Shown here: positions 1 through 64,000 of the stretch, in pieces
Numbering within the stretch: position 1 is the first letter of the stretch
Layout of the letters: the number at the start of each line of letters is the position of its first letter
Assembly: GCF_003986955.1 (NCBI RefSeq)
Contig: NZ_PIPN01000003.1
Coordinates: forward strand, 310,001-374,000
Length of the DNA: 64,000 nucleotides
Source: Aliidiomarina sedimenti
GTDB lineage: Bacteria > Pseudomonadota > Gammaproteobacteria > Enterobacterales > Alteromonadaceae
Reading direction: 5' to 3'
Program-made: the position numbers and the translations under genes
Notes under the pieces: generated by a model
What the model was told of the DNA's origin: nothing
What the model saw: only the letters and a program-made list of their open reading frames with translations
The model's database searches: none

Positions 1-1
1 T

Positions 2-535
2 GCAAGCCTGGTCCATTTTTCGTGCGTGGATGTATATGGGAAGCCAAATCAGCGCGAACGCTATTGCCACGAGGACGACCAGACAAATCCGTTAGGTATT
101 TATGCCCAAACAAAGTTGCAGGGGGAACAGTCGATTGTAAGTAACTGTTCTAACTATCTGATTTTCAGGCTTTGTTCATTGTATTGCGACGCTACAAAGC
201 ACGCTCAGACAAAACCCGACCCTATAGTCGTTGGCGCTCCGACCTCGGTGCGCTACGTGGCGAGTACCGTGGTACGTACCTTGAAGCGGATTGATCGCCG
301 CGTGCTTAAAGTGGTGCCCGGCGTGTATAACCTGTGTAGTAAAGGCAGTGCCGACTGGCAGCGTTTTTTCCGCGAAGTGAGCATGCAATATAATAATCCG
401 CAATTATTGCAGCAAGAGCCGAGCTCAAAAGTAGTTAGCCTCGGCACCTCCGTCAGCGTACAAAAAGCTGAAGATAACTTTTGCCTGTTTGTCCCGTCAT
501 GGCAGGCACAGCTTAAATCCTCCCTAAGCAAATAA
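2..535 (+). CDS. RmlD-like sugar-nucleotide reductase (5' end outside window)
   Basis: The reading frame is open from base 2 and ends with TAA at 533-535, giving the last 178 residues of a protein whose N-terminal NAD-binding part lies before the window. The visible part has the YxxxK signature of extended short-chain dehydrogenases (IYAQTKLQGEQ, about residues 31-41). Before it is a strand ending in VDVYG, and after it a segment of the form PGVYNLCSKGSADWQRFF. This resembles the GiyHlag..sW..f region of the RmlD substrate-binding family (dTDP-4-dehydrorhamnose reductase). These features are seen; the exact substrate is not known. A bare GTG at 26 could be read as a start, but similarity continues upstream of it, so I treat the gene as truncated by the window edge. 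A palindromic repeat begins four bases after the stop. Confidence 0.7.
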   Translation, partial: ASLVHFSCVDVYGKPNQRERYCHEDDQTNPLGIYAQTKLQGEQSIVSNCSNYLIFRLCSLYCDATKHAQTKPDPIVVGAPTSVRYVASTVVRTLKRIDRRVLKVVPGVYNLCSKGSADWQRFFREVSMQYNNPQLLQQEPSSKVVSLGTSVSVQKAEDNFCLFVPSWQAQLKSSLSK

Positions 536-539
536 AACA

Positions 540-619
540 ATTCAACGTTCAAGCCCCGCGCTCGAATGTTGAATGGGCTGACGAATTCAATGATCAAGCC
601 CCGCGCTTGAATGTTGAAT
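540..619. repeat. Palindromic repeat site A (two direct 35-bp units)
   Basis: Two 35-bp units lie at 540-574 and 585-619, separated by 10 nt. Each has a 15-nt left arm beginning ATTCAA and ending AAGC, the centre CCCGC, and a right arm beginning GCTYGA and ending TTGAAT, so each could form a hairpin with a 5-nt loop. Both units here have the CCCGC centre, meaning the same orientation. They follow the stop codon of the RmlD-like gene by four bases. No T-tract follows, so they do not look like classical intrinsic terminators. Confidence 0.9.
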
Positions 620-728
620 TCGTTGTCTTTTGGTGGGAGTTGCTTAGAATAGCGGTAATATAAGAATAAACACACATATCAGGATGTTGCGCGCGGTTAT
701 CAGGTCGTGGCGCTGGGGTAGAATAATT

Positions 729-3700
729 ATGAGCAAGCTGCTGTCACGCTTTGCTCGGGTTGCGCTGTTTGCGTGTCTGAGTGGTTCCTCTTTGTCTGTT
801 GTTGCAGCGTCGGGCGCTGAAAACGATGCAACACCGATGTCCAATAACATGGCCAAAGTCGCCGGGGGTGAACATTTTACCCTGGTAGTGCGCGACGACG
901 GCAGCATCTGGTCGATTGGCCGGGGTGGCCGACACGGACAGGGCTCTGACAGCGTCAGCGACCTCAAACCTATTATTGGGCCATCAGGCGCCACCTATGT
1001 CAGCGCGGGCAGCGAACACAGCTATGCGTTGCTTAACGATGGTAGCGTACTAGGATGGGGCAACAACTACTACGGCCAGCTTGGCGACGGCACTCTGTCG
1101 ACCCGCAACTATCCTGTTGAAGCCATTCTTCCCGATAGCGAAAAGGCCGTCGCAATCGCAGCGGGGCACGACTTTGGCCTACTACTGACTGACACAGGGA
1201 CAGTCAGGGCATCCGGCTACAATGCGAACAACCAGCGCGCCAATGCCGCAGATGCCTGGGGCGCGATTCAGTTTCCGCCTGAAGCCGCCAGCATTACCTA
1301 TATTGCTGCTGGCTACCGCCACGGGTTGGCGTTGGACGACAATGGCGTTGCCTGGGCCTGGGGTAGTAATAGCGATGGCGAGCTCGGCAATGCCGCGGCC
1401 GCCAACCCACAAGCCGAGCCAGTGCGGGTGGACCTTCCGACCGACCGTCGTTTCATACAGGTGGCAGCGGCCTACAGTACCAGTTATGCACTGGATGAAA
1501 ACGGCATTGTATGGTCGTGGGGCAATGATATCAGCGGGCTGGGGCGATCGGGCAGCGGCGCACCCGCGATGCTGACGCATCCGGAATTGAATAACATCAC
1601 ATCAATCCATGCCCGCGGAACCGATGATGTGGATGACGGCGTTTTGTTTATGGCGCGGGACGACAGCACGGTTTGGGCGCTCGGTAACAACAGCGACGGT
1701 CAACTCGCCAGTGGCAACACCGTCAGCACCCGCGATGCTGTGCAAATGCGCTTTGAGAACGTCACCCCCATTGAGTTGCAGCTGGGTTATCGCAGTGCCT
1801 ATGCAGTTGTGGATGACCAGCGGGTGTTTGGCTGGGGTTCGAACCATCTGAACTACAACATGCTGGCGCAATCAGATCGATCTATGCATACGCTGCCGGT
1901 TGCGTTGCGCGGCGAAAGTATATTTTCTGATGGTTTTTCGCGGACCGCGCTGACAGACAGAGATCTGCCGTACTACGTGCATTTCCACGGGTTGCAAAGT
2001 GGACAGGACTCCGGGTCATCCACGCCCACATGGCGACATCGCAGGGATGATCTGGCGGTGCCGGCTCTGGAAGCTGGCGGGCAAGCCAGCTTTAGTGTGA
2101 GCGGAACCTTCAACGCCGGTGGCATACTCGGGTTTACCGTGACAGAGGATGAGGCGGCGGGAACCCTTACCCTGTATGGCAATGACGAAATATTATGGGA
2201 CTCGCAGCAGCTAAGCAGCGCAACCCAGCGGGTTGAGATTGAGCTTGTAGAAAAGGCTCAGCGAGAGTTGCGTTGGCACTGGCAAGCAAGCAGTGATCAT
2301 GCTGCCGCAGTGGTTCAGGTGTCTGAGTTATCACTTCCGGCCGGGGAGTTGTCGCTAACCAGCAGACCAGCAGTGTACCTAACCTATTTCAATGGAATGA
2401 ACCTGGAAGCAACCATTTATCGTATCGACAGCTCGTCAGATGCCTGGCTGGAAACGCGCCAGGCCGATACTGACGGCGGTGCTACAGACTGGACTCAGGC
2501 CGAGGGTCGGGTGGACTGGGTGAACGATGTTCCTTATGAATTCAGTCACACTCTGGTCGATTTAAGTTGTGGCAACAAGTATCAAGCCCGGGTAGCCGTG
2601 CGCAACCGCACTGGCGGCAACGTTGCCTATTCCGGGGTGAGCGAGGTGGCAACGCTTGGCTGTGACAGCGCCTGGTTAAGCGAGCCTGAAGTAGGCGGCA
2701 GCCAGGTTGCCGCTTATGTCGACATCGACAAATTTCTTGATGTGACTCCGGATTTCAGTGCCGAAGCTTACTATCAGGGCAGTAGCGATGGGCAACCGGT
2801 TGAGGTCAGTTACGATCAAAGCAGTCAGGCGCTACTGATCAGTCAGCTGGAGTGTGAGAGCAGTTTCGACCTCCGCGTGACTGCACAATTAGAAGGCTTT
2901 TCACTAACCAAAGACTTCAGTGACTTAACCACAAAAGGCTGCAATGCAGGCTACGACATTCGTGGTGGTGACAGCTTTGAGGAGGGGGAAGTGGATGCCT
3001 GCTTCATTGCCACCGCCGCCTTTGGCTCTCTACTTGACCCGAAAGTCAGCGTGCTACGCGAGTTTCGCGACCATGTTTTGCGTGGCAATCGGGTAGGCGA
3101 TGCCTTTATTGCCGGTTACTACAAATTCTCGCCGCCGGTTGCTGATCAGGTTCGTCAGCACGGCTGGCTGGCCGCGCTGATCCGGCTGTTACTACTGCCA
3201 CTGATTGGGTTTGCCTGGCTGGCGCTGCATATGCCCTGGCTGTTGGCCGTTGCGCTGATAGCCAGCGTCGCGGTCGCGGTACCTAAACTGCGCCGGGCTT
3301 TGCTAGCCGCGGCGGCTGTGGTCACCCTCAGTGCCTGCGCATCCGGGCCCAGCGATACATTTGAAGCCGAGCAATATATGCGCACGCAGATGGAACGCTT
3401 CGCTGAGGAGCAGGGTTTTAACTATGGCCATGGCGTCGGCATGGACCAGGAAGAAGCCATTCAGAATGCGCGTTACCGGCTGGCCGAGCAGGTCCTTGTG
3501 AGCGTGCGCAGTGAATCTGAGCAGCGTGTTCGCGAGGGAGATGAAGGTTTAAGCGCATCGTTCACCCGTGCGGTCTTCTCGTGGAGCAATGTGCAGTTAG
3601 AAAATGTACGCATCGATACTGCCGAGCAACATGGCGATGGCTGGTATGCGCGGATGAGTATGACCGACCGTGACCTGCGCCGTTCTATAGAGCGGGCGCA

Positions 3701-5324
3701 CCGCATTGCGCCGGCGCTGGATAAGGTGTTGCAGTTAGAACGCACGGCCGCGGATGAGCCGTTGCGGCGTCTGCGCCGTGCGCTTGAAGGTCTGGCTGTG
3801 GTAGCGCGCGATAGCGTGGGGGCGGAAACATTCACCACCGCCGACGGGCAGTCCGCAACCTTTAGCAACTATTTCCAGGCGCAGGTTGAGACTAGCGTAC
3901 GGGCGATGCGCGTTCTTCCTTTATTGCAGGCGAGCGGCGATGGCTACCGCTTTGTGGTGATCGACGATGCCAGTCATCGTCCTCAGCCAGGCGCGGCGAT
4001 ACTGATCAACGGTGAGGAAGTGGTCACCGATGCCTCGGGTGTCACAAAGACGATCAGCAGTGATGCCCTGGGCGAGGCGTTTGACGTCCATATCCTGGGC
4101 TATGGTCGCGACGAGGATACGGTGCTGTGGGTGCATCCGCAGCTTGAATTAATGCACAATGCGCGGTTTGCCCGCAGTGCACTTGAACGTAGCTCAAGCG
4201 CCACGTTGTACATTTACAAAAATCCGGATGACGCCAACATTATCCTTGATGGTAGATCCCAGGCGGCGCCACGGGTACTCGAAGTGGAAAGTGGCCGCAC
4301 GTATAAAGTTTCCGCCGAACTGAATACTCACCGTAGTCAGCAGCAACTATTGGAAGTGCCTAAGGGCGCGGCTTTCGTGTTTCTTGATTTCCGCTTGCAG
4401 GAGCGTGAGTACGGCGGTATGAGCCTTAGCACGGAAGGGCGCGACGGGCGGTTCAAAATTTATCGCAATGGTCAGCTAGAGCTCACCACCGAAAGCAATG
4501 CGGTGAACCAGGATTTTGAAGTGGGTGAGTACCTGGTGCAGATTGGGCATTTACAGCGTGATGAGACGTTTGATCCGGATTACCAGCTGATTGAGGACAG
4601 GTTTCATGTGACGCAGGATGGGTTGGTCGAGCATCAGTACGTGGCGCCGGCCTATCGCAGTCCGTTTCACGAGGGATGGCGTTTTAATTTGCTGCAAACG
4701 CGCAGCGGCGGGCAGCCTGAAGACGGTTTCAAGATCCCATGGGTGCGGGGGCGTGACATTGGGTACGGCGATTTGCGTGCTATTGATAGTGTGCGGGCTG
4801 TTGATTACGTGAGCCCGGACGGCGACTTCGAGCTGCAGATTCAGAGATACTTTAACCGACTTAATTTCAGTACCCAGTTTAGCGCGGGTACGCGCAGTCA
4901 CCGCATGCGCATAACGCGGGACAGCATCGGCCGACCGGTGGAACTGGAACTGGACGCGCTGGTGGCAACCGCGGGTGTTGGCTTCTGGTACAGCGCCTGG
5001 AACGATTCAATAGTGTCTTCGGTGACGGTTAACTACGCCGCTGAGATAAATTCCTGGAGCGATGCAAGCCGGGCCGAAGTTCAGATGGAGCCGGGTGGGC
5101 CCTGGGAACGCCTGTCAGGTGGCAATACCTTCAATAGTTACGCGTTTTTGGAATTGAATTCTCACTTCAGCCTTGGCGGCGGTTTCGGCTTGACCTTTGC
5201 CTTTCAGACACCGCTTGAAGGCGTCGAGCCGATGTTCCGCTTCGGTATCGGCTACACCGGAATGAAGCAAGGCTACCGCATCCCAGCGAGCGTCGACGCC
5301 CAACGCGGACGCCACCGCCGCTAA
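729..5324 (+). CDS. Giant secreted protein: RCC1 repeats, CFI-box segment, LPP20-like lipoprotein region
   Basis: This is a continuous 1531-residue frame. I start at ATG 729, which has GGGG ten bases upstream and a signal-peptide-like N-terminus (MSKLLSRFARVALFACLSG); an in-frame ATG at 684 has a poorly spaced ribosome site. Residues about 35-400 are RCC1/BNR-type beta-propeller repeats, with recurring G-WGxN-xGQLG patterns. A beta-sandwich-like region follows. Near residue 758 is CFIATAAFGS, the signature of CFI-box C-terminal domains, followed by hydrophobic segments. Such proteins normally end about here. Instead the frame continues through MPWLLAVALIASVAVAV (Met at residue 835) to LSAC, a lipobox with Cys near residue 870, then an LPP20-like domain, a PEGA-like stretch (SATLYIYKNPDDANIILDG) and outer-membrane-like strands. 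It looks like two neighbouring genes fused in frame. Function unknown; surface display is inferred. Confidence 0.8.
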   Translation: MSKLLSRFARVALFACLSGSSLSVVAASGAENDATPMSNNMAKVAGGEHFTLVVRDDGSIWSIGRGGRHGQGSDSVSDLKPIIGPSGATYVSAGSEHSYALLNDGSVLGWGNNYYGQLGDGTLSTRNYPVEAILPDSEKAVAIAAGHDFGLLLTDTGTVRASGYNANNQRANAADAWGAIQFPPEAASITYIAAGYRHGLALDDNGVAWAWGSNSDGELGNAAAANPQAEPVRVDLPTDRRFIQVAAAYSTSYALDENGIVWSWGNDISGLGRSGSGAPAMLTHPELNNITSIHARGTDDVDDGVLFMARDDSTVWALGNNSDGQLASGNTVSTRDAVQMRFENVTPIELQLGYRSAYAVVDDQRVFGWGSNHLNYNMLAQSDRSMHTLPVALRGESIFSDGFSRTALTDRDLPYYVHFHGLQSGQDSGSSTPTWRHRRDDLAVPALEAGGQASFSVSGTFNAGGILGFTVTEDEAAGTLTLYGNDEILWDSQQLSSATQRVEIELVEKAQRELRWHWQASSDHAAAVVQVSELSLPAGELSLTSRPAVYLTYFNGMNLEATIYRIDSSSDAWLETRQADTDGGATDWTQAEGRVDWVNDVPYEFSHTLVDLSCGNKYQARVAVRNRTGGNVAYSGVSEVATLGCDSAWLSEPEVGGSQVAAYVDIDKFLDVTPDFSAEAYYQGSSDGQPVEVSYDQSSQALLISQLECESSFDLRVTAQLEGFSLTKDFSDLTTKGCNAGYDIRGGDSFEEGEVDACFIATAAFGSLLDPKVSVLREFRDHVLRGNRVGDAFIAGYYKFSPPVADQVRQHGWLAALIRLLLLPLIGFAWLALHMPWLLAVALIASVAVAVPKLRRALLAAAAVVTLSACASGPSDTFEAEQYMRTQMERFAEEQGFNYGHGVGMDQEEAIQNARYRLAEQVLVSVRSESEQRVREGDEGLSASFTRAVFSWSNVQLENVRIDTAEQHGDGWYARMSMTDRDLRRSIERAHRIAPALDKVLQLERTAADEPLRRLRRALEGLAVVARDSVGAETFTTADGQSATFSNYFQAQVETSVRAMRVLPLLQASGDGYRFVVIDDASHRPQPGAAILINGEEVVTDASGVTKTISSDALGEAFDVHILGYGRDEDTVLWVHPQLELMHNARFARSALERSSSATLYIYKNPDDANIILDGRSQAAPRVLEVESGRTYKVSAELNTHRSQQQLLEVPKGAAFVFLDFRLQEREYGGMSLSTEGRDGRFKIYRNGQLELTTESNAVNQDFEVGEYLVQIGHLQRDETFDPDYQLIEDRFHVTQDGLVEHQYVAPAYRSPFHEGWRFNLLQTRSGGQPEDGFKIPWVRGRDIGYGDLRAIDSVRAVDYVSPDGDFELQIQRYFNRLNFSTQFSAGTRSHRMRITRDSIGRPVELELDALVATAGVGFWYSAWNDSIVSSVTVNYAAEINSWSDASRAEVQMEPGGPWERLSGGNTFNSYAFLELNSHFSLGGGFGLTFAFQTPLEGVEPMFRFGIGYTGMKQGYRIPASVDAQRGRHRR

Positions 5325-5487
5325 TTCAACGATCGAGCGCGGGGCTCGAATGTTGAAAAGGGGTGGATTCAACGATCAAGCCCCGCGCCTGAATGTTGAA
5401 AAGGGGTGGATTCAATGATCAAGCCCCGCGCCTGAATGTTGAAAAGGGGTGGATTCAATGATCAAGCCCCGCGCTTGATCATTGAAT
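5324..5487. repeat. Palindromic repeat array B (four units, exact 43-bp period)
   Basis: Four 35-bp units start at 5324, 5367, 5410 and 5453, exactly 43 bp apart, with an 8-nt linker AGGGGTGG or a close variant. The first unit has centre GCGGG (inverted); the other three have CCCGC. The first base of the array is the final A of the TAA stop of the giant RCC1 gene. The last unit overlaps the end of the convergent acyltransferase gene and supplies its stop codon. The array fills the whole gap between two convergent genes, so a role in separating converging transcripts is possible (inference). Confidence 0.92.
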
Positions 5488-7455
5488 TTTGGGGAGGAGG
5501 GCGTCGGCTAATTTTGCTCTGAGGGCTAGTACGTAGGGCACATGCAGGTGGTTGTCGTCCCGGTAGATTAGCTTTCCATCAGAGCTGGTTGGACATATCT
5601 CATCCGTGCAAAGATAGGAAGTCAGGTCAACGTTATAGATGAGGTCTTCGTACTCCGATAACAGGTCGGGGTTAGGGTACTGCTCATCACGGGGTGTCGA
5701 GCAGTTTAACGAGGCCTCCTCATGGTGGCTTAAGCACAGCGGCGGATCGAAGTTGAACCTGGGATTATCGCGAATACCAGCAACGGCAATGCCCATAGTT
5801 TGCAATCGCTGCCACTGTTCCACATAACTTTGCGGAATGAACTCTCCACCTTCTACAGAACGCGTCGAATTGGTAATAACCAGTTGCGGATCCAATTGGT
5901 GCAAAATTTCCAGTAACTCGTCATTCCATTGATAACAGGACTCATCAGCATCTTCCAATGAGCCGAAAGAACAATTACTTTTAGTCATGGTCACAAGCTG
6001 AAACCCGTATTGCTCAGCTATCGCGGTGATGGCGGGTTCCCACTGAGCCGCATGCGAATTTCCTACTAAAGCGACCACCACCGACGACTGGGTGTCCCCG
6101 CTAATGCACTTAAGTACTTCCGGATTTCTCGGGTGCTGGTTGCAGCCCTTGCTGTATCCCGATGGCAAATAGTGCATCGCGATGGCCAGTTCATTCGGGT
6201 CGACCCGTTGCGCTGTCAGGTCGCTAAGTTGCAGTTCCTTTTCAATCAGGGCATACGGCGCTTGTTCGAGCTGCTGGATGTATCGCTCATGGGTAGACAA
6301 GACATGAATCCGAAGTAATGCCGTAACAGCAATGACAGGAATTAAGCAGAGAATAACGAGACCGAACGATTTACGCTTAGTCGGGATAGGAAGCAGGCGT
6401 AACGGAGACTCGAAAAAGCGAAATGTAAGCCATGATAAGACCAGGGCGAGAACGATAATGGCAATGCCCCCAACAAGACTCACATCGGTGCTATTGGTGA
6501 AGTGCTGATAAAATATCAGGATAGGCCAGTGCCATAGGTAAAGCGTGAATGACATCGCCCCGATAGCCAATAACAGTGACGACCCAAGCAGTCGACTCAC
6601 GGCATTGGTTCCCCGGTAACCGGCTAACAACAGACATAAAGCGGCACTCACCGGGAGCAGGGCTGGAAAGCCTGGAAATGACGCCCCAGCAGGCAAAGCG
6701 ACGGCACTTGCAGCCAGTAATATCAGTCCAACGGCGGCTAAGCTAGTTTGCTTGACTGTATTCAGATACCGGGACAGTAGCGGCGCTGTCAGATAAAGAA
6801 GCCCACCCACCAAAAACTGCCAGGCCCGGGCAATGCTATTAAAATAGGCTGGCGCCGGGTCGATGTTTACCTGATAAATAGCGTAGCTGAACGACGAGAT
6901 TCCAAGAATGGAAAGCGCAACAATTAAGACTGTATTACGATGGTTGGGAGAAATCAGTTTAGAGCAAAACCATAGCAATGGAGCAAGCACTAGTGGCAAT
7001 AAGAAGAGAAGCTGGATCTGCACCGATAGTGCCCAGAACTGCTGAACGGGGCTAGGCGGCAAGGCTGAAGCCAGATAATCGACAGACGAATCCATCAAGT
7101 GCAGGTTCTGAGTGAAAACGGCGCTGGCTAAAAGTTCATTACCAAACTCTCTAAGCAGGGGGGCTGGTAACAGAAAGTAACTGGCGATTGCTGTGGTAAA
7201 CAGTACGAGAAATGCAGTGGGTGCTATTCGCTTAAGAACATGGCTCCAAAATGCAACAGGTCGCACAGCGGCGTGTTTTTCATGCGCACGAAGCAGCACT
7301 CCCGTCATCAGGAAACCTGATACGACAAAAAAAACATCGACACCGCCAGACACTTTATTGAACCAAATATGAAAAGTTAATATAAGTAAGGCACCTATTG
7401 CCCTAATGCCCTGAATATCGTTCCGATATTGGTTTACGTTTTCTATAACTTTCAT
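5479..7455 (-). CDS. Acyltransferase-3 family membrane protein with SGNH domain
   Basis: The 658-residue product has the OafA/YrhL architecture. Residues about 10-375 form a polytopic acyltransferase-3 domain, opening with a segment of the form QYRNDIQGIRAIGALLIL and containing VDVFFVVSGFLMTGVLL. After a linker, a periplasmic SGNH hydrolase-like domain carries VGNSHAAQWEP (Ser near residue 467) and a C-terminal DDNHLH that would give the catalytic Asp and His. Family members transfer acetyl groups to sugars of surface polysaccharides, so modification of O-antigen or capsule is the likely job; the substrate is not shown. GAGAGGA lies upstream of ATG at 7455. The last two sense codons (ATT CAA) and the TGA stop come from a palindromic repeat unit, so the native C-terminus may have been altered by that repeat. 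Confidence 0.88.
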   Translation of the reverse strand: MKVIENVNQYRNDIQGIRAIGALLILTFHIWFNKVSGGVDVFFVVSGFLMTGVLLRAHEKHAAVRPVAFWSHVLKRIAPTAFLVLFTTAIASYFLLPAPLLREFGNELLASAVFTQNLHLMDSSVDYLASALPPSPVQQFWALSVQIQLLFLLPLVLAPLLWFCSKLISPNHRNTVLIVALSILGISSFSYAIYQVNIDPAPAYFNSIARAWQFLVGGLLYLTAPLLSRYLNTVKQTSLAAVGLILLAASAVALPAGASFPGFPALLPVSAALCLLLAGYRGTNAVSRLLGSSLLLAIGAMSFTLYLWHWPILIFYQHFTNSTDVSLVGGIAIIVLALVLSWLTFRFFESPLRLLPIPTKRKSFGLVILCLIPVIAVTALLRIHVLSTHERYIQQLEQAPYALIEKELQLSDLTAQRVDPNELAIAMHYLPSGYSKGCNQHPRNPEVLKCISGDTQSSVVVALVGNSHAAQWEPAITAIAEQYGFQLVTMTKSNCSFGSLEDADESCYQWNDELLEILHQLDPQLVITNSTRSVEGGEFIPQSYVEQWQRLQTMGIAVAGIRDNPRFNFDPPLCLSHHEEASLNCSTPRDEQYPNPDLLSEYEDLIYNVDLTSYLCTDEICPTSSDGKLIYRDDNHLHVPYVLALRAKLADALLPKIQ

Positions 7456-7598
7456 ACTAGTCCTCTCGTCCAGATGGGCTGTATTCTACAACAACAAGGT
7501 TGCAAATCCATCTCTGGAGACTTTAAAGTTTAGCCCGGTGAAATCGCGGCGAAATAAATAATTGGGCTACACTGAAAGTTCTGTCAGGGAGAGATTGC

Positions 7599-9032
7599 AT
7601 GCTCAGTAACCAGCTTTTACATCATGGTGCCTTTAATGGCGTGACGGGCTCCTGTCACGAGTTTAAGGTTAACGACAATTGTAGTCTGCTGGTTGATTGT
7701 GGCCTGTTTCAGGGCGCCGACAGGCCCGGAGACGGCATCCCCATCAGTAAGAGCCCCACTGACAGGACTGGTCGCGATAGAGCTCGCTCCAACGGCATTG
7801 CCGATGACCAGAGCATCCAGTTTCCGATTACCCATATAAAGGCTTTGTTGCTGACCCATTGTCATATTGATCATGTTGGCCGCTTGCCATGGCTGTTGAT
7901 TGCGGGTTACCGCGGGCCAATTTACTGCACTGAAGCCACCGCGCATTTATTGCCTTTGGTCATTGAAGACGCGCTCCGCGTGGGCATGACGCGCAATGGT
8001 CAATTAATTGGCGCGGTGAAAAACCGCATTGCCATTCAACTGCGGCCGGTGGCATACGACCGCTGGGAAACCATTGACGTTGAGCAGGACAAGGTCCAGC
8101 TGCGCTTTCGTCAGGCGGGGCATATCCTGGGTTCGAGTTATATCGAAATAGAGCTGAGTGATGGCAGACGCGTGGTCTTTTCCGGCGACTTAGGGTGCAA
8201 AAACACGCCCTTGTTGCCTGACCCTACGCCACTGGAACGAGCGGATCTGCTGGTGCTGGAAAGCACTTACGGCAACCGCAACCATGAGGCTCGCGCCGAG
8301 CGGCAACAGCGACTTCAGGCGGTGATCGAGCATTGCGTTGAGAACCGTGGCGCGGTGTTAATTCCGGCGTTTAGTATTGGCCGCACTCAGGAGCTGCTGT
8401 ACGAACTGGAAGATATTATCCATCGACAGGGTGCCAATAATCCCGCATGGCAGGACATTCAGGTCATTCTCGACTCGCCCATGGCGGCTAAATTCACCGA
8501 GCAATACCAGAGAATGCGCGAGCTGTGGGACAACGACGCTAAACAGCGACTGGCCAGCGACCGCCACCCACTAGATTTCGAACGGCTGCACACCATCGAC
8601 AGCCACGATCAGCATGCCAACCTGGTCGGTTACCTGCGCTCAAGTGCCGCGCCATGCATTGTTATTGCTGCCAGCGGCATGTGCGCTGGTGGGCGAATTG
8701 TTAATTACCTCAAAGCGTTGCTGTCTGATCCGCGCACCGATGTGCTGTTTGTCGGCTATCAGGCGCGTGGCACACCCGGCGCGGATATTCAAAAATACGG
8801 CCCGCGCGGTGGCTATGTCGTGCTGGAAGGCGAGCGAATCGATATTAAAGCTCAAATTCACACCCTGGGCGGCTATTCAGCGCACGCTGATCAAAACGAA
8901 TTGCTCGACTTTGTTGGCGCCGCTGTCGGGCAGGGTGGCGTTGGCGAGGTTCGGCTGGTACATGGCGAGGACGATGCCAAACACACTCTGGCCACAGCGC
9001 TACAGGAAAAATTTAATATCGAGATCAGCTAA
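7599..9032 (+). CDS. MBL-fold beta-CASP nuclease (RNA-type)
   Basis: The 477-residue protein has the metallo-beta-lactamase metal motif HCHIDH at residues 87-92, a further GHILGSSYIEIE strand, the FSGDLG motif, the beta-CASP segment (ESTYGNRNH...), and the C-terminal RNA-specificity region with SGMCAGGRI, GYQARGTPG and GGYSAHADQ. This is the CPSF73/RNase J-related architecture of bacterial metallo-hydrolases predicted to cut RNA. The stretch at about residues 42-72 is hydrophilic and looks like a loop insertion. AGGGAGAG lies eight bases before ATG 7599. The gene converges on the Ku operon, with five bases between the stop codons. Beta-CASP enzymes also include DNA end-processing nucleases such as Artemis, but the RNA-type motifs favour RNA processing. 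Confidence 0.9.
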   Translation: MLSNQLLHHGAFNGVTGSCHEFKVNDNCSLLVDCGLFQGADRPGDGIPISKSPTDRTGRDRARSNGIADDQSIQFPITHIKALLLTHCHIDHVGRLPWLLIAGYRGPIYCTEATAHLLPLVIEDALRVGMTRNGQLIGAVKNRIAIQLRPVAYDRWETIDVEQDKVQLRFRQAGHILGSSYIEIELSDGRRVVFSGDLGCKNTPLLPDPTPLERADLLVLESTYGNRNHEARAERQQRLQAVIEHCVENRGAVLIPAFSIGRTQELLYELEDIIHRQGANNPAWQDIQVILDSPMAAKFTEQYQRMRELWDNDAKQRLASDRHPLDFERLHTIDSHDQHANLVGYLRSSAAPCIVIAASGMCAGGRIVNYLKALLSDPRTDVLFVGYQARGTPGADIQKYGPRGGYVVLEGERIDIKAQIHTLGGYSAHADQNELLDFVGAAVGQGGVGEVRLVHGEDDAKHTLATALQEKFNIEIS

Positions 9033-9037
9033 ACGAC

Positions 9038-9856
9038 CTAGTTTTTGTCGCCTTTGCCTTTGCCTTCGCTTTGCAGCCGCTTTTTCAGTACGTCCATTAA
9101 GTCGATCACATTGTGTTCTTCCTCGGACTGGTGCTCAGACTGATCATCGGCATCCTGAATAACATCCTTGCCTGACTTCAACTTGCGTTTAATCAGCGCC
9201 ATCATGCGTTTGCTGGCGGTGTCGGCAAGCTCTTTGCGGCTGATGTCTTTCTCACTGAGTTTTTTAATCTGGCTGGTGAGCGATTTAACCAGTTTACTAT
9301 CAACTTTCTCAGGCTCGGCTATTCCCATGTCGGAGGGGGAGCGCAGCTCATCCGAAAAACGCATGGTTTCCGCACGTAAGATCCCGTCTTCAGCAAGAAT
9401 AGCGACCAGATACTCTTTGCCTCGCATCACCACCGTAGCCACCCCAGCGCGCTCGGTTTCCTGCATGGTATGGGCCAGCAGACGATAAGCCTTAATCGCG
9501 CCTTCATCCGGGATAAGAAAATAGGCGCGCTCAAAAAACATCGGGTCCAGGGTGTCCAGTGGCACAAACCGGCGCAGATCGATTTCGCGTGATTTTTCCG
9601 GTTCCAGCGCGTCGAGCTCGTCCTCGCTAACCTCAATGTATTTGTCTTTTTCAATTTCATAGCCGCGCACCAGATCGTCGCGGGTTAGAATTTTGTTTTC
9701 TTTGCTGCAAAAGTAGCGACGGGCCAGCGGGGTGCCGTCTTGGTCCAACATCCGTAACCGAATTTGACTGCTGCGGTTGGCAGTAAACATACTCACAGGC
9801 AGGCTCACCAAACCAAAGGCGATGGTGCCGGACCAGAATGGGCGGGTATCAGGCAC
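9038..9856 (-). CDS. ku: Ku protein, first of two paralogues (distal gene of NHEJ operon)
   Basis: The 272-residue product is a bacterial Ku homologue. It begins FWSGTIAFGLVSLPVSMF, typical of the family, followed by the central RYFC...RGYEIEKDKYIEV segment, the EIDLRRFVPLDTLDP block and a core helix containing MRGKEYLVAI. Bacterial Ku forms a ring dimer that binds DNA double-strand ends and recruits LigD. The C-terminal tail is highly charged and ends with a Lys/Gly-rich stretch, comparable to tails that bind LigD or DNA. The start at 9856 overlaps the end of the upstream ku gene by eight bases, so the two are translationally coupled. It is the last gene of ligD - zinc finger - ku - ku. Confidence 0.95.
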   Translation of the reverse strand: MPDTRPFWSGTIAFGLVSLPVSMFTANRSSQIRLRMLDQDGTPLARRYFCSKENKILTRDDLVRGYEIEKDKYIEVSEDELDALEPEKSREIDLRRFVPLDTLDPMFFERAYFLIPDEGAIKAYRLLAHTMQETERAGVATVVMRGKEYLVAILAEDGILRAETMRFSDELRSPSDMGIAEPEKVDSKLVKSLTSQIKKLSEKDISRKELADTASKRMMALIKRKLKSGKDVIQDADDQSEHQSEEEHNVIDLMDVLKKRLQSEGKGKGDKN

Positions 9857-10625
9857 GTTTGCGCTCCTTTTTTAAACTGGCTTCGAGTGCTTTTGCAAGA
9901 TCTTTGGATGGTGCTTTGCGCGGCGCGCGGATCGCTTTCACTTTTCCGCCTGACGCCTTGGTGTCTATCAGCTGTAACACCTGTTCGCGGTAGTTGTCAT
10001 GGTAGGCGTCCGGATCAAAGTCCTCGGCTAACATCTCCACCAGTTGGTGGGCCATTTCCAGTTCGCGCTTATCCAGCTCAGAACCACTGGGGGCGTCGAG
10101 GCTTTCCAGCGCCACCACTTCGTCACTGTAGCGCAGCGCAATCAGCATCAGGCGTTTGTTGTGCACACGCAACGCGCCCTGGTACTCTTTTTTGCGCATC
10201 ACCCAGCGTGCAAAGCCTTCCTTGCCGGATGTCTCCAGCGCCTTTATCAGTGCTGCGTACTCTTTGTCTGACTCATCCGGGCCAAGGTAATAGGGGCGTC
10301 GATAGTAACGGTGGTCGATAGCATCGACCGGCAAAAAGCATTGCATAGTAATATCACGCGACTCGTCTGGTTCGGCGTTATCCAGCTCATCTGGGGTGAA
10401 CATCACCAGGTCGCCTTCATCGGAAAAGTAACCGCGACGAATGCTGTCTTTTTCCACCACCTTATCGGTTTCCGGGTTAACCATGGCCTGGCTGACCGGC
10501 GCGTGATCTTTTTTATGCAGCAGGCGAAAATGGACGTCCCGATCTTCAATGGCGGAATACAGTTTTACCGGTATTTCGGCATTGCCCATACGGATAACCG
10601 CTTTCCACATCGCTCGTGCAGCCAT
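9849..10625 (-). CDS. ku: Ku protein, second paralogue
   Basis: A second bacterial Ku of 258 residues, clearly diverged from its neighbour. It begins MAARAMWKAVIRMGNAEIPV and keeps the family landmarks RRGYFSDEGDLVMF, DITMQCFLPVDAIDHRYYRRPYYL and MRKKEYQGAL. The C-terminus is Lys/Arg-rich. Two adjacent ku genes suggest a heterodimer or division of labour, as described for rhizobial and some pseudomonad multi-Ku systems (family knowledge); which pairing occurs here is unknown. The ATG at 10625 overlaps the stop of the small zinc-finger gene in a TAATG junction, indicating one operon with tight coupling. Confidence 0.95.
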   Translation of the reverse strand: MAARAMWKAVIRMGNAEIPVKLYSAIEDRDVHFRLLHKKDHAPVSQAMVNPETDKVVEKDSIRRGYFSDEGDLVMFTPDELDNAEPDESRDITMQCFLPVDAIDHRYYRRPYYLGPDESDKEYAALIKALETSGKEGFARWVMRKKEYQGALRVHNKRLMLIALRYSDEVVALESLDAPSGSELDKRELEMAHQLVEMLAEDFDPDAYHDNYREQVLQLIDTKASGGKVKAIRAPRKAPSKDLAKALEASLKKERKRA

Positions 10626-10831
10626 TAGTTGTCTCCTTTGGGTTTTGTTTTGGCATCAGCCTCAGCCTGGCATTGCGAACACAGCACGCGCCGCTGTGCG
10701 TAATCGGTCACGATGCAGGACGCACACAGCGGGCGGTCACATTCGGCGCAGTAGTAGCCACATTCAGCATAGTAGGACACTTCGCAAAACGGACAGGATT
10801 CGGGCCCTGCGTCACTCCACCAGGCGCTCAT
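10625..10831 (-). CDS. Small zinc-finger protein inside the NHEJ operon
   Basis: A 68-residue protein rich in paired cysteines: CPFC near residue 13, then CGYYCAEC, CASC and CSQC. At least eight cysteines are spaced like a two-site zinc ribbon or B-box-like finger, and the tail is Lys-rich. I do not recognise a named family. The gene overlaps ligD by ATGA at its start and the downstream ku by TAATG at its end, so it is almost certainly co-translated with the NHEJ genes. The coupling and DNA-binding-like fold suggest an accessory factor in end joining, but that is inference; it could also be a generic metal-binding protein. Confidence 0.8.
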   Translation of the reverse strand: MSAWWSDAGPESCPFCEVSYYAECGYYCAECDRPLCASCIVTDYAQRRVLCSQCQAEADAKTKPKGDN

Positions 10832-13440
10832 TTTTTGTCCTCCATGCTACGCATCGCTTTCGCGGTTAGTTTAGTGCGCGCGTCCCCGTAATCGTGCCAG
10901 GGGTCCTGCCGCAAGGCGATTAAGCGACGGCGCAGGTTTTTAACTGAGTACTGATCCGGGCTCAGGCTACTGTTGACCTCATCCCAGCGAACCGGCACAG
11001 CCACCGGGGCCCCGTCGCGGGCGCGGGCAGAAAACGAGGCGACCGCAGTTGCACCGCGACCATTGCGCAGATAGTCGAGAAATATCCGGCCTTTGCGTTT
11101 TGCTTTAGACATCGTGGCTGTCACCCGTTTCGCATCATCCCGCACATGCGCTTTAGCCACGCCGCGGCAGAACGCTTTGATCTCATCCCAATTATAGTTC
11201 GGAACTATCGGCACCACTAAGTGCAGCCCCTTGCCGCCGGTGGTGCGGGGAAAACTTTGCAGCCCCAACTCCTCGAGCCGGCCTCTTAAGTCCCGGGCAA
11301 TTTCAAATACCTGCGACAGCGGTACTTCCGGCGATGGGTCGAGGTCGAAAACCAGGGTGTCCGGATGTTCAATATCGTCAATTGTGCTGCCCCAGGTATG
11401 AAATTCGAGCGCGCCAATCTGCACCAATGCGATAATGTCCGACAGGCTCTCCACATACAGGTAGGGTGACTCACCGCTGGAGTCTTCAATCATAATGCGC
11501 GGGACTTTCTTGCTGACGGTACTACCGGGATGCTTCTGAAAAAAACACTGTTTGGTGTGGCCGCCCGGGCAGCGCACCAGCGACAGCGGGCGGTGTTGCA
11601 AATGCGGCAGGATCCAGGATTCAATGTCGGCATAGTACTGGGCCAGCTCGAGTTTGGTGATGCCTTGTTCGGGATACAGCACTTTGTCCGGGCTCGATAA
11701 GGTGACACCGGCAATTTGTGGTCGCTTGTTAGTCGCTTTGGCTGGCGCCGAGTTGGGCTTGCTTTTGGTCTTGGTTTTGGTCGCGTGCTCGTTATCTTGC
11801 GGTTCGGCGGGCTGTTCAGCCTCACCCAATGCGGCGGCTGGTAACTTAACGTCTTTCGCCGACTTGTCGTCACGCAAGCCCTGAAAAGCCGGGTGGCGCA
11901 ATACACCATCCCGGGTCCAGTTGCTAAACTCGATTTCGGCAATCAACGACGGCTTCACCCAGTGCACCTTATCTTCCCCGGGTGGGTCTTTAAACGGGCT
12001 TTTTTTAACGCTGAGTTTTTCCAGTTTGGCGGTTAAGTCGGTGAGTGTTTTGCGGGTAAAGCCCGTGCCGACTTTGCCTGTGTAGCGCAGCGTTTTGTTG
12101 TGCCAGGCACCGAGCAGAAGTGCGCCAAACCCCTTACGGCTGCCTTTAGGCTCGGTATAACCGCAGATAAGAAATTCGTCGCGGCCACTGCATTTTACTT
12201 TAAGCCATTCACGATTGCGGCCCGAACGGTAGGGGCCATCGGCGCGTTTGCAGATAATCCCCTCAAGGCCGAGGTGGCCAGCATGCTCGGCGAATTCGGG
12301 GCCCTGACCGTGAACATGGTCGGTGTAGCGAATCAAACCGCTGTCATCAATTCCACTGGCCAGCATCAGTCCGTGCAGAGCGCTTTTGCGGGCGGTGAGA
12401 GGCGTCTTACTCAGATCGTACCCGTCAAGGTAGCAGATATCGAAAAGCTGATAGCTTAGATTACGGGTTGAGCCTGACGAGAGCGCCTCCTGCAGGTCAG
12501 CAAAGTTAGTGGTACCGTCCTTTTTGTAAGCGACGACCTCGCCGTCTAACAGTGCCTGGTCGCAATTAAATGATTCTAAGCTGGATGCCAATTGCGGAAA
12601 TTTCCTGGTCCAGTTTTTGCCGTTGCGGCTGAACAGGGTGACGCTGCCCTTATCCAGGTGGGCCATAATCCGGTAGCCGTCAAATTTGATTTCATGGATC
12701 CAGTCGGGGCCGTCCGGGGCTTTTTTTCGCAACGTGGCGAGGGCTGGTTCAGGCTTTTTAGGCAGAGCTTTTTTGCTTGCCCCGGGTAGCTTGCTTGGGT
12801 CCGGGGCGCTGCTTTGTTCTTCAGGGTCCTGTTGTGGGGCTGGTTCGTCGTTGGCGATCTGCTCCATGCTGCGACCAGTTTTGACGCTCAGGTCGTGAAC
12901 CTCGGAATGCTCGCCGTTTTTGTCACTGCGCTTGATAAGTAGCCATTGATTCTGTTTGCTCTTTTTAGTTTTTCCGCTTGAAGGCCGTCCCGAGGTACGA
13001 ATTAACGACCAGGCTCCGCGCAGCTTTTCGCCGGCAAGAACAAAGTCGATGCGATCGGCAGTCACCGCCTCTTTGCCCTTCTTCTCAAATGGAGTCCAGT
13101 GGCCACAGTCCCAGAGCATCACCGTGCCACCGCCATACTCTTCAGCCGGAATGGTGCCTTCGAAGGTGCCATATTCAAGCGGGTGGTCTTCCACTTCGAC
13201 TGCCAGTCGTTTTTCACCGGGCTTTAAACTTGGCCCTTTCGGCACCGCCCAACTTTTATAAACCCCATTCAGTTCCAGGCGCAGATCGTAATGCAGGCGC
13301 GACGCATCGTGCTTCTGAATAACAAACGACCCGCCTGGTTCCGCTGGTGTGTCAGCGCTCTGCACGTGATTTTGCGCCCCAGCAGGTTCCAGCGTGCGGT
13401 TAAAGTCGCGTTTACCGCGGTACTCTTTTAAACGTTCCAT
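10828..13440 (-). CDS. ligD: ATP-dependent DNA ligase LigD (phosphoesterase-ligase-polymerase)
   Basis: The 870-residue protein has three domains in Pseudomonas order. The N-terminal 3'-phosphoesterase (about residues 35-190) contains HDASRLHYDLRLE, with His44, His50 and Asp52 as expected metal and active-site residues. The ATP-dependent ligase (about 225-535) has nucleotidyl-lysine motif EIKFDGYR, Lys252. The polymerase/primase domain (about 580-860) has the acidic pair in FDLDPSP near residues 699-701. A charged, low-complexity linker (about 540-575) joins the last two. LigD trims, fills and seals DNA ends brought together by Ku. It is the first gene of the operon with the zinc-finger and two ku genes. 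The promoter should lie in 13441-13573, which also holds repeat site C and faces the Fur-controlled operon. Confidence 0.96.
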   Translation of the reverse strand: MERLKEYRGKRDFNRTLEPAGAQNHVQSADTPAEPGGSFVIQKHDASRLHYDLRLELNGVYKSWAVPKGPSLKPGEKRLAVEVEDHPLEYGTFEGTIPAEEYGGGTVMLWDCGHWTPFEKKGKEAVTADRIDFVLAGEKLRGAWSLIRTSGRPSSGKTKKSKQNQWLLIKRSDKNGEHSEVHDLSVKTGRSMEQIANDEPAPQQDPEEQSSAPDPSKLPGASKKALPKKPEPALATLRKKAPDGPDWIHEIKFDGYRIMAHLDKGSVTLFSRNGKNWTRKFPQLASSLESFNCDQALLDGEVVAYKKDGTTNFADLQEALSSGSTRNLSYQLFDICYLDGYDLSKTPLTARKSALHGLMLASGIDDSGLIRYTDHVHGQGPEFAEHAGHLGLEGIICKRADGPYRSGRNREWLKVKCSGRDEFLICGYTEPKGSRKGFGALLLGAWHNKTLRYTGKVGTGFTRKTLTDLTAKLEKLSVKKSPFKDPPGEDKVHWVKPSLIAEIEFSNWTRDGVLRHPAFQGLRDDKSAKDVKLPAAALGEAEQPAEPQDNEHATKTKTKSKPNSAPAKATNKRPQIAGVTLSSPDKVLYPEQGITKLELAQYYADIESWILPHLQHRPLSLVRCPGGHTKQCFFQKHPGSTVSKKVPRIMIEDSSGESPYLYVESLSDIIALVQIGALEFHTWGSTIDDIEHPDTLVFDLDPSPEVPLSQVFEIARDLRGRLEELGLQSFPRTTGGKGLHLVVPIVPNYNWDEIKAFCRGVAKAHVRDDAKRVTATMSKAKRKGRIFLDYLRNGRGATAVASFSARARDGAPVAVPVRWDEVNSSLSPDQYSVKNLRRRLIALRQDPWHDYGDARTKLTAKAMRSMEDKK

Positions 13441-13483
13441 ACCAAACTCCGAACAGCCCCACTGTCATAAACCTAGCACAACT

Positions 13484-13564
13484 ATTCAACGATCAAGCGC
13501 GGGGCTTGAACGTTGAATCTGCCGCCTGAATTCAATGATCAAGCCCCGCGCTTGAATGTTGAAT
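13484..13564. repeat. Palindromic repeat site C (81-bp composite, inverted pair)
   Basis: Two 35-bp units, 13484-13518 (centre GCGGG) and 13530-13564 (centre CCCGC), flank the 11-nt linker CTGCCGCCTGA. That linker is the exact reverse complement of TCAGGCGGCAG found at sites D and E, so the whole 81-bp module is the same element in opposite orientation. Unlike most other sites, this one lies between two divergent 5' ends (ligD and the Fur-boxed operon), 10 bp from the Fur box. Confidence 0.92.
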
Positions 13565-13573
13565 CTAGGTATT

Positions 13574-13592
13574 GATAATGAGAATGATTATC
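13574..13592. promoter_or_regulatory. Predicted Fur box
   Basis: GATAATGAGAATGATTATC matches the classical 19-bp Fur consensus GATAATGATAATCATTATC at 17 of 19 positions. It lies 53 bp before the start of the lipoprotein gene at 13646, where Fur-Fe(II) binding would block transcription when iron is plentiful. This predicts iron-starvation induction of the three-gene operon 13646-20128. Confidence 0.85.
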
Positions 13593-13645
13593 GATAAGAT
13601 CCGCGGCCTGTTCATATTGGGTTTGAAAACGCGGATGGATCGATA

Positions 13646-16321
13646 ATGAAAATGATAAGAATGGTATGGGTAACGGCAGCGGCGTTGCTGGTGCTGGCTG
13701 GTTGTAACTCTGATGATTCGGGGTTACGTGAAGAGGCGATCAGTGCGGAGCTGAACCAGGGCGGGCAATGGCAGCAAAGTCTGGCGCTGGGGCAATTTGC
13801 CAGTGTTATAGAAAGCCCGCAACATGGTCAGTTGCAGGTAGCCAGCGACAGCCTGACCTATACGCCGGAGCCGTCGTTCCGTGGCACCGACAGCGCGCGG
13901 GTTGAAGGCAGCGAGGCAATCTATACGCTGACGTTTAGCGTTGTAGCGGTTAATCAGCCGCCGCAGTTACTCAACGCGCAAATCGAAGTCGTCGCCCACC
14001 GTGAGATCCGTGGTCAGCTCGAGGTTTATGATCAGGATGACGACCCCATTCAGTTTGAAGTGATCGAAGCACCAGAGCAGGGTGATTTTAGCCTCAACAG
14101 CAGCGGGGGCTTCGACTACCAGCTTGGCGAGCTGGCGCTACCCAATGCCTCCTTCACCGTGTCTATTTCAGATAACGTGAATGACCCGGTTATTGAAACC
14201 GTCACCTTGCTGCCGGCATATAGCAGTAATGAGGAAAAGGCGGCGTATTACTATCACTCGCGTCACTCCCATCTGGTGCAGGCGGAACAACGACTGCAGC
14301 AAATCAATTCAGACCGGGATACGGTTGAGGGCTACCAGCGGCTGGCCGAGGGCTATCTGTATGGCAGCATGGATGGTGAAATGCAGCGCCTGCTCGACGC
14401 ACGGATTACAGGCCAGGAAGACCGGGCCTACACGCTGGCTGACCTGGCTACCATTTACAACAGACGCAACGAGCCGGAACACGCCGCTGAGTTCAGACGC
14501 GAGGCCTTAACGACTCACGCTCAGATGGTGCTCGACAACGGCATCGAAAACATGACCAACGGCAACGGCAGCTTTTACTGGACCTTACGCATCCGAGCGC
14601 TCGAAGCTGGTGATGACGAGCTTGTTGAGCAAATAGACAGGCAAACCCGGTCGTATGTTGATGCCCTAGGCGGTGGTGAATACCTGAATGCGAGTGGCTA
14701 TATTATTCAGGGCCTGCGCGCAGCGGCACAACGTAGTACTGAAGACTCCCTGACGAGTGGCCTGTCACGTGACTACGAGAGCGCGTTAGCGGCTATTGAC
14801 CAAATTTCGTATGCGGTGACCCAGACGGGGTACCAAACCACCCGGGATGACGAACGCCTGTTCAAAATCGCGCCGCTTTATAGTGGCTGGGCGACAGAGC
14901 TGTACTATTTTATTGGCGACAGTGACTCGGCTAAGCGGCAGCTCGCTTATACTATCTCGTTTTATCAGGCCACCGATTACGACCCTGATTATCAGTTCGA
15001 GGCGCTGCCTTATGCTGATATTACCCTGCGCGATTATGCCATTCCGCTAAAAGACGCGGCGGGTGTTTTCGCTTTGCTGTATCCGGATGCCGATACTAAT
15101 GTCCCGCTCGATATACTCGAAGCAGTGGACTCAAATCAATATGACAGGGCGCTGGCCGTGATCGAGGATATGCAGTTCCTCAAGCGAACCATGGAAGGCG
15201 AGCCAGTAGCGACTGTCATCAACGACTTATTGGCTTACTACGACGGCAGCACCCGCAACCAGATAGCAATGCTGACTGAGGCCGGTTCGAGCAACCCGAA
15301 CTTCGGCAGCCTGCTGCGCCGGTTCGGTTACAGCGTGCAGGCGGACGCGGCGGTAGATGCTGCCTTTGATATTGTTAACTCAAACCTGTTTGCTACAGAG
15401 CAAGGGCATTCGGCGCAGTATTTAACCGGCTCCAGCGGCTGCTTTAAAGTGATTAATATTATCTATCGTGATGTCAGCCAAGAGCTGGCGCGTGAGCGCG
15501 CTGCAGCCTGTGAAAACCTGCTTGGCAACGCCTCAGCGCAACATGTGGCGAATATACACAACGTGATCAGCACCTACCTGCTGGTCGACCGGGTAGAAGA
15601 TGCGATTAGTCTGTACCCTCAGGCTATCTACCAGCTGGATATAAGTGAAGAAAGCGCACTGAGTAAAGCTGGTGACTGGTTTTATCTGGCGAAGCTGATG
15701 GCGCGGGCACGAAGCTACGAGCATGCGATGGAAGCTGCTGAAAAGGGCTTTGCCCAGCTTAGCCTGGCACCCACAACGACCCCGAGTGAGATCAAGGCGG
15801 TGCTGACGGAGCTGGAGAATGTATCGGGCCTGTCCAAGAAGACCAGTATTTACAATATTACTAATTCACTAATGGTGGAGCTGCGCTCCCACGCCTATAC
15901 CCAGCCTGAGTACCAAAGCTGGATGCAACAGCTGAACCAGCTTAGCGGGAATCTGCTGGATACGCTGACTGCTGAGGTGATGGCACAACCAGAGCCCGAA
16001 CATGAAGGACTCAGCGAAGAGCTGGTGGAGGCACTCAGTGCAGCCCGTCTGTATAGCAAAGCCGAGCAGGTCGCGGCGTCGCTGGCCGTTGGTGATGCAG
16101 AACGCCTGCAGCTAAATGCGCTGATATCGGAAATTCAGGCAGTGCAGGATGACTTTCCGGCTAGCGTAATCGCAACGGTGGACACGGATCTGGATGGCCG
16201 CGCCAACTTCTTCGCGGTATCAGCTACCACTGAGCAACTGGCAGAGACCGATATCGAACTGGATGACGACGCAGACGGCGATGGGGTGAAGGATGAAGAT
16301 GATCCGCAACCATTGGGTTAG
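13646..16321 (+). CDS. Iron-regulated lipoprotein: Ig/cadherin-like plus TPR-like repeats
   Basis: The 891-residue product has a lipoprotein signal ending LAGC (Cys near residue 20). Residues about 25-190 hold two beta-sandwich modules, with TYTPEPSFRGTDSARV resembling the Asp-rich strand of VCBS/cadherin-like repeats. The long middle part (about 195-830) is helical, with TPR-like pairs. The C-terminus has DTDLDGRANFF and DDDADGDGVKDEDDPQP, like thrombospondin type-3 calcium-binding repeats. I recognise no named family. It is the first gene after the Fur box and overlaps the TonB-dependent receptor gene by 29 bases, so a surface partner that delivers or captures the receptor ligand is a reasonable inference. 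ATG 13646 is preceded by GGATGG. Confidence 0.8.
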   Translation: MKMIRMVWVTAAALLVLAGCNSDDSGLREEAISAELNQGGQWQQSLALGQFASVIESPQHGQLQVASDSLTYTPEPSFRGTDSARVEGSEAIYTLTFSVVAVNQPPQLLNAQIEVVAHREIRGQLEVYDQDDDPIQFEVIEAPEQGDFSLNSSGGFDYQLGELALPNASFTVSISDNVNDPVIETVTLLPAYSSNEEKAAYYYHSRHSHLVQAEQRLQQINSDRDTVEGYQRLAEGYLYGSMDGEMQRLLDARITGQEDRAYTLADLATIYNRRNEPEHAAEFRREALTTHAQMVLDNGIENMTNGNGSFYWTLRIRALEAGDDELVEQIDRQTRSYVDALGGGEYLNASGYIIQGLRAAAQRSTEDSLTSGLSRDYESALAAIDQISYAVTQTGYQTTRDDERLFKIAPLYSGWATELYYFIGDSDSAKRQLAYTISFYQATDYDPDYQFEALPYADITLRDYAIPLKDAAGVFALLYPDADTNVPLDILEAVDSNQYDRALAVIEDMQFLKRTMEGEPVATVINDLLAYYDGSTRNQIAMLTEAGSSNPNFGSLLRRFGYSVQADAAVDAAFDIVNSNLFATEQGHSAQYLTGSSGCFKVINIIYRDVSQELARERAAACENLLGNASAQHVANIHNVISTYLLVDRVEDAISLYPQAIYQLDISEESALSKAGDWFYLAKLMARARSYEHAMEAAEKGFAQLSLAPTTTPSEIKAVLTELENVSGLSKKTSIYNITNSLMVELRSHAYTQPEYQSWMQQLNQLSGNLLDTLTAEVMAQPEPEHEGLSEELVEALSAARLYSKAEQVAASLAVGDAERLQLNALISEIQAVQDDFPASVIATVDTDLDGRANFFAVSATTEQLAETDIELDDDADGDGVKDEDDPQPLG

Positions 16322-18989
16322 TGCCTCGCTGCTGGGGCTGACATGGATGTTTTGCGGTACGGGGTTGGCGCAGTCAGAGCAAGAGGTAGAGGCGTCACAA
16401 ACCACTGACAGTGCGACGGAAGTTGACGCTGAGACAGACCCGCGTATCGAACGGATTGAAATACGCGGTAGACGCTGGTTGCCGGAAACCACCACGGCTG
16501 AGGGCAGCTTTACCCTCAGCCGTGAGTTTCTCGACAACGCCCTGAAAGGCAACGGCAATGTCACTGATATGCTGTTGTTTCTACCGGGCGTGCAGGGTGC
16601 CGAAGGGGCATTAAGTGCAGATCGGCAAGGCGAAATCAAAAGCCAGCTGATTTCAGTGTCCGGGGCACAACCCTGGCAGACCTCGTTTGTGCTTGACGGG
16701 CTGGACAACAACTCGTACCTCGACCCTGGTAGTTCCAGGCGCTCAGTGACCGCGATTAACGATGTCCAGGGGCACCCCGAAGCGTCCTTTGTTAACCATG
16801 AGCTGATTGGCAGCGTCACCCTGTACGACAGCAATGTGCCAGCGCGCTTCGGCGCCTTTAACGGTGGTGTCGTCGACATGGAGTTGCGCGATGCGCAGTC
16901 GGCACCGACGTTTACCCTTGATTACCGGCGTTCGAACAGCGGGTGGGGCAGCTATCATTACATTGACGACCGTCGCTATAACGAAGACGCTGAAGCAGCG
17001 GCGCAACAGATCGACTGGCCGCGTGAACCCGAATTCGATAAGGAAAGCCTTACCTTCAGCTTGAGCCACCAGCTCAGCGACCGGCAGTCATTAATGCTGT
17101 CGGTGGCCCGCACCACTTCAACCATTACCGACATCAGTTTAAATAAAGCGGTGCAAACCGAGCGCGAGTCAGTCAGTACATCGCTTAGCTATCAACTGGA
17201 CGACATGCTATTCGACCGCTTGCGCTTTAATCTGGGCTATTCACCCTATAGTGGGCGTCATTTGATCAAAGACGTACTGGACTCAGAATTCGACCTCGAC
17301 GGCGGCGGCATGCGGGCAAGTGTGGGCGCATGGAACTCGTTGTGGGGTGGGCAGTGGCAGGCGAAACTGGCCTGGAGCCAGAGCGAAAACAGCCGTCAGG
17401 CGCCGAATGTCTTTTTGCCATGGTATCGGGCAGCGGGAAAAGACTGGGGTATTGATCAGGGGTCGCCGCCATTTAGCATGCAAGGCGGTTACGGCGATCT
17501 GGATAAAACCCAGACCAGCTGGTCGGCGACAACGGACTTTAGTCGCGAGCTGGATGCTCAGTGGCTGGGGGCGCGGCACAGCTTTGAACTTGGGCTCGGT
17601 GTTGAGCGTATGCTACTGCGTCGCCAGCGGCCACAGACATCGGCGGTTTATTCCGCTCCGTTTCGCGACGCCAGTGTGCAGTGTGGCGGGCAGACCCTGG
17701 ACTGTATCGAGCAAAGCTACCGTATGTCACTGGACGAACTGGCGGCAGAACTGGGCGGGCAAATTGATTTTAGCAACCCTGACCATATTCAGGCGTATCA
17801 GGATAACTTACTGACACGTGGTCAGTTCATGCGCTACCGGCGGCTGTACCTCAGCGAAGACATCGAAGTGATACTGAATCAAGCGAACGCCTATGCAGAG
17901 TACCATTTTGACTGGCCGCGCCTGCAACTGACGCTTGGTGGTCGTAGTGACTATGACGATTTTCTTGAGAACCTTAACCTGGCGTATCGAACCCGTGCCT
18001 CCTGGGATCTGTTTGGCAACGACATGACGCGGCTGAATGCCGGCTTCAATCGTTACTATGCGGCCAATTTAGTGACTTATCAGTTACGTGAGGCGCAACG
18101 GCCTTACCTGACCCAGTATCGTCCTATTAGCAACGGTGAGGTAGCGGGCTGGATTACCTCGTCGTCGGCGGCTCGTTATCGCTATCGGTTCGATGACGTG
18201 CGCACGCCTTACAGTGACGAGGTGAGTGTTGGCATTAACCAGCGGCTTTGGCACAACGCTATGCTGACGCTGCGCTACGTGCAGCGACGGGGTTATGACC
18301 AGATCACCCGAGGCCCGCAGGAGTATATTGATGGTTACACCTATCTGTACCAGACCAATGAAGGCTCGAACCGGCATGACCGGGTGTCACTGTCGCTTAA
18401 CCAGGCGTGGCAGAACCATTCGCTGACGTTCAACATCAATTACACCGACAATGAAAGCAGTGCAGAGTCGTATGACGACACGGTGCTGGGCGTACCCGAA
18501 GACGAGTTGGTGGTGTTGCGGCGGCAAATTGAAGTGGGTGATGAAGCGGGGACGACGTACCAGTTGATGAGCTACGACGACCTGACCCGGCGGCAGATGG
18601 ACTTTAGCCGTCCGTTAACCGCAAACCTGGTGTGGAACGCAAGCTGGCTGGAAGCATTCAGCTCAACACTGAGCCTGGCCTATGTCGGCGAGTTTGAATC
18701 GGTCATTGATACCGGCATTTTGTACGAGATGTCGCGCGGCGACGTCGTGTGTGACGACTGTGATTTGCAGAATTTGACCTACCCGTTGTTCGACGAGTAC
18801 GAACGGCCTGCCCGGGTGAGCACCAATGCGCGGCTGGAATACCGCTTAGGCCTGAGTAAGGACTGGAGCGCGGCGCTGAACCTGGAAATCAATAACCTGT
18901 TTAACCAGCGTACTCACCTGGTGTCACCGGGGGCCGCCGGAATCGAAGTGGGTCGGGAGTTCTGGCTGGGAGTGAATGTACGGTGGTAA
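16293..18989 (+). CDS. TonB-dependent outer-membrane receptor (Fur operon)
   Basis: The 898-residue protein has a signal peptide, then IERIEIRG (possible TonB-box region), a plug domain (VTDMLLFLPGVQGAEG; FVLDGLDNNSYLDPG; VTLYDSNVPARFGAFNGGVVDM) and a long beta-barrel ending in an aromatic residue (FWLGVNVRW). Such receptors import iron chelates, haem, cobalamin or other scarce ligands using TonB energy. The ligand cannot be named. ATG 16293 lies inside the end of the upstream gene; a second ATG at 16299 with AAGG six bases upstream is an equally good start. The stop overlaps the GTG start of the peroxidase gene by seven bases. Confidence 0.92.
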   Translation: MKMIRNHWVSASLLGLTWMFCGTGLAQSEQEVEASQTTDSATEVDAETDPRIERIEIRGRRWLPETTTAEGSFTLSREFLDNALKGNGNVTDMLLFLPGVQGAEGALSADRQGEIKSQLISVSGAQPWQTSFVLDGLDNNSYLDPGSSRRSVTAINDVQGHPEASFVNHELIGSVTLYDSNVPARFGAFNGGVVDMELRDAQSAPTFTLDYRRSNSGWGSYHYIDDRRYNEDAEAAAQQIDWPREPEFDKESLTFSLSHQLSDRQSLMLSVARTTSTITDISLNKAVQTERESVSTSLSYQLDDMLFDRLRFNLGYSPYSGRHLIKDVLDSEFDLDGGGMRASVGAWNSLWGGQWQAKLAWSQSENSRQAPNVFLPWYRAAGKDWGIDQGSPPFSMQGGYGDLDKTQTSWSATTDFSRELDAQWLGARHSFELGLGVERMLLRRQRPQTSAVYSAPFRDASVQCGGQTLDCIEQSYRMSLDELAAELGGQIDFSNPDHIQAYQDNLLTRGQFMRYRRLYLSEDIEVILNQANAYAEYHFDWPRLQLTLGGRSDYDDFLENLNLAYRTRASWDLFGNDMTRLNAGFNRYYAANLVTYQLREAQRPYLTQYRPISNGEVAGWITSSSAARYRYRFDDVRTPYSDEVSVGINQRLWHNAMLTLRYVQRRGYDQITRGPQEYIDGYTYLYQTNEGSNRHDRVSLSLNQAWQNHSLTFNINYTDNESSAESYDDTVLGVPEDELVVLRRQIEVGDEAGTTYQLMSYDDLTRRQMDFSRPLTANLVWNASWLEAFSSTLSLAYVGEFESVIDTGILYEMSRGDVVCDDCDLQNLTYPLFDEYERPARVSTNARLEYRLGLSKDWSAALNLEINNLFNQRTHLVSPGAAGIEVGREFWLGVNVRW

Positions 18990-20128
18990 GGCGGTTTGTT
19001 TGTGGTGTTGCATTGCTTGGGGTGTTGGCCGGGGCGGTTGCCGCTGAAGCTGAAAGTGGTGCTAATGTACGGCAGTTTGCAGATGGCTTTAGCAGCGCAG
19101 ACTACCTGCAGGCTCAGGATGCGTGGCCGCCTTTGCATCCGCAGGCTTTAGATGATGTGCGGGCCGTGCCCGATTCGTCGGGGGTTGATGCGTTGTTAGC
19201 GGAACTTGGAGAGCAGCTGTTCTTTGACCCGGGGCTATCAGGCGATGGCAGCGTCAGCTGTGGTAGTTGCCACCGGCCTGAGCAGCACTTTGCCGATAGC
19301 GACAAGCTGTCGCCCGGTGTCGAAGGGCGATTAGGCAAGCGCACCACGCCGATGCTGCGTTTAGTTGAACACTGGGACGTGCTGTTCTGGGACGCTCGGG
19401 TGGATAGCCTGGAAGCGTTGGTGGAGCAGCCACTGACCGCGGCGCATGAAATGAACAATAGTACAGAGGCGGCGGTGGAGTATGTGCGTGGCCAACCGCG
19501 TTATGTTGAGCAGTTTGCGGCAGTGGCCTTCGGCGATGGTGGTTCAGGTCATGTTGCTGAAGCAAATAATACCGACAGCGAAGACGTCAGTTGGTGGCAT
19601 ATTGCGCGTGCGATAGCGGAGTTTATGCGCAGTATTGAAGCGCCCGAGCGACCGTTCGACCATTTTATGCGTGCGGTGGCCGCCTCGGACTACGCGGCGG
19701 CGGCTGAGGTATTCACCGCTGAGGAGATAGAAGGCCTGCACCTGTTTCGTGGTAAAGCCGGCTGCGTGCAATGCCATAGCGGGGTTTTGCTGTCAGATCA
19801 GCGACTGCACAATATCGGCCTGACTTACTATGGTCGACGACACGAAGATCTGGGCCATTACCTGATAAGCGGCGAAGCCAGCGACGTCGGCAAATTCCGT
19901 ACGCCGTCCTTACGCTACCTGGGCGAGCGCAGCCACTTTATGCATAACGGGCTGTTTAACGACCTGCTCGGTATTATCCGCATGTACAGCCACGGCGGAG
20001 CAAGACCGCGGCCACGAGGTGAGCAGGTCGACGACCCGCTGTTCCCCGTCACCTCCGAACTACTGCAACAATTCCCTTTAACCCCCGACGAAGAGCAGGC
20101 GCTGCTCGCCTTCCTGCAAACCTTGTGA
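18983..20128 (+). CDS. Di-haem cytochrome c peroxidase family protein
   Basis: The 381-residue product has an N-terminal signal sequence and two c-type haem sites: CGSCH at residues 93-97 and CVQCH at about 261-265. The pattern, including FDPGLSGDGSVSCGSCH and a downstream KFRTPSLRYL, is that of the bacterial cytochrome c peroxidase/MauG superfamily, located in the periplasm. Members either reduce hydrogen peroxide or oxidise substrates, as MauG and MbnH do. Co-transcription with a TonB-dependent receptor under a Fur box suggests a redox step linked to metal acquisition rather than general peroxide defence (inference). GTG 18983 overlaps the receptor gene. The stop TGA shares its last base with a palindromic repeat. 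Confidence 0.92.
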   Translation: MVRRFVCGVALLGVLAGAVAAEAESGANVRQFADGFSSADYLQAQDAWPPLHPQALDDVRAVPDSSGVDALLAELGEQLFFDPGLSGDGSVSCGSCHRPEQHFADSDKLSPGVEGRLGKRTTPMLRLVEHWDVLFWDARVDSLEALVEQPLTAAHEMNNSTEAAVEYVRGQPRYVEQFAAVAFGDGGSGHVAEANNTDSEDVSWWHIARAIAEFMRSIEAPERPFDHFMRAVAASDYAAAAEVFTAEEIEGLHLFRGKAGCVQCHSGVLLSDQRLHNIGLTYYGRRHEDLGHYLISGEASDVGKFRTPSLRYLGERSHFMHNGLFNDLLGIIRMYSHGGARPRPRGEQVDDPLFPVTSELLQQFPLTPDEEQALLAFLQTL

Positions 20129-20208
20129 TTCAACATTCAAGCGCGGGGCTTGAATGTTGAATTCAGGCGGCAGATTCAATGATCAAGCCCCGCGCTCGAT
20201 CGTTGAAT
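20128..20208. repeat. Palindromic repeat site D (81-bp composite)
   Basis: Units at 20128-20162 (centre GCGGG) and 20174-20208 (centre CCCGC) flank the linker TCAGGCGGCAG. The first base of the module is the A of the TGA stop codon of the peroxidase gene. Arms and linker match site E almost base for base, and match site C in reverse complement. Confidence 0.93.
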
Positions 20209-20251
20209 TCGGTCTATTATCATTAGTAGGTGATGATATTAGGTGGTGAGT

Positions 20252-21613
20252 ATGAAGCGATTAGCTTGGGTGGTTGGAACGTTGCTGGCGAGTGGTGTTG
20301 CGGTGGTGGCATTGGCGGAGCAGATGACTGCGCAGCAGTCGGACCCACAAGAGCTTGGTTGGATGCAGGGGTTCCCGCCGCCGGTGGATAAACGCATTAT
20401 GCAGCCGGAATCTGACTTTTTTAGTTTTCCTAAATTGCGCTGGACGGTGTGTCACATTCGTGAACTGATGCCGACCACACAAGTGTCACGCGGATTAGCT
20501 GCGCCCTCTTCTTTGGACTACGCAATGCCAGACGCAGCTGAAGAGCGGACCGGAACCGACGTGGAGACCATGGTTAACCCGATACTGCGCGATGAAATCA
20601 ATAACCTGACCTTTACCCCACTCAATAGCGAAACTGAAATGAGCTGGCGCGAGTCGCTGGATGCAAATTACACCGATGGCCTCCTGGTCATGCATAAGGG
20701 GCAGGTGGTGTATGAGTACTATTCAGGGTGCCTGGATGAAAGCCGACAGCACGCTGCGATGTCGATGACGAAATCGCTAACCGGGCTACTGGCGGAGATT
20801 CTGGTCGCCGAAGGCACGTTGGATGACACTGCTCGGGTCGATACAGTAGTGCCTGAACTTGCCGGCAGTGCGTTTGGTGACGCCACAGTGCGGCAGGTAA
20901 TGGATATGACAACGGCGCTGCAGTTGAGCGAAAACTACGCCGACCCGAATGCCGATATCTGGCAGTATTCGCGAGCAGCAAGTCCATTGCCGAAGCCTGC
21001 TGATTACAGTGGACCGAATGGCTATTTTGATTATCTGCAAACGGTAGAAAAAGACGGCGAACACGGCGAGACGTTCGGTTACAGGACCGTAAACTCAGAC
21101 GCGTTGGGCTGGATTATCTCCCGTACAAGTGGCGACGCTGTCAGCACCCTATTATCAGAACGGATATGGCAGCATATCGGCGCAGAACAAGACGCCTACA
21201 TGACGGTGGATGCGCTCGGCACCCCGTTTGCTGGCGGTGGTTTAAGTGCTGGGTTACGTGACCTGGCTAGAATCGGTCAGTTGATGCTGAATCAAGGCCA
21301 AGCCGGCGATCGCCAGGTGTTCCCGGCTGATGTGGTAGCGTCAATTGAGGGCGGCGGTAATCAAGAAGCCTTTGCCAAAGCTGGATACAGTACCTTGCCT
21401 GGCGCCAGTTACCGCAGCATGTGGTGGGTGTTGCACAATGAAAACGGAGCCTATGCCGCACGTGGCGTACACGGGCAAACTATCTACGTAGACCCCACCG
21501 CTGAAATGGTGATCGTGCGTTTCGCTTCCTTCCCCCAGGCTAGCAACAGCCTGATAGATCCCACGTCCTTACCTGCATATGCCGCATTGGCAGATTGGTT
21601 GCTTCAACGGTAA
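20252..21613 (+). CDS. NylB-like serine hydrolase (beta-lactamase fold)
   Basis: The product of about 453 residues begins with a signal peptide (MKRLAWVVGTLLASGV) if translation starts at ATG 20252, which has AGGTGG five bases upstream; GTG codons at 20243 and 20246 are alternatives. The class C beta-lactamase-type SxxK motif is SMTK (Ser near residue 171). YRTVNSDALGWIISRTSG and HGQTIYVDP match the pattern of 6-aminohexanoate-dimer-hydrolase-like (NylB/COG1680) proteins. These are periplasmic or secreted esterases or amidases of varied specificity, so the real substrate is unknown. The gene stands alone between repeat sites D and E, suggesting its own promoter. A single ATTATC half-site upstream is too weak to call Fur control. 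Confidence 0.85.
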   Translation: MKRLAWVVGTLLASGVAVVALAEQMTAQQSDPQELGWMQGFPPPVDKRIMQPESDFFSFPKLRWTVCHIRELMPTTQVSRGLAAPSSLDYAMPDAAEERTGTDVETMVNPILRDEINNLTFTPLNSETEMSWRESLDANYTDGLLVMHKGQVVYEYYSGCLDESRQHAAMSMTKSLTGLLAEILVAEGTLDDTARVDTVVPELAGSAFGDATVRQVMDMTTALQLSENYADPNADIWQYSRAASPLPKPADYSGPNGYFDYLQTVEKDGEHGETFGYRTVNSDALGWIISRTSGDAVSTLLSERIWQHIGAEQDAYMTVDALGTPFAGGGLSAGLRDLARIGQLMLNQGQAGDRQVFPADVVASIEGGGNQEAFAKAGYSTLPGASYRSMWWVLHNENGAYAARGVHGQTIYVDPTAEMVIVRFASFPQASNSLIDPTSLPAYAALADWLLQR

Positions 21614-21693
21614 TTCAATGATCAAGCGCGGGGCTTGAATGTTGAATTCAGGCGGCAGATTCAATGATCAAGCCCCGCGCTCGAATGTTGAAT
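21613..21693. repeat. Palindromic repeat site E (81-bp composite)
   Basis: Units at 21613-21647 (centre GCGGG) and 21659-21693 (centre CCCGC) flank the linker TCAGGCGGCAG. The module begins with the final A of the TAA stop of the NylB-like gene, the same placement as at site D. The two sites bracket that gene. Confidence 0.93.
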
Positions 21694-21746
21694 TTATGGT
21701 AGGTTAGCGGGAGGTTGAACACGGAAGATATATTAAGAGAGTTGAG

Positions 21747-23459
21747 ATGAAGCTTGATACGGGGTTGAACGAGGCGCTGGTGGTTGGGTTGTCGAACTGG
21801 CTGGCGATTAAGGCATTGGCGGATGACAACTATGCGATGCCGCAGGTGTTAAAAGACGATCAAAAAAGCATGAATATGCGGGTGGTGTTTGTCACCTTAG
21901 CGGATGAACGCGGGCATTATGCCACCGCATCGGCAATGGCGATGAACCTGGCCCAGGCGGGACAGTCGGCGCTGGATAAAGCGCGGGTTACCTACCAAGG
22001 CACCGAAAAAGCCGATAAAGCCAACAATGCCGCCAGACGCAAAATCGAACGGGTCAAAGTCGATATCATGGCGGATGTCGTGCCAATTGACGAGGCGCGG
22101 GTAAAACAGGGGCTTCCAATTGTCAGTGATCGCTCACTGGTAGGTGTCATTCTGGAGAACTATGATCAGGCCTGGCTGGCAGAAGAGAGCATGCGCGAAG
22201 GTTTTGTTGGCCTCAAAGGTCATCTGAATCGGGCAAAAATACGGGCTCGGCTCGGCCAACGAATTAACAACCCTGACAGCAATAAAGTATGGATATTCAG
22301 CACACTAAGTCGCCTGGTTCTGAAAACCAGCGAAGGTCAGCTCGCCAATTTACCCTTGCTACGCAACCACGTGGTAAACCCCCAGCTAACTCCGGAGTTT
22401 GCCAGTGAAGTTGCCAAAGACGGGGCGGACTATCTGGCGCGCCATACCACCGACAGCGGCCAGATGAACTACCTGTTCGATGCCGCCAATGACCGGGTTT
22501 TGAAAGGCTACAATATCCTGCGTCACGCTGGCAGTTTGTGGTCGATGCTGCAGGTCTACAAAGATGCACCAACCGTTAAGTTGCATGGTGCCTGTAACCG
22601 CGCGCTGGACTATCTGCTCAGTACCGTGCAGGCGTTCTCGCCAGACTACCCAAGGCTGAAAGTTATCGCGTATGAAAACGAAGCAAAACTTGGCGGCAAC
22701 GGGCTGGCGCTGGTGGCGATGGCAGCCGCGTACAAATATCTCGGACGACGCGATATCCTGCCGGTCATGCGTGAATTAGCCGACTGGATCGTCGCCATTC
22801 AGGCGCCGAATGGGGAGTTTACTCTGCATAAGGCGTATCTCGACACAGTCGAAAAAGCCCCGTTTATATCAGGCTATTACCCCGGCGAAGCGATTCTTGG
22901 GCTGATGGAGCTGTATAAAATTGACCGCAACCACAAGTGGTTAAACAGCGCCGACCGCGCCGCCAAATGGCTCATAGAGGTGCGCGATGGCGATAAGTCG
23001 ATTGAAGAGCTGGAACGAGACCACTGGTTGTTATACGGCCTGAACGAACTCTATCAGGTTGTGCCGCATCAGCAATTTGTTGACCACTGCAAGCGATTAC
23101 TGGAGGCGATCACCTACAGCCAGCACAAGAAAGCCAACGTGCCGGACTGGATAGGGGGCTTCCAGGACCCACTGAATATTACCGCTACCGCCTGCATGTG
23201 CGAAGGAATGCTGGCTGGCTACAGACTATTAAGCCGCGCTGGCGAAGACGCGGAAAGATTAGCGACACTAAGAACCGCGATTGAAGCAGGCCTGAAACTG
23301 CAGTTGCAGTTCCGCTTCGACAGCATCAACAGTACCTATCTGAAGAACCCGGAACGCGCCGAAGGTGGTTTTCAGTGCAGAACCGCGCACTGGAACATCC
23401 AGGTCGACTTCACCCAGCACTCGCTGACTGGGTTCTTGATGTATGGGCGGTATATCTAA
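21747..23459 (+). CDS. Uncharacterised protein with a helical-toroid (six-hairpin-like) C-terminal region
   Basis: The 570-residue product has no obvious signal peptide. The N-terminal 230 residues contain FVTLADERGHYATASAMAM, which faintly recalls AMMECR1-type FVTL strands but lacks its conserved core. From about residue 240 the pattern becomes repeated helical hairpins with Gly- and aromatic-rich turns: NYLFDAANDRVLKGYNILRH, LGGNGLALVAMAAAYKYLG, FISGYYPGEAILGLMELY and DHWLLYGLNELYQ. This resembles (alpha/alpha)6 toroids of glycosidases and sugar epimerases. Catalytic residues cannot be assigned. It sits between repeat site E and single repeat F, so it is probably monocistronic. Cytoplasmic sugar-processing is a guess. 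Confidence 0.75.
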   Translation: MKLDTGLNEALVVGLSNWLAIKALADDNYAMPQVLKDDQKSMNMRVVFVTLADERGHYATASAMAMNLAQAGQSALDKARVTYQGTEKADKANNAARRKIERVKVDIMADVVPIDEARVKQGLPIVSDRSLVGVILENYDQAWLAEESMREGFVGLKGHLNRAKIRARLGQRINNPDSNKVWIFSTLSRLVLKTSEGQLANLPLLRNHVVNPQLTPEFASEVAKDGADYLARHTTDSGQMNYLFDAANDRVLKGYNILRHAGSLWSMLQVYKDAPTVKLHGACNRALDYLLSTVQAFSPDYPRLKVIAYENEAKLGGNGLALVAMAAAYKYLGRRDILPVMRELADWIVAIQAPNGEFTLHKAYLDTVEKAPFISGYYPGEAILGLMELYKIDRNHKWLNSADRAAKWLIEVRDGDKSIEELERDHWLLYGLNELYQVVPHQQFVDHCKRLLEAITYSQHKKANVPDWIGGFQDPLNITATACMCEGMLAGYRLLSRAGEDAERLATLRTAIEAGLKLQLQFRFDSINSTYLKNPERAEGGFQCRTAHWNIQVDFTQHSLTGFLMYGRYI

Positions 23460-23519
23460 GCTGTTCTTGGAAAGTTAAGGTTGCGCAGCAGTGTAGCTAA
23501 ATGCTTTTAATTGAAAAAA

Positions 23520-23554
23520 ATTCAATGTTCAAGCCCCGCGCTTGAACGTTGAAT
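23520..23554. repeat. Palindromic repeat site F (single unit)
   Basis: One complete 35-bp unit with CCCGC centre and nearly perfect arms lies directly upstream of the Shine-Dalgarno sequence AGGAG (23556-23560) of the next gene. A hairpin here would end two bases before the ribosome site, so it could influence translation of the gene starting at 23567. Confidence 0.9.
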
Positions 23555-23566
23555 CAGGAGTGGAAG

Positions 23567-24934
23567 ATGACGGTTACTCAACATTTGGGGATTGTGTTTG
23601 CGCGGCCAAAATTGCGCATTGCATTGCTGGTGGTTGTGCTGGTGCATGGCGTGCTAGGGCTGATGGGAACTGTTAGTGGTGCTATCGACCAGGTAACCGG
23701 CGGCGTTACACTGACATATTTGGCTGATTTCGTGCAGTTTTTGTTAATTCAGGCTGCTATCACTTTTTTGTACTTGAACTCTTCGAAAAGCGAGAAAACC
23801 CGTTATTCGCTGGATACCGGGTTCTACCTTAAATTTTACGCGGCAGAGCAGAACCGATGGTTGTGGCTGGATAAAACTTCGGCCAACGCAAAAGTTGGGC
23901 TGACAGCAAAGAATGTAGCCGAGGGACGGCAGGACAAAATGGTCCTTTCACAAAGCGTTTTGCAGTATCTGCCTTCAAAGCCTCTGAGTATCGCTGACGT
24001 AAAATTTGAGTTGGATGACGAGTGGTACGAATTGCCGTGGTTTGTCGCTGACCACGCTCTGGATCAAACGCTAAGGCGCTTCAACGCGCTTGAAAAACAT
24101 GATTACAATGGGCTGACATTGTCGCTGAAAAACATACAACCATCGGCTGAGCAACTGACACTGCGGTTTCGCAAATCCAATTACTACAGCTACCTGGCGA
24201 CCAATATGTTGCCGGAGGCAAGGTTGCCAGGGGGCTTAAGTTATCGCGATGTGCTTGAGCCAGGTCCTGCACTGCACAATCCTGATGTTGCAATAGCGGA
24301 GAACCACGTTGGACTGAGTTGTTTGATGCTTACTACGGATAATCATCTACTGATTCCGGTGCGAAAGAAAACTACCAATGTATTCAAAGGACAACTATCG
24401 CCCAGCGTGAGTGGTGCTGGTAATATTCCAACCTGTTTCGACGACACGAAAAATGTCTATACTCCACTGGCCTGGCTCGCCCAGGAAACTAGCGAAGAAT
24501 TACCGTTCCTGCAGTTGTCGGTAGCGAATTTGACGGCGTTTCCCGAAGACATCAGATCATTGCGGCTGGAGCTTCAATCAGCATGTTTTCTGGGAATGTC
24601 CAGAGAGCTGCGTCGTTGTGGTAAGCCAGAGCTATTTTTCAGCTATCAGTTGCCCTGGGATGCCGCACATGTCAGAACCTTACAAAAAGGTCATGAGCGG
24701 ACCACAAACGAACAATCTGAAAACGAGTCGCATGATATTCAGGCTATCGACCTGAATGAAAACGAGTCTTATCTATTGGTTCGGGCTGACACTGTGTACG
24801 CATCACTTAACAGCAAAACCGAAGGTCGGCCTCGTGAAACTTCGGTTCGACTCACTCTCGGCAATAGCAGTTATGTCGTCTCAGAGTCGTTGTTGGTAAA
24901 TTTGATTTTGTTACGTCATCATGGGGTTGGATAA
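23567..24934 (+). CDS. Membrane-anchored Nudix-like protein
   Basis: I choose ATG 23567, which has AGGAG six bases upstream; a TTG at 23549 lies inside the repeat and is unlikely. The 455-residue product starts with two hydrophobic segments (RIALLVVVLVHGVLGLMG; YLADFVQFLLIQAAITFLYL), then a soluble region. At about residues 250-330 the order of elements resembles a Nudix fold: SCLMLTTDNHLLIPVRKK, then a Gly-rich loop, then WLAQETSEEL, close to the RExxEE core of the Nudix box but with Gln for Arg, then PELFFSYQL. Nudix enzymes hydrolyse nucleoside diphosphate-linked compounds. The fold call is tentative and activity may be lost or altered. It is the last gene before the polysaccharide locus. 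Confidence 0.7.
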   Translation: MTVTQHLGIVFARPKLRIALLVVVLVHGVLGLMGTVSGAIDQVTGGVTLTYLADFVQFLLIQAAITFLYLNSSKSEKTRYSLDTGFYLKFYAAEQNRWLWLDKTSANAKVGLTAKNVAEGRQDKMVLSQSVLQYLPSKPLSIADVKFELDDEWYELPWFVADHALDQTLRRFNALEKHDYNGLTLSLKNIQPSAEQLTLRFRKSNYYSYLATNMLPEARLPGGLSYRDVLEPGPALHNPDVAIAENHVGLSCLMLTTDNHLLIPVRKKTTNVFKGQLSPSVSGAGNIPTCFDDTKNVYTPLAWLAQETSEELPFLQLSVANLTAFPEDIRSLRLELQSACFLGMSRELRRCGKPELFFSYQLPWDAAHVRTLQKGHERTTNEQSENESHDIQAIDLNENESYLLVRADTVYASLNSKTEGRPRETSVRLTLGNSSYVVSESLLVNLILLRHHGVG

Positions 24935-25132
24935 CTGGAAAATTGCTTAGCAAGCAGGGCTCGCAAACGCCTTAAACAAACTAGCATCAAAGCACATTAA
25001 CAATTGAAGCAACTACGCAGCTAAGGTAGACTTCTACCCCTTGGCAGGACGTAAAAACCAGTTAGTAGCGACACAGATCGGATTTGTGAAATCGTAACGC
25101 ACTTGCACGAAGGAAGAAGGATAAAAAGCAGT

Positions 25133-25213
25133 ATGCAAGTTTTCAGGCGTGCGCAGGCTGACAAAAAGCGTAAGAATCTAAAAGCAAATAATAAAGCACC
25201 AGCTATCAGCTAA
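25133..25213 (+). CDS. Possible 26-residue basic leader peptide
   Basis: An ATG-TAA frame encodes a Lys/Arg-rich 26-mer beginning MQVFRRAQADKK. A purine-rich stretch (AGGAAGAAGG) lies upstream, but its spacing to the ATG is long. The stop is 12 bases before a strong intrinsic terminator, and the pair precedes the JUMPstart element. It could be a translated leader, the end of a small RNA, or chance. No family is recognised. Confidence 0.25.
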   Translation: MQVFRRAQADKKRKNLKANNKAPAIS

Positions 25214-25225
25214 ATAGGTTTACCG

Positions 25226-25257
25226 AGCCTCGGCGTACTTGTACGCGGGGGCTTTTT
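25226..25257 (+). terminator. Intrinsic terminator before the polysaccharide locus
   Basis: AGCCTCGGCGTAC and GTACGCGGGGGCT pair over 13 positions with one mismatch and a 2-nt loop (wider when the inner pair opens), followed by TTTTT. It would end transcription from the 23567 gene or from a short leader transcript, about 35 bp before the JUMPstart element. Confidence 0.8.
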
Positions 25258-25290
25258 ACGTTGCTACGCCTAACAAATTTTAGCATTACG

Positions 25291-25329
25291 CAGGCATATT
25301 GGGAGCCTTAACCTAGGGGCGGTAGCGTG
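25291..25329 (+). promoter_or_regulatory. JUMPstart / ops element (RfaH recruitment site)
   Basis: A 39-nt segment aligns end to end with the enterobacterial JUMPstart consensus. It begins CAGG, has CTTAACCTAGG in the middle, and ends with ops GGCGGTAGCGTG at 25318-25329. In enterobacteria, RNA polymerase pauses at ops and recruits RfaH, which suppresses termination across long surface-polysaccharide operons. It lies 110 bp upstream of wzz and in the right direction for the 29-kb locus that follows. RfaH itself is not in the window. Confidence 0.9.
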
Positions 25330-25438
25330 TCTGAAATCTATAGGATGCTTTGTGACAAGCGTTCTTGTCAGACATGACAACAGCACCGTGCCAAACTCAA
25401 TATCAAATAAAAAAGCAACTTCTAACGGAAGCGAACCC

Positions 25439-26386
25439 ATGACAGAGCAATATCAACATGCCCCGCAGCGTCATAGTGAGAATGATGAAATCGACTTACG
25501 CGAGTTATTCGCGATCCTTTGGAAAGGTAAATGGATAATCATCGCGATTACTTTTGCATTTGCCGTGGGGTCAGTTATCTATGCGCTGAGCTTACCTAAT
25601 ATTTACGCGGCGGAAGCTAAGCTGGCACCGACTGAAGAAGCTCAAGGTGGTTTGCGTGACATGGATGGACAGTTAGGGGGACTTGCAAGCTTAGCGGGGT
25701 TGAATATGGGGCAAAACCAGATAACCCCCGCGATTATAGCGATGGAAATCTTGCAGTCGCGTAAGTTTCTTAGTGAATTCATTGTCCGGCACAAAATTCA
25801 GCCTGAGTTACTTGCGGTGAAAGAATGGGACGCAAATAGTGGCGAGTTGATTATAGATCGCGATGCTTACAATCCTGAAACAGGTAATTGGTTACGTGAG
25901 GTTGACCCTCCAAAGCAACCCGAACCCTCTAGTTGGGAGTTGGTTGATGCGTTTAGAGAATTGTTAATTGTAGAACAAGGAACTGAATCGCCACTTACGA
26001 TAATAAAAGTCGAACACCGTTCACCGACGGTAGCAAAACAGTGGGTTGATTGGTTGATTGAGGACATTAACAATGAAATGCGTGAGCGCGATATTGAAGA
26101 ATCCCAACGAAGCATGGAATACATAGAGCGTGAAATGACTAACGCTACGTTACGCAGCACGCAACAGATATTTTCGGGTCTAATGGAACAGCAAACTCAG
26201 ACTATTATGCTGGCAAATGTGCGGCCAGAATACATTTATCGAGTGGTTGATCCCGCAGTTGTACCTGAACAACGAGCTAAGCCTTCAAGAGCGATTATTG
26301 CAATTGTGGGTACATTCTTGGGTGGCTTCTTATCCTTGATTGTTGTTTTAATTCTGAATCTAATAACAAAAGATAAGTCTGCATAA
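25439..26386 (+). CDS. wzz: Wzz-type polysaccharide chain-length determinant
   Basis: From ATG 25439 (GGAAGCG upstream) the product is 315 residues; an in-frame GTG at 25352 would add 29 residues of low complexity. The topology is that of Wzz/PCP proteins: a cytoplasmic start [18 protein letters not shown]1 ([19 protein letters not shown]), a large periplasmic region with helical [14 protein letters not shown], then a Pro-rich [16 protein letters not shown] and TM2 near the C-terminus. It has no cytoplasmic tyrosine-kinase domain, so it is Wzz-like rather than Wzc-like. It controls the modal length of the Wzy polymer. It is the first gene after JUMPstart. Confidence 0.88.
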
Positions 26387-26402
26387 GTTAAGGCGTAGTC
26401 AA

Positions 26403-27572
26403 ATGAAAAAAATCGCAGTGGCCGGCACTGGCTATGTCGGGCTTTCTAACGCAGTGTTGTTGGCACAGAACAATCAAGTGACTGCTGTTGACATTGTCAA
26501 AGAGAAGGTAGCGTTGATAAATGACAAGAAATCGACAGTTTCGGACCCCGAAATTCAAGATTTTCTTGGCAGTAAAACACTGCACCTAAACGCAACGATG
26601 AATGGTGAAGAGGCTTATAAGGATGCTGAGTTTGTTGTCATTGCCACTCCAACTGACTACGATCCGGAAACAAACTATTTTAATACGAAAAGTGTAGAAT
26701 CAGTGATTCATCAAGTGTTAAAAGTTAATGCTAATGCAGTCATGATTATCAAATCTACAATCCCCGTGGGCTTTACGAAGTCATTAAAAAAGAAGTTTAA
26801 AACGGACAATATTATTTTCTCGCCGGAATTTCTTCGTGAGGGTCAAGCCCTTTATGATAATTTGTATCCATCACGAATTATTGTCGGAGAACGAAGCGAA
26901 CGAGCAGAATCATTTGCGAGGTTACTGAGGCAGGGCGCCATAAAAAAGGATATTTCAGTGTTATTTACCGACAGCACTGAAGCTGAAGCGATCAAGCTTT
27001 TCGCGAATACTTACTTAGCAATGCGCGTTGCCTATTTTAATGAGTTGGATACCTATGCAGAAGTCCACGGGTTAAATAGTCGCCAGATTATTGAAGGGGT
27101 GGGGTTGGACCCGCGTATTGGTAATCATTATAACAATCCTAGCTTTGGGTACGGGGGCTATTGTTTACCTAAAGATACCAAGCAGTTACTAGCGAACTTT
27201 GAAAAGGTACCGCAGAATATTATGCGAGCCATTGTTGATGCCAACCGTACTCGTAAAGATTTTATTGCTGATGCGATTATCGCTAAAGCGCCAAAAGTGG
27301 TCGGTATCTATCGTCTCGTAATGAAATCTGGCTCAGATAATTTCCGAGCTTCAGCAATTCAAGGTGTAATGAAGCGGATCAAAGCGAAAGGTATAGAGGT
27401 CATTGTTTATGAGCCAGAGCTTAAAGATAACCTTTTTTATAATTCGAAAGTGATCCGAGATATTAATGAATTCAAGTCTAAAAGTTGTGTGATAGTTTCA
27501 AATAGACTAGCAAGTGAATTGAATGATGTGGCGGCTAAGGTCTATACAAGAGATTTATTTAACAGTGATTAA
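26403..27572 (+). CDS. ugd: UDP-glucose 6-dehydrogenase
   Basis: The 389-residue protein closely follows the short E. coli-type Ugd: N-terminal NAD motif [48 protein letters not shown], the helix [18 protein letters not shown], and the catalytic-cysteine loop [12 protein letters not shown]. It oxidises UDP-glucose to UDP-glucuronate with two NAD molecules, supplying a uronic acid precursor to the polymer. It lies 16 bases after wzz in the same direction. Confidence 0.95.
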
Positions 27573-27626
27573 TTTAGTACAGATTTATAAATTAATATTT
27601 GATTTTACGCGGTCAGAAACGCCGTA

Positions 27627-28913
27627 ATGTTACTAAAAAAAATAGCAAATCATGAATTGTTTCGTGGGTCAGCAATTTACCTACTGGCAAGCGCTATGAA
27701 CGCTGCTATTCCTCTTCTGCTTCTGCCTGTCCTCACACGATATTTATCACCAGCTGAGTATGGCGAAGTTGCTATGTTTTTAGTTTGGGTATCGCTTATC
27801 GGCGCTCTATGTGGACTTAGTGTGCACGGAGCTGCAAATCGGAAGTATTTCGATATTGATGAAAACGCTGACGAGTTAGCTAAATACATATTTATGTGTT
27901 TTTCGATTCTCATGGTCAGCTCGTTGATTATGCTAGGGATTGTAGTAATTCTTGGGCCTTACCTGAGTAAAATGTTAAACATTTCATATGTATGGCTAAT
28001 TATAGGTGTTCCGGTTGCGGCTTTAGGTTTTATCAATAAATTAAGACTTGGTCAATGGCAGGTTAGTAAACAGGCAGCTAGGTATGGTGTGCACCAAGTC
28101 AGTCAATCACTAGCGAATGTTAGTTTGACTTTGTTTTTTGTTGTGGTGCTTTATCTCGGAGCATCAGGAAGAATTCTAGCTATATCATCAACGTTCTTCG
28201 TTTTTGCAATTATATCTATTTTAACACTGTTTAAAGACCGTTTGATAAAGTTTGCTTGGCGGCCTGATATGGCAAAAGAAGCTTTAAATTTCGGTGTGCC
28301 ACTGATACCCCATATCGTAGGAATGTTCTTATTGAACACTGTCGACAGGGTAGTGATAACTTCAGAGTTAGGGCTTGATCAAGCTGGTATATATATGGTG
28401 GCAATCCAACTAAGTATGGCTGCAGGTATTATACTTGATGCTGTCAATAAATCATTCGTTCCATGGCTTTATGAACGTTTGAAGCGGAATGAAATCAACG
28501 AAAAGTTAATGATAGTGAAAGCAACTTATGCTTATTATTGTCTTCTCGGATTTGGTGCGTTCCTAGGGTTTATTGTGGCGGGTGACGTCCTTCTTTTAAT
28601 TGTTGGTCGCGATTATTCTGACGCTGCTAATTTGATTGGTTGGGTTATATTAGCGAAAGCGTTTCACGGTGGCTACTTGATGGTAACGAATTACCTTTTT
28701 TACTCTAAAAATACTGGAGTATTATCGACGATTACAATTTTTTGCGGGCTGTTAAATGTCGCTTTGCTGTTCGTTTTGATCGGTTATGCAGGTCTTATCG
28801 GCGCTGCTTGGGCTTACTGTATTAGCAAGTTCGTCCAATGGATCGTGACATGGTTGGTTGCTAGCCGGATGGTTAGCATGCCTTGGTTTAAAATTTTTGC
28901 TATACAAAAGTAG
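27627..28913 (+). CDS. wzx: Wzx-type oligosaccharide flippase
   Basis: The 428-residue product is very hydrophobic, with about 12 predicted membrane helices. The N-terminal pattern SAIYLLASAMNAAIPLLLLPVLTRYLSPAEYG is typical of the polysaccharide-transport/MATE-like flippase family, where LTRYLSPxEYG is recurrent. Wzx moves undecaprenyl-linked repeat units to the periplasmic side for polymerisation by Wzy. G+C is lower than in the flanking pse genes. It ends seven bases before pseB. Confidence 0.88.
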   Translation: MLLKKIANHELFRGSAIYLLASAMNAAIPLLLLPVLTRYLSPAEYGEVAMFLVWVSLIGALCGLSVHGAANRKYFDIDENADELAKYIFMCFSILMVSSLIMLGIVVILGPYLSKMLNISYVWLIIGVPVAALGFINKLRLGQWQVSKQAARYGVHQVSQSLANVSLTLFFVVVLYLGASGRILAISSTFFVFAIISILTLFKDRLIKFAWRPDMAKEALNFGVPLIPHIVGMFLLNTVDRVVITSELGLDQAGIYMVAIQLSMAAGIILDAVNKSFVPWLYERLKRNEINEKLMIVKATYAYYCLLGFGAFLGFIVAGDVLLLIVGRDYSDAANLIGWVILAKAFHGGYLMVTNYLFYSKNTGVLSTITIFCGLLNVALLFVLIGYAGLIGAAWAYCISKFVQWIVTWLVASRMVSMPWFKIFAIQK

Positions 28914-28920
28914 ATATAAT

Positions 28921-29919
28921 ATGTTTGAAAATTCAACAATTCTAGTTACCGGTGGCACTGGTTCTTTCGGCCATACGTTCATTCCTATGGTATTGGAAAA
29001 ATATAACCCTAAGAAAGTCATCATTTATTCACGCGATGAAATGAAACAATGGGAAATGGCTAAGCTTTTTGCAGGTGATTCCCGCGTCCGGTTTTTCATC
29101 GGTGACGTACGTGATCGTGAGCGTCTGTACCGCGCCCTCGATAACGTTGATTATGTCGTGCATGCGGCTGCGACTAAGATCGTTCCTACGGCAGAGTACA
29201 ACCCGTTTGAATGTATTAAAACGAACGTCGACGGTGCGATGAATCTTATTGATGCCTGTATCGATAAGGGTGTTAAAAAAGTTGTCGCGTTGTCCACTGA
29301 CAAAGCAAGCAGCCCTATCAATTTGTACGGTGCAACCAAGCTAACCTCAGACAAACTCTTTGTAGCTGGAAACCATTACGCTGGCGCCCATCGGACGCGC
29401 TTTTCAGTCGTACGTTATGGCAATGTAATGGGGTCACGTGGCTCAGTGATTCCATTTTTCATGTCAATTAAGGAAAAGGGCACCTTACCCATTACTGATG
29501 ATCGTATGACTCGATTCATGATCTCTCTTGAAGAAGGGGTTGAACTGGTTTGGCATGCGTTTGAAGACATGGAAGGCGGCGAAATTTATGTGAAGAAAAT
29601 ACCGTCGATGAAGGTCACGGATTTGGCTCGCGTTGTTGCCCCTGAAGCGAAGCAGGAGATTGTCGGCATACGACCCGGCGAGAAGCTGCACGAGCAGATG
29701 ATCGGTGCTGAAGATTCTTATTTTACTTACGAATATCCAGAGCATTACAAAATTCTGCCTCAAATTAACAACTGGGACAAAGATGCAAACCGCATTAAAG
29801 ACGGTACACTCGTTCCTGAAGGGTTTGTTTACTCGAGCGATAATAATAACGAGTGGATGAGCGACGCAGAATTAGAAGCCTGGATTGAAGCAAATCACGA
29901 GAAAATTGGAGCAATTTAA
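28921..29919 (+). CDS. pseB: UDP-GlcNAc 4,6-dehydratase (inverting), PseB
   Basis: The 332-residue protein starts at ATG 28921, with the Rossmann motif VTGGTGSFG, then YSRDEMKQWEM, AAATKIVPTAEYNPFE, STDKASSPINLYGATK and RYGNVMGSRGSVIPFF. These are landmarks of the soluble inverting dehydratase that begins pseudaminic acid synthesis by converting UDP-GlcNAc to the 4-keto-6-deoxy-L-arabino-hexos-4-ulose. An upstream in-frame start at 28858 would lie inside wzx and is not needed. The stop overlaps the pseC start (TAATG). Confidence 0.96.
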   Translation: MFENSTILVTGGTGSFGHTFIPMVLEKYNPKKVIIYSRDEMKQWEMAKLFAGDSRVRFFIGDVRDRERLYRALDNVDYVVHAAATKIVPTAEYNPFECIKTNVDGAMNLIDACIDKGVKKVVALSTDKASSPINLYGATKLTSDKLFVAGNHYAGAHRTRFSVVRYGNVMGSRGSVIPFFMSIKEKGTLPITDDRMTRFMISLEEGVELVWHAFEDMEGGEIYVKKIPSMKVTDLARVVAPEAKQEIVGIRPGEKLHEQMIGAEDSYFTYEYPEHYKILPQINNWDKDANRIKDGTLVPEGFVYSSDNNNEWMSDAELEAWIEANHEKIGAI

Positions 29920-31079
29920 TGGTTCCTTATGGTCGGCAAAGTATTAGTCAGCAGGATATTGATGCGGTTATCGATGTACTGAAATCTGATTTCCTGACGC
30001 AAGGCCCTCAGGTTCCTGCGTTTGAACGTTCGATTGCAGATCATTGTGGTGCAAAGCATGCCTTTGCGGTGAATAGTGCTACGTCAGCGCTGCATATTGC
30101 TTGTCTAGCTTTGGATCTGGGCGCTGGTGATATTCTATGGACCTCGCCGATCACCTTTGTAGCGTCAGCAAATTGTGCTCTCTATTGTGGCGCAGATGTC
30201 GATTTTGTCGATATTGATAAGCGAACTTACAATATGAGTGTTCAGGCACTCGAAGAAAAGCTTGTCGATGCAGAAAAGACCGGCAGACTCCCTAAAGTAA
30301 TCGTTGTAGTGCATCTATGCGGACAGCCGTGTGAGATGGAAGCGATTCATGCGCTGAGTCAGCAATATGGCTTCAAAATCATAGAAGATGCATCACATGC
30401 CATTGGTGGGAAATACCAGGGTGAGCCTATAGGGAATTGTCATTTTAGTGACATTACCGTGTTTAGTTTTCACCCGGTGAAAATCATCACCACAGCAGAA
30501 GGTGGTATGGCGCTTACCAATTCGGATGAGCTTGCTGAGCGATTGGCGTTGCTACGTAGCCACGGGATTACTCGCGACCCGGAGTTAATGACTCAAGCAC
30601 CCGATGGTCCCTGGTACTATCAGCAGATTGATTTAGGTTATAACTACCGGATGACCGAGCTGCAGGCAGCGCTAGGCGTGAGCCAGATGACACGCCTGGA
30701 TGAGTTTGTTTCACGTCGGCATGAGCTGGCGAATGTGTATAATGAGGCACTAGCAAGTTTGCCTTTAACACGACCCTGGCAGCATCCGGATGCCTACTCG
30801 GGCCTTCATCTGTATGTTATTCGACTTGATTTAGCGAAGCTCAACAAGAGCCATTTGCAGGTGTTTGAAGAACTACGTGAACGGGGTGTGGGTGTCAATC
30901 TACATTATATTCCAGTTCACCTGCAGCCTTACTATCAGGCTTTTGGATTCAAACAAGGGGACTTCCCCGTTGCTGAGCAATATTACCGTGACGCGATTAG
31001 CATCCCGATGTTTCATGGTATGTCGGATAATGACCAGCAGTTCGTTATTGACACATTGAAAGAAGTGCTGGCAGCGTGA
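29919..31079 (+). CDS. pseC: PLP-dependent aminotransferase PseC
   Basis: The 386-residue DegT/DnrJ/EryC1-family protein has YGRQSISQQDIDAV at the start, then NSATSALHIACLAL, SPITFVASANCALYCGA, EDASHAIGG and FSFHPVKIITTAEGG, whose lysine would bind PLP. This is the second pseudaminic acid step, C4 transamination of the 4-keto sugar to UDP-4-amino-4,6-dideoxy-N-acetyl-beta-L-altrosamine. It overlaps pseB and pseF, so the pse genes are translationally coupled. Confidence 0.95.
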   Translation: MVPYGRQSISQQDIDAVIDVLKSDFLTQGPQVPAFERSIADHCGAKHAFAVNSATSALHIACLALDLGAGDILWTSPITFVASANCALYCGADVDFVDIDKRTYNMSVQALEEKLVDAEKTGRLPKVIVVVHLCGQPCEMEAIHALSQQYGFKIIEDASHAIGGKYQGEPIGNCHFSDITVFSFHPVKIITTAEGGMALTNSDELAERLALLRSHGITRDPELMTQAPDGPWYYQQIDLGYNYRMTELQAALGVSQMTRLDEFVSRRHELANVYNEALASLPLTRPWQHPDAYSGLHLYVIRLDLAKLNKSHLQVFEELRERGVGVNLHYIPVHLQPYYQAFGFKQGDFPVAEQYYRDAISIPMFHGMSDNDQQFVIDTLKEVLAA

Positions 31080-31786
31080 ACGTTGCGATCATCCCAGCTC
31101 GTGGAGGTAGCAAACGAATACCGGGCAAAAACATTAAAGTATTCGCGGGCAAACCCATGATTGCCTGGTCCATTGAGGCAGCGAAAGAAAGCGGCTGTTT
31201 TGATAAAATCATAGTATCCACTGACGATGACGCTATTGCAGAAATAGCGGAAGAATACGGTGCCGAGGTTCCATTCACTCGCCCTGCATCGTTAAGTGAC
31301 GATTACACCGGGACCATTCCTGTCATTGCCCATGCTATCCGTACTTTGAACGAGCACAATGCAAACTCTAATGTAGGTCCGGTCACACATGCCTGCTGTA
31401 TTTATGCGACGGCCCCTTTCGTGCAACCCGCGGATATCAAGGCAGGATTAGAACAGGTTAACAAGGCGGGCGTTGAGTATGCTTTTAGTGTCACCAGCTA
31501 CCCGTTCCCTATTCAGCGTGCGCTCAGATTAACAGATGAGCAGCGGGTCACCATGTTTCAACCAGAGCACTTTAGCACGCGCTCTCAGGACCTGACCGAA
31601 GCCTATCATGATGCCGGTCAGTTTTATTGGGGCAGGGCTGCTGCCTGGTTAGAACAGAAACTGCTTTTTACACCCGCAAGCGCGCCGGTGATATTGCCGC
31701 GACACCGGGTACAGGATATCGATACTCCGGAAGACTGGGAGCGCGCAGAGTGGCTGTTTAAAGCCATGCAGGCCATGAACGAATGA
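31076..31786 (+). CDS. pseF: Pseudaminic acid cytidylyltransferase PseF
   Basis: The 236-residue product begins with the CMP-sugar synthetase signature IIPARGGSKRIPGKN, followed by IVSTDDDAIAEIAEEYGAEV and a C-terminal HRVQDIDTPEDWERAE. It activates pseudaminic acid to CMP-Pse, the last step of the pathway. GTG 31076 overlaps the pseC stop by four bases, and its own end overlaps pseG. The position between pseC and pseG matches many Pse clusters. Confidence 0.94.
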   Translation: MNVAIIPARGGSKRIPGKNIKVFAGKPMIAWSIEAAKESGCFDKIIVSTDDDAIAEIAEEYGAEVPFTRPASLSDDYTGTIPVIAHAIRTLNEHNANSNVGPVTHACCIYATAPFVQPADIKAGLEQVNKAGVEYAFSVTSYPFPIQRALRLTDEQRVTMFQPEHFSTRSQDLTEAYHDAGQFYWGRAAAWLEQKLLFTPASAPVILPRHRVQDIDTPEDWERAEWLFKAMQAMNE

Positions 31787-32889
31787 AGGTTGTGTTTCGC
31801 GCCGATGCCTCTCACCAAATCGGCAGCGGCCACGTGATGCGCTGTCTCACCCTGGCGGACGCGCTCACACAGGCGGGCGGCGACTGTCAGTTTATATGCC
31901 GGAATCATAAAGGGCACCTGGCTGAGTTTATTCGGGCCAAGGGGTATCCATGCCATTTGTTGCATGAAGACAGCGAGCATGCTGAGATGGGAGTACCTTC
32001 AACACAGCACAGTACAACGCAGCATGCCGACTGGCTTAAGGTCACCTGGCAACTGGATGCCGTACAAACCGGCTGCGTGCTGGATACGGTAAAGCCCGAC
32101 TGGCTTGTTGTTGACCACTATGCGCTTGACCATGGTTGGGAGCAGGCGCTGACGCCATACTACCGAAAGCTCATGGTAATCGATGATTTAGCCGACCGTC
32201 CTCATCACCATGCCGATGTTTTGTTAGATCAAACACTGGGCAGAAAAGAAGACGAGTATCGCAGCCTGGTAAGTCCTGACACCAGGCTACTGGTAGGTGC
32301 TGACTACGCATTGCTTCGCCCTGAGTTTGCAAAATGGCGGGCGTACAGTTTAAAGCGCCGTGAAGTACCTGAGCTAAAGACTATCTTAATAAACCTCGGT
32401 GGTGTTGATAATGACAACGTCACCGGCGACTTGCTGGATGCACTGACAGCGTGCAAACTACCGGCTGATTGCAGCATTGTAGTCGTTATGGGCGCGTCCG
32501 CGCCCCATCTTCAGGCGGTGCGAGACAAAGCGGCGCTTATGGATTTGGATACTCGGGTTTTATCGGGGGTCAGTAATATGGCGGAGCTGATGGCACATGC
32601 AGACTTCGCCATTGGCGCGGCTGGATCGACGTCTTGGGAGCGGTGTTGTTTGGGCTTACCCGCGGTCATGGTCGTTTTGGCGCAGAACCAGCAGCTGATA
32701 GCAAACCAGTTAAGTCAGATTGGCGCATGCGAGGTCATGTCAGCCGATACGCTTAACGACGAGCTACCACACGTACTGCATGATTTGTCTGAGACTACAT
32801 TGAAGAGCATGTCTGAACACGCTCGAGCGGTGTGCACGGGTGACGGGGCGACCCATGTTGCGCGGACGCTGGTGTCCCTGGGAGCATAA
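31783..32889 (+). CDS. pseG: UDP-sugar hydrolase PseG
   Basis: The 368-residue protein opens with FRADASHQIGSGHVMRCLTLADAL, carrying the GSGHVMRC glycosyltransferase-like motif typical of PseG. It also has VVDHYALDHGWE, VIDDLADRPH and a GT-B-like second half (LINLGGVDNDN; IGAAGSTSWERCCLGLP). PseG removes UDP from UDP-2,4-diacetamido-2,4,6-trideoxy-beta-L-altropyranose, the step before PseI. The start overlaps the pseF stop by four bases. Confidence 0.94.
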   Translation: MKVVFRADASHQIGSGHVMRCLTLADALTQAGGDCQFICRNHKGHLAEFIRAKGYPCHLLHEDSEHAEMGVPSTQHSTTQHADWLKVTWQLDAVQTGCVLDTVKPDWLVVDHYALDHGWEQALTPYYRKLMVIDDLADRPHHHADVLLDQTLGRKEDEYRSLVSPDTRLLVGADYALLRPEFAKWRAYSLKRREVPELKTILINLGGVDNDNVTGDLLDALTACKLPADCSIVVVMGASAPHLQAVRDKAALMDLDTRVLSGVSNMAELMAHADFAIGAAGSTSWERCCLGLPAVMVVLAQNQQLIANQLSQIGACEVMSADTLNDELPHVLHDLSETTLKSMSEHARAVCTGDGATHVARTLVSLGA

Positions 32890-32897
32890 CGAATTTT

Positions 32898-33398
32898 ATG
32901 GCCGATGTTGAAACACTACGACAGGTAGACGTAACCGATTTACCGATACTACGCCGTTGGCGGAATCACCCTGATATCCGCCGGTATATGTATACCCAGC
33001 ATGAAATTACCGCCCACGAGCATCAGGCATGGTTTGAGCGCATGCAGACTAACCCTCAGGTTCACCTGCTCATGTATGTTGAAGACGGCACCCCACGTGG
33101 CTATGCCCAGTTAACAGTAAAAGCGCACCGTGCAGACTGGGGGTTTTACGTGTCACCCGATGCCAAAAAGGGGACCGGCCGGAAGCTTGGCCATACAGTG
33201 CTCGACTATGCATTTCATGAACTGCAGCTGGAAAAGGTCTGCGGTGAGGCGTTGAGCTTTAACGAGGGCTCCATTGCTTTTCACAAAGCCCTTGGCTTTA
33301 CGCATGAAGGTACCCTGAGAGCGCATGCATGTATTCGCAGTGATTTTGTTGATGTGTTCTGCTTTGGTTTGTTAAAAGCAGACTGGTTAACTGAATAA
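32898..33398 (+). CDS. pseH: GNAT N-acetyltransferase PseH
   Basis: The 166-residue protein is a GNAT-fold acetyltransferase: LRRWRNHPDIRRYMYTQHEI near the N-terminus, GFYVSPDAKKGTGRKLG (acetyl-CoA loop) and EALSFNEGSIAFHKALGF. In this cluster it fits PseH, which acetylates the 4-amino group of the PseC product using acetyl-CoA. It lies eight bases after pseG and before pseI. Confidence 0.92.
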   Translation: MADVETLRQVDVTDLPILRRWRNHPDIRRYMYTQHEITAHEHQAWFERMQTNPQVHLLMYVEDGTPRGYAQLTVKAHRADWGFYVSPDAKKGTGRKLGHTVLDYAFHELQLEKVCGEALSFNEGSIAFHKALGFTHEGTLRAHACIRSDFVDVFCFGLLKADWLTE

Positions 33399-33416
33399 AA
33401 AAATTATGAGGCACAA

Positions 33417-34484
33417 ATGAGTACATCAAAAAGCACACCTGAAATAGCGATAGCGGGTCGGCGCATTTCGGTCCACGAATCACCTTACATCATCGCGGAA
33501 TTGTCAGCGAATCATAATGGCTCAATCGACACCGCAAAGCGAATTATTGAAGAAGCTAAAAAGGCGGGAGCGGATGCGGTAAAAATGCAAACCTACCGGC
33601 CGGATACCATTACCCTTGATAGTGATGGCGACGACTTCAAGATCAAAGGTGGTCTTTGGGATGGGCGCACTCTTTATGAGCTGTATGAAGAGGCACATAC
33701 TCCCTGGGAGTGGCATAAGCCATTGTTTGAATATGCCAGAAGCTTAGATATACCCATCTTTAGCTCACCGTTCGATAGCACCGCGGTGGATTTGCTGGAA
33801 GATTTAAACGCACCGGCCTACAAAATTGCCAGCTTTGAAGCGGTTGATCTGCCGTTGATTGAATACGTCGCGAGCACTGGCAAACCCATGATTATTTCAA
33901 CGGGCATGGCCAACGACGACGAGATTTCTGAGGCGATAGATGCCGCGAAAGGGGCAGGTTGTACGCAGCTCGCTATTTTGCATTGCGTGAGCGGTTATCC
34001 AGCGCCGGCGGAAGATTACAATCTGCGTACGATTACCGATATGGCGCAGCGGTTCGGTTTGGTGACCGGGCTGTCTGACCATACTATCGATAATACGACT
34101 GCGATTACCAGTGTCGCCCTTGGCGCGGCCATCATAGAAAAACATTTTACGCTTAACCGAGCCGGTGGCGGCCCGGATGATAGCTTCTCCCTAGAGCCAG
34201 CGGAGTTAAAAGCGCTTTGCCACGACAGCAAGACCGCCTGGAGTGCGCTGGGTAAGGTTGATTATGGACGTAAATCAAGCGAGCAGGGCAATGCACAGTT
34301 CCGGCGGTCATTGTACTTTGTGAAAGATATGAAAGCCGGGGATGTGATTACTGAGGATTGTGTGCGCAGTGTAAGGCCTGGTTATGGTTTAGCCCCCAAA
34401 GAAATAAAGTCAATATTAAACAAGAGGCTTGCTAGAGATATTAATAAGTACGAACCAGTTTCAACAGAAAGCATAGAATTATAA
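33417..34484 (+). CDS. pseI: Pseudaminic acid synthase PseI
   Basis: The 355-residue protein has the NeuB/PseI TIM-barrel landmarks AELSANHNGSIDTAKRII, KMQTYRPDTITLDS, FSSPFDSTAVDLLEDL, YKIASFE, ISTGMA and LSDHT, followed by a C-terminal SAF/antifreeze-like domain (RRSLYFVKDMKAGDVIT). It condenses the 2,4-diacetamido sugar with phosphoenolpyruvate to give pseudaminic acid. GAGG precedes ATG 33417. With pseB, C, F, G and H it completes the pathway. Downstream, base composition shifts toward A+T. Confidence 0.95.
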   Translation: MSTSKSTPEIAIAGRRISVHESPYIIAELSANHNGSIDTAKRIIEEAKKAGADAVKMQTYRPDTITLDSDGDDFKIKGGLWDGRTLYELYEEAHTPWEWHKPLFEYARSLDIPIFSSPFDSTAVDLLEDLNAPAYKIASFEAVDLPLIEYVASTGKPMIISTGMANDDEISEAIDAAKGAGCTQLAILHCVSGYPAPAEDYNLRTITDMAQRFGLVTGLSDHTIDNTTAITSVALGAAIIEKHFTLNRAGGGPDDSFSLEPAELKALCHDSKTAWSALGKVDYGRKSSEQGNAQFRRSLYFVKDMKAGDVITEDCVRSVRPGYGLAPKEIKSILNKRLARDINKYEPVSTESIEL

Positions 34485-34529
34485 CCATAACCATCTATAG
34501 TATTTGAGCAAGTTTAATGAGGTCTGAAT

Positions 34530-35936
34530 TTGAAAACAATTACGTATTTTACAAAAGAAAATGATGATTTACTCTTGGAGTTATCAAATGTTGGTTATGA
34601 AATTGTATTCAATTATGGAATCTCAAGTAATTTCGCTAAGCGTAGTATCGAGCAGAGACACATACTGAGTGAGGCTTCTGGAGAGAGTGTTGAGATAGGA
34701 CGCACAGCCGTACAACAAAGAGGAAGCGTTAAGAGTAAAGCTCGTATATTTGAGTTTTTAAAACACTTTAGTCGGCATTCCGAAAGCCATTGGAAAAGAG
34801 AGGGGTACAGCTCTTCGAGGCCAAGAGTTGAGCTATTTGATTGGTACAAGGATACTTACTGGATTTTGTATGACTATTATAGAAGTATAGTTATACGAGA
34901 AAATGTAGAGCGCATTTTCTTCAACCGAGTACCTCATATGGGATTTGATACCGTATTGAATGACGTTGCAGAAGATTTAAGTGTTCCAAAACTTATATTT
35001 CACCAAAGTCTATTCCCAGATAGATTTTTCTATGGACGGACTGTAGAAGAGCTATTTAGTACTGAGAACAAAGCAAGGGTCTCTGATCCAATAGAGATTA
35101 AAGAACTTAACTTGTTTTATATGAAGAAAAGACCGCAGAAAAAGAATTTTGATAAGATAAAAGAGCTAGCTAGCGCTAAAAAAAATCATATTTTTAAAGG
35201 TATAAAACCCCATCGATTAAGTAGTTTCGTTTACGCGTTAGCCTTACCTAAATCGGATTTTATTGGTCAAGCTGTATTTCTTGATTTAAAGAAGTGGAGA
35301 TATGATAAGTTAACTAAAAACGGTATGGCTACCAAGAAGGCGATACCTAAACATTTTGTTTACTTTCCACTTCATCTTGAACCAGAGGCAACTACCTCGG
35401 CTTTGGGCGGTGACTGGGACGACCAAGTGAGTGCGATAGAGTCCTTGTCCCATTCTTTACCGTTGGACGTGTCGATTGTAATTAAGGAAAATCCAAAACA
35501 AACGTGGCTTTATAGGAATGAGAATTTCTATTTGCGACTGAAGCGTTTACCTAACGTGCTATGGAGTGATTCAGCTGCGGACTCTAAGAAACTTATCAGA
35601 GAATCAATTTTTGTCGCAACCATAACAGGTACTGCAGGATATGAAGCTCTATTAGAGAAGAAGCCAGTTTTGTTTTTTGGAAATGCTTGGTACGGTAATA
35701 TTCCTGGCGCTAAAAAATATGAGAGCGGCATTGATTTATTAAAGTATATGGACTTTGAGGTCGATATCGACTTGGTCAAGAAGGAAGTCAATAATATTAT
35801 TAGTCGTTGTGGAACGGGTTTGGTGTATGCTCCTTATAAACCAATTAGCCAGATGAAAAATGAAGAGGCTAACAAAATAACGGCAAAAAGTATTTTAGAG
35901 ATTGATGAATTGATTTTAGGGGGCGAAAATTGTTAA
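34530..35936 (+). CDS. Putative capsule-type glycosyltransferase (KpsC/KpsS-like)
   Basis: The 468-residue product starts at TTG 34530 with GAGG seven bases upstream. The C-terminal half (about residues 270-400) resembles KpsC/KpsS-like capsule enzymes: HFVYFPLHLEPEATTSALGG, SIVIKENPKQTWLYR, LPNVLWSDSAADSKKLI and VATITGTAGYEALLEKKPVLFFG. The N-terminal half is not recognised. Proteins of this type are GT-B-like transferases. Immediately after pseI, it is a candidate for transferring pseudaminic acid or another sugar onto the repeat unit (inference). The gene is A+T-rich. Confidence 0.72.
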   Translation: MKTITYFTKENDDLLLELSNVGYEIVFNYGISSNFAKRSIEQRHILSEASGESVEIGRTAVQQRGSVKSKARIFEFLKHFSRHSESHWKREGYSSSRPRVELFDWYKDTYWILYDYYRSIVIRENVERIFFNRVPHMGFDTVLNDVAEDLSVPKLIFHQSLFPDRFFYGRTVEELFSTENKARVSDPIEIKELNLFYMKKRPQKKNFDKIKELASAKKNHIFKGIKPHRLSSFVYALALPKSDFIGQAVFLDLKKWRYDKLTKNGMATKKAIPKHFVYFPLHLEPEATTSALGGDWDDQVSAIESLSHSLPLDVSIVIKENPKQTWLYRNENFYLRLKRLPNVLWSDSAADSKKLIRESIFVATITGTAGYEALLEKKPVLFFGNAWYGNIPGAKKYESGIDLLKYMDFEVDIDLVKKEVNNIISRCGTGLVYAPYKPISQMKNEEANKITAKSILEIDELILGGENC

Positions 35937-36712
35937 TTGTCGGTATTCTAAGCGCGGGTTTAGGAACAAGGTTAAATCCGTACACGTTGAGCAAACCAAA
36001 ACCACTAGTTTCACTTCCAACTGGAAGTTGTATATTAAGTGAAAATATTAAGTTTTTCTGTGGCGGGTTTCGCGACCCCTTGATTAAAGTGATTTCTGGA
36101 TACAAATCTGAATTATTCTCTTCCAATGAAGAGGTTATTAAGAATGAAAACGTTCAGTTAATATTAAATCCATTTTTCAAAGTTGCAGGTCCGCTCGGTT
36201 CAATATGGTCTTTATTAACCAATATAGACCTATCTAAAAGCAGCGAATTACTAATTTGCAATGGTGATACGATTCTATTTGAATCGATTCGAGAGTATGT
36301 AAAAACAGAAGTTGAATCAACTAAAAGTAAATTTGGATACTATCTTTTCGTTAGCGAAAGCTGTGACGAAGACGATGATGGCATGCGTGTCGCTTTAGTT
36401 GATGGAGAGAGAATTCTCGCGGTCTCCAAAGACCTAGACGACTCAATTACCAATGCATACTCAACTGGCGTCCTTTTAATCAAAGGAAATGCACAAATAA
36501 GAGAGTTCTACGGAAAGTTCAAAGGATTACTTGAAGGCAATCCGAGAGCTATTTCAGATTGGAACTGGCATTCATTAATTAATGTTTTAATATCTGATGG
36601 TATTTTAATTGGAGGTAAAACGGTACCTGATGGATCATGGTTGGAAATCGATTCTCCAAATGAGTATATAAATCTGTACAATAAGATGAAAGATGATAAA
36701 AAAGATCGTTAA
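35930..36712 (+). CDS. Sugar/polyol-phosphate nucleotidyltransferase
   Basis: The 260-residue product has the NTP-transferase signature GILSAGLGTRLNPYTLSKPKPLV at its N-terminus and NGDTI near the metal-binding Asp, with a short RmlA/LicC-like layout. It would couple a phosphorylated sugar, polyol or choline to a nucleotide. The next gene is a CDP-glycerol-type phosphotransferase, so the product may be CDP-linked (inference). TTG 35930 has AGGGGGC upstream and overlaps the previous stop by seven bases; the next gene overlaps this one by 20. Confidence 0.8.
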   Translation: MLIVGILSAGLGTRLNPYTLSKPKPLVSLPTGSCILSENIKFFCGGFRDPLIKVISGYKSELFSSNEEVIKNENVQLILNPFFKVAGPLGSIWSLLTNIDLSKSSELLICNGDTILFESIREYVKTEVESTKSKFGYYLFVSESCDEDDDGMRVALVDGERILAVSKDLDDSITNAYSTGVLLIKGNAQIREFYGKFKGLLEGNPRAISDWNWHSLINVLISDGILIGGKTVPDGSWLEIDSPNEYINLYNKMKDDKKDR

Positions 36713-37820
36713 ATATATATGGCTGGCTTTACTATTCATTGGTTTGACGCCATTTCGTGACAAACAGTCAATTGCCTTGATCCTACATCAGGATGAGAAC
36801 TGGACAGGGAATTTTAAGTCGTTACATGAGGCCCTCAAAAAGTTTGGTTATAGTGTTTACGTTATTGATTTATCTTTGAAAAGTAGTACAAGAGATCACC
36901 TTACTGAGAACCGAGTTGAATTCAAAAGCAGCTTGTTGTGTAGAGAGTATCTTTTATCGGGTTTCGTTTTCACCTCGCACGGTCCAGACCTTCTGTCATT
37001 GTTTTTTTGTAACGCCTTCAAAAAGCTAGGAAATTTAGGCGCTCTTCGCAGATATAGAATTCTTTTATGGCACGGCGTAGGAACAAAAAGACAGGCTAAC
37101 GGATCTTGGCACAAGTTCTCATCCTATCTATTTGAATACGTGCTTGCACACGACGAGTTCGATAAAACTCGCATGGAAGAAATTCTTGGACTTAATTCTG
37201 AACGAATTATAATAACCGGATATCCCAGATACGAGGCTATTCTGTGCCCGGAAAGCGCACTCAGTCGGGAAGAATTACTGCAGAAAAGTAAAGTTGAGGC
37301 GGTTAAAAATGAGAAGGAGCTAATACTATACGCTCCAACATGGGATGTGTTCACCGATGCTCCCAACGTCTTGCTGGAGAAAGTAGAGGCTATAATTAAA
37401 TCTTTAGCTGGAAGCGATAGATGTCAGTTAGGACTGCGGCTACACCCTAAAAGCTATCGCTTATTGGAGTTAACCTCTCTTCCGGATAGTGTGTATATTT
37501 TTAATAATATTGATTTTCCCTCTACCGAGGTTTTGCTGAGGGATGTTGACTATCTAATAACTGACTTCTCTAGTATTTGGTACGATTTCAATGCGTTAAA
37601 TCGGCCTATTGTTCTAGATACTCAATCAATCGATTTTTTTATAGAGAAAGAGCGAGTTCGGAGTGATTTTTATGATTTATTTTGTGTGGTGACAAGGCAA
37701 AAAATAATATCTATTGACTGCATTCAGGAAGTTTTTTCAGATTTGCATAAGAAAAATCGAGGACTTTCTCCAACTACTCCTAATAGCAATATAATTCGAT
37801 TTGTTAACAGTTTATCTTAG
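36693..37820 (+). CDS. CDP-glycerol-type glycerophosphotransferase family protein
   Basis: The 375-residue protein has the TagB/TagF-like landmarks ILLWHGVGTKRQ, LILYAPTWD, LRLHPKSY and DYLITDFSSIWYDF.ALNRPIV. An N-terminal hydrophobic stretch (YIWLALLFIGLTPF) may anchor it to the membrane. In Gram-positives these enzymes build teichoic acid; in Gram-negative capsules they add glycerol-, ribitol- or sugar-phosphate units. Paired with the upstream nucleotidyltransferase it suggests a phosphodiester-linked substituent or backbone. The start overlaps the previous gene by 20 bases. Confidence 0.87.
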   Translation: MIKKIVKYIWLALLFIGLTPFRDKQSIALILHQDENWTGNFKSLHEALKKFGYSVYVIDLSLKSSTRDHLTENRVEFKSSLLCREYLLSGFVFTSHGPDLLSLFFCNAFKKLGNLGALRRYRILLWHGVGTKRQANGSWHKFSSYLFEYVLAHDEFDKTRMEEILGLNSERIIITGYPRYEAILCPESALSREELLQKSKVEAVKNEKELILYAPTWDVFTDAPNVLLEKVEAIIKSLAGSDRCQLGLRLHPKSYRLLELTSLPDSVYIFNNIDFPSTEVLLRDVDYLITDFSSIWYDFNALNRPIVLDTQSIDFFIEKERVRSDFYDLFCVVTRQKIISIDCIQEVFSDLHKKNRGLSPTTPNSNIIRFVNSLS

Positions 37821-38138
37821 CGGTATTTATAACGAGTAACTCTGTAATGGTGTATATTCAATCTTGCATTTAAGGCATTATTGGAGTTTTCATTAACGAT
37901 AAATCATGTAAAAACGAATAAGATAAAAAGCAAGTAAATCTGGCTTTTCTTTTTGCGCTTATTCTTTATTTATTAGTCACTAATGATTTAGAGTTGCTTT
38001 CTCATCTAGGTATAACGTAATTAACTTTATTTGTCAGCTGACAAAGCATGTAAAACTTTAAAGTTAAAATGTGTTGTTACTGATTTTTTATATTTATTAG
38101 TCTGCATTAGATTAGTATGTCTGGCTAACGGGTATTTT
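37821..38138 (+). other. A+T-rich intergenic gap inside the polysaccharide locus
   Basis: This 318-bp stretch separates the phosphotransferase from the GT4 gene. It is strongly A+T-rich and has stops in all frames except a short extension of the downstream frame. It contains a perfect 16-bp palindrome TTTGTCAGCTGACAAA at 38030-38045. I see no convincing terminator. The gap could be the scar of a lost gene or hold an internal promoter; neither is shown. Confidence 0.45.
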
Positions 38139-39212
38139 ATGAAACGAATTCTAGTTCTATCACAAGCTTATCCGTCTAAAGACGCGTTGTATAGTATGGC
38201 TTATGTACATAGTCGGAATATAGAATATGTGCGTAGAGGTATCGGAGTCGATGTCCTATCATTTTCTAATTCACACGATTATGAATTTGAAGGTATCAAT
38301 GTTCTAGGCTCTGGCTCAAAAATAGATTTTAACTTATATGATGCAGTAGTATCTCATGCGCCAAATATTAGAAGCCACTATTTATTCTTTGTACGGAACT
38401 TAAGTAAAATAAAATCATTAACGATATTTTTTCATGGTCACGAAGCTCTCAAAATAAATCAGTACTACCCTAAGCCGTTTAGTTGGAATAACTCTAAGAC
38501 TATTAAAAGTACGGTATTGCAAAAATTTTACGATTCAATGAAACTTAGGTTGCTAAAAGGACTCCTGCGTAAAGCTAACGTAAAAGTCATTTATGTAAGT
38601 GAATGGATGCGTCAAGCTGCATTGAGCTGCATGAACATTCCAAGCTCGTACAAAATTGATCAAGTTGTTATAAATAACGCAATAAATAATAGTTTTTATA
38701 CCTCTGAATATAGACCTACAGATAAACTCGCTGATTTCGTCACTATAAGGCCATTTGATGAGCCTAAATACGCGGTCGACTTAGTTGTAGCTCTTGCTAA
38801 GTTCAATCCCGATTATAGCTTTCACCTCTATGGTTCAGGTAAGCTATTCGAATTCATTGACAAGCCCAATAATCTTGAGGTTTTTAATCATTTTGTTGAA
38901 CAAAAAGATATACCGAGTCTGCTTAATAGATATAGGGCTGCAGTAATGCCGACCCGCTTGGATGCACAAGGTGTAATGATGTGTGAAATGGCTAGCTATG
39001 GAGTTCCTCTGATTATATCAGATTTGCCGGTCTGCAGAGAAATGCTTAGCGAATTTGATAATTGTATATTTGTTAACAACGCAGGGTTTAGCTCACTTAA
39101 TATAAGTAGCCTTAAGTTGACCCCCCTAAAAGACAGAAGTGTTGTGGAGAAATTTTCCCCTTCGACGTTAGCCCAAGAAGAATTAAACTTTATATTGAGT
39201 GATATTGTATGA
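38139..39212 (+). CDS. GT4-family glycosyltransferase
   Basis: From ATG 38139 (MKRILVLSQAYPSKDALY, preceded by GGG) the product is 357 residues; an in-frame start at 38031 adds 36 residues with no family character and lies in the palindrome region. The GT-B features are a C-terminal donor-binding domain with FVTIRPFDEPKYAVDLVVAL, YSFHLYGSGKLFEFI, ALMPTR-like AAVMPTRLDAQGVMMCEMA (the EX7E-like region) and GVPLIISDLPVCREML. It probably adds one sugar to the lipid-linked repeat unit; the sugar is unknown. It overlaps wecB by four bases. Confidence 0.82.
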   Translation: MKRILVLSQAYPSKDALYSMAYVHSRNIEYVRRGIGVDVLSFSNSHDYEFEGINVLGSGSKIDFNLYDAVVSHAPNIRSHYLFFVRNLSKIKSLTIFFHGHEALKINQYYPKPFSWNNSKTIKSTVLQKFYDSMKLRLLKGLLRKANVKVIYVSEWMRQAALSCMNIPSSYKIDQVVINNAINNSFYTSEYRPTDKLADFVTIRPFDEPKYAVDLVVALAKFNPDYSFHLYGSGKLFEFIDKPNNLEVFNHFVEQKDIPSLLNRYRAAVMPTRLDAQGVMMCEMASYGVPLIISDLPVCREMLSEFDNCIFVNNAGFSSLNISSLKLTPLKDRSVVEKFSPSTLAQEELNFILSDIV

Positions 39213-40354
39213 AGATGATACTTATTATATTCGGGACACGTCCTGAAGCAATCAAAATGGCTCCGGTGGTTCACGCGTTGGCTGAATGCAATGAGTTTGA
39301 AGTAAAGGTAGCAGTAACGGGCCAACATAGAGAAATGCTCGATCAGGTATTACAACTTTTTGAGGTTACTCCTGACTATGATTTAGATATAATGAAGCGA
39401 GGTCAGGATTTAAGCGATATTACTAGTCGTATTTTGCTGGGATTGAAACCTGTTCTCCAGGAGCTGACGCCTGATCTCGTTCTAGTTCACGGTGATACTG
39501 CAACCTGTTTCGCATCTTCGCTAGCAGCTTTTTATCACAAAATTCCAATCGGGCATATCGAAGCAGGGCTGCGAACTGGAGATATATATTCTCCTTGGCC
39601 TGAAGAAGCTAATCGTTGTTTGACAGCTCGTTTGAGCACTTTGCATTTTTCGCCGACAGTTAAGAATGCGGATAGCTTGCGTCATGAAGGTATATCTAAT
39701 GAAAATATTTTCGTTACAGGTAATACTGTTATTGATGCTCTTCACATTATCACTGAAAAAATTCAGTCTTCGGTACAGCTGAAGAATGAAATCAAGTCAA
39801 ACCTTCTAGGTTCCGGGTTATCTTTAGACGTTGACAGTAACCAATATGTCCTGATTACAGGACATCGCAGAGAGAACTTCGGTCTCGGATTTGAGAATAT
39901 CTGCAACGCTATTAGCCAATTAGCTCATAAGAATCCACACATTCACTTTATCTATCCCGTTCATTTAAATCCCAATGTCTTGGAGCCTGCCCGCAGGTTA
40001 TTGGGAAATATCGCCAACGTACATTTGATCGACCCGTTAAATTACGAAAGCTTTGTTTATTTAATGAAAGCCAGCTATTTAGTACTAACAGATAGCGGCG
40101 GAGTTCAGGAGGAAGCTCCGGGGATGGGCAAGCCAGTTTTGGTGATGAGAGAAACAACAGAACGACCAGAGGCCGTGGAAGCCGGAACGGTAAAACTTGT
40201 GGGCACGAATGTCGTTGATATAGTTTTAAATGTTCAAAATTTACTAGATGATCAAGCCCTCTACAGCTCGATGAGTCAAGCATCGAATCCCTACGGTGAT
40301 GGTAAAGCTAGCCAAAGAATTACCGATACCATTCGCCAGTTTTTTGATAATTAG
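39209..40354 (+). CDS. wecB: UDP-N-acetylglucosamine 2-epimerase (non-hydrolysing)
   Basis: The 381-residue protein shows the WecB/MnaA pattern: FGTRPEAIKMAPVVHAL, VTGQHREMLDQVL, LVHGDTATCFASSLAAFY, GHIEAGLRTGDIYSPWPEE, ITGHRRENFG and LTDSGGVQEEAPGMGKPVL. It interconverts UDP-GlcNAc and UDP-ManNAc. No UDP-ManNAc dehydrogenase accompanies it, so ManNAc itself may enter the repeat unit (inference). ATGA overlap with the upstream transferase. Confidence 0.95.
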   Translation: MKMILIIFGTRPEAIKMAPVVHALAECNEFEVKVAVTGQHREMLDQVLQLFEVTPDYDLDIMKRGQDLSDITSRILLGLKPVLQELTPDLVLVHGDTATCFASSLAAFYHKIPIGHIEAGLRTGDIYSPWPEEANRCLTARLSTLHFSPTVKNADSLRHEGISNENIFVTGNTVIDALHIITEKIQSSVQLKNEIKSNLLGSGLSLDVDSNQYVLITGHRRENFGLGFENICNAISQLAHKNPHIHFIYPVHLNPNVLEPARRLLGNIANVHLIDPLNYESFVYLMKASYLVLTDSGGVQEEAPGMGKPVLVMRETTERPEAVEAGTVKLVGTNVVDIVLNVQNLLDDQALYSSMSQASNPYGDGKASQRITDTIRQFFDN

Positions 40355-40412
40355 CCCATGTGCAGGAACGGTTTAAGCTACAAAAACGGGGTTGTAAACG
40401 GATTATTTAACT

Positions 40413-41405
40413 GTGTTTGAATACGCCGAGCTTATTATATATTTGCTTATTGTACTAATCGCTTTTTGGTTTGCCATTGCACCGCATCCAAGTATGTCGA
40501 ATGGTGTTAAGTTTCTACTGTATGTATTTGTTTCGTCTTGTCTATCCATCGTTGTTCGCTTATCGGGCTTTGATATCGACATAGCTACTTATGCAGACTC
40601 TATGCGATTCGAATCGATTTCGTTTTATTACTTGAGGGAACCTGTAGTTTGGTTTGGTCAGCGATATTTGTACTCGGTTTTGCAATCGGACGTTCTGGTA
40701 TTTATTTTATTTGATGTGTTTTTATTAATTTGCGTTTATGCTTCATTTACAAAATACCGTCTTCCATACTATGCCTTCTATGCTTTTCTAGTTTTTTTCC
40801 CATTTATTATGGGGATGCAGAACGTCTATCGACAATGGGTGTCAGCCATTTTCTGTTTACTCGCTTTTTCATATGTATTCAGTAATGGGTCATTCACGAA
40901 ACGCTATGGCCTTTATACGTTAGCTGGACTATCTCATAATGTAGCAGGGCTTTTTCTAGCTCCCTTGTTTTTAATGTCCAAATCGTTTTTAGAGCGTGCC
41001 GCAGGATTTGTTGTTCTAGCTCTTACTCCGCTCTTAATATTATTTGCAGCCGGGAGTAAGTCTGCTGCTTCTACAGGAGAAAATCTAGTTGTCGCCTATA
41101 TAGCATTGCTCGTTGTTATGGTCATTTTTATGATCCTGTCTACTCGATTAAGAGTCAATCGACATAATAGAAAGTCCTTGGGTATAGCTATCTTTAGCAT
41201 TTATTTAGTATTTATTTCTTCCGTGATACTGACCTCAACTGGGGCGGAAAGAGTCGGGCTTTTTTCTTTGGTTTTAATCTACCCTCATCTTGTTTTATTT
41301 ATCGAGCGATATTATCGGCAAGCTTTCTTATTAAGAGCTTGTCTAGTTGTATTTGGGTTTGCTCCTATTTTAATATTTGGTGTGAGGCAATTTATCGTTC
41401 CTTAG
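40413..41405 (+). CDS. wzy: Wzy-type polymerase (EpsG-like membrane protein)
   Basis: The 330-residue product has about nine to ten membrane helices and the IDIATYADSMRF and MGMQNVYRQWVSAIFCLLAF segments characteristic of EpsG-family proteins, in which an R-Q pair follows the NxxR element. EpsG-like proteins act as O-antigen or exopolysaccharide polymerases. It is the only Wzy candidate in the locus. GTG 40413 is the apparent start; the ribosome site is weak. Assignment rests on topology, a short motif and context. Confidence 0.75.
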   Translation: MFEYAELIIYLLIVLIAFWFAIAPHPSMSNGVKFLLYVFVSSCLSIVVRLSGFDIDIATYADSMRFESISFYYLREPVVWFGQRYLYSVLQSDVLVFILFDVFLLICVYASFTKYRLPYYAFYAFLVFFPFIMGMQNVYRQWVSAIFCLLAFSYVFSNGSFTKRYGLYTLAGLSHNVAGLFLAPLFLMSKSFLERAAGFVVLALTPLLILFAAGSKSAASTGENLVVAYIALLVVMVIFMILSTRLRVNRHNRKSLGIAIFSIYLVFISSVILTSTGAERVGLFSLVLIYPHLVLFIERYYRQAFLLRACLVVFGFAPILIFGVRQFIVP

Positions 41406-41533
41406 GGTGATAATCCCTTGGGTGTAATTTTATAATTAGTTGCAGTTATTAGTTTATACAATATGAGATTCTTTACATCAACGTCCTATGCCAATTAATC
41501 CAGAATTTCATCATCTAGGTTGAATATCAAGTT

Positions 41534-42274
41534 ATGAAAGTATCGATAGTAACTCCGGTTTATAACGCCTCTGCGACAATAGAGCGGTGCGTTAAATCAG
41601 TCACGGTTTCTGAGGAATTTGAGATTGAACATATCGTCGTGGATGACGGTTCTACTGATGATACCTACGATGCATTAATCAGGCTGGCTTCCGCTATACC
41701 TCATCTCCGAATTATACGCCAGAATAATGCTGGAGCCGGTGCTGCACGTAATTTAGCCATTGAGAAGGCTACCGGTAAGTATATTATGTTTCTTGATGCT
41801 GATGATTATTGGTTAGAGAATAAGTTGAGTTCCCAAATTCGATTTATGGAAGAGCATAGCGTGGAACTTTCTTACGGCGATTACTGGATCGAATTTGAAA
41901 CAGGTAAGCGCACCCTTTTTTCCGCTCCAGAAAGTCTCAAATATAAAGATATCCTTACGTCATGTCCTATAGGTTGTTTAACGGTCTGCTATAATCGTGA
42001 GTCATTAGGGCGAGTATACATGCCGAATTTAAGGCAAGGTCAGGATTGGGCTACTTGGCTGCTTATACTTAGAAAAGGAGTGGTTGCCACTAAGTACCCG
42101 GGTATTCTCGCTGTTTATACGGTGAATAGTAATTCGTTGTCCAGCAATAAATTTAAGAAAGCACTTAATATTTTTAACATCTATAGAGATGTAATTGGCG
42201 AAGGTGTTTTAAAAAGCTTTTTATACACCTTGATTCATAGCGTCAAGGTTTTACGTGCTCGTAAGAGGGGCTAG
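41534..42274 (+). CDS. GT2-family glycosyltransferase
   Basis: The 246-residue protein opens with VSIVTPVYNASATIERCVKSV and continues with IVVDDGSTDDTYDAL, NNAGAGAARNLAIEKATGKYIMFLDADDYW. These are the GT-A nucleotide-binding and DxD-like (DADD) motifs. It lacks membrane segments, so it acts at the cytoplasmic face, extending the lipid-linked unit. Donor and acceptor are unknown. A 128-bp A+T-rich gap precedes it. Confidence 0.9.
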   Translation: MKVSIVTPVYNASATIERCVKSVTVSEEFEIEHIVVDDGSTDDTYDALIRLASAIPHLRIIRQNNAGAGAARNLAIEKATGKYIMFLDADDYWLENKLSSQIRFMEEHSVELSYGDYWIEFETGKRTLFSAPESLKYKDILTSCPIGCLTVCYNRESLGRVYMPNLRQGQDWATWLLILRKGVVATKYPGILAVYTVNSNSLSSNKFKKALNIFNIYRDVIGEGVLKSFLYTLIHSVKVLRARKRG

Positions 42275-42277
42275 TTG

Positions 42278-43234
42278 GTGAATGTACTAATAACAGGAGC
42301 TACGGGGTTTATAGGGTCTGCTTTGAAAAGAGAGCTCGAAAGTCACAAAGGAATCTATGTGATTGGAACCTCACAATCTAAAGCTAATGATTCTATAGTT
42401 AAGATTGGGTTAGAGGATAAGAACTGGAATAGTGTATTACAAAACGTAGATGTAGTAATTCACTGTGCTGCGTTGGCTCACGTTCCCTTAGAGAACGATA
42501 TTTATTTTCGAGAAAAAGTTAAGTCAATTAACGTTTTAGCTCCTTGTGATATTGCCAATCAGGCCAAAAAAAATGGAGTTAAAAGGTTTATTTTTCTGAG
42601 TTCTGTTAAAGCTCTTGCAGACTCCACGACGAATAACTTTAAACTTTCCGTTGCTAGCGAATACCATCCCGAAGATTTGTATGGTGAATCGAAACGGGAT
42701 GCGGAAATTGCTTTGAAGAATGAATTATCTAATTCTGACATGGATTTAGTCATTGTTCGCCCGCCGCTTGTTTATGGTCGGGGTGTTAAAGGGAATTTTA
42801 GATCTTTAATGAAGTTGGCTGATCGTAATATACCTTTACCATTTAAATCTGTTTCAAATAGACGTAGTTTAGTTTCAGTAGATAACTTAGTTGATTTGAT
42901 TGTTACATGTGTTAAGTATCCTTCGTCTTTAAATGAAACCTTCTTAGTGAGCGATGATCACGATGTTTCTACGAAAGAACTACTAGAAACTTTAACCCAG
43001 GCTTACGGTAAAAAGCCAAGGTTGTTACCGTTTCCAGTGTCAGTAATGCGCGTTATTGCGGGTCTGTTAGGTAAGAAGCCAGTAGCTGACAGGTTGTTCG
43101 GAAACTTACAACTGGACATTAGTTATACCAAGCAAACTCTTAACTGGCAGCCACCAGTACCCTTTGAGCAAGCGATACGGGATTGTGTTAAAACTGATCC
43201 GGACACGCTAAATCAAAACAATGTCACCAGCTAG
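42278..43234 (+). CDS. NAD-dependent epimerase/4-ketoreductase (WbpV/WbpK-like)
   Basis: About 318 residues from GTG 42278, which has AGAGGGG seven bases upstream (TTG 42275 is the alternative). ITGATGFIGSAL is the NAD-binding motif; HCAALAH, FLSSVKAL and LYGESKRDAE give the Ser and YxxxK catalytic set; RPPLVYGRGVKGNF follows. This pattern is common in enzymes that reduce UDP-4-keto-6-deoxy-GlcNAc to QuiNAc or FucNAc. Its position just before a phosphoglycosyl transferase and a WbpM-type dehydratase supports that role for the first sugar of the repeat unit. Confidence 0.85.
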   Translation: MNVLITGATGFIGSALKRELESHKGIYVIGTSQSKANDSIVKIGLEDKNWNSVLQNVDVVIHCAALAHVPLENDIYFREKVKSINVLAPCDIANQAKKNGVKRFIFLSSVKALADSTTNNFKLSVASEYHPEDLYGESKRDAEIALKNELSNSDMDLVIVRPPLVYGRGVKGNFRSLMKLADRNIPLPFKSVSNRRSLVSVDNLVDLIVTCVKYPSSLNETFLVSDDHDVSTKELLETLTQAYGKKPRLLPFPVSVMRVIAGLLGKKPVADRLFGNLQLDISYTKQTLNWQPPVPFEQAIRDCVKTDPDTLNQNNVTS

Positions 43235-43259
43235 TTAAGCTATAGGATAGTCTTTCACA

Positions 43260-43811
43260 ATGATAAGATTACTTGATTTCATTTTTTCGCTGTTGGGGCT
43301 TTTAGTCGGGTTCCCTGTTTTACTTGTTCTGTTTGTAATCGGCCTGTTCGATACTGGCTCTCCGGTTTTTCGACAGGAGCGGGTAGGGCGGAATAAGCGC
43401 GCTTTTACGTTGGTTAAGTTCCGCACCATGAGTAAAGACACAGTCAGCGTTGCGAGTCATTTGGCCAGTACTGCGTCTATTACCAGGTTCGGTCACTTTT
43501 TACGCCGCACAAAGCTGGATGAACTTCCTCAACTTTGGAACGTCTTAAAAGGCGAAATGAGCCTGGTCGGTCCCCGGCCTGGGCTATTTAATCAGGAAGA
43601 GCTGACGCAAGCCCGTGAACAGCATGGTGTCTTCAAGGTGCGGCCTGGTATTACCGGGTTGGCGCAAGTTAACGAAATTGATATGTCGACACCGGAAAAG
43701 CTGGCGCAAGTTGACGCAGAAATGATAAGAACAATGAACCTGAAGAATTATTTCAAATACATCCTGATGACGGTTTCCGGCAAGGGTTCCGGGGATCGGG
43801 TACGTAAGTGA
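43260..43811 (+). CDS. Initiating phosphoglycosyl transferase (monotopic)
   Basis: The 183-residue protein is a minimal PF02397-type sugar transferase. A single N-terminal hydrophobic hairpin (RLLDFIFSLLGLLVGFPVL) is followed by GSPVFRQERVGRNKRAFTLVKFRTM, FLRRTKLDELPQLWNVLKGEMSLVGPRP and RPGITGLAQVNE. These contain the catalytic Asp-Glu pair (DELPQ) and the SLVGPRP loop. It transfers sugar-1-phosphate to undecaprenyl phosphate, starting repeat-unit synthesis. It belongs to the small PglC/WecA-unrelated class rather than the long WbaP class. The neighbouring WbpM and reductase suggest a QuiNAc/FucNAc-type first sugar. Confidence 0.92.
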   Translation: MIRLLDFIFSLLGLLVGFPVLLVLFVIGLFDTGSPVFRQERVGRNKRAFTLVKFRTMSKDTVSVASHLASTASITRFGHFLRRTKLDELPQLWNVLKGEMSLVGPRPGLFNQEELTQAREQHGVFKVRPGITGLAQVNEIDMSTPEKLAQVDAEMIRTMNLKNYFKYILMTVSGKGSGDRVRK

Positions 43812-43824
43812 TAAGAAGAACAAC

Positions 43825-45768
43825 ATGATACGACGCCTCTTTTCGCTTCCACGCGAGACCAAACGTGCAGTCTCGCTGGTTATTGATGTCATTGCCCTGC
43901 TATTCGCCTATCTTTTCGCGTTGTCAGTGCGCTATGAAACCTGGTATTTGCCGCCGGATGCCGACGTATGGGGCGCCATTATTATTGCCATTGTAGTTTC
44001 TCTGGGCTTATTCGCTAAGTTTGGGCTCTACCGGGCGGTTGTACGCTATATGGCGCTTTCCGCGTTGATGACGGTTTTCTTTGGTGTGGTTTCTTCCAGT
44101 GTAGTGCTGGCGTTAGCGGTGTACTTTCTTGGTGCATCGGTTCCTCCCAGTGTGATAGTTAACTACACCCTGATGTCGCTGGTACTGATTGGCGGCCTTC
44201 GTTTGTTAATGCGCGCTCTTTATGAACAACATGCGAATAAGCGAAAAGAACGGGTGATTATTTACGGCGCCGGCTCGGCAGGACGGCAGTTAGCACAGGC
44301 TATTAGCAACGGGGCCGAGTACCACCCGGTTTGTTTTGTTGATGATGACACTACCTTGCACGGTTCAACCATGCTCGGCCTTCGCGTACGTAGCCCAAAT
44401 GAACTGGCTCACTGCATCGACGAGTGCGAAGCGGGCCGAGTGTTGCTGGCTATGCCGCGTATTTCACGTGCACGGCGTAAACAAATTCTTGATTTTCTTG
44501 AACCCTTAAAAGTCCAGGTGCAAACGGTGCCGGGCATGGCAGATATGGTTGACGGCAATGTCTCAATAGACGACCTTCAGGACGTCAATATTGAAGACCT
44601 GTTAGGCCGTGACCCTGTGCAACCTCGACAAGCGCTGATGAACACCAATATTCGTGGTAAACGGGTGCTGGTGACCGGCGCAGGCGGTTCGATAGGGGCC
44701 GAGCTTTGTCGGCAAATTACCCGGTGTGAACCCGAGACCTTAGTACTGGCGGAAGTGTCAGAGTTTAATCTGTACCGGATCGAGCGTGAACTTTCTCAGG
44801 CTATTGCCGAGGGGCAATTGATGGTTCAGCTGCGGCCGGCGCTTTGTTCAGTGCAGGATCGCAAACGCCTGACCGAGCTGATGCAGATTTTCAAAATCGA
44901 TACGGTTTACCACGCTGCGGCGTATAAGCACGTACCTATTGTTGAATACAATATTGTAGAAGGCGTGCGAAACAACGTATTTGGGACCTGGAACGCTGCT
45001 GAGGCGGCTGCGACTGCAGGGGTGTCGGATTTTGTTCTGATATCGACTGATAAAGCGGTGCGCCCGACCAATGTGATGGGCGCTACTAAGCGCATGTCTG
45101 AGCTGGTTTTACAGGCTCTGGCAAAACGCGAAGAAGGTAAACGTGACCAGCAGCCAGAGGGAAACCATGTTACTTTTTCGATGGTTCGTTTTGGCAATGT
45201 GCTGGGCTCATCTGGTTCTGTGGTGCCGTTGTTCCGCGAACAGATTATCAACGGTGGCCCGGTGACGGTGACCGACCCCGAAATCACCCGCTATTTTATG
45301 ACCATTCCTGAGGCCGCACAGCTGGTGATTCAGGCCGGAGCTATGGGCAGTCTGACTGCGCGCGAGCTGAAGAACAACGGTGGCAGCGTATTCGTACTGG
45401 ACATGGGCGAACCAGTTAAAATTGATTACCTGGCGCGCAAACTGATCCGCCTGATGGGCCTAGAGGTTAAAGACCAAAATAATCCGGAAGGTGATATTGA
45501 GATTACCTACAGCGGTTTACGCCCCGGCGAAAAGCTTTATGAAGAATTACTGATTGGCGATAACGTGCAACCGACTGATCACCCTCGGATAATGACGGCC
45601 TGCGAGGCTGACTTACCCTGGGCGGATGTAAAAGAGATACTGGAACTACTGGACAGTTATTGTCATACGCTTAAAATACGCGACATTCATGACTTATTAC
45701 AACGCGTCCCGCTGGGCTTTACGCCTTCAAGCGGGATCAACGATTTGCTTTGGCTGGCGCAGGATTAG
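43825..45768 (+). CDS. Membrane UDP-GlcNAc 4,6-dehydratase (WbpM/CapD family)
   Basis: The 647-residue product has about four N-terminal membrane helices (residues about 15-130), a first Rossmann-like segment (IYGAGSAGRQLAQAI) and a C-terminal catalytic dehydratase domain: VTGAGGSIGAELCRQI, HAAAYKHVPIVEYN, STDKAVRPTNVMGATKRMSEL, FGNVLGSSGSVVPLF and GLRPGEKLYEELL. Family members (WbpM, FlmA, PglF, CapD) turn UDP-GlcNAc into UDP-4-keto-6-deoxy-GlcNAc. It lies 13 bases after the phosphoglycosyl transferase gene and would feed the 4-ketoreductase at 42278. Confidence 0.93.
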   Translation: MIRRLFSLPRETKRAVSLVIDVIALLFAYLFALSVRYETWYLPPDADVWGAIIIAIVVSLGLFAKFGLYRAVVRYMALSALMTVFFGVVSSSVVLALAVYFLGASVPPSVIVNYTLMSLVLIGGLRLLMRALYEQHANKRKERVIIYGAGSAGRQLAQAISNGAEYHPVCFVDDDTTLHGSTMLGLRVRSPNELAHCIDECEAGRVLLAMPRISRARRKQILDFLEPLKVQVQTVPGMADMVDGNVSIDDLQDVNIEDLLGRDPVQPRQALMNTNIRGKRVLVTGAGGSIGAELCRQITRCEPETLVLAEVSEFNLYRIERELSQAIAEGQLMVQLRPALCSVQDRKRLTELMQIFKIDTVYHAAAYKHVPIVEYNIVEGVRNNVFGTWNAAEAAATAGVSDFVLISTDKAVRPTNVMGATKRMSELVLQALAKREEGKRDQQPEGNHVTFSMVRFGNVLGSSGSVVPLFREQIINGGPVTVTDPEITRYFMTIPEAAQLVIQAGAMGSLTARELKNNGGSVFVLDMGEPVKIDYLARKLIRLMGLEVKDQNNPEGDIEITYSGLRPGEKLYEELLIGDNVQPTDHPRIMTACEADLPWADVKEILELLDSYCHTLKIRDIHDLLQRVPLGFTPSSGINDLLWLAQD

Positions 45769-45814
45769 TCGGCTGCAGGATTTGAATACGGGAATTGAAC
45801 ATGGGAACGGGAGC

Positions 45815-48583
45815 ATGCAGGTGAAGTTTGGATATTTAGTTGGAGCGGCAGGTAAGACTATCGCTGCGGTTGGAATTACTGCTGCGTTAACGTTGGGAGC
45901 CTTTGGTTCAGGGTTGCTGTTGCCTTCCTCTGCCTATGCGCAAGCAACACCAAGTCAGGCTCAAATCGAACAGCTGCGGGCATTGCCGCGTGAACAGCAG
46001 GAGCAACTGGCGCGTCAGTTTGGTGTTGATACTGAAGCACTGCAGTACCTGGGGCAGGATGAACGTGACACCCAGGAACCGGTACCAGACGACGAACCCG
46101 TTACCCAAGACCGCAGCACACAACAAGGACAAGCACGGGGAACCTTGTTGCCCAACGAGGTCGAAGCCCAGTTTGATTCCCTGGAAAGCAAACTTGAGCA
46201 TTTCGGTTATGACATGTTTGCTGGTGAACCTAGTACCTTTGCGCCGGTGACAGGAACACCGGTGCCGTCCAGTTATATTATTGGCATTGGCGATATGGTG
46301 CGGGTGCAGCTGTTTGGTCAGCGCACTGTGTATCATTACCTTGCAGTCAACCGTGAAGGCTATTTGATTATTCCTGATGTTGGTCAGGTGCAGGTGGCAG
46401 GGCTTACCTATAGCTCGATGCAGGAGCTGATTAAACATACTGTTGAAGAACGTACCATAGGCCAGCAGGTCGCGGTATCGATGGGTGCAACCCGTTCAAT
46501 TCAGGTATACATTGTGGGCGAATCCCATAAGCCGGGTGCTTATACGGTGAGTTCGTTTGCGACGGTAAGCCAGGCGCTGCATGTCAGCGGTGGTTTTTCA
46601 GATATTGCTTCGCTGCGTGACGTGCAATTGGTGCGCGGTGGCGAGGTGGTGACCAATTTTGACCTGTATGACCTGCTGATAAAAGGCGATAGTTCGGCGG
46701 ACCGTATTCTGCAAAATGGCGATGTGATTTTTATTCCGCCACGCGGCAACACGGTCGCCGTTGAAGGCGAAGTAAACCGCCCTGCGATTTATGAAATTAA
46801 GGGTGATGAAACCTTTGCCGACCTGCTCGAATTTGCCGGTGGTGCCAAGCCTGATGCCTATATGGGCGACGTAACCGTACGCCGTGTAAGCGAAGGGCGC
46901 CGCAGCGTACGCAACCTGGATTTAAGTGACGAGTCGACATTGCAGGCGGATGTTCAGGGCGGTGATCATATTGTGCTGCGTACGACGCCGGAAACCGTTG
47001 ATGATGCGGTGATGCTGGTTGGTGCAGTAAACCGCCCGGGCCGCTATGAATGGCAACCGGGTATGCGCATTAGTGACATGCTGAAAAGTAGCCGCCATGA
47101 CCTGCTTGAATACGCTGATTTAAGTTATGGCCTGGTAGTTCGTGAAGAGGGCACCCGCCGACGGCTTCAGGTATGGCAGTTCGATGTGGCCAATGCGATA
47201 GAGGGCAAGGCTGAAGATGACCTTGAGTTGAACGAGCGTGACTATGTATTGATTTTTAGCCGTTACCAGACAGAAGAGGAAGAGCGGCAGAATATTTCAG
47301 ATTTGTCACTGACCCAGGATGAGCGTCGTCGGGCTGAACGCCGTCGCAGCCTGGATGCCTATCGTCAGGCTTATATCGAAGGCATGACCCAGGTTAATGC
47401 AACTGTTAACACCGAGAGCAGCAACGGCGGTGAAGTGCCAATCCGTGAGTTGTTTGGTACCCCGGACGATGACGACGCAATCAGCCCGGAAGAGCTGGCT
47501 GAATATTCGCGTGACCGTATGCTGGAACCACTGATGCAACGCCTGCAACGCCAGCGCACCGAGCGCGGCAATACACCGTTTGTTTATGTGGCTGGGGAAG
47601 TAAACCATCCGGGCGTCTATCCTCTGGTGCAGAATGCGACAGCGCGTAGGCTGGTAGCAGCTGCTGGTGGTCTGCGTGATTCTGCTTATCTGCAGCGTGC
47701 AGAAATCACCCGGATTAACCTGGACGCCGGTGAAGCAGAAACTGAATACAAAGCTTTTGATCTGATGGATGTGATTCTGGGCAACCGCGACATTGAACTG
47801 CAGGGTCGTGACCGGTTAAATGTGCTGAGCATCCCTGAGTGGCAGAACACCTATGAGGTTACGCTGCGCGGTGAGGTTAGGTTCCCGGGAACTTACGCTA
47901 TTCGCCGTGGCGAGGACTTAAGCGCCTTGATTGAGCGCGCCGGTGGTTTTACTGACTTTGCTTTCCTGGAAGGGGCGGTTTTTACTCGCGAGGAGTTAAG
48001 AGAGCAGGAACGTCGCCGGATGACGATGCTGGCTGAAGAGCTGCAACGGGAAATTGCCAGCAACTCGATTACCGGTACCGGGGGCAGTAACCAAAGCTAT
48101 GACCAGATGCGGACCTTGCTGGCGGATCTAATGTCGGTTGAACCAGTAGGTCGCTTGATTGTTGACCTGCCGAGAATTCTTAACGGTCAAAGCCAGGCGG
48201 GCGACATCCAGTTGAAAGACGGCGATGTGCTGCATGTGCCGTCGCGGATGGACTCGATCAGCATTATGGGTGAAGTGCAGATGGCGACGTCGTACCGCTT
48301 TGACCGTGACCTGACCGTGACCGATTACATTAATATGAGTGGTGGTACCAAACAGAAAGCTGATACTGATCGCATATACGTGGTAAGGGCAAACGGTGCG
48401 CTTGAGCCGCACCGGCAACGTCGTGGCTGGTTCAGCACCAGTGGCTCGGCGCAGCTAAGACCAGGTGACGCGATTGTCGTACCGCTGGATACCACCTATA
48501 CCGAGAACCTCGAGTTGTGGTCACAGGTTACTGGTATTATTTATAACTCGGCTGTCGCTCTTGCTGCTATCAATGGTATTTAA
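45815..48583 (+). CDS. Large SLBB-domain polysaccharide export protein (Wza-like)
   Basis: From ATG 45815 (GGGAA seven bases before; GTG 45821 is possible) the product is 922 residues with a signal peptide ending near SSAYAQA. After a Gln/Glu-rich linker, a Poly_export domain begins near IGIGDMVRVQLFGQRTVYH. Several SLBB modules follow, marked by repeats such as VAVEGEVNRPAIYEI, MLVGAVNRPGRYEW, VYVAGEVNHPGVYPL, VTLRGEVRFPGTYAI and ISIMGEVQMATSYRF. Wza-type proteins form the outer-membrane exit channel; this one is more than twice the length of E. coli Wza because of the extra SLBB repeats, as in the OtnA-like proteins of Vibrio capsule loci. It is not lipidated by any visible lipobox. Confidence 0.9.
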   Translation: MQVKFGYLVGAAGKTIAAVGITAALTLGAFGSGLLLPSSAYAQATPSQAQIEQLRALPREQQEQLARQFGVDTEALQYLGQDERDTQEPVPDDEPVTQDRSTQQGQARGTLLPNEVEAQFDSLESKLEHFGYDMFAGEPSTFAPVTGTPVPSSYIIGIGDMVRVQLFGQRTVYHYLAVNREGYLIIPDVGQVQVAGLTYSSMQELIKHTVEERTIGQQVAVSMGATRSIQVYIVGESHKPGAYTVSSFATVSQALHVSGGFSDIASLRDVQLVRGGEVVTNFDLYDLLIKGDSSADRILQNGDVIFIPPRGNTVAVEGEVNRPAIYEIKGDETFADLLEFAGGAKPDAYMGDVTVRRVSEGRRSVRNLDLSDESTLQADVQGGDHIVLRTTPETVDDAVMLVGAVNRPGRYEWQPGMRISDMLKSSRHDLLEYADLSYGLVVREEGTRRRLQVWQFDVANAIEGKAEDDLELNERDYVLIFSRYQTEEEERQNISDLSLTQDERRRAERRRSLDAYRQAYIEGMTQVNATVNTESSNGGEVPIRELFGTPDDDDAISPEELAEYSRDRMLEPLMQRLQRQRTERGNTPFVYVAGEVNHPGVYPLVQNATARRLVAAAGGLRDSAYLQRAEITRINLDAGEAETEYKAFDLMDVILGNRDIELQGRDRLNVLSIPEWQNTYEVTLRGEVRFPGTYAIRRGEDLSALIERAGGFTDFAFLEGAVFTREELREQERRRMTMLAEELQREIASNSITGTGGSNQSYDQMRTLLADLMSVEPVGRLIVDLPRILNGQSQAGDIQLKDGDVLHVPSRMDSISIMGEVQMATSYRFDRDLTVTDYINMSGGTKQKADTDRIYVVRANGALEPHRQRRGWFSTSGSAQLRPGDAIVVPLDTTYTENLELWSQVTGIIYNSAVALAAINGI

Positions 48584-48623
48584 AAGCGTAGCTCTGGTTA
48601 GTTGTTGAGGCATGGATTGTGCT

Positions 48624-50072
48624 ATGAAGTTCGCTCGCAATGGGTTGATGGCTATTATACTTGCAGGCCTGAGCGGCAACTTTGCCGCCCACGCCGGGCC
48701 GTGGATTGACGCTGACGATGTGTATTTGCGTGCCAGTATTCAGCAACTGGCAGATGCTGGCTTTTTACGTGGCCATGTAACGACCTACCCGCTGATGTGG
48801 AGTGGTATTGCCCGCGATATGAGCGGGATTGATGTCAACTGGCTAACCGACGACCAGACGCTTGCTTATTACCGCATTCGCTCAGCGCTGCAGTTCGCTC
48901 AGCAGCCGCGAATTAACGGGATTAAGCTGAGCGCTAACAGTGACGAGTATCGCCAGCAGAGCTTTGCCGATACGTACCGTGAGAACGGTGCATTGCAGTT
49001 TTCACGCACCTTCGTCAATGCACACAGTGCGGGCCGACTGCGAACCAGCTTTAGGGCTGGCAGCAGTGATGGTAAAGATTACACTTTTGAGGGCAGTTAC
49101 CTCGCTACGACCCTGGGTAACTGGGCGGTTAGCATAGACCAGATGCCAGTGTGGTGGGGGCCTGGGCAGGACAGTGCATTAGCTCTGTCCACCAATGCGC
49201 AACCCATTCAGGCGCTGCGGGTTAACCGATTGCAGGATGACCCTTTTCAGTTGCCCATTTTAAGCTGGGCCGGACACTGGCATGCGACGGCCTTTATCGG
49301 CCGTACTCAGTCCGCTGGCCCTTTGGGCGACAGCGAAATAGCCGGTGCGCGGTTAACCACACGTCCGTTTTCAGCCTTGCAGCTGGGGATGAGCTACACC
49401 CAGCAATGGGGCGGCTCTGGTGGGGATTTCGGTGGAGGTACTGGCGCACAAAGCGATGTCGATTACGGTCAGCAGCGCAATAGTTTAGTCGCTGCCGATG
49501 CGCGGATTGCCTTGCCTTACGCAGTGGCGATTTATGGTGAAGTGGCACGACGGGCAGGCGATTCAAAACAGGTGTCTGACGCGGCCGTGCTGATTGGGGC
49601 AGACCATTACCTGACCTTTAGCGATAATTTACACCAGCTGTTCCTTGAATACGCCGACGTGCCCGCCTACTTTTATGATGACGAGGTTGATCCGCAGGGG
49701 TATCGTCGCTGGCAGGCAAGTATGGGAGCAGGGCAGGACCAGGATGTAAGTTCGATAAGCTTGGGTTACCGCTTTCAACTGGCTGACGGCACGGCCTGGC
49801 GGATTACACTGCGGCAACAGAATTTAGGTTCCAGCAATCGCTTAATGGCGGTGCAACATGCGGAACAGAGTGCAGTTGCGAACGATATGTTTGAAGTAAA
49901 TCGGCAGCAACTTGATATTAGTTACCAGACGGCACTAGGCGAGACTTTATTTACCCTTGCTGGCACATTTTCGAGGGATGAGATTAAGACCCGCGCCAGC
50001 GCTGCCGATAACCTGATTGCTACTACTGAAAATGACTTAACTGTGCGTGCTGCATGGGAATTTCGGTATTGA
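48624..50072 (+). CDS. wzi: Wzi-family capsule assembly outer-membrane protein
   Basis: The product of about 482 residues has a signal peptide (MKFARNGLMAIILAGLSG) and begins its mature part with GPWIDADDVYLRASIQQLADAG, the typical Wzi N-terminus. It continues with SIDQMPVWWGPGQDSALALS and RLQDDPFQLPILSW, conserved in the family, and amphipathic strands of an outer-membrane barrel. Wzi anchors or organises capsule at the cell surface. ATG 48612 with GAGG one base upstream is an alternative start, adding four residues. The gene lies 28 bases after the Wza-like gene. Confidence 0.9.
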   Translation: MKFARNGLMAIILAGLSGNFAAHAGPWIDADDVYLRASIQQLADAGFLRGHVTTYPLMWSGIARDMSGIDVNWLTDDQTLAYYRIRSALQFAQQPRINGIKLSANSDEYRQQSFADTYRENGALQFSRTFVNAHSAGRLRTSFRAGSSDGKDYTFEGSYLATTLGNWAVSIDQMPVWWGPGQDSALALSTNAQPIQALRVNRLQDDPFQLPILSWAGHWHATAFIGRTQSAGPLGDSEIAGARLTTRPFSALQLGMSYTQQWGGSGGDFGGGTGAQSDVDYGQQRNSLVAADARIALPYAVAIYGEVARRAGDSKQVSDAAVLIGADHYLTFSDNLHQLFLEYADVPAYFYDDEVDPQGYRRWQASMGAGQDQDVSSISLGYRFQLADGTAWRITLRQQNLGSSNRLMAVQHAEQSAVANDMFEVNRQQLDISYQTALGETLFTLAGTFSRDEIKTRASAADNLIATTENDLTVRAAWEFRY

Positions 50073-50234
50073 TGCCGTGTAAAATAAAGGTTGATCTTTT
50101 TGGGGTAGCCCCATAGTATGAGTGCTAGTTGCTTATGAATCGATCGGATTTTGGCTCACTGGATGAGTTCAGGGTCCACGCGGTAAGTAATCAGCGATAC
50201 ATGTATCTGTAATCTCTAGAGTGAGGTATTTAAT

Positions 50235-50540
50235 ATGAAAAAAGTAAGTTTGGCAGTTGCTGCCGCATTAGGCCTGGCAATCAGCCCAGTAATGGCGCAA
50301 GACGCTGGTACTGCTGGTGATGAAGCCGCTACTTCTGGTGCTGGTGGAATGAGTACTACCGCAATGGTAGCAATCGGCGCTGGCGCTGTTGCTGCTGTAG
50401 CGATTTTGGCTGACAGCTCGTCTTCTGAGCCAGTTGTTGATGGCGACGATGACGACGATGATGACGACGACACGTCAACTGTTACCGTAACTGGTACTGG
50501 CACCAACACTTACACAATTACTGTTCCTGTTTCTAACTAA
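50235..50540 (+). CDS. GfcA-like small secreted poly-Asp protein
   Basis: The 101-residue product has a signal peptide cleaved after VMAQ, a Gly/Ala-rich hydrophobic stretch (AMVAIGAGAVAAVAILA), an uninterrupted run of nine Asp near residues 75-83 and a Thr-rich end (TSTVTVTGTGTNTYTITV). Threonine-rich small proteins (GfcA/YmcD, YjbE) occupy this position before gfcB/yjbF in group 4 capsule and Yjb operons; the role is unknown. GTGAGG precedes ATG 50235, and a strong terminator follows 28 bases after the stop, so it can be expressed separately and at a higher level. Confidence 0.78.
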   Translation: MKKVSLAVAAALGLAISPVMAQDAGTAGDEAATSGAGGMSTTAMVAIGAGAVAAVAILADSSSSEPVVDGDDDDDDDDDTSTVTVTGTGTNTYTITVPVSN

Positions 50541-50568
50541 GCAGACGCTGTACAGTTTTTAGTGTTTT

Positions 50569-50595
50569 AAATACCGCCTCCGGGCGGTATTTTTG
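50569..50595 (+). terminator. Intrinsic terminator between the GfcA-like and GfcB-like genes
   Basis: ATACCGCC and GGCGGTAT form a perfect 8-bp stem (extended by flanking A and T) around a 4-nt loop TCCG, followed by TTTTTG. It would reduce transcription into gfcB and gfcC-yjbH unless RfaH-type antitermination is active. Confidence 0.88.
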
Positions 50596-50630
50596 TTTGA
50601 TGTTATCGCAATTTTAACCCGAGCAAACCG

Positions 50631-51296
50631 ATGCCTTTTAAAATTTCTTCTCTTCGCTACCTGGCTATGGCAGGCCTTGTAACCGCTATAGTGGGTTGCA
50701 CTGCTGTGACCGAAGAAACCCGTGCCACTCTCGAGTATGCCTTTAGCAAACCTGATGACGTGCAGCTTAGTGCTGACGAGATTAATGACTTTCCTTATAC
50801 CGCTTTATATGCGAAATGGGACGACAGTGCGCAAATTTTGATCGTATTGGGCTACATTGATAGCGGCGAGTACAACTGGGTAAGCGCTGACCGCGAGACA
50901 ATGGTGACTGTCAATGGGCGGGTAGTCCGGACAGCCGGGGTCGACTATGAACTTATGGCGGTATCAAATTTGAGTCAGGACCCGCTGCAATGTGTGGTCA
51001 CTGCCCCTGCAAACTGTGCGCTTAGCTGGCAACGTCAAATTGATATAGGCACCGAGGACAGCCGCTACACACGTTCGGTGCGGTCTGAATTCAGAATTCT
51101 TGGTGACGAAGTGTTGCAGTTACCCTCGGGTGAGTACCAGGTTACCCGTGTTGAAGAGCATGGAACCATAGGTAGCCAGAAGTTTCATAATACGTTCTGG
51201 ATAGAAGCCGATGGTCATGTTGTGAAAAGCCGTCAGCTAATAGTTCCGGAACGGAAGTTGCTGGAATTAACACAAGTAAAATGGGTAGGGCGCTAG
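50631..51296 (+). CDS. YjbF/GfcB-family lipoprotein
   Basis: The 221-residue protein has a lipoprotein signal ending AIVGC (Cys near residue 23) and the family pattern YAKWDDSAQILIVLGYIDSGEYNWVSAD, NGRVVRTAG and HNTFWIEADGHVVKSRQ. YjbF/GfcB lipoproteins are needed for group 4 capsule or Yjb polysaccharide export and partner with the GfcC and YjbH proteins. Here the next gene, three bases downstream, encodes exactly those two domains fused. Confidence 0.88.
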   Translation: MPFKISSLRYLAMAGLVTAIVGCTAVTEETRATLEYAFSKPDDVQLSADEINDFPYTALYAKWDDSAQILIVLGYIDSGEYNWVSADRETMVTVNGRVVRTAGVDYELMAVSNLSQDPLQCVVTAPANCALSWQRQIDIGTEDSRYTRSVRSEFRILGDEVLQLPSGEYQVTRVEEHGTIGSQKFHNTFWIEADGHVVKSRQLIVPERKLLELTQVKWVGR

Positions 51297-51299
51297 TAG

Positions 51300-54203
51300 A
51301 TGTCAATATTGTCTTTTTTAGTGGCGAGTAGCGTCACCGTGCAGTTAAACGATACCTACCAACTCGAATTCAGTGAAGCTGTGCGGCTTAATCAGGTACT
51401 GAGCCAGTCGATGCAGCTACTCGGGGCGCAGAACGAGCGGGCACAAGGAGCAACTGGTGCGGTCAACGTATACTGGCCTGCAGCCCGTATTGCGAATACC
51501 AGCGATAGCCATGCTCAGGAGATGAAAGATTCGATTTTAAGTGAGCTGGTGTTACTGCAAAGCTATTGGCGAAGCCGTGGCGCAGAGACTAGAGCTGAAA
51601 GTGCTGCAAAGCTAGCCGCGCAGATCGAGCGTTTAGAGGTTGCCACACAACCCTACGGGCAAATTGACCTGGCGTTAAGCCGTCAGTTTATTGCTCATAA
51701 CCCGTTGTTGCAGGCTGCTTCTTATCAATTGATTTTACCTCAGCGCAGTGATGCTATTTTGATGCTCGGCGCTGTGAGCGAACCTGGTTATGTGTCGTTT
51801 GCAGCGGGTGCTCCGGTAAGCCAGTATTTACATACTGCAAAACAAAACGGGTTGTTGCTGCAAGGGCACGACAACAATCAAGCGGTGGTGGTGCGAGGTG
51901 ACGCCCAACACCAGGTGGATTGGGCCTACTATAACCGTGATGGGTTTGAAGCTCAGCCAGGTGATATTGTTTGGACTCCTCTGCGAGGGTTACCACGCCG
52001 TTTTTCCAACCTGAATGATGATATTGCTGCATTGCTAAAGCATTTTGTGGCTTATAACGCGAATGCTCATGACAGAAACTCTTTTGACAACGATCGAGTG
52101 GCCCGGCCTGGGGTGAGCGAGTTGCTTCAGCCTGAGGCTGCCGTAAGCGAACGACACTGGTCGCGGCTAGATTATCGGCCGAGCCGGACCCACGATGGTG
52201 GAGCTGGTTTATTGCAGACGCCGACGGCGCGGATGTTTGATGAAGGTGAAATCAGTCTGACCTATTCCGATATGGAAGAGTACTACCGTTACTCCGCGAC
52301 GCTGCAAGTATTACCATGGATGGAAGCAACAGGTTTTTACGTTCGCTTCCCCAACCGATTGTATAGCGATGTACCTGATTTTAGCGGAAGCACGATTTTA
52401 ACCGACAAGGGTTTCGACGTGAAATTTCGTCTGTGGCAGGAAAGCTATTGGTTGCCGGAAGTCTCAGTTGGGTTACGTGATTTCGCGGGGACCGGTATTT
52501 TCGATGCGGAATATATAGTGACGAATAAGCGTTTTGGTGCTTTTGATTTCAGCTTAGGAGTGGGCTTTGGCCGTTTAGGTACCCGGGATAATATATCGAA
52601 CCCGCTTTGTGAGCTAAATGATGAGTATTGTCGCCGGCCCGGTGGTTTTAGCGGAGGCGGCGGCTCGTTCGAATATGACAAGTGGTTTAAGGGTAACGCA
52701 GGACTATTTGGTGGCGTCGAATGGCAAAGCCCGTGGCAGCCACTTCGGGTTAAGGTTGAGTACAACAGCAATGATTACTCAGAAGACCGCGCCGGTGTGC
52801 CTATTGAAGCGCAAACTCCTTGGAATATCGGCTTGAATTATCGGGTGACCGACTGGCTGGATGTGCAGGCAAGCTATGAACGTGGCGATACCCTAATGAT
52901 GAATTTCACCCTCAGTACAAACTTTAACACCATGCAGCAGGCGCGGGTTGAACCTCGTAAAGTCGAGCCTGGTGTAGTTGAAGTGGAACGAGTTGAAGAT
53001 GTTGACTGGGGTGAGGTGTCACGTAAATTACGGCGTAACTATGCACTGGCGAACAGCCGTTTTGCGCTGGAAGGCGACAATACCCTGCGGGTGTTCTCAC
53101 GCCCGCGGCGTTACCGCGACTATAATGAGAACCTTGACCGTGCAGCACGTATTCTGGCTGACGAGGTACCTGATAGCATTACCACCTATGACATTGTTGA
53201 CACCCAGTTTTTTGAACCGAGTATCAGTACCCGCATAGATGCTGAAGCATTCAAAGCACGAATTCGTTACCAGGACGAGCAGGGGCCTGAGGAAGTCAAT
53301 GAGTTGTTTGTACGCAGTGATGCAGAAGACTATCCGGAGAACGACGAGGACTGGCTGTATAACCCGGATTTTCGTTTTGGTACTGGCTATGGTGCTAAAC
53401 CGTTCTTCAATCAGGACTTTGGTAGCCCGGAAACCTTCCATGTTTATCAGCTTGGTATTACCGCCTTTGCGCGACGCTGGTTGAATCCGAATCTGGAGTT
53501 ATTTGGAGAGCTTGGTTTTAACATAGCCAATAACTACGACAAGTTTAACTACGTGAGCGATCGTCTGGATGACTTACCGCCAGTGCGTACCGATGTGCGT
53601 CGCTATATACAGAAGGATGTCTGGCTGGATAGCGCTCAGGCTACTTACTATACCCAGTTAACCAATAGTCTGTATGCGATGGCTTACGGTGGTTATATTG
53701 AACGTATGTTTGGTGGCGTAGGCCTGGAAATGGTGTATCGGCCACTCGACCAACCTTGGGCGGTTGGTTTTGATGTTAACCGTGTGCGGCAGCGTAATTA
53801 CACAGGTGGTACTGGCTTCCTAGATTATGAAGTCACTACCGGCTTTGTCAGTCTTTACTACCAGATGCCGTGGCTGGAAGACACCACCATGCAGCTGGAC
53901 TTTGGTCGCTTTCTTGCAGGTGATGACGGGGTCAACGTAACTTTCATGAAACGCTTTGAGAGTGGGGTAACGGCTGGCGCCTTTGCCGCCTTTACTGATG
54001 TGTCGTCTGAGGAATACGGGGAAGGCAGCTTTACTAAAGGCTTCTTTATTAATATTCCGTTTGACCTGATGTCAGTGCGGCCAACCCGCCAACGCGTGGG
54101 TATGACCTGGATACCGTTAGCCAGAAATGGTGGACGCCAGCTAATGCGCCGTGCGCGCCTGTACGACTCGCTTGATGAACGCTCGCCGTTCTGGAACCGC
54201 TAA
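51300..54203 (+). CDS. GfcC-YjbH fusion outer-membrane protein
   Basis: The 967-residue product joins two proteins that are separate in E. coli. Residues about 15-255 match GfcC/YjbG-type capsule biosynthesis proteins (a segment LNQVLSQSMQLLG, then a SLBB-like AILMLGAVSEPGYVSF and DIVWTPLRGLPRRFSNLN). From about 280 onward it matches YjbH/GfcD: RPSRTHDGGAGLLQTPTARM, EGEISLTYSDMEEYYRYSATLQ, and long alternating strands ending FINIPFDLMSVRPTR. YjbH is an outer-membrane beta-barrel. The N-terminus MSILSFLVASSV is a short hydrophobic start and may be an atypical signal. The fusion implies that GfcC and YjbH work together in the periplasm and outer membrane. Confidence 0.88.
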   Translation: MSILSFLVASSVTVQLNDTYQLEFSEAVRLNQVLSQSMQLLGAQNERAQGATGAVNVYWPAARIANTSDSHAQEMKDSILSELVLLQSYWRSRGAETRAESAAKLAAQIERLEVATQPYGQIDLALSRQFIAHNPLLQAASYQLILPQRSDAILMLGAVSEPGYVSFAAGAPVSQYLHTAKQNGLLLQGHDNNQAVVVRGDAQHQVDWAYYNRDGFEAQPGDIVWTPLRGLPRRFSNLNDDIAALLKHFVAYNANAHDRNSFDNDRVARPGVSELLQPEAAVSERHWSRLDYRPSRTHDGGAGLLQTPTARMFDEGEISLTYSDMEEYYRYSATLQVLPWMEATGFYVRFPNRLYSDVPDFSGSTILTDKGFDVKFRLWQESYWLPEVSVGLRDFAGTGIFDAEYIVTNKRFGAFDFSLGVGFGRLGTRDNISNPLCELNDEYCRRPGGFSGGGGSFEYDKWFKGNAGLFGGVEWQSPWQPLRVKVEYNSNDYSEDRAGVPIEAQTPWNIGLNYRVTDWLDVQASYERGDTLMMNFTLSTNFNTMQQARVEPRKVEPGVVEVERVEDVDWGEVSRKLRRNYALANSRFALEGDNTLRVFSRPRRYRDYNENLDRAARILADEVPDSITTYDIVDTQFFEPSISTRIDAEAFKARIRYQDEQGPEEVNELFVRSDAEDYPENDEDWLYNPDFRFGTGYGAKPFFNQDFGSPETFHVYQLGITAFARRWLNPNLELFGELGFNIANNYDKFNYVSDRLDDLPPVRTDVRRYIQKDVWLDSAQATYYTQLTNSLYAMAYGGYIERMFGGVGLEMVYRPLDQPWAVGFDVNRVRQRNYTGGTGFLDYEVTTGFVSLYYQMPWLEDTTMQLDFGRFLAGDDGVNVTFMKRFESGVTAGAFAAFTDVSSEEYGEGSFTKGFFINIPFDLMSVRPTRQRVGMTWIPLARNGGRQLMRRARLYDSLDERSPFWNR

Positions 54204-54211
54204 CCTCCCGC

Positions 54212-54246
54212 ATTCAACGATCGAGCGCGGGGCTTGAACATTGAAT
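54212..54246. repeat. Palindromic repeat site G, first unit
   Basis: One 35-bp unit with GCGGG centre begins eight bases after the gfcC-yjbH stop. A 10-nt linker TGAGGCAGGC and then ATTCAAT (54257-54263) follow, looking like the start of a second unit that is cut off by the terminator hairpin at 54265. Confidence 0.9.
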
Positions 54247-54264
54247 TGAGGCAGGCATTCAATT

Positions 54265-54301
54265 AAAAACCCGCTTCAGCCCAGGCTGAAGCGGGTTTTT
54301 T
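54265..54301 (+). terminator. Strong intrinsic terminator at the end of the polysaccharide locus
   Basis: AAAAACCCGCTTCAGCC pairs with GGCTGAAGCGGGTTTTTT with a minimal loop, giving a stem of about 16 bp ending in a T run. It closes transcription of the long locus that begins at the JUMPstart element. Confidence 0.95.
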
Positions 54302-54316
54302 GTATCTGGAGATAGG

Positions 54317-54351
54317 ATTCAACGATCAAGCCCCGCGCTTGAATCTTGAAT
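54317..54351. repeat. Palindromic repeat site G, second unit
   Basis: A 35-bp unit with CCCGC centre lies between the terminator of the polysaccharide locus and the terminator of the convergent metalloprotease gene. Its right arm carries one substitution (TCTTGAAT instead of TGTTGAAT). Confidence 0.88.
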
Positions 54352-54402
54352 CTGTACGCGTCACTTATTATTCGATGTATAGGCGGTGCGTTGAAGCAAA
54401 AA

Positions 54403-54432
54403 AAAGCCCCTGGTAGCAGTACCAGGGGCTTT
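54403..54432 (-). terminator. Intrinsic terminator of the metalloprotease gene
   Basis: AAAGCCCCTGGTA and TACCAGGGGCTTT form a 13-bp stem around GCAG. Read on the minus strand the stem is followed by a run of T (the plus-strand A run at 54398-54405), placing it 44 bases after the stop of the gene ending at 54476. It may also act weakly on the plus strand. Confidence 0.9.
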
Positions 54433-54475
54433 CTGTTATTTCGACTAACGTTATGTCAGGTCTTTAAGCTAACTA

Positions 54476-57400
54476 CTACAGCTGAACCCGCAGTACTTCT
54501 TTCCCTTGATACAGGACCTGAACGTCGCGGATGTCATAGGCTGGCAGACGCACGTTGAAGTAACCGTTGGTTTGGCTGTCGTTTTCAGACGTTTGCTCGA
54601 TGGCAAAGTTGCGCTCGAATGTCTGGCCGTTGCTGTCGGTGGCGATCATTACGAAAGGTCCGTAGTTTTCACGACCGGCTGGCTGGCTCAGTTCAGAGTG
54701 ACTGAGTACCCGGCTGTTGCCGTTCACCTGGTCAATGACACCACTGACGTAGGTGCTGTAGGTTGGTTGCGATAAAACTGTGCTATCGAACGCCTGCGCT
54801 GCGGTGAACGGTTGTGGTGCATTGATTGCCAGGTAATCTTGTGCTTTCTCGTAGACCCAGTCTGAGATTAAGCGAGGCGAGCAATAGCTCATGAGATCTT
54901 TGGCGAGGTCTGGGGTGTAGAGTTGACTATGGTCATAATTAATGAAAATACTACCCATCTGGTCTGTCGGGTAGGGGTAATTCATCTCAATCTGTTCAGG
55001 GCTACCACAGTCAATGTGACCCAGGCTAAAGTTGTGGCCTAGTTCATGAGCAAAGGTGTTAAGATTTGAATCCCAACTAACACCAACCAGCCCGGAAATG
55101 AAGGCTACGCCTGAAGCATTTTTATTATTCAGGGCTTCGATATCAAAAAAACCGTGATAATAGTGCTGAGCGCCTTCCTGAGTGTGAAGATCACGCAAGT
55201 TGTAGAGTATATCCAGGATAGCGATATCGCCGCCGGCGTCTGAAACGATAACCGGGCTACGGCGTTCAATTTCCACTTCGCCGACCGGCCAGTATGTCTT
55301 TATGGTTTCAGCCAGTTCTTCGTCAGACGGGATAGTTGGAGCGACTCCGTTTACAACCATTGGTACGATAGTGATGGAGAGAGTCGTCGGGTCGGCAAAG
55401 GCCGGTTCAGCTGTATAAATCAGGTCACCGTCGAGAGTAAAATCGATTTCCAGGCCTTCTTCCATAAATTGGGCCGGGATTATCAGTTGATAACCAGAAC
55501 CTCCGTCTTCATAAACAGGCTCGGCAGGAATTGATGCAGGTGTTGTGAAATTACCATTTGCAACAGGTGAACCATTCAGGCGTAGCTCTGCAGTCATAGG
55601 AAGCGCAGTCGGTTCGCCATCGGCAATCACGTGAGCCCGCAGCATAGCGCTGCGACCAGGCACCAGATATGGGTTAGTTTTAAAGACGGTCTGTCCCCAC
55701 TCAACGGCGGCCAGGCGCAATTGCGTGCTGTCGTTCGTACTAACTACTTCCTTGGTAAGACCAACTTTTATCGGATCAGGAAATAGCCCGTCATTGAGGT
55801 ACATATCGACCGTCTGCACGTCAAAGTCGACAGTCATGGTTTCATTACCAATCGTACCGCAAGTCGGTATCTCAGCATCAGCAATACGCGGTTGCTGCTT
55901 GTGCAGATTGTAGTGAAGCTCGCACGAGACATCACCGTGATTATCGAAAAGCATCCAATCTACGCTAAGCTGGTCGGCATTGAGGGTGGCATTGAAAAGA
56001 TCACCGAGATTATTATAGTAATCATCAGGAAGCGGACACATGTCCCAATTTGAACGGCTACCGATATTGGTATGAACACCGAAGCCTTCCAGATTATTTT
56101 TGGCGTTCTGAGTTACCGGTTGCTCGAGACTGGCACAGCCACTTACGCTAAAACTCGCTTCAGGCCGGTGGACGAGCCCTGAATCCAGTGCCGGGCGAAT
56201 ATCAAGAACGCCTGTATTGCTTAAGTTTAGCGTAGTCAGATGGCTATACGTATGCATGAAATCGATACGCTCAAGGCCCCGGCTGTTGCTTAAATTCAGG
56301 GTTCTAAGCTCAGACAGCGGACTAAGGGCGCTCTCGTAATCGCTCTGCGATGCTTCAAAAAAGGTTAATTCCAGATGTTGCAGTGGCATCGCTTTGAGCG
56401 GCTCGAGATCTGCCGGGCCGCTGTACTGAATTTTCTCGACTTTAAGTGTAGTCAACGGCAGCGTAGCTAAAGGAGCCAGGTCTGCTGCCAGGGTGCGGAA
56501 CGAGAGTGAGGTCAGGTCGAGGGCCGCCTGAATACCATCCAGGTCAAGCACTACGGCGGGGCTGTTAAGCAGATCGACAGATTCTACTGAAGCGACCATT
56601 GCTGCGGTCATATGCTCTTCTGGTTCAATGCTCAGCGCGTTGCGGAACGCTCTCACCATGTGGTTGCTGGCAAAACTATGCTCGTCTGCAGCAAGAAACA
56701 GGGCAGAGAAGTGACAGTTGTCGAAGACGGTAATGGTGACTGAATTTCCGTCCCGTTCGAAATCGCAACTTGCTGAAGACGGCTGGAAGCGAACAAGCTC
56801 ACGGCCCTCGCCAAATGCTTCAAGGTTAACCGTGACCTTTTCGCCGTAGCTGAACGCGTCTGTGCTGCGGTAGTTGCCGTCAAGCTTAGCCCGGCCGTTG
56901 ACGATGTCTGCACTGATTTCGTAGCCGGCAGAGGACCCTGGAGGCGTAATAGTAAGAACCAGATTACAGTCCTTTAAGATAGGTGCCGTGGTCAGGGTAA
57001 AGTTAATGTTATTCTGTTCGGTTGCCGTATCAATCTTGCAACCTGAGCTGCTGTTCAGGGTCCAGCCAGGACCTGGCATGGTTAATTCGAAGGTTTGTTC
57101 TTTGTTGTAGTCAACGGTTACTGACTCGGGGCTGATAGTGGGCATATTATCAGCGCTGACCTGATGGTCTCCGAAGTCAAATTCTGTGGTCAGTTCAAGG
57201 GTTCGGGTCTCGAATGATGCCGTGACCTGACAGTCAGCGTTTACTTCCGCGATGTTATAGGTGCCGCCGCTTAACTGGCCGTTACACCCTGAAACCTGGG
57301 CAATTTGATAGCCGGTCAACGGGTCGATAGTAAAGCTGGTGGACTCACCCGCGTTAACGGTTCGTTGTTCGGGTGAGATTGAGCCACCCTGGCCTGCAGA

Positions 57401-57520
57401 GGTTGTGACGGTGTAACTGGTGGAACCACCATCATCGTCTCCACCGCCGCCGCAAGCGACGAGGGTAAGGGCCAGCGTCGAAGCCAGTATGGCTCCCAGT
57501 AAAGGTTTAGTTGTGTACAT
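54476..57520 (-). CDS. Lipoprotein zinc metalloprotease with leucine-rich repeats (copy 1)
   Basis: From ATG 57520, 10 bases after the upstream stop, the product is 1014 residues with lipobox LVAC and a Gly/Asp-rich linker. N-terminal region: YTVTTSAGQGGSISPEQRTV, a bacterial (InlB B-like) repeat module. Middle: leucine-rich repeat-like LRTLNLSNSRGLERIDF and LTTLNLSNTGVLDIRP. C-terminal third: zinc site HELGHNFSLGH (His near residue 825) with a Met-turn-like DLMSYC, the metzincin pattern (M66/M12-like). A longer frame from 57619 would overlap the lipoprotein gene and lacks a signal sequence. It is probably a surface protease acting on host or environmental proteins. Closely related to copy 2. 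Confidence 0.86.
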   Translation of the reverse strand: MYTTKPLLGAILASTLALTLVACGGGGDDDGGSTSYTVTTSAGQGGSISPEQRTVNAGESTSFTIDPLTGYQIAQVSGCNGQLSGGTYNIAEVNADCQVTASFETRTLELTTEFDFGDHQVSADNMPTISPESVTVDYNKEQTFELTMPGPGWTLNSSSGCKIDTATEQNNINFTLTTAPILKDCNLVLTITPPGSSAGYEISADIVNGRAKLDGNYRSTDAFSYGEKVTVNLEAFGEGRELVRFQPSSASCDFERDGNSVTITVFDNCHFSALFLAADEHSFASNHMVRAFRNALSIEPEEHMTAAMVASVESVDLLNSPAVVLDLDGIQAALDLTSLSFRTLAADLAPLATLPLTTLKVEKIQYSGPADLEPLKAMPLQHLELTFFEASQSDYESALSPLSELRTLNLSNSRGLERIDFMHTYSHLTTLNLSNTGVLDIRPALDSGLVHRPEASFSVSGCASLEQPVTQNAKNNLEGFGVHTNIGSRSNWDMCPLPDDYYNNLGDLFNATLNADQLSVDWMLFDNHGDVSCELHYNLHKQQPRIADAEIPTCGTIGNETMTVDFDVQTVDMYLNDGLFPDPIKVGLTKEVVSTNDSTQLRLAAVEWGQTVFKTNPYLVPGRSAMLRAHVIADGEPTALPMTAELRLNGSPVANGNFTTPASIPAEPVYEDGGSGYQLIIPAQFMEEGLEIDFTLDGDLIYTAEPAFADPTTLSITIVPMVVNGVAPTIPSDEELAETIKTYWPVGEVEIERRSPVIVSDAGGDIAILDILYNLRDLHTQEGAQHYYHGFFDIEALNNKNASGVAFISGLVGVSWDSNLNTFAHELGHNFSLGHIDCGSPEQIEMNYPYPTDQMGSIFINYDHSQLYTPDLAKDLMSYCSPRLISDWVYEKAQDYLAINAPQPFTAAQAFDSTVLSQPTYSTYVSGVIDQVNGNSRVLSHSELSQPAGRENYGPFVMIATDSNGQTFERNFAIEQTSENDSQTNGYFNVRLPAYDIRDVQVLYQGKEVLRVQL

Positions 57521-57530
57521 AAGGTCTCGC

Positions 57531-58226
57531 TTAGCGGTTAGATTTGAGCTGTACTGCAAACACAGGGTTGCGAAGGTTAATTCGCAGTTGTGCGTGGTTT
57601 TCTTCGATAGGATCGACACATAACGGGCTGGAGGTGGATTGCTGCTGTAATTGCAGTCGACCCTGCTCGCTGACGGTCAGTAGTGAGGCCTGTTCAAAAA
57701 GCTGATCAGGCCAGGTTAAACAAAGCTGGTTTTGTGCGCTGTGCACGGGGGTTGACTCAGTTGTGAGTTTCACCGTCGGCAGCCATTGCCCAATTGCAGG
57801 GAGTGGATGCTCGTTTTCGATGATCTGCAGCTGGGTGTCGTTTTTATATAGGGTGAGCTGGCGAACTGGTAAGTCAGCCTGTGCGACCGCCAGGGTAAAA
57901 TGCGACGGGCCTGTTGCCACCTCGTTGACAGTGACTGGCTGCCGTTCAGTGGCGTCATTAATTCGCACCCAGTACTCGTTATTACCACTATTTGAGCCAC
58001 TCTCAGTCGCTGCTTGCGATGATTCCAGTAATGGAGTGGCAAGATGCAAGTCCCATTGGTCAGGTGGATTAAAAACGCCACTGATCTGAATGCCGTTGGC
58101 TTCGTGTACAGGCGCGAAATCGCTGCTCTGGTCGGTCGCTTCGGTTGGGCTTGAATGAGTACAGGCAGTTAGCACGGCGGTTAACGCACATGCAAGGATC
58201 GGTTTAAGAGTCGATTGTGTAGGCAT
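57531..58226 (-). CDS. Small lipoprotein of the metalloprotease cassette (copy 1)
   Basis: The 231-residue product has a lipoprotein signal (lipobox LTAC, Cys near residue 22), then a mainly beta-rich region with ISGVFNPPDQWDLHLATPLL and NEYWVRINDATERQPV, and a basic end LRINLRNPVFAVQLKSNR. I do not recognise the family. It is immediately upstream of a metalloprotease gene, and the same pair recurs at 58462-62182. A chaperone, inhibitor or surface partner of the protease is a possible role (inference). Confidence 0.8.
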   Translation of the reverse strand: MPTQSTLKPILACALTAVLTACTHSSPTEATDQSSDFAPVHEANGIQISGVFNPPDQWDLHLATPLLESSQAATESGSNSGNNEYWVRINDATERQPVTVNEVATGPSHFTLAVAQADLPVRQLTLYKNDTQLQIIENEHPLPAIGQWLPTVKLTTESTPVHSAQNQLCLTWPDQLFEQASLLTVSEQGRLQLQQQSTSSPLCVDPIEENHAQLRINLRNPVFAVQLKSNR

Positions 58227-58379
58227 GAATTAATTCCATTTAATTTAGGCTCAGATAATAACCAAATGCCACCCATAAAAGAATAGTTCTTATGCTATAG
58301 CTCGTAGCCCGCTAGGATTATGGACAACTAGTAGGTTTCGCAGTGAAATGTAAATTTTGTGTTAATGTTCGGGTGCTGA

Positions 58380-58447
58380 ATTCAACATTCAAGCCCCGCG
58401 CTCGATCGTTGAATTCAACATTCAAGCGCGGGGCTTGAATGTTGAAT
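58380..58447. repeat. Palindromic repeat site H (two abutting inverted units)
   Basis: Units at 58380-58414 (centre CCCGC) and 58413-58447 (centre GCGGG) overlap by two bases, forming a head-to-head pair without the 11-nt linker. The site begins 14 bases downstream of the copy 2 metalloprotease stop (minus strand) and lies upstream of copy 1, separating the two cassettes. Confidence 0.92.
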
Positions 58448-58461
58448 TTGTCGGTGGGAGG

Positions 58462-61400
58462 CTACAGCTGGACGCGGAGTACTTCTTTGCCCTGATAAAG
58501 GATCTGAACGTCGCGAATGTCGTACGCTGGCAGACGGACGTTGAAGTAGCCGTTGGTCTCGCTGGTGCTTTCAGAGATTTGCTCGATAGCGAAGTTGCGC
58601 TCGATTTTCTGGCCATTGCTGTCGGTGGCGATCATCAGGAAAGGTCCATAGTTTTCGCGACCGGCAGCCTGGTTCAGCTCGAAGTGGCTGAGAATGCGGC
58701 TGTTGCCCTCTACCTGATCAATCACACCACTGATGTAGGTGCTGTAGGTGGGTTGCGACAGGACTGTCGCATCGAATGCCTTAGCTGCATTAAATGGGCG
58801 CGGCGGGTTGGCAGTCAGATGGTCCTGGGCTTTTTCGTAAACCCAGTCTGAGGTAAAGCTGGGGTCACAGTAGCTCATCACATCGGCGCGTTGCTCGCTG
58901 CCATAAATTTCAGAAAAGTCATGGTTAACGCCAATGCTGCCCATGAATTCAGGTGCGTAAGGGTACTGAACCTCAACGCTGGTTGGTCCGCCGCAATCAA
59001 TGTGGCCAACGCTGAAATTGTGGCCAAGTTCATGGGCAAATGTCCCCTCTACACCGTAGGGTGAATCCCAGGTGACACCTACCCGGCCAGGACGGAAGGC
59101 AACACCTGCAGCGTCTCTGGTATCCAGCGCGTCGATATTAAAGAAACCGTGGTAATAATGCTGAGCACCTTCCTGGGCGTGCAGATCGCGTAACATGTAC
59201 AGCAAGTCGCGCGCGCCGATTAAGCTATTTGAATCTTCTACTTCAAACTGGCTGCGGCGTTCAATCACGACCTCTCCGATCGGCCAGTATTCTTTGATGG
59301 TGCGCGCAAGCTCTTCATTGGAGGGGATGTCCGGAACCACTCCGTCGACAACCATAGGTACTACGGTCAGATAGAGGGTGTTGGGATCGGCAAAGGTTGG
59401 CTCGACGGTATAGATCGGGGCGCCGTCCATGCTGATATCGATTTCGAGGCCCTGCTGCATGAACTCTGCCGGTATTTGCAGTTGATAGCTGCCGTCCAGT
59501 GAATCAAATACGGGGGCGGCAGGAATTTCGGCAGGTTGATCGAAGTCCTGGTTATCAGACGTGCCACCTAAGCGTAAGGAGGCGCTGACTACTGGCAGGG
59601 TCGCGCTGCTATCGGCAATCACGTGGGCGCGCAACAAGGCACTGCGGCCAGGCACAAGGTAGGGATTGGCTTTAAATGTGGTTTGTCCCCAGTCCACAGC
59701 GGCTAAACGCAACTGGGTGCTGTCGTTGGTACTGTCCACCTGCGTAGAAGCGAGCTTTACTGGGACAGGAAAGAGTCCGTCATTGATATAGAGGTCTACT
59801 TGTTGCACGTCGAGATCGACGGTCAGTGTCTCGGAGCCTGTTACACCGCATGGGGTGATTTCGGCATCCATGACACGCGGCTGCTGCGCATGCAGGTTGT
59901 AATAGACCGCGCATGAGACAACGTCGTCGGCATCAGAAGTCCAGTCCAGGCTAAGCTGATCGGTGTTGAGATCAGCGGTCAGGGTGCCGCTATAGTAGTC
60001 GCTGGCATCCGGGCACAGGCTCAGATTTGAATTACTACCCACAGACGTACTAACGCCGTCTGTCTCAAGTTCGTCGATGACGTCCTGGGTGACCGGCTGT
60101 TCGAGGCTGGCACAGCCATTGACGGTAAAATGGGCAGTCCCCGGGTGGAGGGGCAGGCCTGACTGCAGCACTGGCCGAATATCAACCACGCCGCTCTGGC
60201 TAAGCGTTAATGTTTCCAGCTCGGACAGGTGTTCAACGAAATCGATCTTCTGGAGGCCTCGGTTACTGCTTAAATTAAGGGACCTAAGGTCGCTTAACCC
60301 ACTTAGCAGATCGTAGTCCTGCTGGGTTGCTTCGAAAAAGGTCAGCTGCAGATGGCGCAGCGGCATAGTTTTAAGCGGCTCGAGACTGAGTGGACCGTTG
60401 TATTCAACTTTCTCAACTTTAAGTGTTGTCAGCGGGAGCGCGGTTAAAGGAGCAAGGTCCGCCTGGACGGTGCGAAAAGCGAGCGAGGTCAGGCTCTGGG
60501 CTGCCTGGATACCGTCGAGGTTGAGTACCACCGATTCATCGGTAAAGAGGTCAACAGAGTCTACTGCCGCTACCAGTGCTTCAGTCAGGTGATCCTCTGG
60601 TGCGAGATCCTGCGCATCGCGGAACGCTCTTAGTAGAGAATTGCTGGCGAAGTTGTGCTCGCCTTCGGCGAGGAAAAGAGCGGAAAAGTGGCAATTCCCA
60701 AGAACCGTAATGGTGACTGAGGTGCCGTCCTGCTGGAACTCGCAGTTCGTTGCCGAGGGGGTGAAACGGATCAGGTCGCGCTCGCCGACTGGCTGCAGGT
60801 CGATCTGAACTTGTTCACCATAGCTGAAGGAGTCGCTGGGGCGTTCAGGCCCCTCGAGATAAGCGTTTCCGTTAGCGATGTCGGCACTGATTTCGTAGCC
60901 CTTATTCGGATCCGGTGGTGTGATATCAAGTTCAAGCGTACAGGATCGTAAAATGGGTCTGGTGGTAATGCTGATGTTGGTGCCGGCCTGGATCCGGAAC
61001 ATGCTGACGGGACAGCCTGTGGCGGTGTTGAAGGTCCATTTGTCATCGGGCAGGCGAAGTTCAAAGGTTTGTTGCTGGTTGTAAAGAACGTCGACTGACT
61101 CGGGATCGATGGTCGGCAGCATGGCTTCGTTCGGCTGCTGGTCGCCGAAGTTAAACTCTGTGGTCACTGCATACGTCTGGATTTCGAAGGACGCGTTGAC
61201 CTGGCAGTCCTGAGTTACTTCCGCTATTTCATAGTTGCGACCGCTTAACTGGCCGTTGCAACCGCTGACCTGGTTAATCCGGTAACCGCTAAGCGGATTG
61301 ATACTGAAGGTGGTTGACTGACCGGCGTTTACGGTTCTCTGTGCGGGGGAAATAGCACCGCCTTCGCCAGCAGAGGTAGTGACGGTATAGCTGGTGGAAT

Positions 61401-61476
61401 CGCCACCACAGGCGGCGAGCGAAAGGGCCAGCGCCGGAGCCAGAATGGCCCCTAGTAAAGGTTTAATTGGAAACAT
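58462..61476 (-). CDS. Lipoprotein zinc metalloprotease with leucine-rich repeats (copy 2)
   Basis: From ATG 61476, 10 bases after the lipoprotein stop, the product is 1004 residues with lipobox LAAC. The order of parts matches copy 1: bacterial repeat module (YTVTTSAGEGGAISPAQRTV), LRR-like region (LRSLNLSSNRGLQKIDF; LETLTLSQSGVVDIRP), then HELGHNFSVGH (first His near residue 815) with DVMSYC. The C-terminal 60 residues are nearly identical to copy 1, whereas the module after the lipobox and several loops differ, so the copies have diverged since duplication. Surface-exposed protease activity is expected from the metzincin motif. Confidence 0.86.
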   Translation of the reverse strand: MFPIKPLLGAILAPALALSLAACGGDSTSYTVTTSAGEGGAISPAQRTVNAGQSTTFSINPLSGYRINQVSGCNGQLSGRNYEIAEVTQDCQVNASFEIQTYAVTTEFNFGDQQPNEAMLPTIDPESVDVLYNQQQTFELRLPDDKWTFNTATGCPVSMFRIQAGTNISITTRPILRSCTLELDITPPDPNKGYEISADIANGNAYLEGPERPSDSFSYGEQVQIDLQPVGERDLIRFTPSATNCEFQQDGTSVTITVLGNCHFSALFLAEGEHNFASNSLLRAFRDAQDLAPEDHLTEALVAAVDSVDLFTDESVVLNLDGIQAAQSLTSLAFRTVQADLAPLTALPLTTLKVEKVEYNGPLSLEPLKTMPLRHLQLTFFEATQQDYDLLSGLSDLRSLNLSSNRGLQKIDFVEHLSELETLTLSQSGVVDIRPVLQSGLPLHPGTAHFTVNGCASLEQPVTQDVIDELETDGVSTSVGSNSNLSLCPDASDYYSGTLTADLNTDQLSLDWTSDADDVVSCAVYYNLHAQQPRVMDAEITPCGVTGSETLTVDLDVQQVDLYINDGLFPVPVKLASTQVDSTNDSTQLRLAAVDWGQTTFKANPYLVPGRSALLRAHVIADSSATLPVVSASLRLGGTSDNQDFDQPAEIPAAPVFDSLDGSYQLQIPAEFMQQGLEIDISMDGAPIYTVEPTFADPNTLYLTVVPMVVDGVVPDIPSNEELARTIKEYWPIGEVVIERRSQFEVEDSNSLIGARDLLYMLRDLHAQEGAQHYYHGFFNIDALDTRDAAGVAFRPGRVGVTWDSPYGVEGTFAHELGHNFSVGHIDCGGPTSVEVQYPYAPEFMGSIGVNHDFSEIYGSEQRADVMSYCDPSFTSDWVYEKAQDHLTANPPRPFNAAKAFDATVLSQPTYSTYISGVIDQVEGNSRILSHFELNQAAGRENYGPFLMIATDSNGQKIERNFAIEQISESTSETNGYFNVRLPAYDIRDVQILYQGKEVLRVQL

Positions 61477-61486
61477 ACTGCCTCGC

Positions 61487-62182
61487 TTAGCGGTTCGTTT
61501 TGAGCTGCACTGCAAACATAGGGTTGCGAAGGTTAACTCGCAGCTGCGCATGGCTTTCGTCGGTAGCGTCAATACATACCGGGCTGGAGGTGGATTGCTG
61601 TTGTAACTGCAATCGGCCCTGGTCGCTGACAGTCAGTAAGGCTGCCCGCGCGAAAAACTGATCTGGCCAGGTTACACAAAGCTGGCCTTGTTCGCCGTGC
61701 TCTGAGGCGGGGACTGAGGCGAGTTTTACCATCGGCAGCCATTGCCCGGCGGCCGGGAGCGGCTGATCGTTCTCAATAACCTGCAGCTGGTGCTGATTGC
61801 GATACAGGGTGAGCTGCTGAATGGGTAAGTGACTGTGGCCGACGTCTACAGAAAAATGCATTGGGCCTTTTGAGATGTCGCTGACCGCAACCGGCAGACG
61901 TTCAGTGGCGTCGTTAATGCGAACCCAGTACTCATTATGGTTACCAGGAGGGTTGTTCTCAGTCGCTGCTTGCGGCGCTTGCAGTAATGGAGTGGCCAAA
62001 TTCAGTCGCCACTCGTCTGGTGCCTCGAAAACGCCACTGAGCTGGATACCATGGGCTTCGCTGACTGGCTCGAACGAGGTGCTCTGTTCGGCGGCACTGG
62101 TTGACGTTGAATGGGTACAGGCAGTAAGCACGGCAGCTAACACGCAGGCAAGGACTGGTTTAAGGAGCGACTGTTTTGACAT
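61487..62182 (-). CDS. Small lipoprotein of the metalloprotease cassette (copy 2)
   Basis: The 231-residue paralogue of the product of 57531-58226 has the same length, the same lipobox position (LTAC) and the same C-terminal LRVNLRNPMFAVQLKTNR. The middle region keeps NEYWVRINDATERLPV. It is 10 bases upstream of the copy 2 protease. The 5' flanking sequences of both copies also share blocks (for example AAAAGAATAG and CTATAGC), so promoter and coding parts were duplicated together. Confidence 0.8.
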   Translation of the reverse strand: MSKQSLLKPVLACVLAAVLTACTHSTSTSAAEQSTSFEPVSEAHGIQLSGVFEAPDEWRLNLATPLLQAPQAATENNPPGNHNEYWVRINDATERLPVAVSDISKGPMHFSVDVGHSHLPIQQLTLYRNQHQLQVIENDQPLPAAGQWLPMVKLASVPASEHGEQGQLCVTWPDQFFARAALLTVSDQGRLQLQQQSTSSPVCIDATDESHAQLRVNLRNPMFAVQLKTNR

Positions 62183-62383
62183 GAATTAAATCCATCTAAT
62201 TTGGCGTCAAATAGTAACCAATAACGCAGCGTAAAAGAATAGGTCATCTGCTATAGCGACTGGTGATTTCGCGGAGTAAGGGGGCTGATAGGATGGGGTG
62301 CGCGGCAGGCACGATGCTTTTGTTCGTGCCTCGCTGTCTGCAAAGGACTGTTAGTTATGGACTGTCAGTTAAAAGCTGTGCGT

Positions 62384-62956
62384 TTAATTGCGTGCTACGC
62401 AGCGACCATTTTCAAGTGTCACCTGGGGTTGCGGGGTTACGTCGCACGTGCTCATCATCCCTTCTGCGGCATGCATCATGGCATCCAGCTCGCGGTAGCG
62501 CTGGGCGCGCTTTTCCAGATTCGCGATGTCCTCGTCGCTGAGGTCTTTTTGTGAATACACCACATAGCTTTCCGGACCACCGCAGGGCTTGTCGCCAAGG
62601 GCAAAGAAGGCGCACTGGTCCTGACTGTCAGCTTCGTTATTGCGGGTGTATGAGGTGAGGTAGGTGCGCAGTTCAGCGTGTTCTTCGGCTTGTTGCTGGG
62701 TGAATTCTTGCATTTGGTTACGCCCCTGTATGTCGTTCTCGGGTCTGAGTTCTGAGTCAGCTGGGGCGGGTTGTGCGCTGCGCATGGTGGTTGCGTCGCG
62801 CTCACCTGCGGTGCCGGTGTCCTGATCTTCGGCTTGCTGTCGTTGCTGGACCTGTTGGGTAGGGTTGGTTGGGTCGCCTTGCTGATCATCCGGGTCGCTG
62901 CAGGCTGTTAAGCCGAGTGCGGTTAACAGGGCAATGGCTAATGCATAATTCTTCAT
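62384..62956 (-). CDS. Small lipoprotein of unknown function
   Basis: From ATG 62956 (AAAGGA nine bases upstream) the product is 190 residues; ATG 62965 is too close to the ribosome site. The signal MKNYALAIALLTALGLTAC carries a lipobox with Cys near residue 19. A Gln/Asp/Thr-rich disordered linker follows to about residue 75, then a helical C-terminal part with four cysteines (DQCAFF, KPCGG, MSTCDV, GRCVA) that could form two disulfides. Not recognised. It is divergent from the TonB-dependent receptor at 63212. Confidence 0.75.
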   Translation of the reverse strand: MKNYALAIALLTALGLTACSDPDDQQGDPTNPTQQVQQRQQAEDQDTGTAGERDATTMRSAQPAPADSELRPENDIQGRNQMQEFTQQQAEEHAELRTYLTSYTRNNEADSQDQCAFFALGDKPCGGPESYVVYSQKDLSDEDIANLEKRAQRYRELDAMMHAAEGMMSTCDVTPQPQVTLENGRCVARN

Positions 62957-63211
62957 AACGGGCATCCTTTAATGTTGCTGGAAATGGTACTGATCATGTT
63001 ACTGACTTCATAGAAAGCCATTTAGTGGCAGGCAGAGTTATGCCTTACGATGCTTCAAGGTATAGCTAACATTGCGGGTATATTCAAAGAACGGCTGCGT
63101 TTTAGGTGGCTTCTGGTAGCAAAGGCTTAGCAAAAATTATGTAAAACGGAGGGTGGAAACGGGGTGGTTGTTTACTATTTGTTAACTACTACCCGCTGCC
63201 GGAGGTGCCTT

Positions 63212-64000
63212 GTGCGCTTAAATGAACGTCGTTCTCTCAATTCTGTTAATAAGCCCAGTTATCTGCGTGTCTGTCTTTTTGTAGCCTTAAGCGGGGGCGC
63301 GCTGGTCAGCCCTGTGTACGCACAACAAAGTGATGTCGAAGAGGACGAGGCTGCTGAACCTGCGATTGAACGCATCCGGGTGGTTGGCTCAAATATTCGC
63401 GGAGCGCGCGCGGCGGGTAACCTGCCGGTAACGGTACTCAGCGAGGAGGATATTCGGGCGACCGGGGCGGCGACTGGCGATGAGCTGCTGCGCTCGATTC
63501 CGCAGATTGGTGATATCAGTTTTAATAACGAACGCACCATTGGTGGTGTCAACGACGCTCGCGGCGATGTAGCGTCGATTAACCTGCGCGGGATTGGCAC
63601 CGGCAATACGCTGACCCTTTTGAACGGGCGGCGGCTGGTGCTGCACCCCGGAACGCAAACGGAAAATTTTGTGCCGGTGACGACGGTGAACTCGAATACT
63701 TTGCCGGTACGAGGCCTGAGCCGGCTCGAAGTATTGCGCGACGGAGCGGCGGCGATTTACGGCTCGGACGCAGTCGCCGGGGTGGTTAACTATGTGCTGA
63801 AAGATGACGTGGACGGCACTCAGGTGGCAGCGAATTATGGTGCCTCTGATGGCACCTCGTTTGACCAGATGACGCTGACCGCGCTGCATGGCCGCACATT
63901 TAATGACAATCAGACGTACCTTAGTTTGTCCGCGGCGTATTACACCCGTACCGGGATAATGGCCAGTGAGCGGGATTATTCCGGCAATAGTGATTTGCGT
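63212..64000 (+). CDS. TonB-dependent receptor, N-terminal part (runs off window)
   Basis: GTG 63212 is preceded by GGAGG with six-base spacing. The frame is open to the window end, giving 263 residues. A signal peptide ends near PVYAQQ, followed by an acidic stretch and IERIRVVGSNIRG, common at the start of gammaproteobacterial receptors. The plug domain follows: GDELLRSIPQIGDISF, INLRGIGTGNTLTLLNGRRL, LEVLRDGAAAIYGSDAVAGV. The barrel lies beyond the window. The ligand is unknown and no Fur box is seen upstream. Confidence 0.92.
   Translation, partial: MRLNERRSLNSVNKPSYLRVCLFVALSGGALVSPVYAQQSDVEEDEAAEPAIERIRVVGSNIRGARAAGNLPVTVLSEEDIRATGAATGDELLRSIPQIGDISFNNERTIGGVNDARGDVASINLRGIGTGNTLTLLNGRRLVLHPGTQTENFVPVTTVNSNTLPVRGLSRLEVLRDGAAAIYGSDAVAGVVNYVLKDDVDGTQVAANYGASDGTSFDQMTLTALHGRTFNDNQTYLSLSAAYYTRTGIMASERDYSGNSDLR

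Follow-up and report, generated by a model that had tools for sequence, protein, structure and literature searches.

The 35-bp palindromes that recur in this stretch of the Aliidiomarina sedimenti chromosome are very probably REP elements, mostly organized as REPINs and short BIME-like arrays, and non-autonomous partners of a nearby Y1/HUH transposase of the RAYT type. We favor this reading because the repeat and the RAYT gene occur together, the gene is flanked by repeats, the copies are clustered, the corresponding gaps in outgroup genomes, where testable, are free of the repeat, and the RAYT is under purifying selection. By analogy with related enzymes, the RAYT would recognize the REP or REPIN hairpin, whose folding was computed, in single-stranded DNA, and would cut and rejoin it; new copies would have landed mostly within ~110 kb of the RAYT gene, between genes. 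The window, by which we mean the whole 64,000-nt stretch analyzed, corresponds to C4:310001-374000 (C4 being contig NZ_PIPN01000003.1) in a 2.85-Mb genome of 10 contigs, here G000.

It is an old question whether REP elements benefit their host or persist as selfish remnants, and the accumulation of repeats near a RAYT gene is already known from passages of PMC2817692 (2010). Here, the same copies can be traced in two species with built-in neutral markers (drifting triplets and a drifting spacer), and their fixed bases are constrained without homogenization between copies. The family is also a clear REP family for a transposase whose motifs place it in a subclass described as REP-free, and one genus holds two unrelated repeat families, each clustered near its own transposase.

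Repeat units and their distribution

The unit follows the consensus ATTCAA NNN TCRAGC CCCGC GCYYGA NNN TTGAAT, its arms and CCCGC loop being as the initial annotation had described them. Pattern search recovered all 17 complete copies reported there, at precisely the same eight sites. Shuffled windows predicted 0.06 and 0.08 matches for two patterns, and 18 and 17 were found, the 18 matches of the one pattern representing both strands of nine units. A ATTCAATT stub at ~54257 may be the partial unit that had also been reported. The sites in the window are as follows:

540-619, + strand: tandem (++) REP pair, units 540-574 and 585-619
5324-5487, no single strand: four-unit array (-+++) with a 43-bp period, units at 5324, 5367, 5410 and 5453
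13484-13564, no single strand: inverted pair (REPIN), units at 13484 and 13530
20128-20208, no single strand: inverted pair (REPIN), units at 20128 and 20174, adjoining the stop codon of ORF 18983-20128
21613-21693, no single strand: inverted pair (REPIN), units at 21613 and 21659, adjoining the stop codon of ORF 20243-21613
23520-23554, + strand: single REP unit
54212-54351, no single strand: inverted pair, units at 54212 and 54317, with a 70-bp spacer
58380-58447, no single strand: back-to-back pair (+-), units at 58380 and 58413, with a common junction

The first unit of the array at 5324 overlaps the final stop-codon base of a 1546-aa ORF. The spacer of the 54212 pair contains, judged by eye only, a terminator-like hairpin with a T run (~54266-54301).

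All four stretches that were folded gave predicted ssDNA hairpins (z -4.4 to -9.3). Arm-to-arm covariation at the three triplet pairs was little or none among unique sequences (P = 0.28, 0.42 and 0.56; with all copies, P = 0.034, 0.16 and 0.35), so the triplets are not maintained by base pairing. Repeats overlap script-called ORFs 18 times in G000 and 19 times in its relative A. soli. These overlaps sit at ORF ends, near seemingly over-extended ORF starts or on the transposase's own 3' tail, and the others involve short ORFs that we judged doubtful (109 aa in G000 and A. soli, 82 aa in the latter). With such spurious overlaps set aside by judgement, the repeat is palindromic, multi-copy and extragenic, which supports its earlier description as an extragenic, REP/BIME-like element with a defined direction.

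The repeat reaches beyond the window: a genome search with a 33-mer found 55 exact copies, or 60 when up to two mismatches are allowed, and the three-mismatch rows, among the matches listed, are the same places on the opposite strand. The core motif occurs 58 times, versus once in a reversed control, and 51 of these occurrences lie on C4 at 196-383 kb. In the 204-kb stretch C4:190001-394000 we counted 54 units at 27 sites, allowing up to four mismatches; when three extra '-' units whose right arm is odd are included, three apparent singles become pairs. Inverted doublets predominate, a -+ pair being present at 17 of the 27 sites (14 spaced 45-57 bp, the remaining three 43, 65 and 105 bp); the cluster also has tandem arrays with a period of 42-46 bp and two back-to-back pairs. 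Genome-wide, 27 of 33 sites fall in 186 kb of the 2.85 Mb (P = 7e-27, for a region chosen after seeing the data). The same number, 27 of 33, lie within 115 kb of the RAYT gene (P = 2e-24) and eight within 10 kb, while within the 186-kb cluster the density falls off weakly with distance once the two RAYT-flanking sites are left out (P = 0.087). Among the six sites outside the region, two are identical sequences at contig ends and may be one.

This distribution bears on the proposal, made from the window alone, that the palindromes punctuate transcription units and separate nearly every gene or operon outside the polysaccharide locus. With 27 of 33 sites in one region, genome-wide punctuation is not borne out, and even across C4:190001-394000, with ORFs from a simple script, only 26 of 85 gaps of at least 40 bp carry a repeat. 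By gap type the repeat is found in 5/14 divergent, 4/10 convergent, 15/51 ++ and 2/10 -- gaps, with no bias toward 3' ends or convergent gaps in this stretch. TTTT within 10 nt lies beyond the 3' side in 1/54 copies and beyond the 5' side in 4/54, so that a T-tract is near five of the 54 copies in the 204 kb at most. The initial annotation's remark that the elements lack T-tracts and are not standard terminators agrees with the wider sample. Like intrinsic terminators, the repeat is a GC-rich intergenic hairpin; unlike them, it is rarely followed by a T-tract and is not oriented to 3' ends. Since there is neither a 3' gap bias nor more than a few T-tracts, terminator-like punctuation is unsupported. 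The same holds for transcription-unit punctuation in general, given that divergent and convergent gaps are used about equally, that only six of the 33 sites lie outside the region, and that the repeats follow the transposase.

Of the 27 cluster sites, 6 overlap the final base of a stop codon. At the site at C4:302646 the last residue of the protein is the same one as in the sister species G064, with a slightly different end in genome G063, and at 304670 the protein ends differ by about one residue. At these stop-codon sites the repeats may act where translation ends or at mRNA 3' ends.

The neighboring transposase and known REP systems

As the initial annotation stated, no RAYT gene is present in the window; a profile search of the genome gave a single match to Y1_Tnp (41 bits), a tyrosine (Y1/HUH) transposase gene at C4:307057-307929. 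In window coordinates it spans -2943 to -2071, and so lies 2.1 kb left of the window. Repeats flank it on both sides, including variant partners at 306918 and 307924, and its last codons and stop lie within a variant repeat unit. Passages of PMC2817692 describe four cases in which the 3' end of a RAYT gene is captured in a BIME. The 290-aa protein carries the motifs NHYH, FQ and Y---NP and a C-terminal helix-turn-helix (HTH_23); NHYH together with Y126, N130 and P131 is invariant in 18/18 aligned sequences. It scores above the Pfam Y1_Tnp cut-off and reaches 66.3 bits against the NCBIfam REP_Tyr_transpos cut-off of 80, and a sequence search against solved structures returned weak, unrelated matches only. 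Among named genomes, Aliidiomarina soli has the closest RAYT (97% identity), and a dN/dS of 0.066 over 276 codons between the two species indicates that the RAYT is under purifying selection.

The arrangement resembles the REP, REPIN and BIME systems of E. coli, Pseudomonas and Stenotrophomonas in its short extragenic palindromes, inverted doublets and tandem arrays, in the RAYT gene flanked by its own repeats, and in a repeat abundance tied to the RAYT. The portions of PMC2817692 on genomic distribution describe three marine gammaproteobacteria and a Thauera in which repeats pile up near the RAYT over up to ~200 kb. There, every REP detected has a GT(A/G)G head, whereas the G000 repeat lacks this head and has two freely drifting arm triplets: GT(A/G)G at the hairpin foot is found on the 5' side within 6 nt in 3/54 copies, as the complement on the 3' side in 0/54, and inside the unit in 0/54.

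The transposase, too, departs from classical RAYTs in that its motifs point to another subclass. By motifs only, set against Table 1 of PMC6006769, it would be a TnpA_Y1 of subclass 2.1, and NHYH, FQ, Y---NP and the C-terminal HTH are all features of subclass 2.1 or TIRYT proteins in the excerpted text of PMC6006769 and PMC3733652. For subclasses 2.1 and 2.3, the relevant passage of PMC6006769 reports that automatic and manual searches gave no REP-like sequences; the G000 RAYT, in contrast, is accompanied by abundant REP doublets. The TIRYT genes described in sections of PMC3733652 have terminal inverted repeats, some of which are self-complementary and occur in dimers or clusters. A flanking GGGGWSAS motif is, in the text available, common to some TIRYTs and not all; the G000 unit reads GCGCGGGGCTYGA, with C rather than W after GGGG.

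Relatives and the constancy of single copies

Among 17 genomes of the genus, this RAYT and the repeat occur together in two, G000 (58 cores) and A. soli (G067, 46 cores), and neither occurs in the other 15, which have 0-3 cores, like controls; repeat abundance in the genus thus follows RAYT presence. Distant RAYT homologues of at most 40% identity are found in 11 of these 15, and 57 further genomes of the family have 0-3 cores each. Gene order in C4:190-310 kb largely matches that of G064, and in C4:224-310 kb that of G063 over the stretch compared, with some genes missing, moved or inverted. At the 12 testable sites of the 27 in the cluster, none of 18 outgroup gaps holds a repeat core, so these copies spread in place. 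Several outgroup gaps are much shorter, with 139 bp before ruvB in G000 versus 28 and 16 bp, and elsewhere 85 versus 11 bp and 101 versus 38 bp; as a counter-example, one gap of 128 bp in G000 compares with 243 and 269 bp.

Where it can be aligned, A. soli DNA in this region shows mostly 92-96% identity, the two species being ~6% diverged. By our own tally, 24 of the 27 cluster sites have an orthologous A. soli unit (one a collapsed pair); the remainder comprise one scar and two sites without alignable flanks. Of the six outside sites, four could likewise be aligned to a unit in A. soli. None of the cluster sites judged is clearly an insertion that postdates the split, and we infer that the burst of copies is older than the split. 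Since then, pairs have collapsed into chimeric singles or into scars, tandem numbers have changed, and larger or neighboring deletions have occurred. In the window, the 5324 array has three units in A. soli versus four in G000, the 13484 pair is matched there by just one chimeric unit in the corresponding position (in L130), and the 21613 pair has its left unit cut and its right unit lost. Several breakpoints between G000 and A. soli coincide with repeats, and two gene groups are placed elsewhere in G064; long gaps are expected to take breaks anyway, and we claim no hot-spot role.

Single copies have changed far less than their surroundings. Over 42 unit pairs, 3/1008 bases differ at the 24 fixed positions, versus 94/1528 in nearby intergenic DNA (Fisher P = 9e-18, with bases taken as independent), and all three differences lie in one unit that is cut by a deletion. 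The triplets of the same pairs differ at 11/252 and the R/Y positions at 11/126 (with a small double count, as two G000 tandem-array units are paired with one A. soli unit), and the spacer within pairs drifts at 14/188. Taking all mapped bases of G000 units, 3/1013 differ; of the 38 fully mapped units among the 54, 37 are unchanged, versus 3692 of 7692 overlapping control 33-mers. Copying between units is a poor explanation because conserved bases flank the drifting triplets on both sides. Comparative data of this kind suggest selection acting on single repeat copies, which is the simplest reading of their constancy, and a low local mutation rate may also explain it. Not every copy is kept: at one site where A. 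soli has an intact pair, G000 has a decayed scar.

A second repeat family and alternative explanations

The sister species G064 has a different RAYT, 36% identical to that of G000, and an unrelated palindrome beginning GGGGTCAGRGCTRAAATTCACCAC, whose pattern matches 53 times there and has no match in G000, G067, G063 or G070. In G064, 42 of the 53 matches, or 17 of 23 sites, fall in 278 kb (P = 2e-13, for a region picked after seeing the data and a rounded genome size), and 6 of the 23 sites, including two that flank the RAYT gene, are no more than 15 kb away from it (P = 9e-8). This region overlaps the orthologous stretch of the G000 cluster, and so it could be the region, not the RAYT, that is the cause, as a chromosomal stretch that attracts repeats, or tolerates them, whatever their family. 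Because both RAYTs share one broad chromosomal region, their nearness and a permissive region are not wholly separated. Even so, we consider a purely regional cause quite unlikely: the dense G064 group sits at that genome's own RAYT, and in Rhodocyclus purpureus (G074) 27 of 85 motif copies lie on a 22.7-kb contig with the transposase, and in a Rheinheimera genome (G075) 7 of 9 lie within ~3 kb of the transposase, part of the copies in both flanking the transposase by definition. The region is also far from dnaA, at ~843 kb in G064 and 700-870 kb in G068; an effect of the replication origin was rejected on these distances (700-870 kb across the two genomes), with oriC assumed to lie beside dnaA.

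The palindromes might instead be host regulatory or 3'-end elements that are selected at gene ends, with the adjoining RAYT incidental, a proposal that covers mRNA protection, effects at translation ends and terminator-like punctuation. The constraint on orthologous copies would fit it, as would the six sites on a last stop-codon base and the protein end shared with G064 at 302646. We nevertheless regard it as very unlikely, given that the repeats are not biased to convergent or 3' gaps and have few T-tracts, that just six of 33 sites lie beyond the 186 kb, and that among the 17 genus genomes the repeat occurs only with this RAYT. An extremely improbable origin is that the cluster is a block acquired horizontally from a repeat-rich donor rather than the product of local spreading. 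The near confinement of the repeats to one region would be expected of such a block, and much of C4:310-333 kb, the polysaccharide locus and 376-394 kb have no counterpart in the G064 stretch examined. However, C4:190-310 kb is largely collinear with repeat-less relatives, including the genes for an isoleucyl-type tRNA synthetase and ruvB, and the repeat is absent from 18/18 testable outgroup gaps; on collinearity and repeat-free gaps together we reject a horizontal block for most of C4:190-310 kb.

The REP/RAYT partnership that we prefer has a further, rather doubtful extension, in which the RAYT with its HTH and the palindromes would form a domesticated protein-plus-site system that hardly extends beyond a ~190-kb stretch, its single copies under purifying selection since before the split. 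If so, it could be, for example, a local nucleoid or mRNA-end system, with the copies as working sites of the host.

Clustering near related transposases in nine other genomes, which include R. purpureus and Rheinheimera, gives mixed support. Motif copies lie near the related transposase in 5 of 9 cases in G079, 3 of 3 in G041 and 2 of 8 in G081, and neither of two in G080 could be placed. G076 has 78 motif matches, many of them, among the matches listed, far from the related transposase, and G077 and G078 have 14 each. Across up to 108 related-transposase loci, 55 have a 14-mer that occurs at least three times, and in 23 of the 45 loci listed (45 of these 55) the top 14-mer holds GGGTCA or its complement.

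Arm triplets and related palindromes in other genomes

Across the whole family, most of the triplets at the two variable arm positions of the repeat (ATTCAA NNN ... NNN TTGAAT) are supplied by a set of six, which is common to both arms when these are read on opposite strands, and the triplets combine freely between the two arms. In G064, a genome of the same genus, a different RAYT is surrounded by palindromic repeats (C1:1132846-1410806) that are unrelated to the window's family and are clustered as the window's repeats are. In Rhodocyclus purpureus, the contig that bears the transposase (C49, 22.7 kb) accounts for 27 of the genome's 85 copies of GACCTGACCCC.

Gene content beside the repeats

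At window positions 9038-13440 (C4:319038-323440), a gene for a LigD-type DNA ligase is accompanied by two smaller ORFs. This stretch is absent from the close species A. soli, where both of its ends persist as remnants adjoining a collapsed repeat. Three ORFs at C4:269704-272973, which adjoin a repeat pair, are missing from the corresponding place in A. soli; in G064 their counterparts are flanked on both sides by orthologues of ORFs that A. sedimenti has near C4:309000, the site of a further repeat pair in its genome.

Tandem ORF pairs

A large and a small ORF occur together in two tandem copies, separated by a back-to-back repeat pair:

Window 54476-62182: tandem ORF pairs; large ORFs of 1047 and 1036 aa, small ORFs of 231 and 231 aa

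By eye, a terminator-like hairpin with a T run is visible at about window 54266-54301, within the spacer of another repeat pair (54212-54351).
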